From positions 1 to 64,000 of the forward strand of contig NZ_MJEI01000097.1 in the NCBI RefSeq assembly GCF_002095395.1: a DNA stretch of 64,000 bases, in the 5' to 3' direction. The translations under genes and the position numbers were made by a program. The DNA comes from Williamsia sp. 1135. Its GTDB lineage: Bacteria; Actinomycetota; Actinomycetes; Mycobacteriales; Mycobacteriaceae. How positions within the stretch are numbered: the stretch's first letter is position 1; each line of letters begins with the position of its first letter. This document shows, in pieces, positions 1-64,000 of this stretch. A model generated the notes under the pieces. That model did not search any database, had not been told where the DNA came from, and saw only the letters and a program-made list of their open reading frames with translations.

Positions 1-35
1 CCCTCGCGGTACGGGCCTTTGCCATGCCCCCACCC

Positions 36-132
36 GCCGACCGTGCCCTTCCAGACGCCGACCGTGCCCTTCCAGACGCCGACCGTGCCCTTCCGGACTC
101 CGATCGTGCCCTGAGCGGCGACGACCGCGCTC
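36..132. repeat. 21-bp tandem array 1 (5 units)
   Basis: Five imperfect units with an exact 21-base period; the core GACCGTGCCC starts at 39, 60, 81, then GATCGTGCCC at 102 and a decayed GACCGCGCTC at 123. The last unit runs into the stop codon of the minus-strand gene at 131. On the minus strand the core reads GGGCACGGTC, the same word as array 2 on the plus strand, so the two arrays are inverted around the intervening gene. No open reading frame ends inside bases 1-36, so an upstream plus-strand gene outside the window could read into it. Confidence 0.85.
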
Positions 133-976
133 ATTCTCGATACCCTCTGTCCCACAGATGCTTTCGCATCTCGCTCACTACCTCCTGCGGATCGTTGCGA
201 AGTTGCTCGGCACGAACACGAACGGTTACCCACCCCAGGCTTGCGGTCTTCGCGTCGCGAGCCTTGTCGCGAAGACGTTGCTGCTCGGTAGAGTGGAACT
301 CTTCACCGTCATACTCGACTCCGATGCGATACTTTCGATACCCGAGGTCGAAGCGAGCGAACTCGTGGCCGCTCTGGTCGTACAGAGAAATCTGCGTTTC
401 CGGTTTGGGCAGCTCGCCTCTAACGATCAGCAGTCGCAACCAACTCTCCGGTGGAGACTCAGAACTCGTATCGATGTGAGGAATCAGTCCACGAATCTGG
501 CAGACCCCGCGCGTCGCCGGATGTGCGCGGATGTACGCCCACAGGTCAGACGTGTTGAGGCCGGTTACCTTCAGCAGGTCATCGAGATGGCCCAGGGCCC
601 TCCATTCAGGGGGCCTTCGACCTAAATCGTAAGCGGTCCGCACCACTGACAAGACCGGGATACCTTCGACAGTCGTCACATCACCCGGATCCAGATCTGC
701 GCGCACCACCTTGATTCCGCCACGATTTCGCCCCTGCCCGGTGGCCGGCCGACAAACCTCGACCTCGAACTCGTCGTCGAACCAAGCGATGCCATGCAAG
801 ATGGCGGCTGACAGACCGCCGATGACAGCACCGGGGCCAGCCCGGTTCAGTGCACTACGCATCTGCCAGGCCGGGTCGACCTCCGCGTCCAACGGGACGT
901 GGACACCGCGGTACAGCCGACGCGACGCAGCCCGTGATCGGGCCGCTCCCCAGAGTGTTGGGCCATCCGATTCCAT
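131..976 (-). CDS. DUF559-type protein with AbiEi-like N-terminus (hypothetical)
   Basis: A 281-residue protein of unknown role. The N-terminal ~110 residues resemble the winged-helix AbiEi/type IV antitoxin-like segment common in actinobacteria (AAILHG near residue 57). The C-terminal ~100 residues look like a DUF559/Vsr-like PD-(D/E)XK fold, with FDLG at 209-212 and VEYDGEEFH at 220-228, where D210 and E221 could be the metal-binding acids. The ATG at 976 is used. It is a single gene, separated from its neighbours by the two inverted 21-bp arrays, so it may be a mobile or recently inserted cassette. DNA cleavage or regulation is inference from the fold only; proteins of this type are usually annotated as hypothetical. 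Confidence 0.7.
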   Translation of the reverse strand: MESDGPTLWGAARSRAASRRLYRGVHVPLDAEVDPAWQMRSALNRAGPGAVIGGLSAAILHGIAWFDDEFEVEVCRPATGQGRNRGGIKVVRADLDPGDVTTVEGIPVLSVVRTAYDLGRRPPEWRALGHLDDLLKVTGLNTSDLWAYIRAHPATRGVCQIRGLIPHIDTSSESPPESWLRLLIVRGELPKPETQISLYDQSGHEFARFDLGYRKYRIGVEYDGEEFHSTEQQRLRDKARDAKTASLGWVTVRVRAEQLRNDPQEVVSEMRKHLWDRGYRE

Positions 977-1051
977 GCAATAAACGACGTTGAATGAGCC
1001 TGACCGGTTCCATCCGCTGCAAAAAGCAGCAGCCCACTCAACTACCCAACA

Positions 1052-1147
1052 GCACGGTCGGCGTCAGGAAGGGCACGATCGACGTCCGAAAGAGCACGAT
1101 CAGCGTCAGGAAGGGCACGGTCGGCGTCAGGAAGGGCACGGTCGGCG
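1052..1147. repeat. 21-bp tandem array 2 (5 units)
   Basis: Five units with an exact 21-base period; the cores GCACGGTCGG or GCACGATC start at 1052, 1073, 1094, 1115 and 1136. The unit is AGGAAGGGCACGGTCGGCGTC with point changes. The array ends one to two bases from the stop codon of the crotonase gene (1148), so it would lie in that gene's 3' untranslated region. It is inverted relative to array 1. Confidence 0.88.
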
Positions 1148-1945
1148 TCAGGACTTGCGGCGGGCGGCGAGCTCCTCCGTGCGCTTGCGGACGACCTCGG
1201 TTTGTTCGGGCGATCCGATCAGTTCGCGGATGGCCACCTGTTCGGCATCGAATCCGTCGGCCAATGTCGCGTGACCGGCAAGGTCGAGCAAGTGCTTCGC
1301 ATGAACGAGCGCATTGCGCGAGTTCCCCGCGATCTCGGTGGCCAGCGCCGTCGCGGCGGCCAGCGGATCGTCGTCGGTGCGAGTCACCAAACCCAGTGCG
1401 GCAGCCTCGGTTCCACTGATCCGACGACCTGTGAAGACCAGCTCCTTGGCGACATCTCGGCCTACGAGTTCGGGCAGCAACTGGGTGCCCGTCATGTCCG
1501 GGATCAGACCCCACACGATTTCCATCACCGACAACTTCGTATCGGGTGCCGCGATTCTGATGTCCGCACCGAGGGCCACCTGCAGACCACCTCCGAACGC
1601 GACTCCGTGTAGCGCTGCGATCACCGGAACCGGGACCAGCGACCAGATGTGCGCCGCCTGCTGACCGAGCGCCATCGCTGCGCCGACGCGTTCGGTCTCG
1701 ACTACGAGGTCGTCGACGCCACCTGCCATTTTCGCGAACTGTCCCATGTCGAGGCCGGCGCAGAATGCGCGACCCTCGCCCGCGATGACCACTGCGGACA
1801 CATCGGTCCGGTCGATCAGCTCACGGCCGACTGCGACCAGAGCCTCGAACATCGCCGGGTCGAGGGCATTCATCTTGTCAGGTCGATCCAGTCGGACCTG
1901 GGCGATGCCCTGGTCCACTTCGCAGGTCACGCGGTTTGTGGTCAC
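1148..1945 (-). CDS. Enoyl-CoA hydratase/isomerase (crotonase) family protein
   Basis: A 265-residue crotonase-fold protein. The first oxyanion-hole motif is visible as GRAFCAGLDM around residue 58, and the second as ALHGVAFGGGLQVALGAD around residue 112. WGLIPDMTG follows, where classical hydratases carry a catalytic Glu, so hydratase activity cannot be assumed and isomerase or thioesterase chemistry is possible. Length is normal for the family. The gene stands alone on the minus strand, 46 bases downstream of the ferritin gene and followed at once by a 21-bp repeat array. A cytosolic role in acyl-CoA metabolism is likely; the substrate is not readable from sequence. Confidence 0.85.
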   Translation of the reverse strand: MTTNRVTCEVDQGIAQVRLDRPDKMNALDPAMFEALVAVGRELIDRTDVSAVVIAGEGRAFCAGLDMGQFAKMAGGVDDLVVETERVGAAMALGQQAAHIWSLVPVPVIAALHGVAFGGGLQVALGADIRIAAPDTKLSVMEIVWGLIPDMTGTQLLPELVGRDVAKELVFTGRRISGTEAAALGLVTRTDDDPLAAATALATEIAGNSRNALVHAKHLLDLAGHATLADGFDAEQVAIRELIGSPEQTEVVRKRTEELAARRKS

Positions 1946-1991
1946 TCAGACTTCCTATCAGACCGGCGCCGTCGAACCCACCGATGTGCAG

Positions 1992-2525
1992 TTACAGATT
2001 GCCACCGGCGGCGGCCGGTGCGGTGGCATCGGACCCGACCGGCGCCATCTCGCGTGACACGAAGTCCTCGAGGTCGAACAGGGTCCCACCGGTCCGAGTC
2101 GCCACGGTTCGCAGCGTGTTCATCGCGGCGACCTCTTCGACCTGCTCCTTCAGGAACCACTGCATGAATTGCTCACCGAGATAGTCGCCCTCGTCGCGCG
2201 CGGCTTTGGCGAGCGCAACTATCTGGTCGGTGACCTTCTTCTCGTGACCCAGCGCCAGAGTGAGCGGCGCGATGTAATCGTCGAACTCGACGATCGGAGC
2301 GGGGATACCCGAAATGGGCACCACCACATCGCGATCGAGAAAGTGCTGGACGATCATCATCGCGTGGTTCCGTTCTTCGACGGCCTGCGCGTAGAAGTGT
2401 TTGGCCAACTGGGGCAGCTTCTGGTTGTCGTAGTAGATCGCAACGGCGATGTACTGCTGGGACGCGAACAGTTCGTTGCCGACCTGTTCGCGGAGTAGCT
2501 GACCGAACCTACTGACTGAAGCCAT
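1992..2525 (-). CDS. bfrB: Non-haem ferritin (BfrB-type)
   Basis: A 177-residue ferritin with a complete ferroxidase centre: E18, Y25, E51, H54, E95, Q128 and E131 line up with the E22/E55/H58/E99/Q132/E135 set of M. tuberculosis BfrB (offset of four). It would store iron in a 24-subunit cytosolic shell, oxidising Fe(II) with O2. The C-terminal tail (residues 160-177, Ala/Gly-rich) resembles the extended tail of mycobacterial BfrB. No Shine-Dalgarno sequence precedes the ATG at 2525. A TATAGT -10 hexamer lies so close that the mRNA is probably leaderless, and an IdeR-like box overlaps it. It is transcribed alone. Confidence 0.93.
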   Translation of the reverse strand: MASVSRFGQLLREQVGNELFASQQYIAVAIYYDNQKLPQLAKHFYAQAVEERNHAMMIVQHFLDRDVVVPISGIPAPIVEFDDYIAPLTLALGHEKKVTDQIVALAKAARDEGDYLGEQFMQWFLKEQVEEVAAMNTLRTVATRTGGTLFDLEDFVSREMAPVGSDATAPAAAGGNL

Positions 2526-2530
2526 TCGGC

Positions 2531-2549
2531 TACTATAAGCCTGGCCTAA
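2531..2549 (-). promoter_or_regulatory. Ferritin promoter with IdeR-like half box
   Basis: On the minus strand the 19 bases read TTAGGCCAGGCTTATAGTA. The left part matches the DtxR/IdeR consensus TTAGGTTAGGCTAACCTAA well and the right part poorly (about 12 of 19). TATAGT within it is a good -10 hexamer placed 6 bases from the ATG, which suggests a leaderless transcript. Overlap with the -10 would suit repression, whereas IdeR activates bfrB in M. tuberculosis from upstream, so the assignment is tentative. Confidence 0.4.
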
Positions 2550-2552
2550 TTC

Positions 2553-2897
2553 TCAGACGTCGGTTCCCTCGGATGCAGAAGCCTCCGCCTGCGCCTTGAT
2601 GTCGGCCAGTCGGCGGTCCCAGCCGGCCGCGATGGTGCCGAGTTCCCGGCCGATCCGACTCAAACGCGCACCTACAGCCGAGAACCGCACCTCGCGACCG
2701 GCCTTCTCGGCTGACACGAGTCCGGTTTCTTCCAGCACCGCAAGGTGTTTGGCGATCGCCTGTCGAGAGACCGGGAACTCTGCCGCCAGCGCGGACGCAG
2801 ACGCCGACGAACGACCCAGCCGAACCAGGATGTTCCAGCGCGTGTCGTCGGCAAGGGCGGCGAAGACGGCGGGCAGGGTCTCCTCAGCTCCGGACAT
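2553..2897 (-). CDS. ArsR-family winged-helix regulator
   Basis: A 114-residue ArsR/SmtB-type repressor. The helix-turn-helix is clear: ALADDTRWNIL near residue 14, then SALAAEFPVSRQAIAKHL at about 35-52, and the wing RFSAVG. No metal-binding Cys pair is visible, so it is the metal-independent kind usually paired with an SRPBCC (AHSA1) gene, as here. The ATG at 2897 was chosen because it starts the conserved domain and overlaps the preceding SRPBCC gene by 14 bases, implying translational coupling. A longer in-frame extension upstream is only the shadow of the SRPBCC gene. Confidence 0.88.
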   Translation of the reverse strand: MSGAEETLPAVFAALADDTRWNILVRLGRSSASASALAAEFPVSRQAIAKHLAVLEETGLVSAEKAGREVRFSAVGARLSRIGRELGTIAAGWDRRLADIKAQAEASASEGTDV

Positions 2898-3342
2898 CGA
2901 ACTGAACATCTTCGAGATGGTCCTTGGCGACTCCGAGTTCGATGGTCCAGCCCTCGGTGTTGTCGTCGAACTTCCTGCGCCGCTCGGCGGCATCGCCGGG
3001 CAACGACGCAAATCCGCTCTCGACGACTTTGAGAACCACAGAGTCCGAGCCGGTTTCGTCGATCCAGAATTCGACCAGGGTGGACGGTCCATCAACCTCC
3101 GCCGAATCGGCAATCCACCGAAAGGCCGCATACCTCGGCGGGTCGAGCGTCACCGTCCGGAATGCGAATGCGCCGTGGACCGGATCGTGGACGATGTCCA
3201 CATCACCCACCCGCTCGATCCGGTGGTCTCTGATGGCCTTGTCATTGATGTACCACCCGGGTTCGCTGATCAACGACCAGACACGGTCGGCAGCGGCGGC
3301 GATGTCGATCTGCTTCTCGATGCGGTCGAATTCGTCGGTCAT
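2884..3342 (-). CDS. SRPBCC (AHSA1/START-like) domain protein
   Basis: A 152-residue single-domain SRPBCC protein: an N-terminal IDIAAAADRVWSLIS strand-helix, central strands, and a long C-terminal helix (GWTIELGVAKDHLE). Such proteins have a deep hydrophobic pocket; ligands are rarely known. The ATG at 3342 is preceded by a GGAGG ribosome site (CCGGAGGACGACACC), and the same-frame extension upstream has no domain content. It forms a two-gene operon with the overlapping ArsR gene downstream, an arrangement typical of an ArsR regulator controlling its SRPBCC partner. Bases 3343-3439 between it and the TetR gene hold its promoter. Confidence 0.85.
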   Translation of the reverse strand: MTDEFDRIEKQIDIAAAADRVWSLISEPGWYINDKAIRDHRIERVGDVDIVHDPVHGAFAFRTVTLDPPRYAAFRWIADSAEVDGPSTLVEFWIDETGSDSVVLKVVESGFASLPGDAAERRRKFDDNTEGWTIELGVAKDHLEDVQFDVRS

Positions 3343-3439
3343 GGTGTCGTCCTCCGGTTCGCAGTTCGCGGATTGGTGACTTGCAACCTCAGGATTGCAC
3401 ATGCCAAGGACTACCCGCAACCCCCCGGTTGCACAAGAA

Positions 3440-4033
3440 TCAACGAAGTGACGACTGCAGTTGCTCGGCCCATGCCGCGACGACCTGCTTGCGACGAGCG
3501 GAGTCGTCGGAGAGGGTGTCTGCAAGCCCGAGTCCACGCGCGAAGTCCAGCGTCGCCTGGACGAGGCGGTGCACTCGTGGGTCGCTGTCGTCGACACCGA
3601 GCATGTGCACCGTCCGGCGATGAGCAGCGGCGCCGAACCGACCCTCGAGCGGAAGGATCAGCTTCTTGAGTGCATCGTCGGATGCTGCCGCGGACCAGAC
3701 CTGCAGCGCTGCCTTGAATTCTGGACCGGTGTAAAAATCGACAGCTGTCGCGACCGCGACCTCGATGCGTTCTCCGCCTGGTGGCAGCCGATCGGCGGCG
3801 TCGGTGGCGCGCATCGTCAGTGATTCGAACACGTGCTCCAGCGCTGCGGTGATCAGGTCTTCGCGCGTCGGGAAATGATGCTGTGCCGCGCCGCGAGAGA
3901 CCCCGGCGCGGCCGGCGACAACCCCGACGGTGCACGCGGCCCAGCCGTCGACGGCCAGGACCTCGATGGTCGCTTCGAGCAGTCGTTGCCGTGTTGCCCG
4001 GCTGCGATCCTGTTGCGGTACACGGGTGGTCAC
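3440..4033 (-). CDS. TetR-family regulator (AtuR-like position)
   Basis: A 197-residue TetR regulator with the helix-turn-helix TVGVVAGRAGVSRGAAQHHF near residues 35-54 and an all-helical ligand domain. The GTG at 4033 gives the GTGA stop-start overlap with the crotonase gene that is typical of this operon; a GTG at 4045 is possible. It is the last gene of the long minus-strand run, downstream of the terpene-utilisation-like genes, so it probably senses an acyl-CoA or terpenoid intermediate and represses that operon. The ligand is unknown. Confidence 0.85.
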   Translation of the reverse strand: MTTRVPQQDRSRATRQRLLEATIEVLAVDGWAACTVGVVAGRAGVSRGAAQHHFPTREDLITAALEHVFESLTMRATDAADRLPPGGERIEVAVATAVDFYTGPEFKAALQVWSAAASDDALKKLILPLEGRFGAAAHRRTVHMLGVDDSDPRVHRLVQATLDFARGLGLADTLSDDSARRKQVVAAWAEQLQSSLR

Positions 4034-4785
4034 GATGTCACCCACGGTGGCGGCTGCTTGGTCAGGAACGCCGTCATCCCCGCCCTGGCCTCGTCGGAGG
4101 CGAACAACGTAGCCGACTGCTCCACCAACCGCACCGCATCCCGGTCGAACTCACGAAGTGTCGTCGCCGTGGTGAGGGCTTTGCTCGCGGCCAGGCCCTG
4201 CGGTGAGCCCTTCCGGAGGTCGGCACACCACGCGGTGACGATCTCGTCCAGTTCTGCGGTCTCGGTGACGGCGGCCGTGATGAGCCCGATGTCCTGCGCA
4301 GTCGCGGCGTCGAACTTCTCCCCCGTCAGGAAGTAGCGGGACGCGGCCCGCGACGTCAACCGGGGCAGAACCGTCAGCGAGATCATCGCCGGGGCCACCC
4401 CGATGCGCGCTTCGGTCAGTGCGAACGTGCTCTTCGGCCCGGCGGCCACCAGATCGCAGGCGCCGACGAAACCGAATCCCCCGGCCCGGACGTGGCCGTC
4501 GATCCGGCCGATCACGGGCTTCGGCAGTTCGAGAATCGACCGCATGAGGTCGATCATCACGTCGGGCCGAGCGCGACCTGCCTCGCTGAGATCGGCTCCC
4601 GCACAGAATGTCCCACCCGTGTGCGTCAGGACAACGGCGCGAACCGCATCGTCGTCCCGGACGGCGACGAGACGATCGCTCAGTTGCTCGACCAGCGCGG
4701 CCGAGATGGCGTTGCGGTTGGCCGGTGAGTCGAAGGTGATGGTCGCGATCCCGGCATCCACCGCGTACTGAACGACGTCGCTCAC
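4030..4785 (-). CDS. Enoyl-CoA hydratase family (AtuE-like)
   Basis: A 251-residue crotonase with the oxyanion motif GGTFCAGADLSEAGRARP at about 57-74 and GHVRAGGFGFVGACD near 98-112, followed by FALTEARIGVAPAMIS. The FALTEARIGVAPA segment resembles methylglutaconyl-CoA and isohexenylglutaconyl-CoA hydratases (LiuC/AtuE type). That fits its place next to a biotin carboxylase, carboxyltransferase and acyl-CoA dehydrogenases: hydration of the carboxylated branched enoyl-CoA. The start is GTG; one base separates it from the upstream acyl-CoA dehydrogenase stop. Confidence 0.85.
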   Translation of the reverse strand: MSDVVQYAVDAGIATITFDSPANRNAISAALVEQLSDRLVAVRDDDAVRAVVLTHTGGTFCAGADLSEAGRARPDVMIDLMRSILELPKPVIGRIDGHVRAGGFGFVGACDLVAAGPKSTFALTEARIGVAPAMISLTVLPRLTSRAASRYFLTGEKFDAATAQDIGLITAAVTETAELDEIVTAWCADLRKGSPQGLAASKALTTATTLREFDRDAVRLVEQSATLFASDEARAGMTAFLTKQPPPWVTS

Positions 4786-4786
4786 G

Positions 4787-5944
4787 TCAGTACGACTTCG
4801 GAAGGCCCAGGCTGTTCTGCGCCACGAAGTTGAGGATCATCTCTCGGCTCACCGGCGCCACCCGGGCGATGCGACACAGGTTGAGCAAAGGTGCCAACCC
4901 GTATTCGGTGGACAGTCCGTTTCCACCAAGTGAATGCACCGCCTGGTCGACGATCTTCACGCAGGCCTCGGCGGCAGCGTATTTCGCCATGTTCGCCGGT
5001 TCCGCTGCGCCCCAGTCGTCACCGGCGTCGTAGAGGGTCGCGGCCTTCTGCATCATCAGCTTGGCCAGTTCCATCTCGATCTTGCCGACCGCCAACGGAT
5101 GCGCGATCGCCTGGTGCGCGCCGATGGGCGTCTTCCAGACCGTGCGCTCCTTGACGTACTCGACGGCCCGGCCCAACGCGTAGCGGCCCATGCCGACCGC
5201 AGAAGCCGCCGCCATGATGCGTTCCGGGTTGAGCCCGGCGAAGAGCTGGCTCAGCGCGGCGTCCTCCGACCCGACCAGAGCATCGGCGGGCAAGCGCACA
5301 TCGTCGAGGAACAGGAGAAACTGCTTCTCGGGGTTGAGGAGTTCCATCTCGATCTTCTGGAACTCGAAGCTCGGAGCGTCGGTCGGGACGATGAACAGCG
5401 CCGGCTTGAGTCGCCCGGTCTTGGCGTCCTCGGTCCGGGCGACGATGAGAACGGCCTGCGCCTGATCGACACCCGAGACGTAGATCTTTCGTCCCGAGAG
5501 CAACCAATCGCTGCCATCCCGGCGTGCGGTCGTGGTGATGTTGTGAGAGTTGGAACCGGCGTCCGGCTCGGTGATGCCGAAAGCCATCGTGATGGAGCCG
5601 TCCGCCAGGCCCGGCAGCCAGTTCTGCTTCTGCTCCTCGGTGCCGAACCGGGCGATCACGTTGCCGCAGATGGCCGGCGACACAACCATCATCAGCAGGC
5701 CACTGCCGATCGCGGCAAGTTCCTCCATCACGATCGACAGCTCGTACATCCCGGCTCCACCGCCGCCGTACTCTTCGGGCAGATTCACCCCGATGAAGCC
5801 GAGTTTCCCCGCCTCTGTCCACAATTCGTCGGTCTTTCGGCCGGCGCGGGCGCATTCCTGGAAGTACTCGCTTCCGAATCGGCCACCGAGGGCGGCCACC
5901 GAACTGCGCAGTGCCTTCTGTTCGTCGGTCTCCACAAAGCTCAC
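4787..5944 (-). CDS. Acyl-CoA dehydrogenase
   Basis: A 385-residue FAD-dependent acyl-CoA dehydrogenase. Seen motifs: GFIGVNLPEEYGGGG near the N-terminus, the flavin/substrate segment MAFGITEPDAGSNSHN, and the C-terminal VHSLGGNGLSTEYG. The GTG at 5944 is preferred over an in-frame TTG at 5959 because GAGGGAAGA precedes it at proper spacing. It oxidises an acyl-CoA to the enoyl-CoA in the cytosol, probably a branched (citronellyl-type or shorter) substrate judging from the neighbouring carboxylase and AtuA. It is the second dehydrogenase of the operon and clearly different from the one at 9494. Confidence 0.9.
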   Translation of the reverse strand: MSFVETDEQKALRSSVAALGGRFGSEYFQECARAGRKTDELWTEAGKLGFIGVNLPEEYGGGGAGMYELSIVMEELAAIGSGLLMMVVSPAICGNVIARFGTEEQKQNWLPGLADGSITMAFGITEPDAGSNSHNITTTARRDGSDWLLSGRKIYVSGVDQAQAVLIVARTEDAKTGRLKPALFIVPTDAPSFEFQKIEMELLNPEKQFLLFLDDVRLPADALVGSEDAALSQLFAGLNPERIMAAASAVGMGRYALGRAVEYVKERTVWKTPIGAHQAIAHPLAVGKIEMELAKLMMQKAATLYDAGDDWGAAEPANMAKYAAAEACVKIVDQAVHSLGGNGLSTEYGLAPLLNLCRIARVAPVSREMILNFVAQNSLGLPKSY

Positions 5945-5955
5945 GATGTCTTCCC

Positions 5956-7929
5956 TCAATCCTGTTCCGTGATGACAGCGAGGATTTCCCCGACCGCCAC
6001 TTGTTGTCCCGCTGCCACCGGCAATTCTTCGACGATTCCGTCAGCAGACGCAGCGATCGTGTGTTCCATCTTCATCGCTTCGAGCCACATCAGTGGATCG
6101 CCGCGTTTGATCTCCTGCCCCAACACCACCGCGATCCGGATGACCGATCCCGGCATCGGGGCCAGCAGGGATCCAGGCGCACTGACCTCGGCCGGATCGA
6201 CGAAGCGTGGCTTGCGCGTCAGGGCTGCCGATCCACCGGTGAAGTCCACCCACACCGAGTCCCCGAGTCGGTCGACGACGAATCGCCTGTCGACGCCACC
6301 CACGGTGAGGATCACCGCATCGGGGGTGATCGTCCCCACGGAGACCTCGGGATCGTCTGGCAGCAGCATGCCGTCCCGCGTGTTCCGGTAACGGACCTCG
6401 ATCTCGTTGTCGCCGTGCAGATATCCCTTCGACTGCGGACCCGACGCAAGATTGCGCCACCCGGCAGGCAGTCCCGGCGAGATCGCGGCACGCTGTCGAT
6501 TCGTCGCTGCGTCGGCGAGGGCCACCGCGATCGCGGCCAGACGTACCTGTTCGGGGCCGGCCAGTGGCGCCGACAACACGTCGATTCCGATCTCGTCGAT
6601 GAACTTGGTGGTCGTGTCGCCCGAACGGAACTGACTGTGCCGCAGCATGTTGACCAACATGTCCCGATTGGTCCGGGGTCCGTGCAGTCGGGCCGATCCC
6701 AGCGCCCCGGCCAGCAGATTGATGGCGGTGGTGCGGTCGGGCGCCCAGCTGATGACCTTCGCGAGCATCGGGTCGTAGTAGGTGGAGATCTCGTTGCCGT
6801 CGACGATCCCGGAGTCGAGCCGGACACCGGCGGCCCCGAGTCGGGTGAAGCTGCTGTCGGCGGTGACAACGAAGTGGTGGATGTGTCCGGACTGGGGTTG
6901 CCAATCGGCAGCCGGGTCCTCGGCGTAGAGACGAACCTCGATGGAATGTCCCCGCGGCTCCGGCGGGGTGGGCGGCAACGACTCGCCGCCCGCGATCTGC
7001 AGCTGCCAGGCCACCAGATCCAGACCGCTGGTCTCCTCGGTGACCGGATGCTCCACCTGCAGGCGGGTGTTCATCTCCAGGAAGTAGAACCGGCCGTCGT
7101 CATCGGCGAGGAATTCCACCGTGCCCGCCCCGGTGTAGCCGATCGCCGACCCCGCAGAGCGCGCCGCGTCGAAGAGCTTGTCGCGCAGTCCTTGTCCCAC
7201 TCGCTCGACCAGCGGGGACGGCGCCTCTTCGATGACTTTCTGGTGGCGGCGCTGGATGGAGCACTCACGTTCACCGACCGCCCACACGGTGCCCGCGTCG
7301 TCGCCGAGGATCTGTACCTCGATGTGGTGGCCGCGTTCGATGTAGGGCTCACAGAACACGGTGTCGTCGCCGAACGCGGAGGCGGCCTCCCGGGCCGCTC
7401 CGGAGACCTGCTCTTTCAGGTCGGCCAGGTCGCGCACGATCCGCATGCCACGCCCACCACCTCCGGACGACGCCTTGATCAACACCGGCAGTTCGCCGTC
7501 GGTGATGGTGGCGGGGTCGAGGTTGCCGAGCACCGGCACACCGGCACGCTCCATGATCGCCTTGGCATTGACCTTGGAACCCATGGCATCGATCGCGGCT
7601 GCAGGCGGCCCGATCCAGGTCAGTCCGGCATTGTGGACCGCACGTGCGAAAGCCGCGTTCTCGGAAAGGAATCCGTAACCGGGATGCACAGCGTCGGCGC
7701 CGGCCGCGACTGCCGCAGCGATCAGCTGGTCGATGTCGAGGTAGGTCTGCGCCGAGGTGTTGCCCGGGAGACGCACCGCCACATCGGCGGCCGCCACGTG
7801 GGGCGCATCGGCGTCGGGGTCGGAGTACACCGCGACGGTGCCGATGCCGAGTCGACGACAGGTGGCGAAAACCCGAAGGGCGATCTCACCGCGGTTGGCT
7901 ACCAATACTGTGTGCATGTTCTCCATCAC
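5956..7929 (-). CDS. Biotin-dependent acyl-CoA carboxylase alpha subunit (AtuF/MccA-like)
   Basis: A 657-residue subunit with a biotin carboxylase domain at about 5-450 (VANRGEIALRV; ATP loop SSGGGGRGMRIV; EMNTRLQVEHPVTEE), a linker/BT region, and a C-terminal biotinyl domain with EAMKMEH, the biotinylated lysine being about K620. It carboxylates biotin with ATP and bicarbonate for the partner carboxyltransferase at 7926. The gene pair with AtuA and acyl-CoA dehydrogenases suggests geranyl-CoA or methylcrotonyl-CoA type substrates rather than acetyl- or propionyl-CoA, but that is inference from context. The GTG at 7929 overlaps the upstream stop; ATGs at 7926 and 7917 are alternatives. Confidence 0.9.
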   Translation of the reverse strand: MMENMHTVLVANRGEIALRVFATCRRLGIGTVAVYSDPDADAPHVAAADVAVRLPGNTSAQTYLDIDQLIAAAVAAGADAVHPGYGFLSENAAFARAVHNAGLTWIGPPAAAIDAMGSKVNAKAIMERAGVPVLGNLDPATITDGELPVLIKASSGGGGRGMRIVRDLADLKEQVSGAAREAASAFGDDTVFCEPYIERGHHIEVQILGDDAGTVWAVGERECSIQRRHQKVIEEAPSPLVERVGQGLRDKLFDAARSAGSAIGYTGAGTVEFLADDDGRFYFLEMNTRLQVEHPVTEETSGLDLVAWQLQIAGGESLPPTPPEPRGHSIEVRLYAEDPAADWQPQSGHIHHFVVTADSSFTRLGAAGVRLDSGIVDGNEISTYYDPMLAKVISWAPDRTTAINLLAGALGSARLHGPRTNRDMLVNMLRHSQFRSGDTTTKFIDEIGIDVLSAPLAGPEQVRLAAIAVALADAATNRQRAAISPGLPAGWRNLASGPQSKGYLHGDNEIEVRYRNTRDGMLLPDDPEVSVGTITPDAVILTVGGVDRRFVVDRLGDSVWVDFTGGSAALTRKPRFVDPAEVSAPGSLLAPMPGSVIRIAVVLGQEIKRGDPLMWLEAMKMEHTIAASADGIVEELPVAAGQQVAVGEILAVITEQD

Positions 7930-9497
7930 ATCCGGAAGACGCCGAAGTTGCTCGTGCCCTCGACCGGTCCGTTGTCGATCGCCGAGAGACAGAGACCGAG
8001 AACGGTTCTGCTGTCACGCGGGTCGATGATGCCGTCGTCGTACATCATCCCGGACAAGAAGGCGGGCATGGATTCTTTCTCGATCTGGGCCTCGATCATC
8101 GCCCGCATACCGGCGTCGGCGTCCTCGTCCACGGTGCCGCCGCGCGCTTCGGTGGCGGCGCGCGAGACCATCGAGATCACGCCGGCGAGCTGCGCGGCGC
8201 CCATCACGGCCGATTTCGCGCTCGGCCAGCTGAACAGGAATCGCGGGTTGTAGGCGCGGCCACACATCCCGTAGTGTCCGGCGCCATAGCTCGCCCCGAT
8301 CAGCATCGAGATGTGGGGAACGGTCGAGTTCGACACCGCGTTGATCATCATCGAGCCGTGCTTGATGATGCCGCCTCGCTCGTACTCCTGACCGACCATG
8401 TAGCCGGTGGTGTTGTGCAGAAACAACAGCGGTGTGTTCGAGCGATTGGCGAGCTGGATGAACTGTGTCGCCTTCTGCGCCTCGGCGCTGAACAGCACAC
8501 CTTGGGCGTTTGCCAAGATGCCGATGGGATAGCCGTGGATGCGCGCCCATCCGGTGCACAGTGACGATCCGTACTCGGGTTTGAACTCGTCGAACAAGCT
8601 GTCGTCGACGAGGCGGGCGATCACGTCACGGGGATCGAACGGGATCCGCAGATCGCCCGGGACGATGCCGAGCAGATCGCTTGCCGGAAAGCGTGGTTCG
8701 ATTGTGTCCGCGACCGGGCCCGGCCCCTTCTTACGCCAGTTCAGACGCGCGACGATCCGTCTCCCGATCCGGATGGCGTCCTGCTCGTCGGCGGCGTAGT
8801 AGTCGGCGAGGCCCGACGTTCGTGCGTGCATCTGGGCACCACCGAGCGACTCGTCGTCGCTGATCTCACCGGTGGCCATCTTCACCAGGGGCGGGCCACC
8901 GAGGAAGACCTTGGACTGCCCCTCGATCATGACGGTGTGATCGGACATGCCCGGCAGGTAGGCGCCACCGGCCGTCGAGTTGCCGAAGACGAGAGACAGC
9001 GTCGGAATTCCCGCCGCGGAAAGTCGCGTGAGGTCACGGAACATCGCGCCGCCCGGGATGAAGACCTCCTTCTGCGTCGGGAGATCGGCGCCGCCGGATT
9101 CCACCAAGTTGATCAGCGGCAGGCGGTTCTCCAGGGCGATCTGGTTGGCGCGCAGCCCTTTACGCAATGTCCACGGGTTGGAGGTGCCGCCGCGCACGGT
9201 CGGGTCGTTGGCAACCAGGACGCACTCGACGCCCTCGATGATCCCGATGCCGGTGACGATCGAGGCGCCGACCGGGAAGTCGGATCCGTAGGCAGCGATC
9301 GGAGACAGTTCGAGGAACGGGCTGTCTTCGTCGATGAGGAGTTCGATCCGTTCACGCGGAAGGAGCTTCCCACGCTGACGATGCTTGGCGATCTTCTTCT
9401 CACCGCCACCCGCAAGGGCCCGCGTGAACAGTTCTTCGAGTTCGGCGATCTTGCCGAGCATCGACTCGGTCGCATTCGTGGTCTCGGGTGCGCTCAC
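7926..9497 (-). CDS. Acyl-CoA carboxyltransferase beta subunit (AtuC/MccB-like)
   Basis: A 523-residue carboxyltransferase with both crotonase-like halves. Visible motifs include NDPTVRGGTSNPWTLRKG, NLVESGGADLPTQ near residue 130 and the GASYGAGHYGMCGRAYNPRF glycine-rich segment in the C-half, all typical of methylcrotonyl/geranyl-CoA carboxylases. It transfers the carboxyl group from biotin to a beta-methyl enoyl-CoA, the step that lets terpenoid chains pass beta-oxidation. The GTG at 9497 gives a GTGA overlap with the dehydrogenase upstream; the longer in-frame N-terminus is Arg/His-rich shadow sequence. Confidence 0.92.
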   Translation of the reverse strand: MSAPETTNATESMLGKIAELEELFTRALAGGGEKKIAKHRQRGKLLPRERIELLIDEDSPFLELSPIAAYGSDFPVGASIVTGIGIIEGVECVLVANDPTVRGGTSNPWTLRKGLRANQIALENRLPLINLVESGGADLPTQKEVFIPGGAMFRDLTRLSAAGIPTLSLVFGNSTAGGAYLPGMSDHTVMIEGQSKVFLGGPPLVKMATGEISDDESLGGAQMHARTSGLADYYAADEQDAIRIGRRIVARLNWRKKGPGPVADTIEPRFPASDLLGIVPGDLRIPFDPRDVIARLVDDSLFDEFKPEYGSSLCTGWARIHGYPIGILANAQGVLFSAEAQKATQFIQLANRSNTPLLFLHNTTGYMVGQEYERGGIIKHGSMMINAVSNSTVPHISMLIGASYGAGHYGMCGRAYNPRFLFSWPSAKSAVMGAAQLAGVISMVSRAATEARGGTVDEDADAGMRAMIEAQIEKESMPAFLSGMMYDDGIIDPRDSRTVLGLCLSAIDNGPVEGTSNFGVFRM

Positions 9498-10657
9498 GGG
9501 TGGTACCCCAATCTCTTGCCGGCCAGGCCGGTGAGGATCTCGGTGGTACCGCCACCGATGCCGATGATCCGCATGTCTCGGTATTGCCGTTCGACCTCGG
9601 TTCCGGTCATGTATCCGGCGCCGCCGAAGAGCTGAACCGCCTTGTTCGCCACCCACTCACCTGCCTCGACCGCGGTGTTCTTGGCGAAGCACACCTCGGC
9701 GATCAGGTCTGTCTCGCCGGCCATCGCGGCATTGACGACGGCGTGGGTGTACGTGCGGGCGACATCGATCTTGCGCGCCATGTCGGTCACCGCCTCCTGG
9801 ACCGATTGACGGGCGATGAGCGGTTTGCCGAACGTCTCGCGTTCGCGCACCCAGTCGAGGGTGAGGTCGAGACATCTCTGCGCACTCGCGTAGGCCTGCA
9901 CTGCGAGCCCGACCCGCTCGGTGACAAACGCCTGAGCGATCTGCAGGAACCCGGAGTTCTCGGCACCGACGAGATTGCCGACTGGAACCCGCACGTCGAC
10001 GTAGGCGAGCTCGGCGGTATCGGACGCGCGCCAACCCATCTTGTCGAGTTTGCGGGTGACCGTGAACCCCGGTGTGCCCTTCTCCACGACGAGCAGTGAC
10101 ACGCCACCGGCGCCCGGCCCGCCGGTCCGAACGGCGGTCACCACGAAGTCGGCACGGACCCCTGAGGTGATGTAGGTCTTCGATCCGTTGACGATGTAGT
10201 CGTCGCCGTCGCGCACTGCCGCGGTGGTCAGATGCCCGACGTCGCTGCCGCCACCGGGTTCGGTGATGGCCAGGCTGCCGATCTTCTCGCCGGCAAGTGT
10301 CGGCCGGACCCAGCGGTCGATCTGTTCGCGGTCACCGGCTCCGATGAGGTGCGGCAGCGCGATGCCGCAGGTGAGCAGCGACGAGAACACACCCCCGGCG
10401 ACGCCCGCATAGTGCAGTTCTTCACCCAGGATGGTGGCGTCGATCAGGTCGCCTCCGGATCCGCCGACGTCTTCGCCGAATCCCAGTCCCAGCAGACCGA
10501 CCTCGGCCGCCTGCTTGTGGAGGTCGAGCGGCAGCTCGCCGATCTGCTCCCACTCATCCTGATAGGGCAGGATGTGCCGTTCTGCGAAAGCCTTGACGGT
10601 GCTGCGTAATTGAGATCGTTCCGGCGTGCCCCACGCCGGCGCTTCGAGAGTCTTCAT
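9494..10657 (-). CDS. Acyl-CoA dehydrogenase (AtuD-like)
   Basis: A 387-residue acyl-CoA dehydrogenase: SLAITEPGGGSDVGHL flavin segment, YIVNGSKTYITSG, and a C-terminal QLFGGAGYMTGTEVERQYRD followed by GIGGGTTEIL, whose Glu is the usual catalytic base position. In the terpene pathway an enzyme of this kind oxidises citronellyl-CoA to geranyl-CoA, the substrate of the carboxylase encoded next door. The stop overlaps the carboxyltransferase start, and its ATG directly abuts the AtuA stop (TGAATG), so all are translated from one message. Confidence 0.9.
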   Translation of the reverse strand: MKTLEAPAWGTPERSQLRSTVKAFAERHILPYQDEWEQIGELPLDLHKQAAEVGLLGLGFGEDVGGSGGDLIDATILGEELHYAGVAGGVFSSLLTCGIALPHLIGAGDREQIDRWVRPTLAGEKIGSLAITEPGGGSDVGHLTTAAVRDGDDYIVNGSKTYITSGVRADFVVTAVRTGGPGAGGVSLLVVEKGTPGFTVTRKLDKMGWRASDTAELAYVDVRVPVGNLVGAENSGFLQIAQAFVTERVGLAVQAYASAQRCLDLTLDWVRERETFGKPLIARQSVQEAVTDMARKIDVARTYTHAVVNAAMAGETDLIAEVCFAKNTAVEAGEWVANKAVQLFGGAGYMTGTEVERQYRDMRIIGIGGGTTEILTGLAGKRLGYHP

Positions 10658-12367
10658 TCATTCTCCAAACTCGACAGGGATGGCGACGTGACGCGAACGC
10701 AGCCACTCCCCCAGCCCTTTTGCCTGTGGATCGAACCTGACGTTGTCGGCGACTCCTCGGCCGAGGATGCCTTCGATGACGAAGTTGACGGCGAGGAGGT
10801 TCGGTAGCTCGTGGCGGTGGACCGTGAGCTCAGCTGCTTCCGGTATGAGGTGCTTGAACGCCTCGACGGTGAGAGTCGCTGCCAGCCAGTCGTAATGCCC
10901 GGCATCCCTGACCCAGACACCGACGTTCGCATTGCCCCCTTTGTCGCCACTCCGCGCGCCGGCAACCTCCCCGAGTGGTGCGACCCGGGTAGGCCCCCAC
11001 GAGCTTGCCGTCGTGTCCGGCGTCGTCCGTTCGGTGATCGGCTCAGGGATCTCCGACGTCGCCAGCGGGCTCGGCGCGATCACCTGCTCGGTGCCGTCAG
11101 CGAGGTGGACGGTGTGCGTGACCGCAGAAGCAGGCACGTAACCGGCCTCGAACACCGCGAACGGCGCGCCCTGCCCCGGAGGTGCGGTCATCGTGAACCC
11201 GGGGTAACTGGCCAGGGCCAATTCGACTGCTGCCGAAGAGAACTGCCGTCCCACCACCTTCGGGTCGGAATCCTTGGCGATGCATTGCAGCAACGCGCTG
11301 GCCTGCTGCTCGGTAGGAGCATCGCGCTGGTCGAGCCGGGTCAGGGTCCAGGCGAGGTCGGCAGGTGCCGGGTCGAGCGCAGCCTCGAATTGGCTGCGGA
11401 CCAGTTCGGCCTTGGCGTCGATGTCGAGGCCGGTCAGGACCATCGTGACCTCGTTGCGGAAACCCGCGAGGTGGTTGAGAGACACCTTGAGCGTGTCGGG
11501 CGGAGCTTCGCCCTTCACACCGCTGACCTGGACTCGGTCGTCGCCGAGGTCGGAGAGGGTGATCGAGTCCAGACGTGTGGTCGCATCGGGCCCGAGATAA
11601 CGGGGACCGGTGATCTCGTACAGCAATTGCGCGGTGACGGTACCGACGGTGACCGCCCCGCCGGTACCCGCGTGCTTGGTGATGACCGAACTGCCGTCGT
11701 TCGCGATCTCGGCGATCGGGAACCCCAGGTGCGCCATGTCCTTGATCTCGGTGAAGAAGGAGTAGTTTCCGCCGGTGGCCTGTGCTCCGCATTCGATGAT
11801 GTGGCCTGCCACAACCGCGCCGGCCAGTTGGTCGAGATCCCCTGGCTTCCAACCGAAGTGGGCGACAGCCGGCCCGACGGTCAGGGATGCATCGGTGACC
11901 CGGCCGGTGACGACGATGTCGGCGCCGGAACTCAGTGCGGCGGCGATCCCGAACCCACCCAGGTAGGCGTTCGCGGTGAGCGGTGACCCCAACCCGAGAT
12001 CGGCCGCATGATTGGTCAGGTCGTCGCCGTCGACGTAGGCGATGGTCGGTGACAGTCCCAGTTTGTCCGCGAGTTCGGTGAGCGCCTGCGCCAGGCCGGC
12101 AGGATTGACTCCGCCGGCGTTGCTGACGATCTTCACGCCCGCGTCCAGGGCGGTCCCCAGGTTGGATTCCAGTTGCCGCAGAAACGTTTTGGCGTAACCG
12201 AGCCCGGGATCCCTGAGCCGATCTCGGCCGAGGATGAGCATGGTGAGCTCGGCGAGGTAGTCGCCGGTGAGGTAGTCGAGTTGCCCGCCGGTGAGCATCT
12301 CCTGCATCGCCGAGAACCGGTCGCCGTAGAAGCCGGACGAGTTGCCGACCCGGATCGAGGCCGTCAT
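10658..12367 (-). CDS. atuA: AtuA-like DUF1446 protein
   Basis: A 569-residue two-domain protein. The N-terminal ~450 residues are DUF1446 ([21 protein letters not shown] start; [27 protein letters not shown]), and the C-terminal ~110 residues are the AtuA-like ferredoxin-fold domain ([16 protein letters not shown]). AtuA is required for growth on citronellol and geraniol in Pseudomonas but its reaction is not established. The ATG at 12367 makes an ATGA overlap with the TIGR03084 gene; the longer in-frame start adds no domain. The carboxylase and dehydrogenase neighbours support an isoprenoid-acid role. Confidence 0.9.
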
Positions 12368-13137
12368 CGGCCGCGTCCCGGAGGTCCGGCGAAGCACTGC
12401 GCGATGGTTGCCCAGTGCGCCGCGTCTTCGCCGGTTGTCTCGATGTCGAGCTCTGAAGGATTTCGCCGCTGGGTGACGAGCAGGCAGAAGTCGAGTGCGG
12501 ATCCGGTGATGCGCTGGGTGGCATCATCCGGCCCCCACGTCCATGTCGAACCGTCCGGCGCTGCCAGTTCGACCCGGAAGTCGTCGGTGGGCGGTATTTC
12601 GCCGTTGACCTGATACGCGAAGTCCCGGGTCCGAACACCCAGATGCGCAATGGGTTTCAGACGATCGGTCGGTGCGTTCACCACACCGAGCGCATCGGCG
12701 ACGTCGAGTCCGTGCGCCCAGACCTCCATCAGTCGCGCGGTGGCCATCGACGCCGCGGACATCGGCGGCCCGAACCACGGGAGCTTCTCTCCGCTCGGGG
12801 TGGCGACGAGGGCGTCCGCGAGTGCTAGCCGCCGCTTTCGCCATTCGTCGAGGAGTTGCCCGGTCGGTTTGCCGGCCTCCTCCCGGGCGCCGTCGTCGAC
12901 GAAGCCGGTCGGGTTCTGCCACGCCACCTTGAGGATGTCGTCGAAGGCCACCTTGTCGGTGGCTGCGATCCGCGCCTGTTCGTCAGTCCACGACAGGTGC
13001 GCGATCTGGTCCTTCACCGTCCAGCCGGCAGCCGGAGTCGGCGTGTCCCAATCCGATTCGGGCAGATCTGCCACCAACCGGTCGACCACCTCGGTCTCGG
13101 CGGACAGGTCTGACACCAGTTCGTCCACGATGCTCAC
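12364..13137 (-). CDS. TIGR03084-family metal-binding protein (DinB/maleylpyruvate-isomerase-like)
   Basis: A 257-residue protein of the actinobacterial TIGR03084 family. The N-terminal helical domain ([21 protein letters not shown]; later [15 protein letters not shown]) matches the mycothiol-dependent maleylpyruvate isomerase / DinB fold, with His residues of IAHLSW and EVWAHGLD as probable metal ligands. Members co-occur with AtuA-type genes; thiol-dependent isomerisation or detoxification is plausible but unproven. The GTG at 13137 was chosen as the start of the conserved region; 25 bases upstream lies the previous stop. Confidence 0.85.
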
Positions 13138-13162
13138 GCCGCCAGCATCACACGGGCCCTGA

Positions 13163-13831
13163 TCAAAAGCAAGCACAAGTGCTTGTTTTTAGGTCCGACC
13201 GTGCCACCGACGCCGCCTGGTTGGCCATCGCCGGGCCCGGCGTCGCGGTCACGACGACATTCGACTCCCCCACGGCGGTGACTGCCATCCCCAGGACGTT
13301 CTGGATGGGCCCCGGAGCAATGGTTCCGTCGGCCAGGCCGAGAAGGATCTCGCGTCCGGTCAGGGCTGGATCGGGCGTTTCGGGCAAGCTCGCGCCGAGC
13401 ATCTCGGACTCTGTCGCCACTGCGTCGCGTCGAGGTATCTCCCCGGTCGCCCTGCTGACGACAACGGCGCGCCCCGTGGCCGAACACACCACGGCTCCGG
13501 TGGTGTCCTCGACGAGCTCGGCATAGGTCGTGCCGTGACCCTCGACCGCGCCGACGACACGACCGCGCCCGGTCACGCGCGCTCCGAGGGTGACCGGTTC
13601 CGGAACGGACAGCGACAGCCGCGATTGCACGGTCGCCGTCCCCGGCGGCTGGGAGTGATAGAAACTCGACCCGCCCACCATTTCGGCGAGAGTCGCGATC
13701 GCAGAAAGCCCCACCTCACCGCGGTGGTCGACGAGCCCGGCGCCGACGTGCTGTCGCAGCACGGTGCCATACGGCTCACCGGGAGATGCGGAGATCGCGA
13801 GGGCGGCCAGGGGGTCAGGTGCTGCAGTCAT
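13163..13831 (-). CDS. Hotdog-fold thioesterase family protein (PaaI-like, duplicated)
   Basis: A 222-residue protein with two hotdog-like halves: [24 protein letters not shown] followed by STLAEMVGG-type helix (residues ~20-55), and a second half from about 130. Such double hotdog proteins hydrolyse or bind acyl-CoA. The true start is the ATG at 13831; 92 additional residues in the same frame upstream are antisense shadow of the SDR gene. The last ten codons overlap a palindrome at 13170-13185. It sits in the terpene-like operon, where a thioesterase could release CoA or aromatic-acid-type products. Confidence 0.75.
13170..13185. promoter_or_regulatory. CAAGCAC/GTGCTTG palindrome
   Basis: CAAGCACAAGTGCTTG has 7-base inverted arms around a 2-base centre. 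The contained CAAGnnCTTG core is the pattern described for KstR2 operators, with one of the two outer A/T positions kept. It lies 33 bases upstream of the TIGR03084 start, inside the 3' end of the thioesterase gene, and could be an internal operator for atuA and the carboxylase genes. On the plus strand it is followed by five T, but no plus-strand gene needs a terminator here. Confidence 0.4.
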
Positions 13832-13862
13832 GACTGAACACCTACCACGTGCGCGACCCTGG

Positions 13863-14735
13863 TTATTCGGTGACCAGCTTTGCCAGCTCAGTGAGGGTGT
13901 AGGGCGGTTCGTCGTCGTGGCCCCGGTACGCCACGAATGAGGGCTCGAAGGCCGGGTATCGACCGATGAATCCACCGGCAGCACTGTAGATCTGGCCGGT
14001 GATCCCTGATGCGAGGTCACTCGAGAGGTAGGCATAGAGCGGCGCGACGTAGTCGGGAGGCGCCGGATCGAGCGCAGCGTCGCGTGTACCGGCATCGAGA
14101 AGCCCACGCTCGAACAGGTCGTTGATGTGCGCCTCGTACTCGGGTCCGGTGGACAAGCGCGTCTTACCGCCCGGGCACACCACGTTCACCCGTACGCCGT
14201 GTGGCGCAAGGTCTGCGGCGAGCGCAACCGACAGGCTGTTGACCCCGCCTTTACCTGCCGGGTAACCGGTGCCGCCGAAGTTGCCTGCCGATGCGGCGGA
14301 ACCGGTGGTGACGATCGCACCCGAGCCCTGCCGCACCAGAATCGGGGCCGCGGCTTTCGCCAGTTCGAAGGTGCTCACGAGATGGGCGTCGAGCTGGGCG
14401 AAGAACTCGTAGGTGCTCATCGTCAAGATCGACGAACCCGCGGGCTCGGCGACCCCCGCGCAGTTGATGACGATGTCTATGCCACCGAACTCGCTGACCG
14501 ACGCCTCGACCAACCGATGCGCCACCTCCTCGTCGGCGACGTTCCCCACCACCGGTATGGACCGGCCACCTCCGCTCACCAACTCGTGCGCAGCCGCCTT
14601 GGTCGTCGAATCATCCCGCCCGTTGACGATCACCGACGCACCCTCGGCGGCAAGCGCTTTCGCGACGGCGAGTCCGATGCCTCTACTCGACCCCGCAACG
14701 ACCGCACGTTTGCCGAGCAGATGTTGTGTGCTCAC
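13863..14735 (-). CDS. Short-chain dehydrogenase/reductase
   Basis: A 290-residue classical SDR: cofactor loop GSSRGIG at 15-21, NCAG at 91-94, and the catalytic triad S146, Y158, K162 (YPAGK). The C-terminus is about 35 residues longer than a minimal SDR (GHDDEPPYTLTELAKLV). It starts at GTG 14735 and lies 6 bases downstream of the 421-residue unknown protein, 31 bases before the thioesterase gene. In the terpene/sterol operon it probably oxidises a hydroxyl intermediate; substrate unknown. Confidence 0.88.
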   Translation of the reverse strand: MSTQHLLGKRAVVAGSSRGIGLAVAKALAAEGASVIVNGRDDSTTKAAAHELVSGGGRSIPVVGNVADEEVAHRLVEASVSEFGGIDIVINCAGVAEPAGSSILTMSTYEFFAQLDAHLVSTFELAKAAAPILVRQGSGAIVTTGSAASAGNFGGTGYPAGKGGVNSLSVALAADLAPHGVRVNVVCPGGKTRLSTGPEYEAHINDLFERGLLDAGTRDAALDPAPPDYVAPLYAYLSSDLASGITGQIYSAAGGFIGRYPAFEPSFVAYRGHDDEPPYTLTELAKLVTE

Positions 14736-14741
14736 GGCCGC

Positions 14742-16007
14742 TCAGGTACCTGCCGTCACCGGAGTGATCGACAGCGGGATACCGCGGCCACGGTCCTCGA
14801 ACTCGAACGTTGCGCCACCGCTGAAGCGCGCGATCGCAACCTCCCCGAGTTCCTTCTCGAGCGGGGTGCCATGAGATATCTCGATCACCAGGTCGTCGCC
14901 ATCCGAGTATCCGGACACTGCGGACCAACTCAGGTCGACTGCGGTGGCCATCGCCAACACCGGCTCGAGGTGGTCGGGATCGAGGTGCGCCAACCATCCG
15001 TCATCCGCAACGGCGTCGGATGATCGGGGCAATCGCACCCTGACGATGGCCTCGTCTCCCGAGCCGGCCGTCTCGACCTGGACACCGGTGTACTGGACAG
15101 GCCCCAGAATGGGGTGGAGCCGCAGCACCGTTGCCAGGTCTTCGGCTCCGCGGTCGAGACCGAGACTCTGCCGCAGGCGATCCGCGGTCAGTCCGCTGAT
15201 CCCGGTGAGTTGCTTCCGGAAGATCTCGATGGCCCCGTCCTCATCGGTCTTCCCGCGTACTGACATCAGGAAACCGAGAGCCAGCAACTGGTGCTGCAGC
15301 GCCACCTCTTCCGCGATCCGCACGAGTGCGGAATGTGACCAATCCTCGAACTTCAGGTCCTCCCAGACCGGACCGAGGTAGTCGTCGTGGCCGTCGCCCC
15401 CGGGCTCGATCGTCGACAATTCGGCTTGGGCGGCCCGGGTGCCCGACATGATGATCGACTCCGGAGGCAGTGGAAGCTCATCCCGGTCTGGTTCGATCGT
15501 CACCGTCCATGCGCAGTGCGGGTGCTGCCCCTCGGGCCTGCGCGGCGGCCGATGGATAGGCCGGATCCGGGCACGCCGATTCGTGGCGATGGCGGTGGCG
15601 TCGAACGTCGGATCTTCGATGTCGTGGCACATCGAGGTGACGTAATCGTCACCCATCGGCTCGACATCCATCAGTGCGCCACAGTGATTGAGCACGAACT
15701 CACCGTGGTACTCGTCGTAGATGGTGTAGCGGAAGTCCATGAATTGCGGCGGAGCGCCGATGTCGAGCTGGAGACACTTGAACATGTCCGCCACCCCGTC
15801 ACCGTCGATCTGCAACGCGGTGCGCATCCGCTTGGTGTAGACGGGGCTGGCCGCCATCCATTCTTCGATGGCGATCTGGGCCATGGTCTCGCGTCCGAAT
15901 GCTGCGATGCAGTGGGCCATTCCAGACCGGTCGATCAACTGGCCCGACAACAGGAGTTCGGGGACCAGCTTCGCCAGGGTCGTGCGGTCGAGGGCTGCGT
16001 ACGACAT
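14742..16007 (-). CDS. Conserved protein of unknown function, 421 residues
   Basis: I do not recognise a named family with certainty. The first ~170 residues (MFKCLQLDIGAPPQFMDFRY; FVLNHCGALMDVEP; YVTSMCHDIEDPTFD) contain conserved-looking Cys and His (HCG, MCHD) reminiscent of the L-2-amino-thiazoline-4-carboxylic-acid-hydrolase fold. The region from ~200 on has GPVWEDLKFEDWSHSALVRIAEEVALQHQLLALGFL, and the rest is mixed alpha/beta. No signal peptide or membrane segment. It is read between the SnoaL-like gene (9 bases upstream) and an SDR (6 bases downstream), in the middle of the CYP51/Atu run, so it should act on the same substrates. Confidence 0.75.
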   Translation of the reverse strand: MSYAALDRTTLAKLVPELLLSGQLIDRSGMAHCIAAFGRETMAQIAIEEWMAASPVYTKRMRTALQIDGDGVADMFKCLQLDIGAPPQFMDFRYTIYDEYHGEFVLNHCGALMDVEPMGDDYVTSMCHDIEDPTFDATAIATNRRARIRPIHRPPRRPEGQHPHCAWTVTIEPDRDELPLPPESIIMSGTRAAQAELSTIEPGGDGHDDYLGPVWEDLKFEDWSHSALVRIAEEVALQHQLLALGFLMSVRGKTDEDGAIEIFRKQLTGISGLTADRLRQSLGLDRGAEDLATVLRLHPILGPVQYTGVQVETAGSGDEAIVRVRLPRSSDAVADDGWLAHLDPDHLEPVLAMATAVDLSWSAVSGYSDGDDLVIEISHGTPLEKELGEVAIARFSGGATFEFEDRGRGIPLSITPVTAGT

Positions 16008-16015
16008 GGGTCAGA

Positions 16016-16567
16016 TCACCACATCGGAACCGGCGTTTTGCCGAGGGGGTACCAACCCGGCAGCAACTCTTTGGCATTGAGCACGCGATCGATGCGCCCC
16101 TGCATTCCCTTGCTCATCACGCCGTCGGTCATCATCTCCATGAACAGGGCGGTGACGTTGCCGTAGTCGAAGAAGTCTCGCTGCCAGCCCCACTTGAAAT
16201 CGCCGGCGTACTTGAACCAGCTGCCCTGGATGCCCTCGAGTCCGTAGTGGCTCCCGTCCGGCCGGGTGGCCTCGAAGATCTGCTTCCACAACCCCAGCAT
16301 GTCGCCGGTCTTCTCGTCGATCACCCAGGACTGGTACGGGTAGGTCCAGCCGTCGAGGCCGTCCATCTCGTATCCGATCGCGTAGTCCCGGATCTGTTCG
16401 CGTCCGATCGCCATGAAGTCGTGCTTGGCGCCGTAATTCCAGCCGTAGGTGGCGTCTTCGGTGTAGAAGTCGGCCAGCGGCCGCCAATCGCCGGTCTTCT
16501 CACAGTCGATGTTTCCCTGCAACCAGCGCTCGACCATCTCGTCGAGTTCGGAACGATCAAAAGACAT
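16016..16567 (-). CDS. SnoaL/NTF2-like protein (Rv0762c-like)
   Basis: A 183-residue protein with the SnoaL/ketosteroid-isomerase-like cone fold: MVERWLQGNIDCEKTGDW helix, LADFYTEDATYGWNYG, then strands with SWVIDEKTGDMLGLWKQIF. In M. tuberculosis the conserved protein Rv0762c sits at this spot beside CYP51 and its ferredoxin and has a similar length. The fold often binds steroids or polyketides, fitting a sterol-linked locus, but no catalytic residues can be assigned. The ATG at 16567 is preferred; an in-frame TTG four codons upstream is possible. Confidence 0.82.
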   Translation of the reverse strand: MSFDRSELDEMVERWLQGNIDCEKTGDWRPLADFYTEDATYGWNYGAKHDFMAIGREQIRDYAIGYEMDGLDGWTYPYQSWVIDEKTGDMLGLWKQIFEATRPDGSHYGLEGIQGSWFKYAGDFKWGWQRDFFDYGNVTALFMEMMTDGVMSKGMQGRIDRVLNAKELLPGWYPLGKTPVPMW

Positions 16568-16582
16568 GACAGTAACCAACTT

Positions 16583-16774
16583 TCATTCTTCAACGATTCT
16601 GAGGGCTTGCGTCGGACAGTAGCGCACTGCGCGTTCCACGTCCGCCAAATGACTGCTATCTGGTTGTGAATCAAGGAGATTCACAGAGTCACGTTCTGCT
16701 TCGAACAGGTCGGGGGCTTCCATCTCGCACATTCCGTGCCCCTGACACAGATCTAGATCCACTTCGATTCTCAT
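16583..16774 (-). CDS. [3Fe-4S] ferredoxin for CYP51
   Basis: A 63-residue ferredoxin with C10-x2-H13-x2-C16 and a C-terminal YCP, the motif of actinobacterial [3Fe-4S] P450 ferredoxins in which His replaces the second cluster Cys. It is the counterpart of Rv0763c, which sits next to Rv0764c (CYP51) in M. tuberculosis, and is expected to pass electrons to the P450 encoded 26 bases upstream. The ATG at 16774 is used; an in-frame start at 16801 would add nine non-conserved residues. Confidence 0.93.
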   Translation of the reverse strand: MRIEVDLDLCQGHGMCEMEAPDLFEAERDSVNLLDSQPDSSHLADVERAVRYCPTQALRIVEE

Positions 16775-16800
16775 CGGAACCACCTCCAGAGCTCGTGGCA

Positions 16801-18153
16801 CTACCTGGAGCGCTTGCGGTACTTGACCTTGCAGGGCTGCGCCAGTTGCACGACCATCTTCGAGTGGTCGTTCTTGTACGACTCCGACGGCTGGGCCATC
16901 TCGAACTCATAGTTCTGCAGGAGTACCGAGAAGATGGCTTTGAGCTGCATGATCGCGAACTGCGCGCCCACGCAGCGGTGCCGGCCGGCACCGAAGGGGA
17001 TCCACGTCCAGCGGTTCACCAGGTCTTCCTGGCGTGGCTCCAGATACCGGTCCGGATCGAACGCATCCGGGTTCGGGAAGTCCTCGGGCAACCGGTTCGA
17101 GATCGCCGGTGAGACCGCGATCGACTGACCGGGTTCGAGGTGGAAGTCCTCGACCTCGAAATCGTTCTGCACCACGCGCATCAACACGATCAGGGGCGGG
17201 TGCAGCCGCAGTGCCTCTTTGAGGGCCGACTCGAGTTTCGGGATCTGCCGCATTGCACCAAAGCTGTATTCGGCACCATCGGCGTAGATCTCGTCGAGTT
17301 CGGAGGTCACCTGAGCCATGTACTCCGGGTGGCGCAGCAGTTCGATCAGCGTCCACGCGGCGGTACCGGACGTCGTGTGGTGACCTGCGAACATCATCGA
17401 GATGAACATGCCGGTGATGGTGTCCGCGGTGAACCGCAGGTTGCCCTCGTCGTCGCGGATCGAGATCAGCACATCGAGAAGATCTTTGTCCTCATCGGTG
17501 GCCGGCTCTCCCGCGATACGGGTGTCCATGATCTCCTGGACCAACTCCACCAGCCCTTTTCGGGCCGCGTCACGCTTGCGGAAGCTCTCGATGTCGGCGT
17601 AGGCGTCGACATACGCGATCGGATCAGTGCCCTTTTCCAGATCGTGGTACAGGTGCGCGAAACGGCCATCCAGTTGTTCACGAAACTTTTTGCCCACCAG
17701 GCATGCCGACGAGGTGTAGATCGTCAGCTCCGCGAAGAACTCGAGGAGATCGATCTCGCCCTCGTCGCCCCACTCGGCGATGATCCGCTCGGTCTCTTGC
17801 GGGATCGTGATCGCGTGCTGCTTCATGTGCGCGCCCTTGAGCGCCTGGTTGTGCAGCATCTCCGACCTGCGCTCGGGGCTGGCATCGAACACCACCCCCT
17901 CACCGAAGATCGGGGTCATGAACGGGTACGCGGCCGCCTGATCGAGATCTTCTTCCGAGGCGCGGAAGAACGCCTCGTTCGCCGCGGCTCCCGACACGAG
18001 CGCGACTTCGCGATCGGCGAGCTGGAAGACACCGACGTCGCCGCACTCCTCGCGAACACGCCAGAACAGTCCGATCGGGTCGGTCGAGAGTTCTTCGAGG
18101 TGGCCGTGTTCGCCTTCGCCACCGGATACGCGCTTGGGTTTCGTGAGGGTCAC
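16801..18153 (-). CDS. cyp51: Cytochrome P450 CYP51, sterol 14-alpha-demethylase
   Basis: A 450-residue P450 that closely follows M. tuberculosis CYP51 (Rv0764c) along its whole length. Visible: the CYP51-specific SRS1 segment YPFMTPIFGEGVVFDASPER at 76-95, I-helix AGHHTT at 256-261 (His where most P450s have Glu/Asp), E313xxR316, and the haem loop FGAGRHRCVG with C394. It removes the 14-alpha methyl group of sterols such as lanosterol or obtusifoliol using three O2/NADPH cycles; the natural substrate in actinobacteria is uncertain. Soluble, no membrane anchor. Its start overlaps the SDR stop (ATGA). Confidence 0.97.
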   Translation of the reverse strand: MTLTKPKRVSGGEGEHGHLEELSTDPIGLFWRVREECGDVGVFQLADREVALVSGAAANEAFFRASEEDLDQAAAYPFMTPIFGEGVVFDASPERRSEMLHNQALKGAHMKQHAITIPQETERIIAEWGDEGEIDLLEFFAELTIYTSSACLVGKKFREQLDGRFAHLYHDLEKGTDPIAYVDAYADIESFRKRDAARKGLVELVQEIMDTRIAGEPATDEDKDLLDVLISIRDDEGNLRFTADTITGMFISMMFAGHHTTSGTAAWTLIELLRHPEYMAQVTSELDEIYADGAEYSFGAMRQIPKLESALKEALRLHPPLIVLMRVVQNDFEVEDFHLEPGQSIAVSPAISNRLPEDFPNPDAFDPDRYLEPRQEDLVNRWTWIPFGAGRHRCVGAQFAIMQLKAIFSVLLQNYEFEMAQPSESYKNDHSKMVVQLAQPCKVKYRKRSR

Positions 18154-18944
18154 TTCTTGTCTCCTTCGATGCGTGGGACCGGGGCTTCGGCCTCGACCTC
18201 GACCAAGCGCATGTGCGCTCCTCGAGGCATGGAAACGATCGTCAAGATTGCTGTGGCGAGATGTTCTGGTTTGAGAAAGTTGCTGTGGCGCGCGAGTCCG
18301 AACGGGATCCAGTCATTGAGGACCGACTCGGCGACCTCCGGGGTGAAGTTCATGCCCATTCCGGTCATGACCTGCCCCGGGCGGACCAGACTCGCCCGGA
18401 CGCCAGTGCCTTCGAGTTCCATCTGGGCGGCTTCGGCGAGCCCTTCGACTCCACGCTTGGCCGCCACGTAGGCGCCCATCTGCGGGCGGGGACGCATCAC
18501 GACGTCAGAGCTGATGAAGACGAAATCACCACGCCGCCTGGTGATCATCTCGGGAACCACCCGGCGATAGAGCCGCTGCGCGCCGAGCAGATGGATGTTC
18601 ACCTGCGCAGCGAAATCCTCGTTGCTGATCTCGTGAGCGCGTCCCGGGTCGAGGTCGCCCGCACCGGACACCACGATCTCGGCCGGTCCCAGTTGCGCTT
18701 GCGCCTTGGTGACGAACTCATCGATCGAATCGGCGTCGGTGATGTCCAGGGGTAGTGCGACTGCCTCACCGCCCGCCTCGTTGATCTGGTCGACGAACTC
18801 CTGCGATTTGTGAACTCGTCTGGCGCCCAGCGCAACCGGGTGTCCGGCAGCACCGAGCATGACGGCGGTGGCCGCACCGATACCGGACGAGGCACCGGCG
18901 ACGAGCACGGGACGACGGGCGGGTTGCGGTTCGAAACGCGGCAT
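18150..18944 (-). CDS. Short-chain dehydrogenase (Rv0765c-like)
   Basis: A 264-residue SDR with AGASSGIGAA near residues 16-25, an NAG-equivalent SGAGD, catalytic S around 144 (VFISSDV) and YVAAK with the Tyr and Lys in place. It corresponds in order and orientation to Rv0765c, lying between cyp123 and cyp51. It overlaps both: one base with the CYP123 stop (TGATG) and four with cyp51 (ATGA). Oxidation of a hydroxysteroid or terpenoid alcohol is the natural guess; no substrate is known. Confidence 0.9.
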   Translation of the reverse strand: MPRFEPQPARRPVLVAGASSGIGAATAVMLGAAGHPVALGARRVHKSQEFVDQINEAGGEAVALPLDITDADSIDEFVTKAQAQLGPAEIVVSGAGDLDPGRAHEISNEDFAAQVNIHLLGAQRLYRRVVPEMITRRRGDFVFISSDVVMRPRPQMGAYVAAKRGVEGLAEAAQMELEGTGVRASLVRPGQVMTGMGMNFTPEVAESVLNDWIPFGLARHSNFLKPEHLATAILTIVSMPRGAHMRLVEVEAEAPVPRIEGDKK

Positions 18945-20182
18945 CAGCGTGCCTTCACTTTCATCGGCAGAGATGCGAATCCCCGGACGTTGACCGAGTG
19001 CACGCGCTCGGCGTTGTCGATGTCGATGTCCACCTGGTTTATCGACTTGACGATCTGGCCGAGCGCCACGTTCGACTCGAGCCGGGCCAGGTGCGCACCG
19101 AGGCAGAAGTGCGTCCCCAGACCGAAGCTGGTGAGAGTCTGGGCGCTGTCCCGGCCGATCTCGTAGCGGTCGGCGTTCTCGAAAACGTCGTCGTCACGAT
19201 TGGCCGAACCCAGCAGCAGCAGGACGCGTTGGCCCGCCGGGATGGTGTAGCCGCCGTACTCGACGTCCTCCATCACCCTGCGGACCACGATCTGCGTCGA
19301 GTTGTCGTACCGCAATGTCTCTTCGGTCCACGCCGGCACGGCTTCGGGATCGGCCATCGGGATCGCGAGCTGATCTGGGTAACGCCAACCCCAATACACC
19401 GCGTTCGCAAGCAGTTTGGTGGTGGTCTCGTTGCCCGCCACGATCATCAGGATCATGAAGCCGATGATCTCGTCTTCGGTGAGCCTGGTCTTCTCACCGG
19501 TCTCGTCGTCGAGGATCTCGGCGTCGAGGAGCGCCGACACCAGATCGGTGCCGGGGTTCTTGCGCCGGTCGACGAGTAGTTCGCTGTAGTAGCGGGTCAA
19601 CTCGAAGTAGGCGTAGACGGCCGCTTCCGGGACGTCGAAGACTCCCTCCTCGCGGTGGATCAGCAGATCGGACTGGGTGCGCAGGTGGGCTCGGTCGGAC
19701 ACCGGCACGTCGAGCAGCTCGGACACGACATCCATCGGCAGCAGGCCGGCGAACTCGGTCACGTAGTCGAACTCGCCCATCTCCAGGCAGCGATCCCAGT
19801 GCTGGTGGGTGAGCTCGGCGATCCGTTCGGCGAGTTCACCGATCCGCTTGGGCGTGAACCCCTTCGACACCAGTTTGCGAATCCGCATGTGCTTCGGATC
19901 ATCGAGGGCCAGAAAGGACATCGACTTGTGCGCGTCGGGCCCGTAGGCGGCGGGATCCATCGACACACCCCAGCTGTTCGAGAGCCGAGCCGCGTCACGG
20001 AACCCGTTGCGCACGTCTTCGTGCTTGGCGAAGGCCCAGAAGTCCATGTCCGCGTTGTGATAGACCGGCGCCTCGGCCCGGAGCCGCGCATAAGTCGGGT
20101 ACGGATCTTCGTGGAAGTTGTAGTCGTACGGGTCGAACGGCAACGGGTCACGAAGGTTCGGGGTCTGCATACCTGCGGTCAT
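18944..20182 (-). CDS. cyp123: Cytochrome P450 (CYP123-like)
   Basis: A 412-residue soluble bacterial P450: I-helix AGNETT at 249-254, E288xxR291, haem loop FGLGTHFCLGAHLARLE with C360. Position and neighbours match M. tuberculosis cyp123 (Rv0766c), upstream of Rv0765c and cyp51. The physiological substrate of CYP123 is unknown. It presumably shares the ferredoxin at 16583. The ATG at 20182 overlaps the TetR stop by four bases, so the regulator, both P450s and the ferredoxin are read from one promoter region near 20.78 kb. Confidence 0.85.
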   Translation of the reverse strand: MTAGMQTPNLRDPLPFDPYDYNFHEDPYPTYARLRAEAPVYHNADMDFWAFAKHEDVRNGFRDAARLSNSWGVSMDPAAYGPDAHKSMSFLALDDPKHMRIRKLVSKGFTPKRIGELAERIAELTHQHWDRCLEMGEFDYVTEFAGLLPMDVVSELLDVPVSDRAHLRTQSDLLIHREEGVFDVPEAAVYAYFELTRYYSELLVDRRKNPGTDLVSALLDAEILDDETGEKTRLTEDEIIGFMILMIVAGNETTTKLLANAVYWGWRYPDQLAIPMADPEAVPAWTEETLRYDNSTQIVVRRVMEDVEYGGYTIPAGQRVLLLLGSANRDDDVFENADRYEIGRDSAQTLTSFGLGTHFCLGAHLARLESNVALGQIVKSINQVDIDIDNAERVHSVNVRGFASLPMKVKAR

Positions 20183-20769
20183 CGGTTCTCCAGCAGTAGA
20201 TTGGCCGCGGCGACGAGCCGATCGGCAATGGCGGAATACGTTTCGTAACCCATACCGGCGCGGACGAGCGCGCCGGAGTACAGCATTTCGAGTGCTTCGA
20301 GCAGGCTTTCGTCGGCCGGCGCCCCGGTATCTGCAACCAGCGCCGATGACAGCCGCTGCCGGATCAGCACGCCGATACGCACCCGTAGGTGTTCGACGTC
20401 GGGGTCGGATCCGAGCAGCGACGCCGTGACCGCCCGCGCCAACTGGTTGTCGTCCTCTACCGCGAGTGACACCGAACGAAGAACAACAGCCACCCGCTCT
20501 GCCCTGGGCAGCGACGCATCGGGCTCCACGATCTCTTCTGCCAAACGGCGCCAGAACAGTTCGGCGACCACGTGTCCCTTGGAACTGAAGTAGGTATAGG
20601 CGGTCGCGGGCGCGACACCGGCACGCTTGGCCACCGACCGCACCGTCAAGGCGTCGTAGCCGACTTCGCGGAGCACCTCCACAGCAGCCTCGGTGAGCTT
20701 GTTCACCGTGTCTGCCTGCGCGGTGGTGAGCCGACGGCGGGTGGATTCGAAAGAAACCGGACTGGACAT
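20179..20769 (-). CDS. TetR-family regulator (Rv0767c-like)
   Basis: A 196-residue TetR regulator: TVRSVAKRAGVAPATAYTYF helix-turn-helix at about 40-59. The ATG at 20769 is chosen because the residues after it (SSPVSFESTRRRL) align exactly with the start of the paralogue at 44898 (SEPTAVEATRRRL); an ATG at 20781 is possible. No ribosome site is visible, so the message may be leaderless. It is divergent from aldA, and an 18-bp palindromic site at 20802-20819 lies between them, as expected for an autorepressor of both arms. Corresponds to Rv0767c by synteny. Confidence 0.88.
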   Translation of the reverse strand: MSSPVSFESTRRRLTTAQADTVNKLTEAAVEVLREVGYDALTVRSVAKRAGVAPATAYTYFSSKGHVVAELFWRRLAEEIVEPDASLPRAERVAVVLRSVSLAVEDDNQLARAVTASLLGSDPDVEHLRVRIGVLIRQRLSSALVADTGAPADESLLEALEMLYSGALVRAGMGYETYSAIADRLVAAANLLLENR

Positions 20770-20801
20770 GGACAGTGACATTACACTAGGTTCAAACGCG
20801 A

Positions 20802-20819
20802 GTCCAGACACGTGTCCAG
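20802..20819. promoter_or_regulatory. Operator-like site GTCCAGACACGTGTCCAG
   Basis: The core GACACGTGTC is a perfect 10-base palindrome flanked by GTCCA and CAG. It lies between the divergent TetR and aldA genes, 16 bases before the aldA start and just ahead of its AGGAGG ribosome site. The same 18 bases recur with one change at 45461 and at 58149, and degenerately at 46607 and 62228. Confidence 0.75.
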
Positions 20820-20835
20820 AAGGAGGCGATCGGCG

Positions 20836-22302
20836 ATGACGCTGAGGCCAGAAAGCAGCTCCGAGCTGTTGATAGACGGAAAATTGGTACCGGGATCCGG
20901 CGGCACCTTCGACATCATCAACCCGGCCACCGAGGAGGTGATCGGGCAAGCCGCCGACGGCACCGCCGCCGACATGGACGCGGCCATCGCGGCAGCACGT
21001 ACCGCCTTCGACACCACCACCTGGTCACGTGATCCGGCGTTCCGCGCGAAGTGCCTCCGCCAACTACGCGATGCACTACAGGGCCACGTCGACGAACTAC
21101 GTGAGATCACCATCGCCGAGGTGGGGGCACCGCACTTCCTCACCTCGGGCCCGCAGCTCGAGGGACCCATCGCGGACCTGGGCTACTTCGCCGACCTGGC
21201 CGAGAACTACCAGTGGAGTTCCGATCTCGGTCGCGCCAAGCCGATGGGCATCAAGAACGACCGCGTGGTGCAGCGCGAGGCCGCCGGCGTCGTCGGCGCC
21301 ATCACACCCTGGAACTTTCCCCACCAGATCAACTTCGCCAAGATCGGGCCCGCGTTGGCCGCCGGCTGCACCGTCGTGCTCAAGCCCGCCCCCGACACCC
21401 CCTGGTGTGCGGCGCTGGTCGGCAAGGTCATCGCCGAGGAGACCGACATCCCCGCCGGCGTCATCAACATCGTCACCTCGAGTGACCACAGCGTCGGAGC
21501 ACTGCTCTCGACCGACCCCCGGGTCGACATCGTCTCGTTCACCGGTTCCACCGCCACCGGCAAGAAGGTGATGATCGCCGCGGCCGAGTCACTCAAGCGG
21601 GTGTTCCTCGAACTCGGCGGCAAATCGGCGTTCATCGTCCTCGACGACGCCGACCTCGCCTCGGCCTGCTCGATGGCCGGATTCTCCGTGGTCACCCACG
21701 CGGGCCAGGGATGTGCCATCACCACCCGCCTCCTGGTGCCGCGTGAAAAGTACTCCGAGGCAATCGCACACGTGCGCGACAGCATGGCCGGGCTGCCTGC
21801 CGGCGATCCCACCGATTCTGGGACGATCTGCGGACCGGTCATCTCCGCGGTACAGCGTGACCGTGTCGAGAGCTACATCCAGCTCGCCCGCGACGAAGGC
21901 GGCACCATCGAGGTCGGTGGCGGGCGCCCGGCGAACAAGGACAAGGGCTACTTCATCGAGCCGACGCTGATCTCGGGCGTCGAGAACTCGGCCCGGGTCG
22001 CCCAGGAGGAGATCTTCGGCCCCGTCCTGGTGATCATCCCGCACGACGGCGACGACGACGCGATCCGGATCGCCAACGACTCTCCGTACGGATTGTCCGG
22101 CGCGGTCTGGGGTACCGATCCCGACCGCATCAAGAAGGTGGTCGACGGGGTACGCACCGGGACCATGAGCATCAACGGCGGGATCTGGTACTCAGCCGAC
22201 ATCCCGTTCGGCGGCTACAAGCAATCCGGAATCGGCCGCGAGATGGGTGTGGCCGGCTTCGAGGAGTACCTGGAAACCAAAGCCATCGCGACACCAGCAT
22301 AG
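20836..22302 (+). CDS. aldA: NAD(P)-dependent aldehyde dehydrogenase (Rv0768-like)
   Basis: A 488-residue aldehyde dehydrogenase with PWNFP at 158-162 (catalytic N160), FTGSTATGK near 235, LELGGKS with general base E259, and GQGC with nucleophile C293. The ATG at 20836 follows AGGAGG, so the longer in-frame start at 20812 is rejected. It is the first gene of the rightward arm that matches Rv0768-Rv0771 and would oxidise the aldehyde made by the P450/alcohol dehydrogenase steps to an acid. Likely repressed through the site at 20802-20819. Confidence 0.94.
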   Translation: MTLRPESSSELLIDGKLVPGSGGTFDIINPATEEVIGQAADGTAADMDAAIAAARTAFDTTTWSRDPAFRAKCLRQLRDALQGHVDELREITIAEVGAPHFLTSGPQLEGPIADLGYFADLAENYQWSSDLGRAKPMGIKNDRVVQREAAGVVGAITPWNFPHQINFAKIGPALAAGCTVVLKPAPDTPWCAALVGKVIAEETDIPAGVINIVTSSDHSVGALLSTDPRVDIVSFTGSTATGKKVMIAAAESLKRVFLELGGKSAFIVLDDADLASACSMAGFSVVTHAGQGCAITTRLLVPREKYSEAIAHVRDSMAGLPAGDPTDSGTICGPVISAVQRDRVESYIQLARDEGGTIEVGGGRPANKDKGYFIEPTLISGVENSARVAQEEIFGPVLVIIPHDGDDDAIRIANDSPYGLSGAVWGTDPDRIKKVVDGVRTGTMSINGGIWYSADIPFGGYKQSGIGREMGVAGFEEYLETKAIATPA

Positions 22303-22315
22303 GGAGCAAGAAACA

Positions 22316-23053
22316 GTGAGCAACAACAGATTCGAAGGCAAGACCGCCATCGTCACCGGAGCCGCCGGTGGCATCGGCGAGGTCTACGCACGCCAGTTGG
22401 CTGCGGAGGGCGCCAATGTCGTGGTGGCCGACCTCAACGACGAGGCCGGCAAGCAGGTCGCCGCCGATATCGGTGGTCTCTACGTCAACACCGATGTCGC
22501 CGACCCGGAGTCCGCGCAGGCCCTGGCCACCGCCACCCTCGATGCGTACGGCCAGATCGATTACCTGGTGAACAACGCCGCGATCTACGGCGGAATGCAG
22601 CTCGACTTCCTGATCACCGTGCCGTGGGACTACTACAAGAAGTTCATGAGCGTGAACCTCGACGGGGCACTGAACGTGACCCGCGCGGTCTACGGACACA
22701 TGAAACCCGGCAGTGCCATCGTCAACCAATCGTCCACCGCTGCATGGCTCTACAGCGGCTTCTACGGTCTCGCGAAAGTCGGCGTCAACGGTTTGACCCA
22801 GCAGTTGGCCACCGAACTCGGCGGTTCCGGCATTCGCGTCAACGCCATCGCGCCAGGGCCGATCGACACCGAGGCCACCAAGTCGACCACGCCGGGCAAC
22901 ATGGTCAAGGACATGGTCGCCAAGCTGCCACTGTCCCGGATGGGGACTCCCGACGACCTCGTCGGCATGCTCCTGTTCCTACTCTCCGACGAGGCGAGCT
23001 GGATCACCGGGCAGATCTTCAATGTCGACGGCGGACAGATCATCCGGTCATGA
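22316..23053 (+). CDS. Short-chain dehydrogenase (Rv0769-like)
   Basis: A 245-residue SDR: TGAAGGIG cofactor loop near 14-21, NNAA near 87, SST and YGLAK with catalytic Tyr/Lys, C-terminal NVDGGQI. The GTG at 22316 follows GGGAG with suitable spacing. It is 13 bases after aldA and overlaps the next gene by four bases (ATGA). In position and type it matches Rv0769. The substrate is probably a hydroxylated lipid intermediate of the neighbouring P450s. Confidence 0.92.
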   Translation: MSNNRFEGKTAIVTGAAGGIGEVYARQLAAEGANVVVADLNDEAGKQVAADIGGLYVNTDVADPESAQALATATLDAYGQIDYLVNNAAIYGGMQLDFLITVPWDYYKKFMSVNLDGALNVTRAVYGHMKPGSAIVNQSSTAAWLYSGFYGLAKVGVNGLTQQLATELGGSGIRVNAIAPGPIDTEATKSTTPGNMVKDMVAKLPLSRMGTPDDLVGMLLFLLSDEASWITGQIFNVDGGQIIRS

Positions 23054-23901
23054 GCGATCACACACCCGTCGGTTTCATCGGCCTGGGCAACATGGGACTT
23101 CCGATGGCGCAGAAGCTGGCCGGATGGGACGGCGGTTTGACCTTCTGCGACCTGAACCCGGATGTCGACGTGGAGGGCGCGACGCGCGCTGATTCCGCTG
23201 CCGAGCTTGCCAAGTCCGCGAGCGTCATCGGAGTGACCGTCCTCAACGACGAGCAGGTCAACGCTGTGGTTGCCGGTCCGAACGGCATCCTCGAGACCGC
23301 GGAGCCGGGCACCGTGATCGCGATCCATTCGACGATCAGCCCCCAGACCGCGGTCGATCTGGAAAAGCAGTGTGCGGCGCAGGGCGTGGCCCTGGTTGAC
23401 GCGCCGGTGTCCGGGGGTGCAGACGGAGCGAAACAGGGCCGTCTGGCGATCATGGTCGGCGGCGAGCGGGACGCCTATCTGAAACTGAAAGAACCCTACT
23501 CGCTGGTGTCGGACATGATGATCCACGCCGGGCCGATCGGGGCCGGTACCAAGATGAAGCTGGCCCGGAACCTCCTTCACTTCATCTCGTTCACCGCCAC
23601 CACCGAGGCCTCTCGGCTCGCCGAGGCAGCCGGGATCGACATCGTCAAACTCGGCAAGGTGGTTCGCCACACCGACGCGATCACCGGTGGCGCCGGAGCG
23701 ATCATGCTGCGGGAGACCACCGCCCCGATTGCAGCCGACGACTTCTGGTACGACATCTTCACCCACGTCCGAGGACTCGGCGAAAAGGATCTCGGACTGG
23801 CCTTGCAATTGGGAACCGAACTGGGCGTGGAACTTCCGCTGGGCGAGATCGCCTTGGAACGGTTTGCCGACGGTTTGGGCGTAGGAAGGGACAACGCATG
23901 A
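23050..23901 (+). CDS. 3-hydroxyisobutyrate-dehydrogenase-like beta-hydroxyacid dehydrogenase (Rv0770-like)
   Basis: A 283-residue protein with the Rossmann start VGFIGLGNMGLPMAQKLAG, the substrate loop DAPVSGGADGAKQGRLAIMV, and GAGTKMKLARNLL carrying the catalytic Lys of the beta-hydroxyacid dehydrogenase family. It would oxidise a 3-hydroxy acid, or reduce an imine or semialdehyde, with NAD(P). ATGA overlap with the upstream SDR and with the downstream decarboxylase-like gene. The long in-frame extension upstream is Arg/His-rich antisense-type sequence and is not part of the protein. Corresponds to Rv0770. Confidence 0.92.
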   Translation: MSDHTPVGFIGLGNMGLPMAQKLAGWDGGLTFCDLNPDVDVEGATRADSAAELAKSASVIGVTVLNDEQVNAVVAGPNGILETAEPGTVIAIHSTISPQTAVDLEKQCAAQGVALVDAPVSGGADGAKQGRLAIMVGGERDAYLKLKEPYSLVSDMMIHAGPIGAGTKMKLARNLLHFISFTATTEASRLAEAAGIDIVKLGKVVRHTDAITGGAGAIMLRETTAPIAADDFWYDIFTHVRGLGEKDLGLALQLGTELGVELPLGEIALERFADGLGVGRDNA

Positions 23902-24311
23902 CATCGGAAGACACCACTGAGCAGCGTCAAAAGGGCTTGGACATGATGTCCAAGGTCTACGGCTGGGAGATGAAAGACGGGCCGGGAGACTTCTTCGCGC
24001 ACACCGCCGATCATCTCTTCGGCGAGGTGTGGACGCGTGAGGGGCTCTCGATCAGGGACCGTCGGTTGCTACTCCTGGGCGCGTTGGCGGCCACCGGACA
24101 GACAGATGTCGCAGAGATCCAAGCGGGTGCCGCACTGGGCAACGGGGAACTCGACGGTGACCAATTACGCGAGATCGCACTCTTCCTCTGCTACTACATC
24201 GGGTGGCCGCAGGGCACCCGGCTCAACTTCATGTTCGGCGACGTCATCGGCAAGTACGAGAAAGCCCAGCGGAAACAGGCGCAGAGCAACGGGACCCAAG
24301 CGAGCTCATGA
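23898..24311 (+). CDS. Carboxymuconolactone-decarboxylase-like protein (Rv0771-like)
   Basis: A 137-residue all-helical CMD/AhpD-fold protein (FGEVWTREGLSIRDRRLLLLGALAATGQ; LREIALFLCYYIGWPQGTR). It lacks the CxxC pair of AhpD peroxidases, so it belongs to the decarboxylase-like branch; true 4-carboxymuconolactone decarboxylation is doubtful in this context. ATGA overlaps on both sides put it in one operon with aldA, SDR and dehydrogenase, as Rv0771 is in M. tuberculosis. Confidence 0.9.
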   Translation: MTSEDTTEQRQKGLDMMSKVYGWEMKDGPGDFFAHTADHLFGEVWTREGLSIRDRRLLLLGALAATGQTDVAEIQAGAALGNGELDGDQLREIALFLCYYIGWPQGTRLNFMFGDVIGKYEKAQRKQAQSNGTQASS

Positions 24312-25293
24312 CCTTCTTCGCGACCCGGTACGACTTCCGGGCGCCTGGCGCCTCACCGACCGCGCGTGCCGAACTGTTCGCGCGCGCGGTCGAACAGGTC
24401 TCCTACCTCGACACGCACGATCAGGACGTCGTGATGCTCTCCGAGCATCACGGCTCCCCCGACGGATATCTTCCGAATCCACTGATGGTTGCCTCGGCGT
24501 TCGCGGCCGTCACCTCCCGGATCATGCTCACGATCTCCGCCATCGTCGTCAATCTGCACCACCCGCTCCGGCTCGCCGAAGACATCGCGGTGCTCGACCA
24601 CCTCAGTGGCGGCCGGGTGTCGTACACCCTCGGACTCGGCTATCTCCCTGACGAATACGCGCAATTGGGCGCGTCCTGGAAGACGCGGGGCGCAGACATC
24701 GAGCAGGCCATCCACGTTCTGCGTCAGGCATGGACCGGTGACGAGTTCGAGTTCGATGGACGCCCGGTGCAGGTCACCCCCACACCCCTGTCGCATCCGC
24801 ATCCCATGTTGTCCTACGGCGGAGGATCACGAGCGGCAGCGCTACGGGCGGCACGTCTGAACCTCGGCTTTCAGCCGCAGGTCGCCGATCCCGAACTGCG
24901 CGAACTCTACGACAACGAATGTCGGGCACACGGTCGCGACCCCGGCTTCGTGATGACTCCGCCACCGGGACCGTCGACAGTCTTCTGTGCCGAGGATCCC
25001 GATCACTTCTGGCGCGAGTACGGCGAGTTTCTCCTCGCCGACGCCAGAGCCTACGACGCCTGGCACGGCGATCACGCGTCCCACGTCAGGGACAGCTCGA
25101 CAACCGTCGCCGAATTACGCAGCGGCACCGGCTACGTCGTGTGCACTCCGGATGAGCTGATCAACCGTTGCCGAAGCCGCGAGTTCAAACTCGTCACCAG
25201 CCACCCCCTCTGTGCGCAGGCATGCCCGAGAAGCCGTCCTGGGAGAGCGTCCACCTGATCGGCGAGAAGGTCATCCCCGCGCTGAGGTCCTGA
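24308..25293 (+). CDS. Luciferase-like (LLM) oxidoreductase with C-terminal frameshift
   Basis: A flavin- or F420-dependent LLM-fold enzyme, about 327 residues if repaired. EHHGSPDGYLPNPL, LDHLSGGRVSYTLGLGYLPDE and the PHPMLSYGGGS segment are clear. In the literal sequence it ends at 25258 with an unlikely tail (ACPRSRPGRAST). Restoring one C in the run CCCCC at 25204-25208 yields PPLCAGMPEKPSWESVHL, a normal LLM C-terminus, and moves the stop to 25293. The ATG at 24308 overlaps the CMD stop (ATGA), so it is the last gene of the aldA operon. Sequencing error or a recent mutation would explain the shift. Confidence 0.8.
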
Positions 25294-26002
25294 CGTCGAG
25301 TGACTCTGCGAACGAAGCAATCGACGCGCCGGTGAGTTCCGGCTGAATGAGTGGGAACAGGTGACTGGCGCGAGGTATCACGGTGAGGTTCGCACGCGGT
25401 GACACCGCCGCGAAGCGACGTTCATTCACCCGGAACTGGTCCCAGCCACCGTTGATGAACTCGATCGGCCCCGGATAGCGGGCGAGCTCGCCGAGGGCAT
25501 CGAACCGAGATACCTCGGCAACGACGTCCTTGATCGACGCCAACGCAAGGCCACCGACCTCCATGTCCTCGGACACCTGCCGTCCGACCGCGGCACGGGT
25601 CAGCCACCGGCTCATGGTCGCAGCTTGCTCCGGCAGGTAGGCGGTTGCGGCCCCGAAGGCACGGAACGGGGTGGCGAAGAACCGGCTGGGTTGCGCGGTC
25701 GCGCACATGGCGACCAGGCCTGCGACAAGTTCGGGACGCCTGCCCGCGACTGCCATCGAGACGTAGCCACCCATCGACATGCCTGCCACCACCGCAGGTC
25801 GGCCGAGCACGTCGATCGCATCTGCGACGGCGTCGACGGCGCCGGCAAGGGTGAAAGTCTCATCCCTGCGCTCACCGTGACCAGGCAGATCCGGACACAC
25901 CACGCGTCTACCGGGAATGGCAGCGGCAATCCGGTGCAGCGAGGCACCACTGACGCGCATCCCATGGACCAGGACGACCGGCGTAAGTGCAGACGCAGAC
26001 AC
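25271..26002 (-). CDS. Alpha/beta hydrolase
   Basis: A 243-residue alpha/beta hydrolase with LVHGMRVSG oxyanion loop near 11-19, nucleophile elbow GMSMG with S76, acid D188 (GGWDQF) and H214 (RASHLFP). An esterase, thioesterase or lactonase is likely. The GTG at 26002 begins the conserved first strand; the in-frame extension to 26629 overlaps the divergent amidohydrolase gene and is not coding. Its 3' end overlaps the repaired 3' end of the LLM gene by 23 bases, tail to tail. Confidence 0.87.
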   Translation of the reverse strand: MSASALTPVVLVHGMRVSGASLHRIAAAIPGRRVVCPDLPGHGERRDETFTLAGAVDAVADAIDVLGRPAVVAGMSMGGYVSMAVAGRRPELVAGLVAMCATAQPSRFFATPFRAFGAATAYLPEQAATMSRWLTRAAVGRQVSEDMEVGGLALASIKDVVAEVSRFDALGELARYPGPIEFINGGWDQFRVNERRFAAVSPRANLTVIPRASHLFPLIQPELTGASIASFAESLDVRTSARG

Positions 26003-26077
26003 GACGCCAGTATGCCTACGCTGCCGACCGACAGGCGTCTTCGGCGTGAACACCGTCGGTGGGTAACGTGAAGAACT

Positions 26078-26977
26078 GTGTCTGAACCCGAAGCGCTGTC
26101 CGCCGCCGAGGCCGATGCAGTCCGCGCCGTCTGGCAGCAACTCGGCCTGCCCGGACTGATCGACGTGCACACCCACTTCATGCCGAAGCCGGTCATGGAC
26201 AAGGTCTGGGCGTACTTCGATTCGGTGGGACCCCTGGTCGGCCGGGAGTGGCCGATCACCTACCGCGCCGACGAGGACCGACGGGTAGAGGTCCTGCGCG
26301 AGTTCGGTGTACGCGCGTTCACGTCGATGATCTACCCCCACAAACCGGAGATGGCCGCGTGGCTCAACAGCTGGGCCGCCGACTTCGCCGCACACACGCC
26401 GGACTGTCTCCACACGGCGACGTTCTATCCGGAGATCTCGGCACCCCACTACGTCGACGCCGCCATCGAATCCGGAGCGAAGATCTTCAAGTCGCACATC
26501 CAGGTCGGCAACTACAATCCGACTGATCCGCTGCTCGACGGCGTCTGGGGTGCAATCTCCGACGCGGCCATACCCGTGGTCATCCATTGCGGATCGGGTC
26601 CGGCACCCGGACAGTTCACCGGACCGCAACCGATCACCGAACTCTTACGCAAGTTCCCGAGTCTTCCGCTCGTCATCGCGCACATGGGCATGCCCGAATA
26701 CGATGAGTTCCTGGATCTGGCAACAACATACGACCGGGTTCACCTCGACACCACCATGGCGTTCACCGACTTCGCCGAAGAGATGGCGCCGTTCCCGATC
26801 AGCTCGACCCAGAAGCTACGCGACCTCGGCGATCGCATCCTCTGGGGCAGCGACTTTCCCAACATCCCCTACACCTACACCAGCGCCCTTGACGCCGTGA
26901 CGCGGCTCGGCCTGGGTGACGACTGGGCCCGCGGGGTGCTCTACGACAACGCGGCGCGGCTGTTCCAGATCACCTGA
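26078..26977 (+). CDS. Amidohydrolase 2 family (TIM-barrel metal-dependent hydrolase)
   Basis: A 299-residue amidohydrolase-2/ACMSD-like protein: GLIDVHTHF with metal ligands H31 and H33, central VVIHCGSG, LVIAHMGMPEY, and ILWGSDFPNIPY with the conserved Asp. It would hydrolyse or decarboxylate a cyclic or carboxylic substrate. The start is GTG at 26078; TAACGT 8 bases before it is a plausible -10, giving a leaderless or nearly leaderless mRNA. It is divergent from the alpha/beta hydrolase (75-base gap) and ends in a strong hairpin. Confidence 0.88.
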   Translation: MSEPEALSAAEADAVRAVWQQLGLPGLIDVHTHFMPKPVMDKVWAYFDSVGPLVGREWPITYRADEDRRVEVLREFGVRAFTSMIYPHKPEMAAWLNSWAADFAAHTPDCLHTATFYPEISAPHYVDAAIESGAKIFKSHIQVGNYNPTDPLLDGVWGAISDAAIPVVIHCGSGPAPGQFTGPQPITELLRKFPSLPLVIAHMGMPEYDEFLDLATTYDRVHLDTTMAFTDFAEEMAPFPISSTQKLRDLGDRILWGSDFPNIPYTYTSALDAVTRLGLGDDWARGVLYDNAARLFQIT

Positions 26978-26985
26978 CCCACAGA

Positions 26986-27049
26986 TGCACACGTTCGAGC
27001 CAAATGCACACGTTGCAACGTGTGGTTATGACTCAAACGTGTGCATTTG
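26986..27049. terminator. Nested hairpins between convergent genes
   Basis: TGCACACGTT occurs at 26986 and 27005, and its complement at 27017 and 27036. CACACGTTGCAACGTGTG (27007-27024) is an 18-base perfect palindrome, while CAAATGCACACGTT (27001-27014) pairs perfectly with 27036-27049 to give a longer alternative stem. It lies between the stops of the amidohydrolase and the DUF2277 gene and probably terminates both strands; it has no strong T tract. Confidence 0.65.
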
Positions 27050-27058
27050 CAGGGTGTT

Positions 27059-27340
27059 TCAGGTCTGAGCCGCCGCGCGCGCCGCAATCCGGGCCTGCAC
27101 CTCCGGCCGCCTCAGCGGCGGAACCGTCTTCGGCGGTTGGCGCCGGGCCGGCAGCGCCTGCAGCAGCTCGGTAGTCGCCGCCGTCACCCGCTGTACCGCG
27201 AGTTCGAACGCGTCGACGCTGGCCGCCGACGGCTTCTGCACGCCGCTGACCTTGCGTACGTACTGCCGCGCCGCCGCCTCGATCTCGACGCCGGTCGCGG
27301 GCGGTTCGAGACCGCGCAGTTCAGTTATGTTGCGGCACAT
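27059..27340 (-). CDS. DUF2277 family protein
   Basis: A 93-residue protein starting MCRNITELRGLEPPAT with IEAAARQYVRKVSGVQKPS, the signature of DUF2277. The function of the family is unknown; it is small, soluble and helical with an Arg/Ala-rich tail. It lies 15 bases downstream of the quinone oxidoreductase and is probably cotranscribed with it. Confidence 0.88.
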   Translation of the reverse strand: MCRNITELRGLEPPATGVEIEAAARQYVRKVSGVQKPSAASVDAFELAVQRVTAATTELLQALPARRQPPKTVPPLRRPEVQARIAARAAAQT

Positions 27341-27355
27341 GGGCCCTCCCTGTTG

Positions 27356-29054
<1,699 letters not shown>

Positions 29055-29080
29055 AAGGCCCCACCGTTCTGAACCGGGCT

Positions 29081-29587
29081 CTACGTACGTGCCGGGAGCC
29101 GATGTACCCGGACCTCGAGCCCTGAATCGTCGCCGATGGTCGCCGTCATGTAGGTGCACTGCGGCTGTCGGCGACGATCGGTCGGCGATCCCGGATTGAG
29201 CAGACGCAGCCCTGTGTCAGTGGTGGTGTCCCAGGGAATGTGGCTGTGCCCGAAGACGAGGACGTCGGTGTCGGGATACGCGAGGGACATGCGCTTCTCG
29301 CGTCCCGCCGACGCTCCGGTCTCGTGGGTGACGGTGAAACGCAGCCCACCCAGTTCGACGTCGGCACGTTCGGGCATACGCGCCCGAAGGTCCTCACCGT
29401 CGTTGTTGCCCCAGCACGCGATCAGCCGTTTCGACCGCGACTCGAGCGCCTGGAACAACGCCAGATCAATCCAGTCGCCCGCGTGGATGACCACATCGGC
29501 GCGGTCGACCGCATCCCAGACCTGCTCCGGCAGGTCTTGGGCACGCTTCGGTATGTGTGTGTCGGAGATCAGCAGCAGATCCACCAC
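29081..29587 (-). CDS. YfcE-type metallophosphoesterase
   Basis: A 168-residue calcineurin-like phosphoesterase with all metal motifs: SDTH near 8-11, HAGDW near 35-39, GNND near 60-63, TVTHE and FGHSH. Length and order match small YfcE/MJ0936-type phosphodiesterases. The start is GTG at 29587. It follows the ABC importer genes on the same strand with a 39-base gap and may be cotranscribed, but a functional link is not evident. Confidence 0.9.
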   Translation of the reverse strand: MVDLLLISDTHIPKRAQDLPEQVWDAVDRADVVIHAGDWIDLALFQALESRSKRLIACWGNNDGEDLRARMPERADVELGGLRFTVTHETGASAGREKRMSLAYPDTDVLVFGHSHIPWDTTTDTGLRLLNPGSPTDRRRQPQCTYMTATIGDDSGLEVRVHRLPART

Positions 29588-29626
29588 ACGACCGTAGCGC
29601 GTGCGTGCATGGACGCGGCCCGGCGA

Positions 29627-30385
29627 TCAGGTCGCCGGGTCGGTCGCGACGACCACGCTCTCGGAGTCGTCCTTACGGGCGCCCAGGTAGGCGCGTTCGA
29701 CCAGAGAGGGATCGTGGCGGAGGGCGTCCGCGGCCTCGGTGAGGACGATCTCGCCGTGCACCAGGATTGCTGCTCGGTCGGCGACTTCGAGTGCCAGGTG
29801 CACGTGCTGTTCGACCAGGATCACCGCCGTTCCACGCTGCTCTGCGACAGTCCGCAGGATCGGCAGGATCGATTCGACGACGACCGGGGCCAGTCCCATG
29901 CTCAGTTCGTCGATCAGCAGCACCTTGGGTTGCTGGATCAGCGCGCGTCCGATGGCGAGCATCTGTTGCTCGCCGCCGGAGAGTTGTCCGGCGTCCACTT
30001 TCAGACGCGCACCGAGCGCGGGAAAGTAGTCGAGAACCTCACCGAGCGCCTGTTTGCCGCGATCGCGGCCCCGAGTGGCCAACTGCAGGTTCTTGCGCAC
30101 GCTCAGGCCGCGGAACAGGGCGCGGTCGTCGGGGACGAGGACCAGACCTGAACTCACTGCCGCACGAGGACTTCCGCTCTTGACTGCGGCGTCGCCGACG
30201 CTGACGTGACCGGAGAAACGCGGCAGCAACCCGGCCAGCGTCATCAGCAAGGTCGTCTTCCCGGCACCGTTGGGCCCGAGCAGGCACAGCACCTGTCCGG
30301 CCTCGAGGGTGAGATCGACGTTGCGCACGCACGGACTTCGCTTGAAGTATCCGGCTTCGAGTCCGGTGCAGACCAGCGCACTCAT
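29627..30385 (-). CDS. Liv-type ABC transporter ATP-binding protein (LivF-like)
   Basis: A 252-residue ATPase: Walker A GPNGAGKT at 37-44, signature LSGGEQQ, Walker B LLIDEL, and the ML(A/L)IGRALIQQPK region typical of LivF. It powers uptake with the second ATPase domain fused to the permeases upstream. The ATG at 30385 overlaps the permease-ATPase stop (ATGA). The neighbouring substrate-binding protein and ligase genes suggest uptake of a hydrophobic acid or amide rather than leucine. Confidence 0.92.
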   Translation of the reverse strand: MSALVCTGLEAGYFKRSPCVRNVDLTLEAGQVLCLLGPNGAGKTTLLMTLAGLLPRFSGHVSVGDAAVKSGSPRAAVSSGLVLVPDDRALFRGLSVRKNLQLATRGRDRGKQALGEVLDYFPALGARLKVDAGQLSGGEQQMLAIGRALIQQPKVLLIDELSMGLAPVVVESILPILRTVAEQRGTAVILVEQHVHLALEVADRAAILVHGEIVLTEAADALRHDPSLVERAYLGARKDDSESVVVATDPAT

Positions 30386-33147
30386 GACGTCACTCCTGGC
30401 TTGGTGAGTTCGGTGGGTGGAGACGACTCGCCCGCGGCTTTCGGCACACCGAGGTAGGCGCGGATGACCTCCTCGTCAGCCCGGATGACCTCGGGGGTTC
30501 CTGTTGCGATGACCTTGCCCAGATCCAGCACGATGATCCGGTCGCACACCGACAGGACCAGTTCCATGTCATGGTCGACCAGCAGCATGGTCACGCCGGT
30601 GTCGCGGACGGCACGCAGACGTGCACCCAGCCAACGGCTTTCGGTGCTGTCGAGGCCGGCGGCGGGTTCATCGAGCAACGCCAGCGAGGGATTGCCTGCG
30701 AGCACCCGCGCCACCGACACCAGTTGGCGTTGCCCCTGCGACAGGGATGCGACCGTGACGTCTGCGACACCACCGAGTCCCAGTCGTTCCAGAACCGCGT
30801 CGACACCGGCGGATCCGCTTGCGCCCCCACGTGCACCGACGGTGACGTTCTCGTGCACCGACAGGTCGTCGTACAGTTCCACGTCCTGGAAGGTGCGGCC
30901 CAGCCCGCGGCGACTGCGCTGGTGCGGCGAGACGCCATCGAGGCTCTGCCCGCCCAGGGTCACGGTGCCGTCGGCGTCGGCGAATCCGCTGATGGCGTCG
31001 ATGAGGGTGGTCTTGCCTGCACCGTTGGGACCGATGAGGCCGACGATCTCACCCTCGAACACCTCGAAGGAGACATCGCTGACCGCTGCCACAGTCCCGT
31101 ACCGAACGCCCACCCCGGAGATCGCCAGCAGCGGCACATCAGATGTCGACACGCGCGCGACGCCATCGGCCTCGTCGGCCGATCGGGCAACCTCTGAGCC
31201 CGTCGGTGCGGTGCCGGCAGGCTGTCGGCGCGAGGCGATCGCATGCTGCACTCGCCCGGCGATGCCGTCAGGGTTGACCATCACGGTGACGATCAACAGC
31301 ACGCCGCTGACCAACGCGTAGTAGTCACCGAAATCGAAGGCGCGGTCGAGGAAGACGAACAACAGTGCGCCGGGTGCCAGCACCCCGGCGAGCAGACCAC
31401 CGGACACCGAGGTGATCCCGGCGGTGTAGATGACGGCGAAGATCGCGATACCCGCGAAGACGCTGTAGGACCCGGCGGTCGCGAGCGTCTGTTGGTAGGC
31501 CAGCAGGGTGCCGCTGATTCCCGCCAGGAATGAGCCGATCGCGAAGGCGGCCAACTTGGTTCGCGACACGTTGATCCCTGCCGCGGCGGCGGCCCGCTCG
31601 TTCGCCCGCACCGCGAGCATCGCCGAACCCAGCCGGCTACGACGCAACAGGGCAACGCCGACCGCCGCGGCAACGACGATGATCAGGCACATCAGACCGA
31701 ATGAGATCCTCGGATAGTTCTCCCCCGCGCCGATTCCCAGATCGGCACCGAAGATCTCGGGCGCGTCGAAGTTCGCGCCCTCGATCCCACCGTTGAACGA
31801 GGGATTGCGGAACCAGAAGGCCTCCAGGAACACCGCGAGCGCCAAGGTCACGACCATGAACGGCAAACCCCTGATCCGCAGCGCCGGCAGACCGACCACC
31901 ACGCCGATCACCGTGGCCATGAGGGCGGCCAGGATCGGCGCGAACGGAAACGGGATACCGAGCTCGGTGTTGACCACACTGAGTCCGAACGCACCCGCCC
32001 CCGCCAGGGTCAGCTGGGCCAGTGAGACCTGCCCGGCGAACCCGGTGACCACCACCTGCGAGAGCCCGAGGATCGCGAAGATGAACGTCGCGATGATCGC
32101 CCCTCGGTAGCTGCCGGAGGTCAGACACACCGCCGCGACCGCGACGCCCGTACCCACGATGGCCGGAAGCAGGACCCGTCTCGGGCGAGGCGCGCGACCC
32201 AGATTCTGATGCACGATCGCACCGCGACTGGGCAGCGGACGACCCTTCACCACGAGGAAGACCAAGATCAAGATCAACGGAATCGCCTCGGACACACCTG
32301 AATCAGGCACCCAGTCGTAGAGACTCTGAAAGTGGGTCCCCTCTGACTGCAGGACACCGATACCCAGCCCTGCCGCCACCGCGAGCGCCATCGACGAGAA
32401 GTTGCCGACCAGGGCCGCGGCCAGCGCCGGCACGATGAACATCGTGTAGGCGATCGGACTGAGCGGGACGATCGGCGCGATCAGGATGCCGCCGAGCCCG
32501 GCGATCACCGAGGACAGAGCCCAGTTGCTGATCGCGATGCGGTCGGGCGAGAGCCCGGTGACGAAGGCGCCCTTCTCCGATTCTGCCGCGGCCTCCGTTG
32601 CGACACCGAACCGGGAGAAGTGATACGCCAGCGCGACCACGGTCGCCAACGCGACGATCACGACCGCAAGCCAGATCCGGTCCGTGGGCACCTGGCTCTC
32701 GCCGATCGAGATGGTCCCCGGCTCGAAGATCGGCGCCACCGGAACCGACGACGTTCCCAGCCGCAACGCGAGCAGCGCCTGAATCGTCAGCATCAGGCCG
32801 ATCGAGGCCACTGCCTTGGCGACCACCGGCGCCGACCGCATCGGGCGAAAGATCGCCAGATACAGCACGGCCCCGAGGATCGCCGCGATCACCAGCGAAA
32901 TTGCCACAGCCGGAACAAGTCCGAGATCACCGCCGAGATCGATCGACGAAGGGAAGCCGGGAATCGGGTTCAGTAGCTCACCCTGGCGCAGCATGCCGTA
33001 GGTGTACGTGGTGTACAGCGCCACAGCGCCCGTGGCGAAGTTCACCACCCCCGAACTCTTGAAGGTCATCACCAACGCGAGTCCGAGGGCGGCGTACACC
33101 GCACCATTGCCCAGACCTAGGAACAGATAGGCAAAGTGTTCGGTCAT
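30382..33147 (-). CDS. Fused Liv-type ABC permease-permease-ATPase (LivH-LivM-LivG)
   Basis: A 921-residue triple fusion. Residues ~1-300 are a LivH-type permease (GNGAVYAALGLALVMTFKSSG), ~320-640 a LivM-type permease (GFAGQVSLAQLTLAGAGAF), and ~665-921 a LivG-type ATPase with Walker A GPNGAGKT, signature LSQGQRQ and Walker B LALLDEP. Normally three genes encode these parts; LivM-LivG fusions are common in actinobacteria, all three together less so. Many membrane helices are visible in the first two thirds. It works with the lipoprotein at 33203 and LivF at 29627. Confidence 0.93.
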   Translation of the reverse strand: MTEHFAYLFLGLGNGAVYAALGLALVMTFKSSGVVNFATGAVALYTTYTYGMLRQGELLNPIPGFPSSIDLGGDLGLVPAVAISLVIAAILGAVLYLAIFRPMRSAPVVAKAVASIGLMLTIQALLALRLGTSSVPVAPIFEPGTISIGESQVPTDRIWLAVVIVALATVVALAYHFSRFGVATEAAAESEKGAFVTGLSPDRIAISNWALSSVIAGLGGILIAPIVPLSPIAYTMFIVPALAAALVGNFSSMALAVAAGLGIGVLQSEGTHFQSLYDWVPDSGVSEAIPLILILVFLVVKGRPLPSRGAIVHQNLGRAPRPRRVLLPAIVGTGVAVAAVCLTSGSYRGAIIATFIFAILGLSQVVVTGFAGQVSLAQLTLAGAGAFGLSVVNTELGIPFPFAPILAALMATVIGVVVGLPALRIRGLPFMVVTLALAVFLEAFWFRNPSFNGGIEGANFDAPEIFGADLGIGAGENYPRISFGLMCLIIVVAAAVGVALLRRSRLGSAMLAVRANERAAAAAGINVSRTKLAAFAIGSFLAGISGTLLAYQQTLATAGSYSVFAGIAIFAVIYTAGITSVSGGLLAGVLAPGALLFVFLDRAFDFGDYYALVSGVLLIVTVMVNPDGIAGRVQHAIASRRQPAGTAPTGSEVARSADEADGVARVSTSDVPLLAISGVGVRYGTVAAVSDVSFEVFEGEIVGLIGPNGAGKTTLIDAISGFADADGTVTLGGQSLDGVSPHQRSRRGLGRTFQDVELYDDLSVHENVTVGARGGASGSAGVDAVLERLGLGGVADVTVASLSQGQRQLVSVARVLAGNPSLALLDEPAAGLDSTESRWLGARLRAVRDTGVTMLLVDHDMELVLSVCDRIIVLDLGKVIATGTPEVIRADEEVIRAYLGVPKAAGESSPPTELTKPGVTS

Positions 33148-33202
33148 CTACTTCATTCCCAACTTCTCATTCGACACAGACGAGCCGGCAGGTCGAACGG
33201 AT

Positions 33203-34453
33203 CTAACCGACAGGGGTGAGATTCTGCGGACGGCCCTGGCTGTCCACCTCACCGATCAACAGGGACTTGCTGCAGATCGACTTCAGTTGCGGGATCGCGG
33301 TTCCGTCGCAGGTGAACGTCAGTCCGGTGCCGAGTGGCAACGGGGTGTTCTTCGCAGTCCGCAATGCTTCTGTCACCGCGGCCGGAGTCACGTCACCGGT
33401 CAGATTCTGGATGACGCGGTACAGGCCCATGACTCCCTGGTAACCGGTGTATCCGTAGCCGCGGATATCGGTCTCCGGCGCATACTGTTCCATCACCGAG
33501 CGGTACTCCACCGAATCAGGCTCATCCGAATACAGGTCGACGGTGGTGAAGTCCATGATGCCTTCGATGACCGAACCGCCGACAGCTTCGACGACTTCCG
33601 GTGCTACACAGGTCGGGACGACGAATCGTTCTTTTCCGGGAGCCACGGTCTGGATGGTCTTGAGCACCGTGATGCACATGTTCGCGTCACCGACGATGGC
33701 CACCGCATCCGGGTTGTCAGACAGACCTGCGGTCACCTGCGGTGTCGGATCCGGTACCCCCGAAGGGATCGGGACGACCTTCAACTCCAGGCCTGCCGCG
33801 GAGAAGATCGGGGTGCCGATCGCCGAGATCGCGGCAGGGGTTCCACCACCGTCACCGGACAAGAGTGCAATCTTCTTGATGCCGTTCTTCGCCGAATACT
33901 CTGCCATTCCGGACAACACGCCCGGCAGGCCCGCCGTGTACATGAACGAGTCCGGCGAGGTCAGCTCGATCGGGGTGACGCCGACAGGGCCGGTGTACGG
34001 GATCCCCGCGCCCGAGAGGATCGGCAGCATCGCCGCGCCCTGCGCTCCGCCGGGAACGACGACGGCGGACACCTTCTCCTCGACCATCTGGTTGGCACAA
34101 CTCGTCGCGGACGACGGCTCTTCCTGTTGCTTGCACACGACGAGATCGATGGGCCGCCCGCCGATTCCGCCCAGGTTCGCGTTGATGTATTCGGTGGCGG
34201 CCTCGGCGTTCTCACGATTGGCCGGGAAGGATGCGAAGGAGCCACCCTCGCTGTTGATGAACCCGATCTTGATCGGGGCCCCGGTCGCCTCGTTCGCCGG
34301 CAACGCAGTCGTTGCCAACGAGGACTCCGAACTGTCGCTGCTGCTGTCCGAGCCGTCACTGCACGCAGTGACTCCCAGCGACGCGACCAGCAGCGAGATG
34401 CCGACTCCGACGATTGCCCGATGCCTTCGACAACTCACGTTGCGTGCCTTCAT
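33203..34453 (-). CDS. Periplasmic-type substrate-binding lipoprotein (LivJ/K-like)
   Basis: A 416-residue binding protein with a basic N-terminus, hydrophobic segment and lipobox GVTAC (lipidated C31), then a Ser-rich linker and the type I periplasmic-binding fold (IKIGFINSEGGSFASFPANREN; VSAVVVPGGAQGAAMLPILS). It captures substrate outside the membrane for the fused permease. The ATG at 34453 gives a proper signal peptide; the in-frame extension upstream has none. The gap of 55 bases before the permease gene contains no terminator. Confidence 0.92.
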   Translation of the reverse strand: MKARNVSCRRHRAIVGVGISLLVASLGVTACSDGSDSSSDSSESSLATTALPANEATGAPIKIGFINSEGGSFASFPANRENAEAATEYINANLGGIGGRPIDLVVCKQQEEPSSATSCANQMVEEKVSAVVVPGGAQGAAMLPILSGAGIPYTGPVGVTPIELTSPDSFMYTAGLPGVLSGMAEYSAKNGIKKIALLSGDGGGTPAAISAIGTPIFSAAGLELKVVPIPSGVPDPTPQVTAGLSDNPDAVAIVGDANMCITVLKTIQTVAPGKERFVVPTCVAPEVVEAVGGSVIEGIMDFTTVDLYSDEPDSVEYRSVMEQYAPETDIRGYGYTGYQGVMGLYRVIQNLTGDVTPAAVTEALRTAKNTPLPLGTGLTFTCDGTAIPQLKSICSKSLLIGEVDSQGRPQNLTPVG

Positions 34454-34682
34454 ATGTGGTGTCCTTTTCAGTCCGTGGTGAGGCGAACGAGATGTGCGAC
34501 GCCGATACACCTTCGCGGAGGGACTGTTCGGCCGGCGAATCCGGCAGGCGAGGGTGAAGGACGACGCGATGGTGATGCAGGTCACTTCTGTTGTGGAACG
34601 TAAGGGACATTACGCATGGACGTCCGTGTCGTCAACCGGATCGACGAGTGTCCATTTTATGAAATCGTTTCTCGCACAGCAC

Positions 34683-34719
34683 AAAAAGATCACGTTCGCC
34701 GCTTGCTCGAAACGTGACC
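34683..34719 (-). terminator. Intrinsic terminator after acyl-CoA ligase gene
   Basis: On the minus strand GGTCACGTT pairs with AACGTGATC (9 pairs, one G-U) around a 14-base loop and is followed by TTTTTGTG. It lies 15 bases past the ligase stop and separates that gene from the Liv importer operon. The remaining bases 34454-34682 hold the importer's promoter region, in which I see no clear motif. Confidence 0.75.
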
Positions 34720-34733
34720 GCCCGGGTCAGAAC

Positions 34734-36434
34734 TCAGGCCGAATAGGCTTCGCGCACCTTCCGCTTGAGGATCTTTCCGGTGGCGTTCCGGGGCAGCGGC
34801 CCGCGGCCGAAGACCACGTCGGTGGGTATCTTGTACTCTGCCAGCGTCTCCCGAACAATGTCCTGGACATCGGCAGTCGTCATCTCGCGGCCGTCGTGAG
34901 TGTTCACGACGGCGACCACCGTCTCACCGAGACGCTCGTGAGGGACCCCGAACACCGCAACCTCAGCGAAGAGACCCGAGGCCATGAGCGCATATTCGAC
35001 CTCGGCGCAGTAGATGTTCTCGCCCGCCGAGATGACGATGTCCTTCTTGCGGTCGACCACGAAGACGAGTCCGTTGTCGTCGAGATAGCCGAGATCACCG
35101 GTGCGGTACCAGGTCCCGTCGAAGACCGCGGTCGTCTCTTCCGGACGATCGAGGTATCCGGCCATGATCAGAGGTCCGCGGGCCTGGAGTTCACCGATCG
35201 CACCCGGTGGCGCGATGGAACCCGCCGGGTCGACGACCCGAACATCCATCACCGGACTCACCGGTCCGGACGAATCCGGGTGTGCCGCCAGCAGATCCCC
35301 GCCCGCCGTGCAGATGCTGCCGGTCGCCTCGGTCATCCCCCATCCGACGCTACGGCCGGCAGACGGTAGCACCGCACCGATTCTCGCCACCAGATCCGGT
35401 GGGGTCGCCTGACCCGCCGGTGAGATGTTCACCAGACTGGCCACCGCCTCGGGCGGAGGGTTCACCGACAACAGGTCTGTGATGACCATCGGCGGGCCGG
35501 CGAGCATCGCCAGTTTGTGCCGGGAAATCATCTCGATCGCCGCCGCAGGATTCCACCTCCGCAGGATCACCACGAAACCACCCGACGTCATCGTCGTGAG
35601 CAACGAGACGAGCCCCGAGGTGTGGAAAAGCGGAAAGATCAGCAGCGCTGACAGTTTCGGCATCAAGTCGCGCAGGGCGTCGGCTTCCATGCCGTACTTA
35701 CGGGCATTCACCGCGATGTTCATCTCTTTGATCAGTCGCAGATTCATGATCATCGTGCAAACGTTGCGCTGCGTGAGGACCACACCCTTGCTCCGCCCCG
35801 ACGTACCTGAGGTGAACAGGATCAGGCATGGGGAGTCAGCGGTCACGGCCGCCGGTTCCGGGCTCACCGATCCGCTCGCGACGAGGCCGGCATAGTCCCG
35901 CGCCGGGCCGGTGGGCAGTTCACCGTCGACCACGATCAGCTCGGCGAGTACGTCGCTCTCTCGGACGAGAGCGGCACGTGCGCCGTCTGCGATCACCACG
36001 ACGCAGGACGCGTCGGACACTGCTGCACCGATCTGACCGGGCGTCTCACGACTGTTGAACAGCACCGCCACTGCGCCACGTCGCGCGATCGCCATCAGTG
36101 AGACCACAAACGCCAGTTGATTTCTCATGATCACACCGACCCGTTGCCCGGCCTCGACCCGATATTCCGCACCCAGTGCCCCGGCCAACCGCTCCGCCAG
36201 CTCCGCGACGTCGCGATAGGTGTATTCGACCCCCTCTTCGATGAGGAGGGTGCTGTCGGCGTAGGCGTCGGTCAGGCCACGCAAGACGTCATCGAGACTG
36301 CCCGGGGTGTCGCGGTAGACCCTCATGGACTCTCCGGCAACGTCGAGCGTCGTCAGCGCGAACGGACCCTGCGGACCGGTCAGGTCGGACTCGAGCTCGC
36401 GATACACGGACACCGATTCGAGAGCTGCGGTCAT
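34734..36434 (-). CDS. Acyl-CoA synthetase (AMP-forming), paralogue 1
   Basis: A 566-residue FadD-type ligase: P-loop LFTSGTSGRSKG at 206-217, GWGMTEATGS, YRTGDLGYLDD, and A10 PRNATGK with catalytic K554. It activates a carboxylic acid to acyl-AMP and then acyl-CoA. It is strikingly similar to the ligase at 37370 in the N-terminus (YRELESDLTGPQGPF against YREIERSLTSPGAPF) and in GLPxxxxLLIFPLFH-type segments, so the two arose by duplication. A KstR-like box lies 80 bases upstream of its start and a terminator follows it. Confidence 0.92.
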   Translation of the reverse strand: MTAALESVSVYRELESDLTGPQGPFALTTLDVAGESMRVYRDTPGSLDDVLRGLTDAYADSTLLIEEGVEYTYRDVAELAERLAGALGAEYRVEAGQRVGVIMRNQLAFVVSLMAIARRGAVAVLFNSRETPGQIGAAVSDASCVVVIADGARAALVRESDVLAELIVVDGELPTGPARDYAGLVASGSVSPEPAAVTADSPCLILFTSGTSGRSKGVVLTQRNVCTMIMNLRLIKEMNIAVNARKYGMEADALRDLMPKLSALLIFPLFHTSGLVSLLTTMTSGGFVVILRRWNPAAAIEMISRHKLAMLAGPPMVITDLLSVNPPPEAVASLVNISPAGQATPPDLVARIGAVLPSAGRSVGWGMTEATGSICTAGGDLLAAHPDSSGPVSPVMDVRVVDPAGSIAPPGAIGELQARGPLIMAGYLDRPEETTAVFDGTWYRTGDLGYLDDNGLVFVVDRKKDIVISAGENIYCAEVEYALMASGLFAEVAVFGVPHERLGETVVAVVNTHDGREMTTADVQDIVRETLAEYKIPTDVVFGRGPLPRNATGKILKRKVREAYSA

Positions 36435-36513
36435 GTGGGGTCTCCTCTATGACTTCTCCGCTGTGACAACTCCGCAGGAGGCAGGCCCCTGGGACGAACA
36501 CGCGACCTCCAAC

Positions 36514-36527
36514 GAGAACACGTTCTA
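36514..36527. promoter_or_regulatory. KstR-like box GAGAACACGTTCTA
   Basis: Matches the KstR consensus TAGAACACGTTCTA at 13 of 14 positions and keeps the TnnAACnnGTTnnA frame except the first base. It is placed 80 bases upstream of ligase 1 and 44 bases beyond the TetR stop. KstR is the cholesterol-catabolism repressor of Mycobacteriales, so this ligase could be in the steroid regulon. Confidence 0.55.
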
Positions 36528-36570
36528 GTCGAAGATAGACCACCAGCGGTGTCCGATTCAGCAGAATCCA

Positions 36571-37212
36571 TCATCGATCCTCCGTGGCCAGATAGACGAC
36601 GATGGCTTCGACGAGACCGCGGCGCCCCTCGGGCTCATCGGCATAGGTGCTCATCTCGAACTCGGCGCGCAACCCGCGTAGCGCTCCGGGCAGGAAGATC
36701 CGAACGCGACGCAGACGTGCTTGGTTCACGGGCAGGCCGATGAAGGCTCCTTCGTAGGAGGCAGTCCACACCCGGTCCCAGTCAGCGATGGCCCCTGCGG
36801 TCCGCGGGTACGCCGACTCGAGTTCGGACCGGTCTCCCGGCAGCAGTGTTCGGAGATTGTTGACGGCCCGGGCGCGAGGTGTCCCCAGCAGATTCCAGAA
36901 CCGGTCGACGATCGCGGCAACGCGATCCGCTGTCGACTCCGGTGAAGCATCGGGCGACGGGGCCGACTTCGAGGGCAGGAGTTCCCACTCGTCCAGGATG
37001 AGCGCCAGCACTTCCGCCCAGAGCCCGTCCACATCACCGAACTGATGCTGGACCGTCCCCCATGTCACGCCGGCCTCTCGCGCGATCTGACTCGCACTGG
37101 CCGGGTCGGCGGCATCATGAGCAGCGAGACACGTGATCGCCACCTCGAGCAGGTGACGACGTGTTTCCAGCCCGCGCCGATTGAGCCGGGTTCCCTTGGC
37201 GCTGATGACCAT
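36571..37212 (-). CDS. TetR-family regulator between the two ligases
   Basis: A 213-residue TetR regulator with the helix-turn-helix SASQIAREAGVTWGTVQHQF at about 38-57. The ATG at 37212 begins MVISAKGTRLNRRGLETRRHLL; the in-frame extension to 37290 crosses the promoter region. It is divergent from ligase 2, and a perfect palindrome TTTGCACAGTGCAAA lies between them, so it most likely controls ligase 2 and itself. The repeat of that palindrome at 40965 suggests it also controls the hydrolase and alcohol dehydrogenase promoters. Confidence 0.87.
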   Translation of the reverse strand: MVISAKGTRLNRRGLETRRHLLEVAITCLAAHDAADPASASQIAREAGVTWGTVQHQFGDVDGLWAEVLALILDEWELLPSKSAPSPDASPESTADRVAAIVDRFWNLLGTPRARAVNNLRTLLPGDRSELESAYPRTAGAIADWDRVWTASYEGAFIGLPVNQARLRRVRIFLPGALRGLRAEFEMSTYADEPEGRRGLVEAIVVYLATEDR

Positions 37213-37311
37213 CGGTGCACAGTAGCGAGTTCCGAGCCACTCCGTGGCGATTGACACATAAAGGCCACTATGACTAAATGGGCACAGCAAACTGTGACCC
37301 AGGTCTCATTG

Positions 37312-37326
37312 TTTGCACAGTGCAAA
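37312..37326. promoter_or_regulatory. Operator-like palindrome TTTGCACAGTGCAAA
   Basis: Perfect 7-base arms around a single A, in the 157-base region between the divergent TetR (start 37212) and ligase 2 (start 37370). Recurs with one change at 40965-40979. The same region also contains CACAG-CAAA-CTGTG at 37283-37296. Confidence 0.75.
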
Positions 37327-37369
37327 TCTCGCGCGATCCACTGCGGACCGCGCATCAAGGAGCAGGCGT

Positions 37370-39097
37370 GTGAGCCAGGGAACCGTGGACACCCAGTCCG
37401 TCGTCGAGACGTACCGTGAGATCGAACGGTCACTGACCTCACCGGGTGCACCCTTCGAGATGACCTCGACAATCGTGCGTGGCGAGCTGATCCGTACCTA
37501 TCGACACGCCGAGTCCAGCCTGTACGACGTCTTCGCCGCACTCGGCCGCGACCACGGCGACAACCTGTTGGTCACCGACGGCGAGACCACCCACACATAC
37601 GCCGAGGTGTTCGCCGATGCCGACCGCCTGGCCGCCGCGCTCGTCCGCGACTACGGCATCACCACCGGCGACCACGTCGGCATAGTGATGAGCAATCAGT
37701 ACGCCTATCTGGTAACACTTTTCGCGATCCTGCGCGCCGGTGGTGTCGCAGTGCTCTACAACGCACGTAGCTCGACCACCGAACTGACCGCCGCGATGGC
37801 GGATGTCCCGTCGACGGTGACCGTGGTCGACCCGCGAAGGGTCGATCTGGTGCGGACGGCTGACCCACGTACCAGGGTCATCGCGACGCAGACCGACGTC
37901 GACGACGCGGCCGACCTCCGGAAGATCATCGCTCGTGACCATCAGGACCTCCCTTCCCCGCCGGCGGACCCTGATTCGACGGCGCTGATCCTGTTCACTT
38001 CAGGAACGTCGGGCGCCGCGAAAGGTGTTGAGCTCACGCATCGCAACATGTGCAACGTGGTGCTCAACATGCGGTTCGTCGCCGACACCAACATCGCCTT
38101 CGCCGCCAACACGTACGGCCTGTCGGTCGACGAGGTGCGTGGCTTCATGCCACAGATCAGCGCGCTGCTGATCTTCCCGCTGTTCCACGTGTCGGGTCTG
38201 GCCGCGCTCTCCTCGGCAATGGGTTCAGGCGGCTTCATCGTCACCATGGACCGGTGGGATCCGGACCGGGCCGCGGACCTGATCGAGCGCCATGGCATCA
38301 CCCTGATGTCCGGTCCTCCCATGGTTGTCAGCGATCTGATGGCAATCGGCGGCGCCGAGGACAAGCTCCGGACCTTGGTGAACGTGGTACCCGGTGGTCA
38401 GGCGACGCCACCCAACATCACCGCCCAGATATCCGCGCGCTTACCGCATTCACGCCGAAGTTCCGGATGGGGCATGACCGAGGTGGGCGGGAGTGTCTGT
38501 ACTGCAGGCGGCGACATCCTCGGCGCCTTCCCGGATACCGCGGGACCGATGAGTCCGACCATGGATGTCCGTGTGATCGACGCCGACGGACGTGAACTTC
38601 CCGCGGGTGGTGTCGGCGAGCTGTATCTGCGGGGCGGCCTGATCATGAAGGGATATTTCGGACGCCCTGCCGACACCGATGCCGCGTTCGACGGATCCTG
38701 GTTGCGCACCGGCGATATCGGCTACGTCGATGAGCACGGCCTGGTCTACCTGGTGGACCGCAAGAAGGATCTGGTCATCACCCGGGGAGAGAACATCTCG
38801 TGCGTGGAGGTCGAATCCGTTCTTGCAGCGTCTGATCGATTCACCGAGGTGGCCGTGTTCGGGGTGCCGGATCCACGGCTGGGCGAACGGCTGATCGCAG
38901 CGGTCTGCCCGCGGGCAGAGTATGCAGGCATCAGCAGCGACGAGGTGAAGGCCATCGTCGGCGCGACCCTGAGTTCCCTGAAGATCCCGGACGAGGTGGT
39001 CTTCAACACCGAGCCGCTACCCCGCAACGCCACCGGGAAGCTCCTCAAACGGGTTCTGCGGCAGTCATTTCTGGATCACAACCCCCCAGGACAGTGA
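37370..39097 (+). CDS. Acyl-CoA synthetase (AMP-forming), paralogue 2
   Basis: A 575-residue FadD-type ligase with LFTSGTSGAAKGVELTHRN, GWGMTEVGGS, LRTGDIGYVDEHG and the A10 lysine in PRNATGKLLKR (K557). Same domain layout and strong local identity to the ligase at 34734. The GTG at 37370 follows AAGGAG at good spacing; the in-frame ATG at 37313 lies inside the operator palindrome and is rejected. Its stop overlaps the AveC-like membrane protein start (GTGA), so the two are coupled. Confidence 0.92.
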   Translation: MSQGTVDTQSVVETYREIERSLTSPGAPFEMTSTIVRGELIRTYRHAESSLYDVFAALGRDHGDNLLVTDGETTHTYAEVFADADRLAAALVRDYGITTGDHVGIVMSNQYAYLVTLFAILRAGGVAVLYNARSSTTELTAAMADVPSTVTVVDPRRVDLVRTADPRTRVIATQTDVDDAADLRKIIARDHQDLPSPPADPDSTALILFTSGTSGAAKGVELTHRNMCNVVLNMRFVADTNIAFAANTYGLSVDEVRGFMPQISALLIFPLFHVSGLAALSSAMGSGGFIVTMDRWDPDRAADLIERHGITLMSGPPMVVSDLMAIGGAEDKLRTLVNVVPGGQATPPNITAQISARLPHSRRSSGWGMTEVGGSVCTAGGDILGAFPDTAGPMSPTMDVRVIDADGRELPAGGVGELYLRGGLIMKGYFGRPADTDAAFDGSWLRTGDIGYVDEHGLVYLVDRKKDLVITRGENISCVEVESVLAASDRFTEVAVFGVPDPRLGERLIAAVCPRAEYAGISSDEVKAIVGATLSSLKIPDEVVFNTEPLPRNATGKLLKRVLRQSFLDHNPPGQ

Positions 39098-39999
39098 ACC
39101 GGGTTCATCGACAGCGCAGCGCAGCCTTCGCGCTGGCCGCCGTCGGCATCGTCTTCCTGGTCGTCCAAGTGTACGGGTACATCGGATGGTTGCTGTCAGA
39201 TCGGACCCCCCAGCCGCGCGGAGCTGATCCGATCTCGGACGAGGTCCTGGCCAATGTCGCACGCGCCGAGATCATCTTGATCGTTCTGGCGACGGGATGT
39301 CTGATCTTTCTCGTCGGCCAGTGGTGGCGGCGACGTAGCCTGACGTGGCCGATCCTGCTGACGTTCGCGTGGTCGGCCGTCTACTGGCAGGATCCGCTCG
39401 TCAACGCGGCCGATCACAACTTCACCTACAACGCATACTTCCGCGACAGCGGAGATTGGGTGGCACATCTGCCGTTTGTTCCCGTCTCCGGACCCACGTT
39501 GCCGCAACCGTTGTTCGAAGCCCTCGTCTTCTTCGCCCTGCTGCCCATCTTTGGCCTGCTGAGCTACTCGATCCTGCGTGGACTGCGTCGCATCGGAGTC
39601 TCCTCACCGGTGTTGCTCGTCCTCGTGGTCTGGCTCCTGTTCGTCGTCCTCGATGCCGCATTCGAGATGGCCGGGATCTCGCAGGGCCTGCTGGTGTGGA
39701 ATCGGGTCACCGACTCACTCGCGCTTCGGGACGGAACCGTCGACCAGTGGCCGCTGTACGAGGGCGTGATGCTCGGATTCGTCTGGGCGCTACCGGGGAT
39801 TCTCATGTACTTCCGGGGAGACAACAGGTTCTCCCGCCTCGATCCGGGTATCGACACGTTACGCGGCAGCGTGCCCACCGTGGTCCGGCTCCTGGCACTG
39901 GCCGGATTGTTGAACCTGGTGTTCCTGGCCTACAACATCGGCCTCATGCTGCTGTCCGGTTCGACGATCGCTCCGACACCGAGCTGGCTGTCTCCCTGA
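39094..39999 (+). CDS. Integral membrane protein, AveC/spirocyclase-like
   Basis: A 301-residue membrane protein with about seven hydrophobic segments (residues ~10-32, 55-77, 85-100, 140-162, 172-195, 222-240, 265-290). The WQDPLVNAADHNFTYNAYF stretch after the third helix and QWPLYEGVMLG near 215 resemble the AveC family, whose founding member controls spiroketal formation or dehydration in avermectin synthesis; mycobacterial members are uncharacterised. GTGA overlap with ligase 2 argues that it acts on, or moves, the lipid acid activated by that ligase. Family call is from pattern memory. Confidence 0.65.
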   Translation: MNRVHRQRSAAFALAAVGIVFLVVQVYGYIGWLLSDRTPQPRGADPISDEVLANVARAEIILIVLATGCLIFLVGQWWRRRSLTWPILLTFAWSAVYWQDPLVNAADHNFTYNAYFRDSGDWVAHLPFVPVSGPTLPQPLFEALVFFALLPIFGLLSYSILRGLRRIGVSSPVLLVLVVWLLFVVLDAAFEMAGISQGLLVWNRVTDSLALRDGTVDQWPLYEGVMLGFVWALPGILMYFRGDNRFSRLDPGIDTLRGSVPTVVRLLALAGLLNLVFLAYNIGLMLLSGSTIAPTPSWLSP

Positions 40000-40047
40000 A
40001 CCTGACGGTCGGCGTGATCGGCACCCATCTCCGGCGAACCCTTCGGA

Positions 40048-40926
40048 TCAACGTGGCGGCAGTGGTGCGCCGCTCGGATACGCCTGAATCTGCGCGGTGA
40101 TCGCGTCGGCGACCACGCTCGGGAACTCTTCTGGCACCCAATGACTTCCGTCGGGGATCTCGATGTAGCGATAGGGCCCGCTGACGTGTTGCCCACACCG
40201 CTCCGCACCGGCCCGCATGATCGCTATGTCGCCGGAACTCCAGATGAAGGTCGTGGGCACTGTGACATCGGCGATGTGGTGGTCGGCTGAGTCCATCGCG
40301 CGGTACCAGTTGAGTGCGGCGGTCATCGCTCCGGGCGCGGTGAGGACCCGCAGGTGTTCGGCCACCGCGTCTGCGGGTACGACGTCGCCGAATCCCAGTC
40401 TCAGAGCGACACAGTCGTCGGCGAGCAGCGCCTGCTCCGGTTCGTCCGGCTTCGCGAAGAACTCCATGTACCCCGACCGTTCACGTTGATCGGGGTCGTT
40501 CTCCCTGGCCCAGGCGAACGCCGCCGGATGCGGCACCGACACCGCGGTCACCGTCGAGATCCGGTCCGGGTGCGCTGCGGCGACGGCCCACGCGACGATG
40601 GCGCCCCAATCATGGCCGGCAAGGTGCACTCGCTCCAGGCCCAACTCGTCGCAGAGACCGACGATGTCGCCGACCAGTTCATGTAGACGGTAGTCGGCGA
40701 TATCCGTTGGTCGTGCACCCGGCGAATAGCCCCGCTGATCCGGTGCGTATGAGGTGATTCCTGCGGTGGCCAGCAAGTCCGCAACCGTGGACCACGACGC
40801 AGATGTCTCCGGGAAGCCGTGGAGCAGGATCACCGGATCGTGGCCCTCTTCTCCACCCGGCCGGGATCGGACATCGAACCCCAACCCTCCGACCGTGACC
40901 GTCGAATGGCTCTCGTCGCGTGGCAT
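40048..40926 (-). CDS. Alpha/beta hydrolase, epoxide-hydrolase-like
   Basis: A 292-residue alpha/beta hydrolase: LLHGFPETSASW near 34-45, nucleophile elbow GHDWG with Asp106 (epoxide hydrolase or dehalogenase type), cap region with Tyr residues (GYMEFF; LNWYRAM), acid SSGDIA and His in DGSHWVPEEF. The HGFPE motif plus DWG favour epoxide hydrolase. The ATG at 40926 starts the conserved region. It is divergent from the alcohol dehydrogenase, with the GCACAGTGC palindrome between them. Confidence 0.87.
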   Translation of the reverse strand: MPRDESHSTVTVGGLGFDVRSRPGGEEGHDPVILLHGFPETSASWSTVADLLATAGITSYAPDQRGYSPGARPTDIADYRLHELVGDIVGLCDELGLERVHLAGHDWGAIVAWAVAAAHPDRISTVTAVSVPHPAAFAWARENDPDQRERSGYMEFFAKPDEPEQALLADDCVALRLGFGDVVPADAVAEHLRVLTAPGAMTAALNWYRAMDSADHHIADVTVPTTFIWSSGDIAIMRAGAERCGQHVSGPYRYIEIPDGSHWVPEEFPSVVADAITAQIQAYPSGAPLPPR

Positions 40927-40964
40927 AGGCCAAGTGTATCGGGGAGCATCACCTGCGCAAGATG

Positions 40965-40979
40965 TTCGCACAGTGCAAA
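40965..40979. promoter_or_regulatory. Operator-like palindrome TTCGCACAGTGCAAA
   Basis: Differs at one base from the perfect palindrome at 37312-37326 and, like it, sits between divergent genes (hydrolase start 40926, alcohol dehydrogenase start 41065). It suggests a shared TetR regulator. The rest of this 138-base region shows no further motif. Confidence 0.65.
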
Positions 40980-41064
40980 TGCGGGGCGAAAAGCATTGCT
41001 ACACAACCAATCATCGAATACCACCATTGACATCGAGAATGCGCATGTGAACTAATCGATCATC

Positions 41065-42063
41065 ATGAGGGCAGCAGTGATCGAAGGCGGGAAGTTCACC
41101 GTTCGAGAGGTACCCGATCCGCAGCCGGGACCTGACGAATTGATCTTGCGCGTCCACGGCTGCGGGGTGTGCGGTTCCGATCTCAAGACCTATCCACTGT
41201 TGCCCGACGGGACGATCATGGGTCACGAGTTCGCCGGAGAAGTTGTCGCGGCCGGACCCGACGTTGCCGGGCTGTGGCCGATCGGCACCCCCGCAGCGGC
41301 TCTGCCGGTGATCGGCTGCCGGCGATGCCGCCGTTGCGCGGAAGGCGATCCGGCGCGCTGCGTCACCCCGCAACCTCTCGGCTTGGGTGTCCGTTCCGGC
41401 GGATTCGCCGAGTACGTCGCCGTCGCCGCATCTGAGACCGTGGCGCTCGAACCGTCGATCGACCTGCGAACCGGTGCCCTCGTCGAGCCACTCGCGGTCG
41501 GTCTGCACGCTTTGAATCGCGGGCACGCCCGCAGCGGCGACAGAGTGCTGGTCATCGGGGCCGGCCCCGTGGGCCTGTCCATCGTGGTCTGGGCTCGACA
41601 TCGAGGTATCGCCGACATCACTGTGGTCGACCCGGTACCAGGACGTCGAGACAGTGCCACCGCCATGGGTGCCAGCCGTGTCATCGACCCGACGACCACT
41701 CCCCTGGGAACCGATTTCGACGTCGTGATCGAGTGCGTCGGCAAGAGCGGCATGGTTGCCGCGTGCGTTGACGCGGTCGCCGCCGGCGGTCACGTCGTCG
41801 TCGCGGGAGTGTGCATGACCGAGGACACCTTCATGCCTGTCGGCGCGGTGGTCAAAGACATCACCATGAGTTTCGTCAGCTACTACTCCCGTGACGAATT
41901 CGCCGCCGCCGCTGTCGCTTTGGGGAGCGATGAGTTGCGACTCGACGGCTACGTCAGCGCCTTTGCCGCGCTCGACGACCTCCAGGAGGTCGCAGAGGAT
42001 CTCAGCCATCCCACTGATCAGCAGAAAATCATCATCACGCCCCTACCGAGGAGTACCCCGTGA
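41065..42063 (+). CDS. Zinc-dependent alcohol dehydrogenase (MDR family)
   Basis: A 332-residue medium-chain dehydrogenase. Catalytic zinc: C36 in CGVCGSD and H54-E55 in GHEF. Structural zinc: C85, C88, C91, C99. The nucleotide fold is VLVIGAGPVGLSIVVWARHRG. Oxidation of a secondary or polyol alcohol with NAD(P) is expected. Its stop overlaps the SDR start (GTGA), so both oxidoreductases are cotranscribed from the promoter carrying the GCACAGTGC palindrome. Confidence 0.93.
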   Translation: MRAAVIEGGKFTVREVPDPQPGPDELILRVHGCGVCGSDLKTYPLLPDGTIMGHEFAGEVVAAGPDVAGLWPIGTPAAALPVIGCRRCRRCAEGDPARCVTPQPLGLGVRSGGFAEYVAVAASETVALEPSIDLRTGALVEPLAVGLHALNRGHARSGDRVLVIGAGPVGLSIVVWARHRGIADITVVDPVPGRRDSATAMGASRVIDPTTTPLGTDFDVVIECVGKSGMVAACVDAVAAGGHVVVAGVCMTEDTFMPVGAVVKDITMSFVSYYSRDEFAAAAVALGSDELRLDGYVSAFAALDDLQEVAEDLSHPTDQQKIIITPLPRSTP

Positions 42064-42830
42064 GCTCATCTCCAGTATCGATCATCATCGGCGGCGCGTC
42101 CGGAATCGGGCTGGCCACCGCGCAAGAACTGAGCGGCACCGGCGATCTCGTGGTCATCGCCGACGTGAACGCCGCAGCCGCTGCCGAACGTGCCGGCGAG
42201 ATCGGCGGTCAGAGCGTGTCAGCAGCCGTCGACGTCACGAGCGAAGAATCCGTGAGCGCACTGTTCGACCACGTCTCCGAGAAGTACGGGAAGCCGCAGT
42301 CCGTGGTCAACTGTGCCGGTCTGACCATTCCCGGCGCCATCGCCGATCTGAGTCTCGCGGACTGGAACACGACGATCGCGGTCTGCCAGACCGGCACGTT
42401 CCTCACCCTCAAGTACGCCTCCCGGCACATCCTCGACGGTGGTTCGATCGTCACGATCGCTTCACTCAACGGTCGCCAGCCGGCGAAGGGTATGGCGGCG
42501 TACTGCGCTGCCAAGGCTGCGGTGCTCATGCTGACCGAGGTCGCGGCCCTCGAACTCGGTGATCGGGGTGTCCGGGTCAATGCCATTTCGCCAGGACTGG
42601 TCGATACCCCACTGGTGGCCGGGCTGTCTTTGGTCCCCGGCATGCTCGAGGACTACCACGAGAACACCCCGCTCGGACGCAGCGGAAAACCCGAGGAGAT
42701 CGCGGCGATGGTCGCATTCCTGCTGTCGGACAAGGCCGCATGGATCACGGGCGCCGCATTCGACGTCAACGGGGACGCCCACACCCGCCGATACCCCGAT
42801 CTGCTCAAACACCTTGCCGCGATGAGCTGA
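42060..42830 (+). CDS. Short-chain dehydrogenase/reductase
   Basis: A 256-residue SDR with GGASGIGLATA near 11-21, NCAG near 89-92, catalytic Ser in TIASLNG, YCAAK Tyr/Lys, and a SWITG-type end (AAWITGAAFDVNGD). Starts at GTG with a GTGA overlap to the alcohol dehydrogenase. The 234 bases after it (42831-43064) carry the alkylsulfatase promoter region; TAGGGT near 43004 could be its -10. Confidence 0.9.
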   Translation: MSSSPVSIIIGGASGIGLATAQELSGTGDLVVIADVNAAAAAERAGEIGGQSVSAAVDVTSEESVSALFDHVSEKYGKPQSVVNCAGLTIPGAIADLSLADWNTTIAVCQTGTFLTLKYASRHILDGGSIVTIASLNGRQPAKGMAAYCAAKAAVLMLTEVAALELGDRGVRVNAISPGLVDTPLVAGLSLVPGMLEDYHENTPLGRSGKPEEIAAMVAFLLSDKAAWITGAAFDVNGDAHTRRYPDLLKHLAAMS

Positions 42831-43064
42831 CTTGATCTGCACCGGTTCAGCTCGATTTCGCCGGTAGGGCGAGATGTTCACGCCGCCCGGGGCCCGGTGA
42901 ACCCGCCCGGGACGGGAAACGGACCGCGATCGCCCAAGGATCGTCACGACGGTGGGCGACAACGGACCCGGTCGTTGGCCTGCTTTCAGCGCCCGCCTCT
43001 CCTAGGGTGGGTACAGGCGGGCCATCAGTGGCCTGGCCTGCAGCCGAGCGAAGGGTCAAAGACG

Positions 43065-44840
43065 ATGTCGGAGCAGTACTGGTTGGGCGCGCACGACGGT
43101 GTCACGTTTACTCCATCGGGGAACAACCTGGCCTACACCGAGTACAGCGACACCGTCCCGACTGCGATGAGCGATCATTCGCGGACGATGAATCCAGGTG
43201 TGTTCGAGATCAAGGGTAAGAACGTTTACCAGATCTTCGGGTACGCGCTGTCGGCAATGACCGTCATCGTCGGCGACGACGGCGTCATCCTGATCGACCC
43301 TCCCGAAGACGTCGAAAAGGGCCGACGCATGCGGGTAGAGCTGGAGAAGATCACATCCAAACCGACGGTCGCGATCGTTTACTCCCATTGGCACACCGAT
43401 CACTACGCAGGCGTCAAAGCCTTTGCCAGCCAGGCCCAGGTCGACGCAGGTGAGGTTCAGATCATCGCCCACCGCGACTTCATGGACAACGTCATCGCCA
43501 ACTCGATCTCCGGGGACGGAGCCATTCTCACCGCCCGCGCGGACTACTCGCTCGGGACGCTGCTCGAGGTCGGGCCGGAAGGTCGCGTCAACGGCGGCAT
43601 CGGACCGGACTTCATCATGGAGACAATGTCGTTGCTCGCCCCTACGGTGCACGTTGACGATCGACTCGAGCACACCGTCGCCGGCGTCCGCATGGTGCAC
43701 TTCTGGGCACCGTCCGAAGCGATCGACGAAATCGTCACCTGGCTCCCCGATCTGGGTATCCTGCAGTCCGCGGAGGTGATCCAGGGTGAATCCTTCCCTA
43801 ACCTGCACACCATCAGGGGCAGTCGGTATCGCGATCCGCAGGCGTGGTTCCGGTCGATCGACCGGCACCTGCGGCCATTGCCGGCCGAGTTCATGATTCC
43901 CTCGCACGGACGGCCCCTGGCCGGCAAGGCCGAGATAGCGAAAGTCCTGCGCGACTACCGGGATGCGATCTCGTATGTCTACGACCAGACCCTGCGCCAC
44001 ATGAACAAGGGGCTGCTGCCCGATGATCTCGTCGACCGGGTCTCCCTGCCCGAAACGCTCGCTCGCAGCGAATGGCTCGGAAACTTCTATGGCGGCGTGC
44101 CACATTCGGTCCGTGAGATCTATGTGGGTGAACTCGGATGGTTCGACGGCGACCCGACCACCCTGGCGCCCATCAACGCCACAGAGGCGTCCCGTCGCTA
44201 CATCGAACTCATCGGTGGCCGCGACAAGGTGGTCGCCGCCGCCGACAAAGCAGCCGCCGCAGGAGATCACCAATGGGCGGCCGAACTGCTACGCCACGTG
44301 GTCCGGGTCGATCCCACCGACCAGCCCGCCCGTATCGGCAAGGCCGAAGCACTGCGTGCAATCGGGTACACCACCCCCAACAGCAACTGGCGCACCTGGT
44401 ACCTGACCGCGGCACGCGAACTCGACGGCACCATCGACTATTCGATGGCCATCAACATCGATGCACCCGACCAAATCGCCGCCTTGCCCGGTGCCGCCAT
44501 GCTGGAGGGACTGCGGTTCCGCATCGACCCCGCCAAAGCCGCCGACGTCGAACTGGCAGCCGGGTTCCACATCACCGACACCGCAGAGACCGTCGGGCTG
44601 ATCATCCGCAACGGTGTCGTCGAACCCACCACCGAGATACCGCACGACGCTGTCTTCGTGGCCTCGCTACCCAAGCTGGCCGTGATGGGCATGATCTTCC
44701 AAGAACTCTACGAGGGACTGAAGGCCGCCGTCGACGCCAACCACGCAGTCCTGGACAACGGATCGCTCGAAGACGCCGAAAACTTCTTCAGCAACTTCGA
44801 CCATCACAGCGCAGAAAAGCTCACACTCTCCGCTCAGTGA
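43065..44840 (+). CDS. Alkyl sulfatase, metallo-beta-lactamase type (SdsA1-like)
   Basis: A 591-residue class III alkylsulfatase: zinc motif SHWHTDHYAG with H108, H110, D112, H113, further ligands in the AEVIQGESFPNLH region and PSHGRP, a helical dimerisation domain, and a C-terminal SCP2-like domain (~465-591). It hydrolyses primary or secondary alkyl sulfates, releasing alcohols that could feed the nearby dehydrogenases. No obvious Sec signal is seen, unlike exported SdsA1, so a cytosolic location is possible. The ATG at 43065 starts the family-conserved region. Confidence 0.9.
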   Translation: MSEQYWLGAHDGVTFTPSGNNLAYTEYSDTVPTAMSDHSRTMNPGVFEIKGKNVYQIFGYALSAMTVIVGDDGVILIDPPEDVEKGRRMRVELEKITSKPTVAIVYSHWHTDHYAGVKAFASQAQVDAGEVQIIAHRDFMDNVIANSISGDGAILTARADYSLGTLLEVGPEGRVNGGIGPDFIMETMSLLAPTVHVDDRLEHTVAGVRMVHFWAPSEAIDEIVTWLPDLGILQSAEVIQGESFPNLHTIRGSRYRDPQAWFRSIDRHLRPLPAEFMIPSHGRPLAGKAEIAKVLRDYRDAISYVYDQTLRHMNKGLLPDDLVDRVSLPETLARSEWLGNFYGGVPHSVREIYVGELGWFDGDPTTLAPINATEASRRYIELIGGRDKVVAAADKAAAAGDHQWAAELLRHVVRVDPTDQPARIGKAEALRAIGYTTPNSNWRTWYLTAARELDGTIDYSMAINIDAPDQIAALPGAAMLEGLRFRIDPAKAADVELAAGFHITDTAETVGLIIRNGVVEPTTEIPHDAVFVASLPKLAVMGMIFQELYEGLKAAVDANHAVLDNGSLEDAENFFSNFDHHSAEKLTLSAQ

Positions 44841-44897
44841 CCGGACAGTGTCCGCCAGTTCGGCCCGGTACGTCGAAAGTGGTGACCGGCAGAGCGT

Positions 44898-45470
44898 TCA
44901 GGCCAGGATCCGGCGTACTGCCGACTCCAATTGATCAGCGACCTCGTCGTAGGAGAAGTGCCCTGTACCCGCTCGCACCATGGCTCCCGTATAGATCAGC
45001 TCGATCAGTTCGATGGTCTGGGAGTCACCGGCCGTGCCGACCGCTGCAGCGATCGATTTGTGGATCACCCGGCTTACCTGCGTTCGCAGCTCCACCACAT
45101 CTGCGTCGTCGCTGAGCAGCGATTTCGTCACCGCCCCGGCGAACTCGGGCTCGTCCGCGACGAGTAAGGCGAGCTGACGCAGTACCGCGACCACGCGGTC
45201 GGCAACCTCTGGAGCATCGTTGTCGGGCGGCGAGATACTCGCCAATCGTCGCCAGTAGACCTCCGCGACGAGATGTTCTTTCGAGGAGAAGTAGATGTAC
45301 GCCGTGGCCCGGGCCATGCCTGCATGTGCGGCGACCATGGGGACTGTCATCTCCGAATAACCCACCTGGCGCAGGACTTCGACCGTGGCGTCGCCGAGCC
45401 GGAGGACCGTGTCCGCGCGCTTACCGGTCAGACGCCGGCGGGTCGCTTCAACTGCAGTCGGTTCAGACAC
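44898..45470 (-). CDS. TetR-family regulator, paralogue of the 20179 regulator
   Basis: A 190-residue TetR regulator whose start (SEPTAVEATRRRL) and helix-turn-helix (TVPMVAAHAGMARATAYIYFSSKEHLVAEVYWRRL) closely match the regulator at 20179 (FSSKGHVVAELFWRRL). The recognition helix region is nearly the same, consistent with both using the GTCCAGACAC(G/A)TGTCCAG site. The GTG at 45470 is chosen by that alignment; a GTG at 45482 is possible. The operator-like site overlaps the start codon. It follows the reductase gene by 11 bases. Confidence 0.88.
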   Translation of the reverse strand: MSEPTAVEATRRRLTGKRADTVLRLGDATVEVLRQVGYSEMTVPMVAAHAGMARATAYIYFSSKEHLVAEVYWRRLASISPPDNDAPEVADRVVAVLRQLALLVADEPEFAGAVTKSLLSDDADVVELRTQVSRVIHKSIAAAVGTAGDSQTIELIELIYTGAMVRAGTGHFSYDEVADQLESAVRRILA

Positions 45471-45478
45471 GTGTCCAG
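45461..45478. promoter_or_regulatory. Operator-like site GTTCAGACACGTGTCCAG
   Basis: One base different from the site at 20802-20819. It covers the start codon of the second TetR gene, with CAGACAC repeated immediately after it (45475-45481). Binding here would block this gene directly. Confidence 0.65.
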
Positions 45479-45481
45479 ACA

Positions 45482-46588
45482 CTACGGGAGTGGGTTGGGC
45501 CTTGCAATCGGGTCAGACGTGGTGTTGCCAAAGCCATAGTGGCTGCGGACAAGCGGTACGTCGGCCATCGTCGCAGGACCAGGCGGGGCCTCGCACACCG
45601 CATCGATGGCGTTGACGATCTGCATGGCCGTGGCGACGCTGGCAGCGTGGACATGGTCGGCGATCGGCGCGTCACGCGTGAAGCTGGCGAGGGAGAAGAA
45701 GTGGGTCTGCATCGACGGCTCGCCTTCGATCGTCAGGGTCCATCCATGCTTGGGCCTCGGCCAGTGCGGAGGGTCTTCACCTCCAACAGTCCACAGCGCC
45801 TCGATCTCGATGAGTTCGTCGTCGCCTCGACGCCCCACCCATCGCCAGCGTTGGCCCGCGGTGGTCCCGGCTCGCAACAGATGATCGAAGATCTGATGAT
45901 CTGCAACCGCAGCAACGGCTTCGACATCCGCGGTGACCGTATCGATGCCGGCGTTCAGAGCGTCGGCGAGAAACCACACCTGTTCTACGAACAGAGAGCT
46001 GTTGAAGGCGAGGAACTCGCTACCCGTCGGGCTGATCGTCTCAGGAGGCTCGCCAAACGCCATGTTGTCGAACGTGATTCCCGTGCTCTCGTACACCGAC
46101 CAGTCAGCGCGTTCCTGCAGGGTGATCTTGTCGATGCGTTTGCTCATCCCGGACAGCGCCAGCGGCAGGACGCCGGACAGATTGCCCGGGTTCAGCCCAC
46201 TCCTGTGCACGCTCGTTCCACCGGTCTCGCACGCTGCGATGACGCGTTCACGATCGGCGATATCGAGACGGTGGGGGTGGAACATGAACGCTGTCGTGCA
46301 CACATTTTTGCCCGACGCGAGGATCTGGCAGACCTCCGTGACCGACGCGGTACGCGGGGTGTAGATGACGAGGTCCGCCTCCATGGCAAGGATCTCCGCC
46401 GACTCACCGGTCGCCACTACGCCCTGGTGGGGTCGGCCGACGAGAGCACCGACATCAACACCGACCTTCTCGTCGGAATACACTCGGGCACCCACGATCT
46501 GAAGATCCTCGCGGGTGTCGATGATGGCCTGCAGCGCCTCCGCCCCAACCGCTCCGGTGCCCCATACGATGACGCGCCGTCTGTTCAC
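45482..46588 (-). CDS. NAD(P)-binding reductase, dihydrodipicolinate-reductase-like
   Basis: A 368-residue protein with an N-terminal Rossmann motif VIVWGTGAVG (G10-G15) and a DapB/diaminopentanoate-dehydrogenase-like layout: VIYTPRTASVTEVCQILASGKNVCTTAFMF. Mycobacteriales carry many paralogues, usually annotated dihydrodipicolinate reductase, but it is too long for true DapB and has no lysine-pathway neighbours. It is likely an oxidoreductase for a lipid or steroid-like ketone. Cotranscribed with the downstream TetR gene; divergent from the SnoaL gene. Confidence 0.82.
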   Translation of the reverse strand: MNRRRVIVWGTGAVGAEALQAIIDTREDLQIVGARVYSDEKVGVDVGALVGRPHQGVVATGESAEILAMEADLVIYTPRTASVTEVCQILASGKNVCTTAFMFHPHRLDIADRERVIAACETGGTSVHRSGLNPGNLSGVLPLALSGMSKRIDKITLQERADWSVYESTGITFDNMAFGEPPETISPTGSEFLAFNSSLFVEQVWFLADALNAGIDTVTADVEAVAAVADHQIFDHLLRAGTTAGQRWRWVGRRGDDELIEIEALWTVGGEDPPHWPRPKHGWTLTIEGEPSMQTHFFSLASFTRDAPIADHVHAASVATAMQIVNAIDAVCEAPPGPATMADVPLVRSHYGFGNTTSDPIARPNPLP

Positions 46589-46606
46589 GGCTCAACGGTA
46601 CACACG

Positions 46607-46624
46607 AAACAGACACCTATCCAG
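46607..46624. promoter_or_regulatory. Degenerate CAGACAC...TCCAG site
   Basis: AAACAGACACCTATCCAG matches the 18-bp motif at 13 of 18 positions and lies between the divergent reductase (start 46588) and SnoaL gene (start 46665). Weak on its own; its position next to the TetR paralogue supports it. Confidence 0.4.
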
Positions 46625-46664
46625 ACTATGATCCAGGTATACCCGCGAAAGGCCGATCACACTC

Positions 46665-47120
46665 ATGGACATTCAAGAGATCAGCGACAAACTCGAGATC
46701 GCCGACGTACTGAGCACCTACGCCCGCGCCGTCGACACCAGAGACTGGACGTTGTGGCGGTCGGTGTTCACCGATGACGCACATGTCGACTACTCATCGG
46801 CGCCGTACGGCCGGGCGGGCAGTCGCGACGAGATTGCCGACTGGCTCAGCGCCAACTTCGAGTTCATCACCATGAGTCAGCACTACATCACCAACATCGA
46901 GAGCCGGATCGATGGTGACACCGCGAAGGTGCGGGCCATGTTCTACAACCCGATACAGCTGCCCGGCACCGATGGCCTCAGCTTCTGCGGTGGCTGTTAC
47001 CACCACGACCTTGTTCGGACGGACACCGGTTGGCGCTGTCGCAAACTCGTCGAAGAGAATGTCTGGTTCTTCAACAACCCGCTGGGCGGTACGGCGTCTG
47101 CCCACCCAACCGGGTCGTGA
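46665..47120 (+). CDS. SnoaL-like (NTF2 fold) protein
   Basis: A 151-residue SnoaL_4-type protein: ISDKLEIADVLSTYARAVDTRDWTLWRSVFTDDAHVDY at 5-43, the standard helix and first strands, with D24-R26-D27 and H40 in usual positions, and YHHDLVRTDTGWRCRKL at the end. Family members include dehydratases, isomerases and cyclases acting on steroids and polyketides. Divergent from the reductase at 45482. Its last 50 bases overlap the 3' end of the IclR gene, tail to tail. Confidence 0.85.
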   Translation: MDIQEISDKLEIADVLSTYARAVDTRDWTLWRSVFTDDAHVDYSSAPYGRAGSRDEIADWLSANFEFITMSQHYITNIESRIDGDTAKVRAMFYNPIQLPGTDGLSFCGGCYHHDLVRTDTGWRCRKLVEENVWFFNNPLGGTASAHPTGS

Positions 47121-47985
47121 CGTCGTCGGCGACAGAGCTCACCAGCTGCCCCAGTTCGACGAGATGTGATCCACAGATCGGTTCAGACGCATCGAGGACA
47201 CACAGTGCGCCAACAGGATTGCCTCCTGCGCCGAAGATCGGGGCGTTGACCGACAGCGGCCGGTAGCGAGCGTGATCGTCGATCGCCCCGACAAGGATGT
47301 CGGCACCCAGTCTGCTCTGCTGCCCCTCGGCGAACCGGGAGGTACGCCGAGAACCGTAGGAGTTCGCACCCGTCACGGCAACCGCCCTGTCGTCGAAACC
47401 CGACTCGGCCGCCGGGTACTGCTCAACCGCATAATGCCTGTGACGTATCGCGACCAAGATGTCGCGGTACCGCGAATAGTGATCGGCCAACGCCGGATTG
47501 CGCCGCAGCCACGCATCGACCACGGTCGCGGACGACCACGCGACCAGCACGGCGCCGAGTGGTGGACTGAATCCGACACGGTCACCGGACCGCAACTGGA
47601 GACCGCCTGCGTTGTCAGCGGTCGCCGACTGCACCCTTGCGACGACGAGATCGTCGCCCGAGGGCACCACCACACAGCATCGCTTGCCGGTGGCCTCTGT
47701 CAGCGACCTCAATGCTTCTGCGGTGGGCGCCAACTCGGCGATGCCAGCCTCCGCCGCGCTCCCGATCCGGGCCAGGGCGGGACCGAGCTGGTAGGTCTTC
47801 GCGCTCGGGTGTTTGACCACCCATCCCACCCTGGTCAACTCGGTGAGCATCGGGTAAAGAGTCGTCTTGTCGATGTCGAGTGCGGCGGCGAGGTCGGTCA
47901 GACTCTCGCTGCGTCCGGGCGGCGACGAAAGCCTCTCGATGACATCGACGAGTCGCTCCGTCTGTGGCGACCGCCTGGCGCTCAC
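47071..47985 (-). CDS. IclR-family regulator
   Basis: A 304-residue IclR regulator with an N-terminal winged helix (SLTDLAAALDIDKTTLYPMLTELTRVGW at ~28-55) and a GAF-like effector domain (GKRCCVVVPSGDDLVVARV onward; PIFGAGGNPVGALCVLD near the end). The GTG at 47985 overlaps the hydrolase stop (GTGA); the long in-frame extension upstream is not domain sequence. It is the last gene of the FMO-hydrolase-IclR operon and presumably regulates it. Confidence 0.85.
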   Translation of the reverse strand: MSARRSPQTERLVDVIERLSSPPGRSESLTDLAAALDIDKTTLYPMLTELTRVGWVVKHPSAKTYQLGPALARIGSAAEAGIAELAPTAEALRSLTEATGKRCCVVVPSGDDLVVARVQSATADNAGGLQLRSGDRVGFSPPLGAVLVAWSSATVVDAWLRRNPALADHYSRYRDILVAIRHRHYAVEQYPAAESGFDDRAVAVTGANSYGSRRTSRFAEGQQSRLGADILVGAIDDHARYRPLSVNAPIFGAGGNPVGALCVLDASEPICGSHLVELGQLVSSVADDVTTRLGGQTPYRPAGC

Positions 47986-48950
47986 GAGTCCGACGAGTCG
48001 ACGACACCGGGTTGCGAGGGCCCCAGGTGTCGGGTCAGAAAATGAATCTGGTGCGCCACAGCACGTTCGAACCAGGCTTGTCCGTGGTAGACACCGAAGT
48101 GATCGCACGGGTAGTGGCGCACCTCGGCTCGCGCCTTCACCGCTGCGTTCGCTGCCGATTGCGGTGGGGCACTGCGGTCGAAGTCCGCGATCTGCATCAG
48201 CACCGGAGCATTGATGTCGGCGGCGCGACGATCGGCCCGGTACGAGCCGATCTCGGAACCGATGGCCGCGTCGATGGTGTTCTTCCACGTCGGCCCGGCG
48301 ATCCCCAGGTAGTCGTCCCGGTATCCGGGAAGGGTCAGTGCGCCCATCTCCCCCGGCCCCGCGACGATCGGCATCATCAGCGGTGTACGTCCGACCCGGG
48401 TCCGAAGTCGGCTACGGACTCCAAGGCCCGTGGAGCGGGCGATGGAAGCCACCGGAACATTCGCGAACGCCAGGCGGCCTGCGGCCATGCCGTTGACCAA
48501 CGGGGTCATCGAGACGATCGCAGCCACGTCATCACGACCGGCACCGACCGCCAGGACGTGTCCACCCGACAGGGACACCCCCCACAGGACGATCCTGCCG
48601 GCGTCGACCCCGTCGAGCGCCGCCGCGGCCATCACCGCCGCCCGGTAGTCCTCGAGTTGGCCGTCGATCGATACCGACTGACGGACCTCACCACCAGAAG
48701 CACCGAAGCCTCGGTAATCGAACGCGAAGACATCCAGACCGACTGCCGCAAGGCGCTCCGCGTACGGCGCGAGGCCAGAATCCTTCGTGCCGCCGAGTCC
48801 GTGCGCCATCACGACGATCGGTCGTCCGGCAGGTCCCGCCAGGGCGTCGTTCTCGGCCCGGAAATACCATGCGTCGCAAACAGTTCCACTGCTCGTGAAC
48901 TGTACCGTCTCGAAGGCGTCGGCCCGGGGGACGTTCACCTGCGCGGTCAT
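47982..48950 (-). CDS. Alpha/beta hydrolase (YbfF/dienelactone-like)
   Basis: A 322-residue alpha/beta hydrolase: VVMAHGLGGTKDSGL near 47-61, FDYRGFGASGG, nucleophile elbow GVSLSGG, late Asp in ADFDRSAP and His in YPCDHFGVYHG. A flavin monooxygenase gene overlaps its start by four bases (ATGA at 48947-48950), so it may hydrolyse the ester or lactone made by that Baeyer-Villiger-type enzyme. The ATG at 48950 is used; upstream in-frame sequence is shadow. Confidence 0.87.
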   Translation of the reverse strand: MTAQVNVPRADAFETVQFTSSGTVCDAWYFRAENDALAGPAGRPIVVMAHGLGGTKDSGLAPYAERLAAVGLDVFAFDYRGFGASGGEVRQSVSIDGQLEDYRAAVMAAAALDGVDAGRIVLWGVSLSGGHVLAVGAGRDDVAAIVSMTPLVNGMAAGRLAFANVPVASIARSTGLGVRSRLRTRVGRTPLMMPIVAGPGEMGALTLPGYRDDYLGIAGPTWKNTIDAAIGSEIGSYRADRRAADINAPVLMQIADFDRSAPPQSAANAAVKARAEVRHYPCDHFGVYHGQAWFERAVAHQIHFLTRHLGPSQPGVVDSSDS

Positions 48951-50293
48951 GCCGACACCGCCCAGGCCGGTGCACCGAGTTCGGCGGCACGGTCCATGCC
49001 CGCCTGCAACTCCGTGGTACGCAGATCGTGCTCGTAGATGAAGTAGTCGACCTGCTGGGTGTGCCGGGGCCGATCCAGCATGTGGCCGGTGTACTTCTGC
49101 TGATCGGAGATGATCACCTGCTCCATCACCTCCTCCGACGGCAGCCGATACCTGCCCGCGGCATATGCGCCGAGAAGTCTGGATTGGCATTCGACGAACG
49201 GGAACAGCGTGGGCGTCGACTGCGCGAACCCGATGAACACCAGATCGTCGATGCCGGGCTTGAACATCCGCTTGTAGAGCGGGATGTGATTATCCGGTGC
49301 ACTGATGAAGTCTTCGTCGAAGAACGGGAAGGTGATGTTGTACCCCGTCGCGTAGATGATCACGTCGAAGTCGCCACTCGTGCCGTCGTCGAAATGAACT
49401 CGACGACCATCGAGTCGCGCGACGTTGGGTTTGGGGGTCACATCACCGGACCCCAGTCGCAGTGGGAGTTCCACCGACTGGGTCGGATGTGCCTCGAAGA
49501 ACTTGTGATTCGGAGTGGGCAGACCGAAGTTCTCCGGCCGTCCGGCCGAAAGCGGCTGACCCCACTGCGCGATCTTGCGCTGCCACGACAGGGGCACATA
49601 TGGACTGGTCTTGTAGTACTTGTCCGCTGGTCGTCCGGCGATGTACTTCGGGACGATCCACGCCCCTGACCTGGTCGAGAGGGTCACCTCGTTGCCGGTC
49701 GACTTCGAGGAGAGTTCGACCGCGATGTCGGCGGCACTGTTGCCGATCCCGATGATCAGGATTCGCGTGTCGGACAACGACAACGGATCCTTCGGATCGA
49801 TGTACTCGTGGGCGTGGATGGACTCCCCGATGAACGTCCCCGGAAAGACCGGTGTGCGCGGATCCCAATGATGACCGTTACCGACGACGAGGAGGTCGAC
49901 ATGGCGTTCTTCGTCTTGTTGCGTCTGCAACTCCCAGCCACCTGATTCCAGGCGGCGGGCATGCGTCACTCCGTTCTCGAACTCGATGTTCTTCTTGAGG
50001 TCGAAGGCATCCGCATAGTCTTCGAGATACGACTTGATCTGGGTGTGATGCGGGAAGTCCGGATAGCTCTGGGGCATCGGGTAGTCCTTGAAGGACAGCC
50101 GGTGTTTCGACGTGTCGATGTGCAGCGACCGGTACGCGCTGCTGTAACCGTTGGGGTTGCCGAACGCCCAGTTGCCCCCGATCCTGTCGGACAACTCGAA
50201 GCACGTGTACGGAATATCGTAGTCGCCGAGCATCTTTCCTGCGGTCAACCCGCTGATGCCGGCGCCGATGACGGCTGTGGTCGGTCCGGGCAT
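48947..50293 (-). CDS. Flavin-containing monooxygenase / Baeyer-Villiger-type
   Basis: A 448-residue group B flavoprotein monooxygenase. FAD site GAGISG at 10-15, FMO fingerprint F154-x-G-x3-H160-x3-Y164, NADPH site GIGNSA at 182-187, and an ATGYN motif near 345. Length fits FMO or type II BVMO rather than the ~540-residue type I enzymes. It oxygenates ketones, amines or sulfides. The ATG at 50293 follows GAGGAG. The divergent TetR gene at 50437 shares the palindrome-rich promoter region. Confidence 0.9.
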   Translation of the reverse strand: MPGPTTAVIGAGISGLTAGKMLGDYDIPYTCFELSDRIGGNWAFGNPNGYSSAYRSLHIDTSKHRLSFKDYPMPQSYPDFPHHTQIKSYLEDYADAFDLKKNIEFENGVTHARRLESGGWELQTQQDEERHVDLLVVGNGHHWDPRTPVFPGTFIGESIHAHEYIDPKDPLSLSDTRILIIGIGNSAADIAVELSSKSTGNEVTLSTRSGAWIVPKYIAGRPADKYYKTSPYVPLSWQRKIAQWGQPLSAGRPENFGLPTPNHKFFEAHPTQSVELPLRLGSGDVTPKPNVARLDGRRVHFDDGTSGDFDVIIYATGYNITFPFFDEDFISAPDNHIPLYKRMFKPGIDDLVFIGFAQSTPTLFPFVECQSRLLGAYAAGRYRLPSEEVMEQVIISDQQKYTGHMLDRPRHTQQVDYFIYEHDLRTTELQAGMDRAAELGAPAWAVSA

Positions 50294-50345
50294 TGCAGCT
50301 CCTCGTGCCAGAGTAGACAGAAAATAGAACTTGTTCACTCGCAGA

Positions 50346-50371
50346 GTACACAGATCGCCAGATCTGTCTAC
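50346..50371. promoter_or_regulatory. Inverted repeat GTACACAGAT / ATCTGTCTAC
   Basis: Ten-base arms with one mismatch around a 6-base spacer (50356-50361), between the divergent FMO and TetR genes. A further GTAGACAG occurs at about 50314, closer to the FMO. This looks like the operator of the TetR at 50437. Confidence 0.65.
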
Positions 50372-50436
50372 AAGGTTTGCTATGTTTGGTCCACTCCCCG
50401 CGCTCTGCGGCGGCCGACACCAGGTGAGGATGGCCA

Positions 50437-51042
50437 GTGACCGACACCGCCGATACGGCATCCGTGCAGGGTCGGTTGCTCGATGCCGCAGAACAATGCC
50501 TTGGCGCGAAGGGAATTCGGGCCACCACCGTCCTCGAGGTGGCCGAGGCCGCCGGGGTGTCGCGCGCATGGCTGTACCGGCACTTTCCGGACAAGGCAAC
50601 CCTGCTCGGCGCGGCGATCGTCCGGCTGAACGAGGCCTTCTGGGCCGGATCGCATGCCGCGCTCGCCGAGATCGACACCCTGGACGCCCAGCTCGCCGCC
50701 GGGGTCGCCATCGGTCGCACCGCCTACGACGAGCCCGGCGCACTCCTGATGAAGCTCCGTACCACCGAACCGGACGAGTTCGCTGCCTGCGCCGGGGCAG
50801 GCGTCCAAGGCCTGGTCCCAGATCTCGCAGCATTCTGGCGTCCGTACGTGATCGAAGCCCGGGCGCGCGGCGAGATCCATCCGGACGTCGACACCGCCGA
50901 GGCGTCGGAATGGGTGGCTCGCGTGCTCATCAGCCTCGCAACGGTTCCCGGCGACACCCTGGACCCAGATGATCAAACGGCAGTACTCCGCCACATCAGA
51001 CGCTACGTTCTACCCGGGCTGCAATCCGCACCTGGACAATAG
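50437..51042 (+). CDS. TetR-family regulator
   Basis: A 201-residue TetR regulator with TVLEVAEAAGVSRAWLYRHF as helix-turn-helix at about 31-50. Starts at GTG 50437. It is divergent from the FMO operon and 43 bases before the SDR gene it is probably cotranscribed with; the inverted repeat at 50346-50371 is the likely binding site. Effector unknown. Confidence 0.87.
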   Translation: MTDTADTASVQGRLLDAAEQCLGAKGIRATTVLEVAEAAGVSRAWLYRHFPDKATLLGAAIVRLNEAFWAGSHAALAEIDTLDAQLAAGVAIGRTAYDEPGALLMKLRTTEPDEFAACAGAGVQGLVPDLAAFWRPYVIEARARGEIHPDVDTAEASEWVARVLISLATVPGDTLDPDDQTAVLRHIRRYVLPGLQSAPGQ

Positions 51043-51085
51043 TTTTCGAACCGCCCCACTTTCGGCGGCCGGCGAGAGGTGAGTA

Positions 51086-51934
51086 ATGACCGGATCTGTT
51101 TTGGTGGTCATCGGTGTCGGCGGTATGGGAGAGGCGATCGCGCGCCGTCTTGGTTCCGGCAGGCCGACGCTCATCGCCGACCACGATGCCGAGCGGGTCG
51201 AGGGCCTGCGAGAGCAGCTGCGACACAGCGGCTACGACGTTCACGCCCAACGAGTTGATGTCGTCTGCCGGGACTCGCTGAGCGCCCTGGCCGCAACGGC
51301 GGCCGAGCTCGGTGACATCACGTCCGTCGTGCACACTGCAGGCGTCTCCCCCGCTCAGGCTCCGGCACGCCAGATCGTCGAGGTGGACCTCGTGGGCACA
51401 GCGCTCTCGCTCGAGGTGTTCGGCTCCGTGATCGCCCCGGGCGGTGCCGGAGTGTACATCGCGAGCGTGGCAGGCCACATCCTCGGAGCGGCGGTCGACG
51501 AGGCCTCTGCCGCGTTGCTCAGCGGCGGCACCCCCGACGAATTGGCCGGTGCCGCGATCTTCGACATGCCGGATGTGCCGGACGACCTCGCCAGGGCCCT
51601 GACCTACGGGTATTGCAAACGGGGGAATCAGCTCCGGGTACAAGCCGCGGCACATTTGTGGGGCGAACGAGGCGCACGGGTCAACAGCGTGAGCCCAGGG
51701 GTGGTGGCCACTGCGATGGGCTGGGAGGAGTTCAACGCCGACTTCGCCCACCAGGCCTACGAAGCGATGATCAACGACTCCCCCGCGGGCCGGTTCGGTA
51801 CCGCCGAGGACGTCGCCGCCGCCACCGAATTCCTACTGGACAACAGCAAGTCGAGCTTCATCGCCGGTACAGATCTGCTTGTCGACGGTGGAGTCGTCGC
51901 GGGCTTGCGCAGTGGCGCACTACAGATGGGCTGA
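51086..51934 (+). CDS. Short-chain dehydrogenase (atypical)
   Basis: A 282-residue SDR. The cofactor loop is GVGGMGEA instead of TGxxxGxG, and the HTAG and catalytic IASVAG segments follow. The active-site Tyr/Lys is YGYCK, still in YxxxK spacing, and there is an inserted region of about 30 residues (AALLSGGTPDELAGAAIFDMPDVPDD) before it. The C-terminal SSFIAGTDLLVDGGVVAG is normal. Follows the TetR gene in the same direction. Such SDRs occur in polycyclic and steroid clusters, but no substrate can be named. Confidence 0.83.
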   Translation: MTGSVLVVIGVGGMGEAIARRLGSGRPTLIADHDAERVEGLREQLRHSGYDVHAQRVDVVCRDSLSALAATAAELGDITSVVHTAGVSPAQAPARQIVEVDLVGTALSLEVFGSVIAPGGAGVYIASVAGHILGAAVDEASAALLSGGTPDELAGAAIFDMPDVPDDLARALTYGYCKRGNQLRVQAAAHLWGERGARVNSVSPGVVATAMGWEEFNADFAHQAYEAMINDSPAGRFGTAEDVAAATEFLLDNSKSSFIAGTDLLVDGGVVAGLRSGALQMG

Positions 51935-51970
51935 CAAGTCGGACGGACCCGATACCGCGCCCGCACACGA

Positions 51971-53593
51971 TCAGTGCAGTGCCTCGTTGGACGCAAGGGC
52001 GAGGGACGGCTTCGCCTCGCGATCAGACGAACGGTGACCAAGGCTCGCTGCGACTGCCGCCGCGGCGGGAACTGCGGAACCGGCGCACCACGCAACACAT
52101 CGATCGGGCCGCACGAGCACCAGGTGCTGATCGTAGGTTTGCGCGGGCACCTCCACGACATCGATGGTGAAACCGTCCTGCAGAGCGGCCGCCGCGAGTT
52201 GCTCCGCTTCCGTACGCGCCGACGGTTCGGCGATGACGACCAGCTTGCCTCTGACGAGGTCGAAGGCAGCCAGTGATTCCCCGAGCCGGCGATGAGGGAG
52301 CCGGCGACCGGGAACCACGAGACCATCGTCCACACGACCATCGGTGCGTGGGCAGACAACGGGTGACCCGCTGAAGGTGTCATAGACGGTGCGGAGCATC
52401 CGGTCGATACGCGGGCCCTGCGCGTCGACCACCCATTCTCTGAGCATCGCCCTGTCGAGGTCACGGGCGGAGCCACGTTCGCCGAGTACCCGGTGGATGC
52501 GAGCGCGGATCACGTTGTCTCCCGTCTGTACGGCCAGTGCGTACGCCCGGGCAAACGGATGTCGTTCCGCCTCATAACTGTCGAGCAGCGCCGGTCCGGC
52601 GTCGCCCCGGATTGTTGCCGCGAGCTTCCACGCGATGTTTGCGGCGTCTCCACTGCCCAGATGGAGCCCGAGTCCACCGGGTGGCATCGCGTGAGCAGCA
52701 TCGCCCACCAGGAATACCGATCCTTCCCGCATCCGTTCGGACCAGCACGCGTTCGCGCGCCACCGCGTCACTCGGCTGTGCGACGTCACCGAAACCGACT
52801 TCCCGACAACCGCTTCGATCAAGCCGACAGGGTCTGGGAACAACGACGTCAGATCAGTGCTCGCCTCCTGGATGTGTAATGTCCGCTTCGACCGGGCGTC
52901 TCGTTGAAGGAAGTACGCGACCATGTGCTCGTTGATCGCCCAGTACTGGTTGTGCACACCCTGGCCCATCCTCTCGCGCAGGTCGGGTGATTCGAACTCG
53001 AGCGTCCACCGTTCGGCGAATCGCGGACTGTCGAGGAGACCGATGCCCACCGCGCTTCGCACCGCGCTGTTGGCGCCGTCACAGGCGGCCAGGTAGCGGC
53101 CCCGCAAGCGCACACGATTGCCGTCCGGTCCGACAACTGTGACGCTGACGCCGTGGTCGTCCTGGACCAGGTCACCGTCGAACCGGAACCCGTAAAAGGT
53201 GGAGACGGTCGGCTCCTCCCCGATGGTGTCGCGGAGCAATTGCTCCACCATCGCCGAAGGCGCGTTCTGGGGCGGCTCGGCGGTGACGTCGGTGCAGGAG
53301 GTCGTGGCGTTCAGCACGGCAACAGCAGGCTCGGCCAGCCACGTCGCGTAGACCGCAGTCCTCGCCCAGCCCGGCGGGATCGGCGCGATCGAGCGCAAAC
53401 GGTCGGCGAGCCCGAAATGCCGCATCTGCTCCATCATCTGGTGGCTGATGCCACCCGCCCGAACCCCGGGCAGCGGGGCGAGCCCGGAGTCCACAAGAGC
53501 AGTGCGGATGCCATGTCTACCCAGGTCCAGCGTCAGCGCCAGCCCCGTCGGCCCGCCGCCGATCACGATGACATCGGTGTCCAAGTCGTTCAT
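51971..53593 (-). CDS. FAD-dependent aromatic hydroxylase (phenol hydroxylase/PHBH-type)
   Basis: A 540-residue group A flavoprotein monooxygenase: GGGPTG at 12-17, DG motif YLAACDGANSAVR, and GDAAHAMPPGGLGLH with the second FAD site, then a thioredoxin-like C-terminal domain of about 150 residues. Typical substrates are phenols or aromatic acids hydroxylated with NAD(P)H and O2. It lies 61 bases downstream of the ABC importer genes on the same strand, suggesting that the importer brings in its substrate. Confidence 0.9.
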   Translation of the reverse strand: MNDLDTDVIVIGGGPTGLALTLDLGRHGIRTALVDSGLAPLPGVRAGGISHQMMEQMRHFGLADRLRSIAPIPPGWARTAVYATWLAEPAVAVLNATTSCTDVTAEPPQNAPSAMVEQLLRDTIGEEPTVSTFYGFRFDGDLVQDDHGVSVTVVGPDGNRVRLRGRYLAACDGANSAVRSAVGIGLLDSPRFAERWTLEFESPDLRERMGQGVHNQYWAINEHMVAYFLQRDARSKRTLHIQEASTDLTSLFPDPVGLIEAVVGKSVSVTSHSRVTRWRANACWSERMREGSVFLVGDAAHAMPPGGLGLHLGSGDAANIAWKLAATIRGDAGPALLDSYEAERHPFARAYALAVQTGDNVIRARIHRVLGERGSARDLDRAMLREWVVDAQGPRIDRMLRTVYDTFSGSPVVCPRTDGRVDDGLVVPGRRLPHRRLGESLAAFDLVRGKLVVIAEPSARTEAEQLAAAALQDGFTIDVVEVPAQTYDQHLVLVRPDRCVAWCAGSAVPAAAAVAASLGHRSSDREAKPSLALASNEALH

Positions 53594-53654
53594 GTGAGCA
53601 AATCCTTCGGGTAAGACGTCAGCCCGGTCTTTGGAGACGCGGCTGTGCGTGATG

Positions 53655-54691
53655 TCAGCGACCGAGTCGCGCGTGAGCCTCGGCGACGAGCGAAGGGTCG
53701 AACAGCGACTGCTCGGCAGCTATGGATTGTGCTTCGAGGGTCACGAGTGTGCCCTCTATGCGCTCTTCCGACATCGTCAGGACGGGTGTCGAGTCGTCAG
53801 GCCGGACCAGCTCCACCTGTGCCGAGGCCTGTGCACTCTGCTGTGCGGGGTCGAGGCCGAGCCCGGCCGCATAGTCGGCGACCACGATGTCCGCGATACC
53901 TGCGGGATCATCGACGGCTGCCTCCCAACCGCGGATCTCCGCCATCAGGAAACTGATGATCGCCTCCCGCTTCGAGGGGTCTGCCAGGTCGGCTGTCGGT
54001 ACCGCATAGGTGAGGTCGAGGCTGTCCATGCCGTTGTCCGAGAAGCGAAGAGCGACAGGGTCGTGGCCTTGCAACTCGAGCGCGACGACCTGGCTTGTGA
54101 CGAGGCCGAACATGCCATCCACCTGACCGTTGATCAGGGGTGTCGCGTCACCTTGGATGGGCACGATCTCGACGGCGGATGCGTCGATCCCGTTGACCGC
54201 CAAGAAATGGCCGACCGTGGTGTTGGAGGTGACCACCCCGATGCGCTTTCCGGCCAGATCGTCGAGAGAGTCGATCGGATCGTCGGCGAGCGAGACTATG
54301 GCACTCGGGGAGGACTGGTTGCCGGCGGCGATGATCGTGAGGTCGGCGCCTTCGGAGACGGCGCGAGCGGTTGTCCCCGGGTTACTCATCGCGATGTCCG
54401 CTGTTCCCTGCACCAGAAGGGGTTCGACGGCAATCGAGGCGCCGCCGGGGTCATGTTCACATCGACACCCTCGTTGTCGTAGAAGCCGAGGTGGTCTGCG
54501 GCATAGCTACCGGCGAACTGCACGCTGGGGGTGAATCGCAACTGAAGATCGATCGACGATGGTCCTTGGTCGGATTCCGCATCCGACTGTGTCGACGTGC
54601 CGCATCCGGCGAATGCGAGAGCAAGCACGGCGATGGCACCGGCGAGGGTGGCCCGCCTGAGTTTCGGTCCAGAGATCGGTGTTTCGGGCAT
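53655..54691 (-). pseudogene. ABC substrate-binding lipoprotein (NMT1/SsuA-like), frameshifted
   Basis: Two frames together encode a 345-residue binding protein. Frame 1 (from ATG 54691) gives a signal peptide with lipobox FAGC and RFTPSVQFAGSYAADHLGFYDNEGVDVNMTP split across it; frame 2 continues with VQGTADIAMSNPGTTARAV to the stop at 53655. One missing C at about 54445 (CCGCCGGGG for CCGCCCGGGG) explains the break, and the repaired junction reads MTPGGASIAVEPLLVQG, exactly the family pattern. As given the gene is broken; since the rest is intact it is a sequencing error or a very recent mutation. Family: nitrate/sulfonate/pyrimidine-precursor binders. Confidence 0.82.
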
Positions 54692-54744
54692 GCGGGAGCT
54701 GCCTTTCGAGTAGTTGGGGGAATGTGCGATCAGTACTGGGTCGA

Positions 54745-56352
54745 CTACCGGAGTCGACGAGCAACGGCCTTCTCGGCCGCGTTGATGCAGGCGTACAGGG
54801 AGACGGAGAACACGGTGAGCACAACAAAACTCGACCACATCGTGGTGTAACGCGATTCCATGGCTGCCTGGATCATGAGATGGCCGATGCCGTCTCCGGT
54901 GGCGAGCCACTCCGCGCTCATCGCCCCGATCAAGGCGGCGGGTCCGGTGATCTTGAGACTGGTGAAGATCGCCGGGATCACGTAGTACCGGTGCACCTTC
55001 CAGCGCATGGTGAGAGGTGTTGCGTTGTAGGCCTCACCGAGCTGGATGATATCTTTCGGAACGCAGGGCGCGGCCTGCACCACGTTCACGAAGGTGGCGA
55101 AGAACGCCAAGATCGCCGCGACGATGACAGCGGTGACGTATCCGTTGGACACCAGGAGGCTGATCAGAGGGATGAGCGCGAGGAGTGGTATCGCACGGAA
55201 ACCGACAACGATCGGCGTGAGGGCAGCATCGACTCGCCAGAATGACATGACGACCAACGAGAGTGCCAGCGCCACCACGGTTCCCACGGCCAGACCGGCA
55301 AATGCCTTGGCAGACGTCGACGCGAGATATCCCAGGATCTCCGTGCGGTTCGCGGCAGAGGCCTCGCTGCCGAACAGATAGGTCCACACATCTGCGGGCG
55401 TCTTGGCGAAGTACGAGTTGAGGCCGAATATGCGAATTGCGCCGTACCAGAACCCGACCACCACCACGAAAGCGACGACGGCGGACGCTGCCGCACCCAG
55501 TACACCGGCGTGGTCGGAGTTCCGATCGACTCGATATTCCTGGGATTGATCGGTCAACCATGGTGCGGCGACCCGCCGCGCTCGACCGATGAGCGCGAAG
55601 AACAGCCCCGACATCAGGGCACACACGATGGAGATCGCCCACACACGTTCGACCGCCAGAGCCTCCTGCGCAGCGATCAGTGCGCCGCCCAGTCCCTGGC
55701 CCATGATGAGGAACTCACTCATCAACGCCCCGAGAACCGCTGCGGGCGCGGAGAGCATCAGGCCGGACAGCAACGAGGGAATCGCATAGCGCAGCCGGAT
55801 CTTGCACAGCTCACTGAGGGCACCGCCTCCGAACGCGCGGTTCATCTCCAGAGACTGGGGGCTCGCCTGCCGCAGTCCGGCGACAAAGCTCATGACCGTC
55901 AGGAAGAAGACGAAGATGGCAGCCATGACCACACCGGGTGTATTGCCGGTCGCGACGATCATCAGAATCGGTGCCAGGGCGATGGTGGGCAGACTGTCTG
56001 CGATGATCGCGGTCCGGACCACAACACTCTCGATGAGACGTGACAACACCGCGGCCAGTCCCACGGTGATCGCAAGTCCGGCTCCCCATGCGAACCCGGT
56101 CGCGGCCGTCGCTGCCGTTTGCGGGAGGTTCGCGACAATGACGTCGCGAGAGTCGATGAAGGAGTTGAGGATTGACAACGGCGAGGGCAGGACACGCCGT
56201 TCTTCGAGCCCGGCCAAGGCCACCGCCGTCCAGATCACCAGCAGAATCGCGATCCCTGTAAGCGACCAGCAGACCTGAGGATTCAGCCTCGGCCGGCCAC
56301 GATCGGTGCGGATCTGCGCAAGAGGGACCGGGCTTTGAAGAGTCTGCGTCAT
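54745..56352 (-). CDS. Fused double ABC permease (SsuC/TauC-like x2)
   Basis: A 535-residue protein with two complete permease domains in tandem, residues ~1-265 and ~275-535, each with six or so helices and an EAA-type loop ([37 protein letters not shown]). Most relatives encode one domain that homodimerises, so this is a covalent heterodimer. The ATG at 56352 overlaps the ATPase stop (ATGA) once the ATPase frame is repaired. With the ATPase and binding protein it forms a full importer. Confidence 0.9.
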
Positions 56353-57148
56353 GCTGCGCTCTCGGTGTGGGTCTGCAGCGCGAAGAGCCTGCGCGACAGC
56401 GCGTCACACACGTCGTGGAAAGCGCTGGTGAGCATGAGATCAGGGTGCGCGGTCGCGCGAAAGGCACCGGCACGATGTCGACGATGCGGCCGGGCCGCGG
56501 GCTCATCACCACCACCTGGTCGCTGAGGAACACGGCTTCGGTGATCGAATGCGTGACCAGCACGGTGGTGGTCTGCGTAGACATCCAGATTCGCTGCAGT
56601 TCGATGTTGAGTCGTTGCCGGGTGAATTCGTCGAGGGCCCCGAACGGTTCGTCCAGGAGGAGAAGTTCGGGATCTGCGCTCAGCGCGCGGGCAATGGCGA
56701 CACGCTGACGCATGCCACCCGAAAGTGCGGCCGGCCGGGACTTCTCGAACCCCTCGAGCCCGACCAGTGCTATCAGGTCGGCAATGGCGCTCTTGGAGAG
56801 TGGTCGACGTTGAATCTCCGAAGGAAAGCGGATGTTGTCGACAACGGATCGCCATGGGAGCAGTGCCGGCTCCTGGAACGCGATACCGAGGCGGCCGTGC
56901 TTGCGCACACTCCGAGGATGTTCACCGTCGATCGAGACCGATCCTTCGGTCAGGTCTTCCAGGTCGCCGAGAATACGTAGGAGTGTCGACTTGCCACACC
57001 CGCTGGGCCCGATCAGGGAACTGAATGACCCGCGTGCCGCGGTGAAACCGACCCGGTCGAGCGCCAGCATCTCTTCCTTGCGATTCCGGTAGATCTTGCT
57101 CGCGTCAGTCACCGCGATTCCTGCGCCCGCCGCTGCTTCGTGCCTCAA
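56349..57148 (-). CDS. ABC transporter ATP-binding protein (SsuB/TauB-like), C-terminal frameshift
   Basis: An ATPase of about 266 residues: Walker [10 protein letters not shown] at 47-55, [15 protein letters not shown], Walker [15 protein letters not shown]-loop [13 protein letters not shown]. In the literal sequence the frame runs on to 55811 with a nonsense tail overlapping the permease gene. Adding one G/C at 56443-56445 (GGG to GGGG) restores [18 protein letters not shown] and places the stop at 56349, giving the usual ATGA overlap with the permease. It is the first gene of the importer operon, divergent from the TetR gene at 57330. Confidence 0.85.
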
Positions 57149-57230
57149 CTGACCTGCCCTCCGAATGCTGCTCGCGGACGCCGGTGTGGCGTCCGTCCTG
57201 ATCGATCTTCTCCAGCTGCGCGGGACTTTA

Positions 57231-57243
57231 CAACAGCCTGTTG
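57231..57243. promoter_or_regulatory. Palindrome CAACAGCCTGTTG
   Basis: Perfect six-base arms around one C, in the 181-base region between the divergent ABC operon and TetR gene, with a further CTGTT at 57248. A probable operator for the TetR at 57330. Confidence 0.6.
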
Positions 57244-57329
57244 GAAACTGTTACGCGTCGTTCATTCGAGTTCACAGACCTGAAACATGCTCGGCAGGCA
57301 GCCCTTCGGGAGTCTGACACTATTGAGAC

Positions 57330-58025
57330 ATGGCAACGGCACGAAGAAGCCCGGGCACCCGCAAAATTGGTCGCCCCGCACAAGTCGATCGAGCCGTCAT
57401 CCTCCGTGCGGCAGGACAACTCGGCTTCGACAGCCTCACCATGACCTCACTGGGCAAGCATCTCGGGGTCAGCCATTCCACCCTGTACGGGCACTTCGCC
57501 AGTCGCGACGAGATCGTCCTCGCATCCATCGAAGACATCTTCGGCGGCGTGCAATGGCCCCGGTTCGACGGTGACTGGAGACCGTTTCTGCGTGCGACCA
57601 TCCTGCAGTTCTGGGATGTCCTGAACGATCATCGCGGTTTGGCGTTCGAACTCGACTCGACGCGCATATCGCTTCCACGCGGATATGCAGAATTCGTGGG
57701 GAACCTCCGGGGAGGTCTACTGGACGCCGAGTTCTTGCCCCTGGACGCGATACTGACCGCAGAGATCTGCGCGGAGCAGGCACTTGCGTTCCACAAGTTC
57801 ACAAGGGACGCACAGGGCCGCTCACTGACCGTCGGCGAATACCGCGCCAATTTGAAGGACAAACCTCTCGATAGCCTGCGGGGCATCGACGACCGCGGCC
57901 GACAGGGCATTGCCGAAATGGTCCAGATCGACCCCCGAGAGTGGTTCAGCCTCAAGCTCGACGTGGTCCTGGACGGCATCGAGTCACTCCGGCAGCGCCA
58001 CAGCGGACCATCGTCCGACACCTGA
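57330..58025 (+). CDS. TetR-family regulator
   Basis: A 231-residue TetR regulator: GRPAQVDRAVILRAAGQLGF, then TSLGKHLGVSHSTLYGHFAS as helix-turn-helix at about 39-58, and a TetR_C-like domain. The RKIGRPAQVDR start is typical of TetR proteins near aromatic or drug genes. Divergent from the ABC importer/hydroxylase operon, which it likely represses through the CAACAG palindrome. Confidence 0.87.
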   Translation: MATARRSPGTRKIGRPAQVDRAVILRAAGQLGFDSLTMTSLGKHLGVSHSTLYGHFASRDEIVLASIEDIFGGVQWPRFDGDWRPFLRATILQFWDVLNDHRGLAFELDSTRISLPRGYAEFVGNLRGGLLDAEFLPLDAILTAEICAEQALAFHKFTRDAQGRSLTVGEYRANLKDKPLDSLRGIDDRGRQGIAEMVQIDPREWFSLKLDVVLDGIESLRQRHSGPSSDT

Positions 58026-58034
58026 GGTCGCGTC

Positions 58035-58060
58035 CGAAGGGATTGCTCGAAGGGATTGCC
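58035..58060. repeat. 13-bp direct repeat
   Basis: CGAAGGGATTGC(T/C) occurs twice head to tail, 12 of 13 bases identical, just after the TetR stop. In the rest of this 234-base gap lie CTGGACATGTG at 58111 (a half copy of the 18-bp motif) and TAGCGT near 58135, a possible -10. Confidence 0.6.
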
Positions 58061-58148
58061 TGACAGACACGCGGGCGGCACCGAAGTGATCAGACCACCG
58101 GACGTCTTCGCTGGACATGTGACGGGTGTTACCCTAGCGTGAACGTAC

Positions 58149-58166
58149 GTCCAGACACATGTCCAG
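58149..58166. promoter_or_regulatory. Operator-like site GTCCAGACACATGTCCAG
   Basis: Identical to the site at 20802-20819 except G to A in the centre. It lies 94 bases upstream of the mycofactocin-type SDR start, with a half copy at 58111-58121. It links this gene to the CYP51/aldA locus regulator or its paralogue. Confidence 0.7.
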
Positions 58167-58259
58167 TTGCGAGAGACCATGCCCGACAGAAGCATCGAAA
58201 CTATCTGTCGAACCCGAAGGGGTCCGGTCCACGCGCTCGACCGAACAAGGAGAATCGCC

Positions 58260-59078
58260 GTGGGCAAGCTCGACGGGAAAGTCGCATTCATAACCGGCGC
58301 GGCGCGCGGTCAAGGCCGCAGTCATGCCATCAGGCTTGCCCAAGAGGGCGCGGACATCATTGCCGTCGACCTCTGCGCCGACATCGCCACCGTGCCGTAC
58401 CCGCTCGGTACCGCTGAAGAACTCGCCGAGACCGTGAAGCAGGTCGAGGCCTTGGACCGCCGGATCATCGCCACGAAGGCCGACGTCCGCGACCTGGCCG
58501 CCATGCGCAGGGCGGTCAAAGAAGGCGAAGCGCAGCTCGGCAAGATCGACATCGTTCTCGCGAACGCCGGCATCTCGGTGTTCGGCGAGGACGGCTCCGA
58601 CATCGAGACACCCTGGAACGACGTCATCGGCGTCAACCTCACCGGCGTGTACAACACCGTCATGGCCGCCGTCCCCAGTCTCATCAAAGCCGGCGCCGGA
58701 TCGATCGTGCTCACGAGTTCGTCGCAAGGCCTCAAAGGCACCGGTGGTGTCGGAGCGCCGGGCAACACCGGATATGTCGCCGCCAAACATGCACTCGTCG
58801 GGCTCATGCGGACCTGGGCGAACTGGCTGGGACCGCACAACATCCGGGTGAACACGATTCACCCGACCGGCGTGAACACCCCGATGATCCGCAACAAGTT
58901 GATGGAAGAGATCTTCGAGGCGTTCCCCGAGGCCATCGAGGCCACGCGCAATCTGATTCCCGTTCCCTGGGTCGAGCCGGAAGACATCTCGAACGCGATC
59001 GCCTTCCTCGTCAGCGACGAGGGACGGTACATCACCGGCGTGGCGCTGCCCGTCGATGCGGGATTCGCGGCACGCTGA
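58260..59078 (+). CDS. Mycofactocin-coupled SDR family oxidoreductase
   Basis: A 272-residue SDR of the mycofactocin-associated subfamily (TIGR03971): TGAARGQGRSHAIRLAQEGAD, the insertion YPLGTAEELAETVKQVEALDRR after the second strand, and YVAAKHALVGLMR with the catalytic Tyr/Lys. These enzymes hold NAD(H) non-exchangeably and pass electrons to the redox peptide mycofactocin while oxidising alcohols. The GTG at 58260 follows AAGGAG at good spacing. Preceded by an 18-bp operator-like site; stop is one base from the convergent phosphotransferase stop. Confidence 0.92.
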   Translation: MGKLDGKVAFITGAARGQGRSHAIRLAQEGADIIAVDLCADIATVPYPLGTAEELAETVKQVEALDRRIIATKADVRDLAAMRRAVKEGEAQLGKIDIVLANAGISVFGEDGSDIETPWNDVIGVNLTGVYNTVMAAVPSLIKAGAGSIVLTSSSQGLKGTGGVGAPGNTGYVAAKHALVGLMRTWANWLGPHNIRVNTIHPTGVNTPMIRNKLMEEIFEAFPEAIEATRNLIPVPWVEPEDISNAIAFLVSDEGRYITGVALPVDAGFAAR

Positions 59079-59079
59079 C

Positions 59080-60135
59080 TCACCCGGCCTGGGCGGGGCC
59101 TGCCAACTCGATGGTGCCGAGATCGCGGATGGCGGCACATGATCGGGCGACCATGGCAGCGAACATCTTGTCACCACGTTCGGTTCGTGTGCCGTACGCG
59201 CAACCGAACACCGACACGAGCGGACCCTGGATCATCGCGAACCGGTAGTCCTCCCAGCAGTTCTCGAAGGTGTAGTCGTGGGCACCGTGCGACTGCAGGG
59301 CACGGTGATAGTCCGCGACCAGGTCCCGTTCGTTCTCACGACGCTCGGCGGGCGAGAGACTCGTGCCGATGAAGTACGCCAGGTCGCGAGCCGGGAGCGC
59401 CAGGCTCAACGTCTGCCAGTCGATCGCGGTCACTCCCGGTCCACCGTTCGGCGGGAAGAGCAGATTGTCGAGACGATAGTCGCCATGGACGAGGCCGAAC
59501 CTCCCGGAGCGCGCGAGCGCCCAGTTCTCCGCCACGTCAACACATTTCCACAAAGTCTCCCGGTCCTCGGCGGCGATCAGATCACCGAGGCCGTCGATGA
59601 AGATCTCCGTGGCGGGACCGTACATCTCGGCGAGGAGTTTGGCGTCTTCGGGTCCGTTCACGGCCAGGCCGTCGATCTCGAGTAGCGAGGGGTCGCACCA
59701 ACGCGGTCCGTGGAGGCCCGCCAGGTTCTGCACCGCGTCCCGGGCCTGCGCCACCGTGCATCCGGCGAGCTGATCACCCTGTTCCGCCGGGCTCATGTCC
59801 TGCAGGAGCAGGGTGAAATCCGCTCCGCTATCGGAGATGTCGGCGTAGTAGCACTCCGGGACCCTGATCGCGACGGTGGCCGCGATCTCGCTGTAGAACC
59901 TGACCTCTGACCGATACACGCCGGAGAGCATCTCGCGCGTTGCGGGATCGACGGCGGGCAGTTTCGCCAGCATGCGGGCCGGCTCGTTCACCCCGGTGAG
60001 GTCCAACCGGAAGCAGGTGCCGATCTGACCTGTTCCGATTTGTTCGACGGTGACGGTCTCCACATCCTTACCCAGGGTGTCAGAGAGCCATTCGGCGGTG
60101 AGCTCGGCGACCGAAGAGACCACGGGTGCGGTCAT
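59080..60135 (-). CDS. Aminoglycoside-phosphotransferase-like kinase family protein
   Basis: A 351-residue APH/CHK-like protein: LVHGDYRLDNLLF catalytic loop (D and N in place), AIDWQ metal-binding Asp, and an N-terminal lobe with MLAKLP Lys. In Mycobacteriales such proteins sit in lipid and steroid gene sets and are related to the kinase domain of ACAD10/11, which phosphorylates 4-hydroxyacyl-CoAs; a resistance role is unlikely here. ATGA overlap with the F420 enzyme upstream. Confidence 0.87.
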   Translation of the reverse strand: MTAPVVSSVAELTAEWLSDTLGKDVETVTVEQIGTGQIGTCFRLDLTGVNEPARMLAKLPAVDPATREMLSGVYRSEVRFYSEIAATVAIRVPECYYADISDSGADFTLLLQDMSPAEQGDQLAGCTVAQARDAVQNLAGLHGPRWCDPSLLEIDGLAVNGPEDAKLLAEMYGPATEIFIDGLGDLIAAEDRETLWKCVDVAENWALARSGRFGLVHGDYRLDNLLFPPNGGPGVTAIDWQTLSLALPARDLAYFIGTSLSPAERRENERDLVADYHRALQSHGAHDYTFENCWEDYRFAMIQGPLVSVFGCAYGTRTERGDKMFAAMVARSCAAIRDLGTIELAGPAQAG

Positions 60136-61229
60136 GATGCCGTCCTTCCGGGATTGGCGGGCAGATGGTCCAAGCGACCGGACGGCCGCACAGTACGCCA
60201 GGCATCGAGGACCGGCGCGAGTTCCGTCGGGGTGGCGCCGTGCAGGATCACTCCGTCAGCGCCGCAGTCGAATTGGTCGGCGACACGTTTAGCGCACTGC
60301 GCCGCCGACCCGGTCGCCGACGCGGCGAGCCAGTGGTCCGGCAGCAGCCCTGCCACCCGGGTGAGATCGTCGACCGTACCGATCGCGTCGAAGGCGCCGG
60401 GGAAGTTCTTGACGAACTCGTCGTTTCGGAACCGCTCGAGATCTGCGGTGTCCCAGCCGTTCACCTGCACCAGCACGTGCCCGTACCCCTGCAGGTACGT
60501 GGCCATCCGGCCGACCAGCTTTCGCAGTCTCAGCTCTTCGGATATCGAATCCTCGACTGTGGCGAGCACGGACCAGATGCGTACGTCCCCGGGGTCGCGG
60601 CCCGACTCCTCCGCGGCCCAGCGAATCGTCTGCACCGACCGCGACAGCGTCTCATCACTGAAAAACGTATGCAGTACAACACCATCGGCGATCCGGCCGG
60701 CAAGTTTCAGGGTCTTCTCACCGATCGCGACCATCATGATCGGGATGTCCTCGTCGAACGACGGGTCCTGCATCAGGAACGGGTACTCACCTGCCGGGCC
60801 ATCGTGCCCGACGACACTGCCGCCGGACCAGAGAGTGCGGTAGATACCGACGGCATCCTCGATCTGCGCCGAGGTGACCCGCGGCAGACCCATCACATCG
60901 AAGAGCATGTCGAATCCACGGCCGAGGCCGAGGGCATATCGCCCGCCGGTCAGGCGATGCAGCGTGGTGCCCATCGTCGCGGTGACCAATGGGTGGCGGG
61001 TGTTGTGATTGGTTGCTGCCGAGGCGATCCCGATTCGCTCGGTCACCGCCCCGACGGCGCCGGCCAGAACACCCGCATCCTTGGTGTTGAACCGCTCCGA
61101 CAAGAAAATGGACCCGATGCCCAACTGCTCGGCCAACCGGGCCTCGTCCACCAGGTCGCGAGGGCTGTTCGAATGTCCCGCCAATCCGTAACAACCGAGT
61201 TCCGGCAATGGTGAGAGGTCCGCTGTCAT
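60132..61229 (-). CDS. F420-dependent LLM oxidoreductase (TIGR03857-like)
   Basis: A 365-residue luciferase-like enzyme: GCYGLAGHSNSPRDLVDEARLAEQLGIGSIFLSERF, TNHNTRHPLVTATMGTTLHRLTGGRYALGLGRGFD. The pattern resembles the MSMEG_2249 (TIGR03857) group predicted to use coenzyme F420. Start ATG 61229. Downstream overlap with the phosphotransferase; upstream a 95-base gap filled by a 21-bp repeat array separates it from a second LLM gene. Confidence 0.87.
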   Translation of the reverse strand: MTADLSPLPELGCYGLAGHSNSPRDLVDEARLAEQLGIGSIFLSERFNTKDAGVLAGAVGAVTERIGIASAATNHNTRHPLVTATMGTTLHRLTGGRYALGLGRGFDMLFDVMGLPRVTSAQIEDAVGIYRTLWSGGSVVGHDGPAGEYPFLMQDPSFDEDIPIMMVAIGEKTLKLAGRIADGVVLHTFFSDETLSRSVQTIRWAAEESGRDPGDVRIWSVLATVEDSISEELRLRKLVGRMATYLQGYGHVLVQVNGWDTADLERFRNDEFVKNFPGAFDAIGTVDDLTRVAGLLPDHWLAASATGSAAQCAKRVADQFDCGADGVILHGATPTELAPVLDAWRTVRPSGRLDHLPANPGRTAS

Positions 61230-61267
61230 GTCGCATCCTTCATCGCGCGTCGACCCCCAACAGTTAT

Positions 61268-61322
61268 CGGCACGCTCGGCGGCATTATGGGCACGGTCGG
61301 TGGTTTATCGGCACGGTCGGGG
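61268..61322. repeat. 21-bp repeat array 3 (3 units)
   Basis: Cores GCACGCTCGG, GCACGGTCGG, GCACGGTCGG start at 61270, 61291 and 61311, so the periods are 21 and 20. The core is the same as in arrays 1 and 2, the flanks differ (TTATC/TTATG). As with array 2 it begins within a few bases of a stop codon (61325). Confidence 0.78.
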
Positions 61323-61324
61323 AA

Positions 61325-62185
61325 TCACACCGTCGCCGGACTCAGACCCAATTTGCCCGCGAGTTTCGTCAGGTAGGCACCTGCACGTTCCTCGCTGTCG
61401 TCGGGGACGCCGTACAGCACCGTGGTGACTCCGAGTTCACGCCACTGGTCCAGCTTTTCCTGCACGGGCTTGAAGTCGAGGACCACTATCTGAGGTTCAC
61501 CCTCGCGTCCCGCATCAGCCCAGATCTGCTTGAGCAGCACCACCGATTGCTCGATGTCCTGCTCACCCGGCGTGGTGATCCAGCCGGCCGCACTGCGGGC
61601 GATCCACTTGAAGTTCTTCTCGTTGCCCGCGGCGCCGACCAGGACCGGCGGACCTGGCTGCTGCACGGTCTTGGGCCACACCCAACTCGGCCCGAAGTTC
61701 ACGAACTCGCCTGCGTACTCGGCTTCTTCCTGTGACCACAGCGCGGTCATGGCCTCGATGTATTCGCGGAGCATCGTGCGACGGCGCTTCGGGGGCACGT
61801 GATGATCCGACAGTTCGTCGAGGTTCCAGCCGAAGCCGACGCCAAGCGTGACGCGTCCTCCCGAGAGGTGGTCGAGCGTGGCGATGACCTTCGCGAGGGT
61901 GATCGGATCCGACTGCACCGGCAATGCGACTGCGGTCCCCAGCCTGATCCGAGACGTCACCGCCGCTGCGCCGCTGAGCGACACCCAGGGATCGAGCGTG
62001 CGCATGTAGCGATCGTCGGGCAGCGACGAGTCGCCGGTCTGCGGGTGCGCCGCGTCCCGCTTGGTCGGGATGTGACTGTGCTCGGGTACGAAATAGGCGT
62101 CGAATCCGGCCTGCTCGATCAACGGGGCCAGGATCGAGGGCGCCAGTCCGCGATCACTCGTGAATTGGACGATTCCGTAGTCCAT
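61325..62185 (-). CDS. F420-dependent LLM oxidoreductase (TIGR03619-like)
   Basis: A 286-residue luciferase-like enzyme: FDAYFVPEHSHIPTKRDA, LDPWVSLSGAAAVTSRIRLGTAVALPVQSDPITLAKVIATLDHLSGGRVTLGVGFGWN. Matches the TIGR03619 pattern of F420-dependent oxidoreductases. ATG 62185 follows GGAG. It heads the LLM-LLM-phosphotransferase run. A KstR-like box and a degenerate 18-bp site lie upstream; a related F420-type enzyme (Rv3520c) belongs to the KstR regulon in M. tuberculosis. Confidence 0.87.
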   Translation of the reverse strand: MDYGIVQFTSDRGLAPSILAPLIEQAGFDAYFVPEHSHIPTKRDAAHPQTGDSSLPDDRYMRTLDPWVSLSGAAAVTSRIRLGTAVALPVQSDPITLAKVIATLDHLSGGRVTLGVGFGWNLDELSDHHVPPKRRRTMLREYIEAMTALWSQEEAEYAGEFVNFGPSWVWPKTVQQPGPPVLVGAAGNEKNFKWIARSAAGWITTPGEQDIEQSVVLLKQIWADAGREGEPQIVVLDFKPVQEKLDQWRELGVTTVLYGVPDDSEERAGAYLTKLAGKLGLSPATV

Positions 62186-62227
62186 CGTGTCTCCTGCTCT
62201 TCCAACCGGCCCGATACGGACCGGTGA

Positions 62228-62267
62228 CTGGACACCAGTCTAGGTCGAAGAACAGTAACACGTTCTA
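62228..62267. promoter_or_regulatory. Degenerate 18-bp site and KstR-like box
   Basis: CTGGACACCAGTCTAGGT (62228-62245) agrees with the complement of the 18-bp motif at 13 of 18 bases and itself contains GACTGG-ACA-CCAGTC (62226-62240). AGTAACACGTTCTA (62254-62267) keeps all fixed KstR positions except the first T and overlaps the stop codon of the upstream gene. Confidence 0.45.
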
Positions 62268-63347
62268 GATTGCGCGGATTTTCCTGCCGGTGAACAATTC
62301 CGCCTGCGGATCGGCGTCCCGGAAGATGCCGTTGCCCGGGGTCGTCCGGCTCAATGCGTCGACCGCGAGCACGACGGCCGCCGATGTCCAGCAACTCTTC
62401 TCGACGGGCCAGCGCTTCCCGTCGGCGAAGACGAGTCCGGTCCAGTACGAGCCGTCCGGGTCGCGCAGATGCTGCATGTCGCCGAGCAACTCGAGGGCAT
62501 CCGCGGTGTCGCCGAGTGCGTCGAGAGCCAGCACCAACTCGCACGTCTCGGCGCCGGTGACCCACGGCCGGTGGTCGACGCAGCGGATACCGAGGTCGGT
62601 CACGACGAAATCGTCCCACCGCTGGGCGATGAGCTCTTGCCCCGCCCGGCCACGGATCGCGCCGCCCAACACCGGGTAGTACCAGTCCATCGAATACTCG
62701 GACTTCGGCTCGAACAGGTGTGGACGGCTACGCAGAGCGTCGCCGAGCAAACTCAACGAGAGCCGCCACTGCTCACACGGCTGATCGAGCTCCGCCGCGA
62801 TCGCGACCGCGCATCCGAGCGCCTGATGAATACTCGAATTACCCGTCACCAGCGCGGAGTGATATATCCCCGGGAACGATCCCGACGCCTGGTCCGGCAT
62901 CGGATAGGTTGCGCCCCAGTAGATCTGTCCTCCTGGCGCCTGCATGGCAACCACCAGGTCGATGGCCGAACACACCGTCGGCCACATCTTCTCCAGAAAC
63001 CGCACGTCCGAGGTGATCAGGTAGTGATGCCACACCCCGACCGCGATGTAGGCACAGAAGTTGCTGTCGGTGTTGGGATCGACGATGTCGCCGACCACCA
63101 TGCGGATCGGCCACGACCCGTCCTCCCGCTGTTCGCGCCGCGACCACTCGTATGCGGCCTCGGCCTCGGCGATCAGACCCGTGGCACTGAGCGCCATTGC
63201 GGACTCGATGTGATCCCACGGGTCGGTCTGTCCACCGGGGAACCAGGGCATGGCACCGGAGGGTTCCTGCATCGCCGCGATCGCACGGCCGGTGGCCAGC
63301 GTCTCGTCTGCGGTGATCAGATCATCGAGCTCGGGGATCGCCGCCAT
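62265..63347 (-). CDS. Terpene-cyclase/prenyltransferase-like (alpha/alpha barrel) protein
   Basis: A 360-residue all-helical protein usually annotated prenyltransferase. Repeats of the QxxDGSW kind are visible (REQREDGSWPIRM; DPDGSYWTGLVF), with WDHIESAMALSATGL and CWTSAAVVLAVDAL, matching the (alpha/alpha)6 barrel of squalene-cyclase/prenyltransferase beta units or glycosyl hydrolase-like barrels. The DxDD motif of class II cyclases is not seen, so cyclisation is doubtful. It follows the methyltransferase gene by three bases, a pairing I associate with cell-envelope glycolipid loci. Confidence 0.72.
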   Translation of the reverse strand: MAAIPELDDLITADETLATGRAIAAMQEPSGAMPWFPGGQTDPWDHIESAMALSATGLIAEAEAAYEWSRREQREDGSWPIRMVVGDIVDPNTDSNFCAYIAVGVWHHYLITSDVRFLEKMWPTVCSAIDLVVAMQAPGGQIYWGATYPMPDQASGSFPGIYHSALVTGNSSIHQALGCAVAIAAELDQPCEQWRLSLSLLGDALRSRPHLFEPKSEYSMDWYYPVLGGAIRGRAGQELIAQRWDDFVVTDLGIRCVDHRPWVTGAETCELVLALDALGDTADALELLGDMQHLRDPDGSYWTGLVFADGKRWPVEKSCWTSAAVVLAVDALSRTTPGNGIFRDADPQAELFTGRKIRAI

Positions 63348-63350
63348 TGC

Positions 63351-64000
63351 CTATGCCGGCTTGTGCAGGTAGAGGATGACGCTCTTGCCGATGACCGGGT
63401 TGAGCACCTGCTCACCGACCCTGGTCAGCTTGGGTGCGCTCATCATGTCCCAGACCAGCAGCTTGTGGTACGCCTTGACCAGCGGGTTGTCGTTCTTCTC
63501 TACGCCTACAGCGCATTTGAGCCACCAGTACGGCGAGTGCAGGGCATGGGCATGGTCGGTGCCGGTCACCTCGAGTCCGGCGCTGCGGAGTTTGTCGGCG
63601 AGCTCGGACGCCTTGTAGATGCGGACGTGGCCGCCTTCGTTGGCGTGATATTCGTCGGAGAAGGTCCAGCACACTTTTTCCGGCCAGTAGCGCGGCACGG
63701 TCACAGCGGCCACGCCGCCCGGGGCCAGAATGCGTGCCATCTCCGCGATGGCATCGGTGTCCTCGGGGATGTGTTCCAGGATCTCCGACATCAGCACGAC
63801 GTCGAACTCACCGTCTCCGTAGGGCAAACGCAGCGCGTCGCCCACCTCCGCACGCGCTTTCGCCGATGCCGGCACCTGACCTTCGGCGATCATGGCGTCG
63901 AACATCTCCGCGACGTCGGCCATGTCGCTCTCGGACATGTCGAAGGCGATCACGTCCGCACCGCGACGGAACATTTCGAACGAGTGCCTGCCCTGGCCTG
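63351..64000 (-). CDS. Class I SAM-dependent methyltransferase (5' end outside window)
   Basis: The C-terminal ~216 residues of a methyltransferase. The window edge retains GQGRHSFEMFRRGADVIAFD (the end of SAM motif I and motif II), then LRLPYGDGEFDVVLMSEILEHIPED and ILAPGGVAAVTVPRYWPEKVCW. The open frame continues beyond 64000, so the ATG at 63974 is internal. It resembles mycobacterial Rv0224c-type methyltransferases. Probable operon with the barrel protein downstream. Confidence 0.85.
   Translation of the reverse strand, partial: GQGRHSFEMFRRGADVIAFDMSESDMADVAEMFDAMIAEGQVPASAKARAEVGDALRLPYGDGEFDVVLMSEILEHIPEDTDAIAEMARILAPGGVAAVTVPRYWPEKVCWTFSDEYHANEGGHVRIYKASELADKLRSAGLEVTGTDHAHALHSPYWWLKCAVGVEKNDNPLVKAYHKLLVWDMMSAPKLTRVGEQVLNPVIGKSVILYLHKPA

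Follow-up and report, generated by a model that had tools for sequence, protein, structure and literature searches.

Does a short sequence repeated at distant promoters mark the operator of a common regulator, and if so, of which one? The question was raised by the first-pass annotation of a 64-kb stretch of DNA from a soil actinobacterium, Williamsia (the window, analysed at its full length), which had listed an 18-mer at 20802, 45461 and 58149 with at most one change each and had tied five promoters to two TetR paralogues, here called TetR1 and TetR2. Our analysis indicates that the element is very probably the operator of TetR1, a conserved repressor of the Rv0767c type, and that it would control scattered oxidation operons.

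A repeated palindrome

The letters bear out the repeat. The copy at 20802, used as the reference, reads GTCCAGACACGTGTCCAG, and the copies at 45461 (GTTCAGACACGTGTCCAG) and 58149 (GTCCAGACACATGTCCAG) each differ from it by one change. The 18-mer belongs to a larger 20-bp palindrome, KTCYRGACAYRTGTCYRGAM, with the core CYRGACAYRTGTCYRG. When up to three mismatches were allowed, these three sites were the only matches in the window, against 0.19 expected, and none of 100 shuffles of the window reached this count. In the 5.98-Mb genome, the same tolerance gave nine forward and no reverse matches to the 18-mer, compared with 12 and nine for a backwards control pattern; matches with two or three mismatches are at chance level. 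The genome scan that had been proposed as a check, when restricted to zero or one mismatch to the R-containing pattern, returned the three window sites only.

A matrix and a model (R1) were built from 25 distinct training sites of other genomes, each agreeing with at least 18 of 20 consensus positions; locus L026 (17/20) and this genome's own copy (L009) were left out, and the identical copy of a relative (G001) stayed in. The model detected five strong sites in this genome, four of them absent from its training. Three are the window sites; the other two lie beyond the window, one at an SDR-reductase operon and one at a thiolase-DUF3556 operon. One of these outside sites is present with its genes in all nine genomes of the genus. 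Each of the five strong sites precedes a gene or overlaps a start codon, contrary to the similar frequency in coding sequence expected of random occurrence.

Table 1 Predicted operators and genes of the window. Genes were called by a home-made script.
Feature	Position	Strand	Evidence or context
Cytochrome P450, CYP51 by gene order	16801..18153	-	PF00067
Short-chain dehydrogenase, Rv0765c position	18150..18944	-	NF005854, 403.8 bits, cut-off 260
Cytochrome P450, CYP123 by gene order	18944..20182	-	PF00067; TetR1 operon
TetR1, Rv0767c-type repressor gene	20179..20769	-	PF00440 4.8e-14
Operator 1 (predicted), palindrome GTCCAGACACGTGTCCAGAA	20802..20821		between divergent TetR1 and aldA
aldA, Rv0768-family aldehyde dehydrogenase	20836..22302	+	TIGR04284, 906.5 bits, cut-off 775
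SDR of aldA operon, Rv0769 position	22316..23053	+	NF005853, 411.9 bits, cut-off 303, scored on ORF 22247-23053; start assigned by script
3-Hydroxyisobutyrate-dehydrogenase-like enzyme, aldA operon	23050..23901	+	six NCBIfam matches, all below cut-off
Carboxymuconolactone-decarboxylase-like protein, aldA operon	23898..24311	+	PF02627
Luciferase-like (LLM) oxidoreductase, aldA operon end	24308..25258	+	PF00296, scored on longer ORF 24203-25258; TIGR03619 below cut-off
TetR2, second repressor gene	44898..45470	-	PF00440 2.3e-13, PF17925
Operator 2 (predicted), over TetR2 start codon	45461..45480		19.3 bits, E 0.006 genome-wide
DAP_DH_C-domain reductase, upstream of TetR2	45482..46588	-	PF19328, PF01113
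Weak operator-like sequence in the reductase-SnoaL interval	46607..46626		9.2 matrix bits
SnoaL-like protein	46665..47120	+	PF13577
Operator 3 (predicted), upstream of mycofactocin-coupled SDR	58149..58168		18.4 bits, E 0.011 genome-wide
Mycofactocin-coupled SDR	58260..59078	+	TIGR03971, 380.1 bits, cut-off 300, scored on ORF 58200-59078
F420-dependent LLM class oxidoreductase (LLM1)	61325..62185	-	TIGR03619, 246.4 bits, cut-off 166.9
Degenerate operator upstream of LLM1 (candidate)	62226..62245		12.0 matrix bits

The TetR1 locus

Operator 1 scores 21.8 bits (E 9e-4 genome-wide), is kept in all nine genomes of the genus and sits 52-33 bp ahead of the TetR1 start, between TetR1 and aldA. The predicted structure of TetR1 consists of nine helices (mean pLDDT 86.6), and the model follows the TetR plan, with an N-terminal TetR_N helix-turn-helix and an all-helical C-terminal domain. 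The palindrome lies at TetR1's own and the divergent promoter, as in a TetR-operator pair. Two of the sites had been placed at TetR genes, correctly so: that at 20802 is before the TetR1 start and that at 45461 over the TetR2 start codon. The sigma-70-type promoter search of 20600-20900 was empty, and -10 positions were hence placed by eye.

The adjoining P450 gene overlaps TetR1 by 4 bp. TetR1 shares one operon with CYP123, SDR and CYP51, divergent to an Rv0768-family aldA, which is the composition of an Rv0767c-type regulon. The Rv0767c-type label rests on this gene order, as given in a table of PMC10470581, and on the aldA family; the names CYP123 and CYP51 are assigned by the gene order printed there.

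The predicted operator follows TetR1 across genomes

Named loci were compared, these being the best 80 of 579. Of 79 such loci, 74 had a site of at least 18 matrix bits where the TetR1-type gene starts and five had none there; within 250 bp upstream of aldA such a site was present in 50 of 54 and missing in four. With the real matrix 75 of the 80 loci were matched, compared with 0-2 for each of 20 column-permuted matrices. Among the same best 80, 12 loci carry DNA identical to that of a first-set locus, mostly training loci, and 39 of the 75 site-bearing loci have no site identical to a training 24-mer; in 10 of the 80 a site was flagged inside a called gene, probably from over-long start calls.

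Also within the best 80 of 579, 10 of 12 loci from Actinomadura, Spirillospora, Nonomuraea, Planomonospora and a Streptosporangiaceae, none of them a training locus, carry the site. The predicted operator-TetR1 tie thus reaches another actinobacterial order, that of Actinomadura and the other groups named. Where TetR1 is located elsewhere, sites remain with the aldA and CYP123 operons (for example L100, L102, L104 and L106).

In a 101-genome model search under stricter filters, tallied by hand, 37 of the 38 genomes that have TetR1 also had the motif, as did two of the 63 that lack it (G023 and G085), with a Fisher value of 5e-24, uncorrected for kinship. Near-copies enter this test as well as the tree and the named loci: 21 of the 38 genomes gave training sites and nine hold near-copies of such sites. 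The remaining eight are neither, and the motif was present in seven of them. Furthermore, a scan of 15 loci gave 13 sites scoring at least 23.6 and none between 12.6 and 23.6, a gap partly filled by sites outside that scan, those of the mycofactocin SDR and of TetR2 in G001, G002 and G007 (10.9 to 28.3).

These results bear on the reading that the three copies arose by chance, or as a coding echo of the TetR start. The site at 45461 does partly overlap the TetR2 start codon, and the looser genome-wide matches are at chance level, but the sites at 20802 and 58149 are upstream of called genes and the footprints are kept over many genera. Together with the shuffles, the locus scan and the permuted-matrix controls led us to reject a chance repeat; an origin of this kind is scarcely credible.

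TetR2 and the site at 45461

Operator 2 lies between the reductase gene and TetR2 and can serve TetR2 only; reductase and SnoaL as its targets were rejected from gene order. The reductase is 31% identical to the one encoded in the SDR-reductase operon beyond the window. Operator 2 is kept with 0-2 changes in G001, G002 and G007.

TetR1 and TetR2 share 48% identity, and TetR2 branches apart from TetR1 in the tree with moderate support; TetR2 is no recent duplicate of TetR1. Their recognition helices had been described as alike; the modelled helix (54-60) has A55, T56, A57, Y58 and Y60 in common and differs at two of seven residues, P54R and T59I.

TetR2 may have some role in the regulon, and a two-repressor switch can be imagined in which TetR1 and TetR2 act on the same operators with different ligands, integrating two signals, with TetR2 under TetR1. 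The operator at the TetR2 start in four Williamsia and the common helix residues would fit this, as would paired TetR1-type genes that occur together in other genomes, both with a site (L089/L134, L084/L133, L026/L092 and L025/L098), and the three TetR genes preceded by motif X in the available part of PMC6593523. However, operator 2 is absent at the start of the TetR2 orthologue in G004, G005, G006 and G008 (71% identical in those compared), in the helix comparison T59I is restricted to the TetR2 clade together with L123, its sister, and the 45461 site might be bound by TetR1 alone. We regard the switch as a tentative alternative, somewhat less probable than not, to control by TetR1.

The mycofactocin-coupled SDR

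The half-sites of operator 3 are mostly kept in G001, G002 and G007, with diverged flanks. All four named loci with the mycofactocin SDR (among the best 80 of 579) show a site no more than 250 bp from it, shared with aldA, and the SDR passes TIGR03971 in both loci tested (L107 and L115). In locus L198 the site is 245 bp off, with none within 160 bp, which counts against the assignment. On this comparative evidence the mycofactocin SDR belongs to the predicted regulon. TetR3 at 57330 was set aside as the operator 3 regulator because the element also occurs at 20802 and 45461 without a TetR3 neighbour. Of the 38 genomes with TetR1, 37 have a mycofactocin maturase gene scoring over its cut-off, compared with 29 of the 63 without.

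With this SDR among the targets, the sites might answer to a different regulator, MftR or an ArsR-type factor for instance, with TetR1 simply adjacent. In addition, the M. tuberculosis Rv0762c-Rv0771 block falls to 0.14-0.25 with p-hydroxybenzaldehyde, ascribed to Rv0576 in the available part of PMC10470581, which counts against TetR1. However, the site follows TetR1 across genomes, and the MftR gene is separate (G000:C48; 284.1 bits, cut-off 224.9), a family (TIGR03968) for which TetR1 and TetR2 score only 38.4 and 29.5 bits. The MftR palindrome given in the available part of PMC8728441, T-N2-GGCA-N5-TGCC-N2-A, is unlike this element. MftR was accordingly rejected, and another regulator is very improbable; TetR1 remains the preferred one.

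Weaker sites

The sites at 46607 and 62228, proposed earlier as degenerate copies, are at chance level when taken singly (E 1.2-4.1 over 64 kb). As a class they are intergenic: two matches of at least 9 matrix bits were found in 5.9 kb of intergenic sequence and none in 57.9 kb of coding sequence, and about 0.1 was expected from simulated intergenic background. The 62228 site gains support from graded sites 57-107 bp upstream of LLM1 orthologues in other genera, and the F420 enzyme at 61325 is probably under the predicted operator. The 46607 site has the same score in G001, 8.5 in G007 and no counterpart in G002; any membership of the reductase and SnoaL genes would depend on this weak candidate.

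Separately, loci L111 and L118 have a site at a glycosyltransferase-methyltransferase-GH operon. The nearest counterpart here, at 67287, scores 9.9 matrix bits, the same in G001 and G002 and below 8 in G007, a comparison that is uninformative because the surrounding DNA is 89-96% identical throughout.

The single regulon predicted from five promoters thus holds in outline for the P450 operon, the aldA operon, the mycofactocin SDR and probably the F420 enzyme; it had credited 45461 with more than TetR2 and had missed the two sites outside the window.

Discussion

The computation gives the sites together with how they are conserved and linked to TetR1, and from this we infer binding, repression, promoter positions, pathway and ligand class as follows. 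A TetR1 dimer would bind the palindrome CYRGACA-YR-TGTCYRG and block transcription until released by a small lipophilic metabolite; the palindrome would cover the -10 region and transcription start or follow them directly. TetR1 would control its own P450 operon (TetR1-CYP123-SDR-CYP51) and the divergent aldA operon, as well as the mycofactocin-coupled SDR, TetR2, the SDR-reductase operon and the thiolase-DUF3556 operon, and probably the F420-type enzyme. The encoded enzymes could oxidise the alcohol group of a hydroxylated lipid (sterol or terpenoid type) by way of the aldehyde to the acid.

KstR (Rv3574) represses cholesterol catabolism through a dispersed regulon of lipid-oxidising genes, and its operator TnnAACnnGTTnnA differs from the palindrome here. 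Among solved folds it is nearest to the TetR1 model, filling ranks 1-8 with a TM of 0.71-0.79 over the query and 21-22% identity in the fold alignments; by identity and operator TetR1 would not be a KstR, and because TetR folds are alike in general the resemblance argues only weakly for a sterol ligand. In the available part of PMC10398937, KstR3 of Mycolicibacterium neoaurum is likewise a TetR-type negative regulator in sterol catabolism, but its target is the atf1-chsH4-chsE6 operon. MftR resembles TetR1 in family and in mycofactocin-related physiology and differs in gene and operator (PMC8728441, in the part available); it governs synthesis of the cofactor, not the enzymes using it.

An Rv0767c motif has been predicted in print (PMC4482099), as has the phytosterol-linked motif X of G155_05115 (PMC6593523). 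By neighbourhood and targets, not letters, we take the palindrome here to correspond to them. In the available descriptions, these systems, like that of Williamsia, have a TetR gene beside cyp123/cyp51 and aldA, a palindromic motif near the regulator start, SDR, P450 and aldehyde dehydrogenase targets and several TetR genes with a site. In the available part of PMC6593523, phytosterol raised expression of 12 of the 14 motif X operons with the Rv0767c orthologue by more than 3-fold; most motif X genes were not raised in M. smegmatis and R. jostii RHA1, which counts against our reading. Williamsia goes beyond these systems in a mycofactocin SDR with its own site, the SDR-reductase and thiolase operons and the likely F420 enzyme; the word mycofactocin does not occur in the main text of PMC6593523.

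A wider reading, which we consider rather unlikely as a whole, is a TetR family across two orders whose single operator couples P450, NAD, mycofactocin and F420 oxidoreductases in a lipid alcohol-to-acid pathway, with at least two repressors of different ligands competing and two signals read. The kind of system is already known, and the mycofactocin/F420 link is the new part. To our knowledge, bacterial CYP51/CYP123 and the Rv0768-type aldehyde dehydrogenase have no settled role, and mycofactocin-coupled enzymes have few known substrates. The common operator hints that the P450, aldA and mycofactocin enzymes work in one pathway. One prediction is then that a single substrate class induces the enzymes of all three types, P450, mycofactocin and F420, at once, and another is that an alcohol intermediate stays unoxidised when the mycofactocin system is lost.

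Operator palindrome and its distribution in the source genome

The first-pass annotation had placed an 18-mer at three places in the window and, in degenerate form, at two more; the three positions proved to be exact. With up to three mismatches allowed, the window held these three matches only, against 0.19 expected, and three were reached in none of 100 shuffles; they are also the three best matches of the whole genome. When the genome was scanned with 2-3 mismatches, 9 and 0 matches were obtained, compared with 12 and 9 for the backwards pattern. Matches at this level were thus no commoner than those of the backwards pattern, so that a mismatch search is unable to define the regulon.

Comparison of the upstream regions of orthologues of TetR1 (the Rv0767c-type TetR) showed that the 18-mer is part of the palindrome KTCYRGACAYRTGTCYRGAM. 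All 25 training sites have GACA and TGTC, with variation in the YR steps beside them. From these 25 sites, none taken from the source genome, the model R1 was built, which is symmetrical and uses sequence only. In 12 of 30 loci, covering four genera including Williamsia, the best site begins 51-52 bp upstream of TetR1, where it can serve the divergent gene too; in the remaining 18 it lies over or beside the start codon of the regulator. At the corresponding place in the window (20762-20780), the TetR1 start region (TGTCACTGTCCATGTCCAG, minus strand) has a single operator half-site across the start codon where those 18 loci have a whole site, and looks like a decayed ancestral operator.

The R1 search of the source genome, in which sites were accepted at an E-value of 0.1 or better, found five sites.

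Operator sites found by the R1 search of the source genome (C, contig; C30 begins with the window)
Feature	Position	R1 score (bits)	Remarks
Operator site	C30:20801	21.8	
Operator site	C26:162742	19.4	over apparent start of thiolase-like gene, then DUF3556 gene
Operator site	C30:45461	19.3	
Operator site	C30:58148	18.4	
Operator site	C104:31000	15.5	upstream of SDR-reductase operon

Within the genus, the TetR1/aldA site and the site upstream of the SDR-reductase genes were each present in 9/9 genomes, and the C26-type site in 3/9. In one compared genome (G002), no thiolase was found and the C26-type site lies upstream of the DUF3556 gene. The thiolase-like gene of the source genome (L061, 5754-7313) has an apparent frame change near 6045, seen by eye, which may reflect an assembly error or a broken gene. 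Just past the window, at C30:67287 (L132:4288), operator-like GTCCAGATTGGTGTCCAGAT (9.9 matrix bits) lies between two divergent genes.

Regulator followed by the site

A TetR1 orthologue was called at 150 bits or more and an operator match at E 0.05. Under these thresholds, a match was observed in 37 of the 38 genomes with a TetR1 orthologue and in 2 of the 63 without (G023 and G085); the former figure is inflated by training genomes and near-copies, and among genomes that are neither it is 7/8. The single miss, G020, has a weaker site (19.3 matrix bits) at its TetR1 gene start. Among the best 80 of 579 loci, 75 had a site of at least 18 matrix bits, compared with 0-2 for permuted matrices; in this set the site was found at the TetR1 start in 74/79 and at aldA in 50/54, and 39 of the 75 site-bearing loci had no site equal to any training 24-mer. 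The site was also found in 10 of 12 loci of Actinomadura, of the order Streptosporangiales, and its kin, which we take to belong to the same order. Where TetR1 lies elsewhere, sites remain with aldA and CYP123. The site follows the Rv0767c-type TetR across genomes.

Upstream of more distant TetR paralogues (L120, L121, L122 and L073), the palindromes are related to this one yet not the same, a pattern to be expected from joint change of operator and repressor. Those of L122 and L073, 34 and 83 bp upstream of the TetR starts, are GTCTTTACACGTGTAAAGCC and GTATTTACACGTGTAAGGTA, respectively, which suggests operator divergence through altered outer half-site letters.

A 53-protein tree placed TetR2, the second TetR of the window (44898-45470, minus strand), with copies of G004, G006 and G008 (support 96/85) and, deeper and with weaker support (91/75, 82/86), near TetRs of G036 and G058. 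TetR2 stood apart from TetR1 of its own genus, so that it seems to be an old paralogue or an imported one. Relative to TetR1, it carries P54R and T59I in the modelled recognition helix; position 54 is variable among site-bearing relatives, and T59I is limited, among the sequences compared, to the TetR2 clade and L123.

Predicted members of the regulon

The first-pass annotation had tied five promoters to the two TetR paralogues; the conserved operator and its regulon stand, and the membership is revised here. The TetR2 site is kept with 0-2 changes in G001, G002 and G007 and is absent in G004, G005, G006 and G008. At the mycofactocin SDR, the operator half-sites are kept in G001, G002 and G007 (10.9, 24.5 and 18.0 matrix bits) with altered flanks. 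In five Rhodococcus/Prescottella loci (L107, 5182-6039; L115, 6197-7054; L186; L193; L207), a mycofactocin-coupled SDR lies between TetR1 and aldA and has its operator region in common with aldA. The place at 46607 was found, among the loci compared, in Williamsia only (9.2, 9.2, 8.5 matrix bits and none), and is unproven as a regulon member.

For the place at 62226, upstream of the F420-type oxidoreductase gene LLM1, four close genomes are identical across most of the region and hence little informative, and the counterpart in a fifth genome of the genus (G003, L140) scores just 6.9. LLM1 orthologues in other genera have graded sites 57-107 bp upstream. Twenty-two rows with at least 55% identity were compared, among them near-copies: four rows come from this species group and two from a single genome. 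In four rows LLM1 lies at most 31 bp behind another gene and the site is absent; of the other 18, 15 score at least 6.9 (maximum 27.4), one scores 4.8 and two (L177, L113) have none. Upstream of the GH gene at 62265, taken as a control, none of 24 rows exceeded -9. At a cut-off of 18, the LLM1 site was found in only 2 of 11 loci within the best 80 of 579. The site at 62228 is probably a real yet weak or altered member of the regulon. The window also holds a perfect palindrome, GACTGG-ACA-CCAGTC, at 62226-62240, so that another regulator may act there. In other genera (L100, 8746-14746; L102, 3694-9515), the aldA operon is continued by LLM1 and an FAD enzyme, both on its strand and a short distance downstream of the CMD gene; the FAD enzyme of L100, the one tested, was over the cut-off of NF005512.

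Mechanism, ligand and relation to known systems

Inspection by eye placed TACACT (aldA) and TACCCT (SDR) 13-14 bp in front of the sites; at the TetR2 site, TAGTGT overlaps the edge. With a dimer bound there, initiation would be blocked. Because a consensus promoter scan of 20600-20900 found none, we infer this block rather than observe it. The TetR1 model was nearest to KstR (ranks 1-8, 21-22% identity), a match consistent with, though not proof of, a bulky lipid or acyl-CoA ligand.

A motif for Rv0767c was predicted earlier with an E-value of 1.2e-14, short of the paper's own cut-off (PMC4482099), and motif X was described previously (PMC6593523). The latter paper reports that, in Mycobacterium sp. 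VKM Ac-1817D, 12 of 14 motif X operons rose more than 3-fold on phytosterol, and that in M. smegmatis and R. jostii most of the motif X genes showed no rise. Rv0767c sites from reused ChIP data are rich in GAC and GTC (PMC10312376), in agreement with GACA/TGTC of the Williamsia operator. The operator and its regulon are conserved and of an already known type.

mftC was over the cut-off in 37 of the 38 TetR1 genomes and in 29 of the 63 others, by a hand tally that ignores kinship; the sole exception among the former, G021, is 66% complete. According to an NCBI note, members of TIGR04284 reportedly occur in mycofactocin makers. In a literature search that most subscription journals lay outside, mycofactocin and Rv0767c appeared together in no paper. 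The link to mycofactocin and F420 is the new part, and it is testable.
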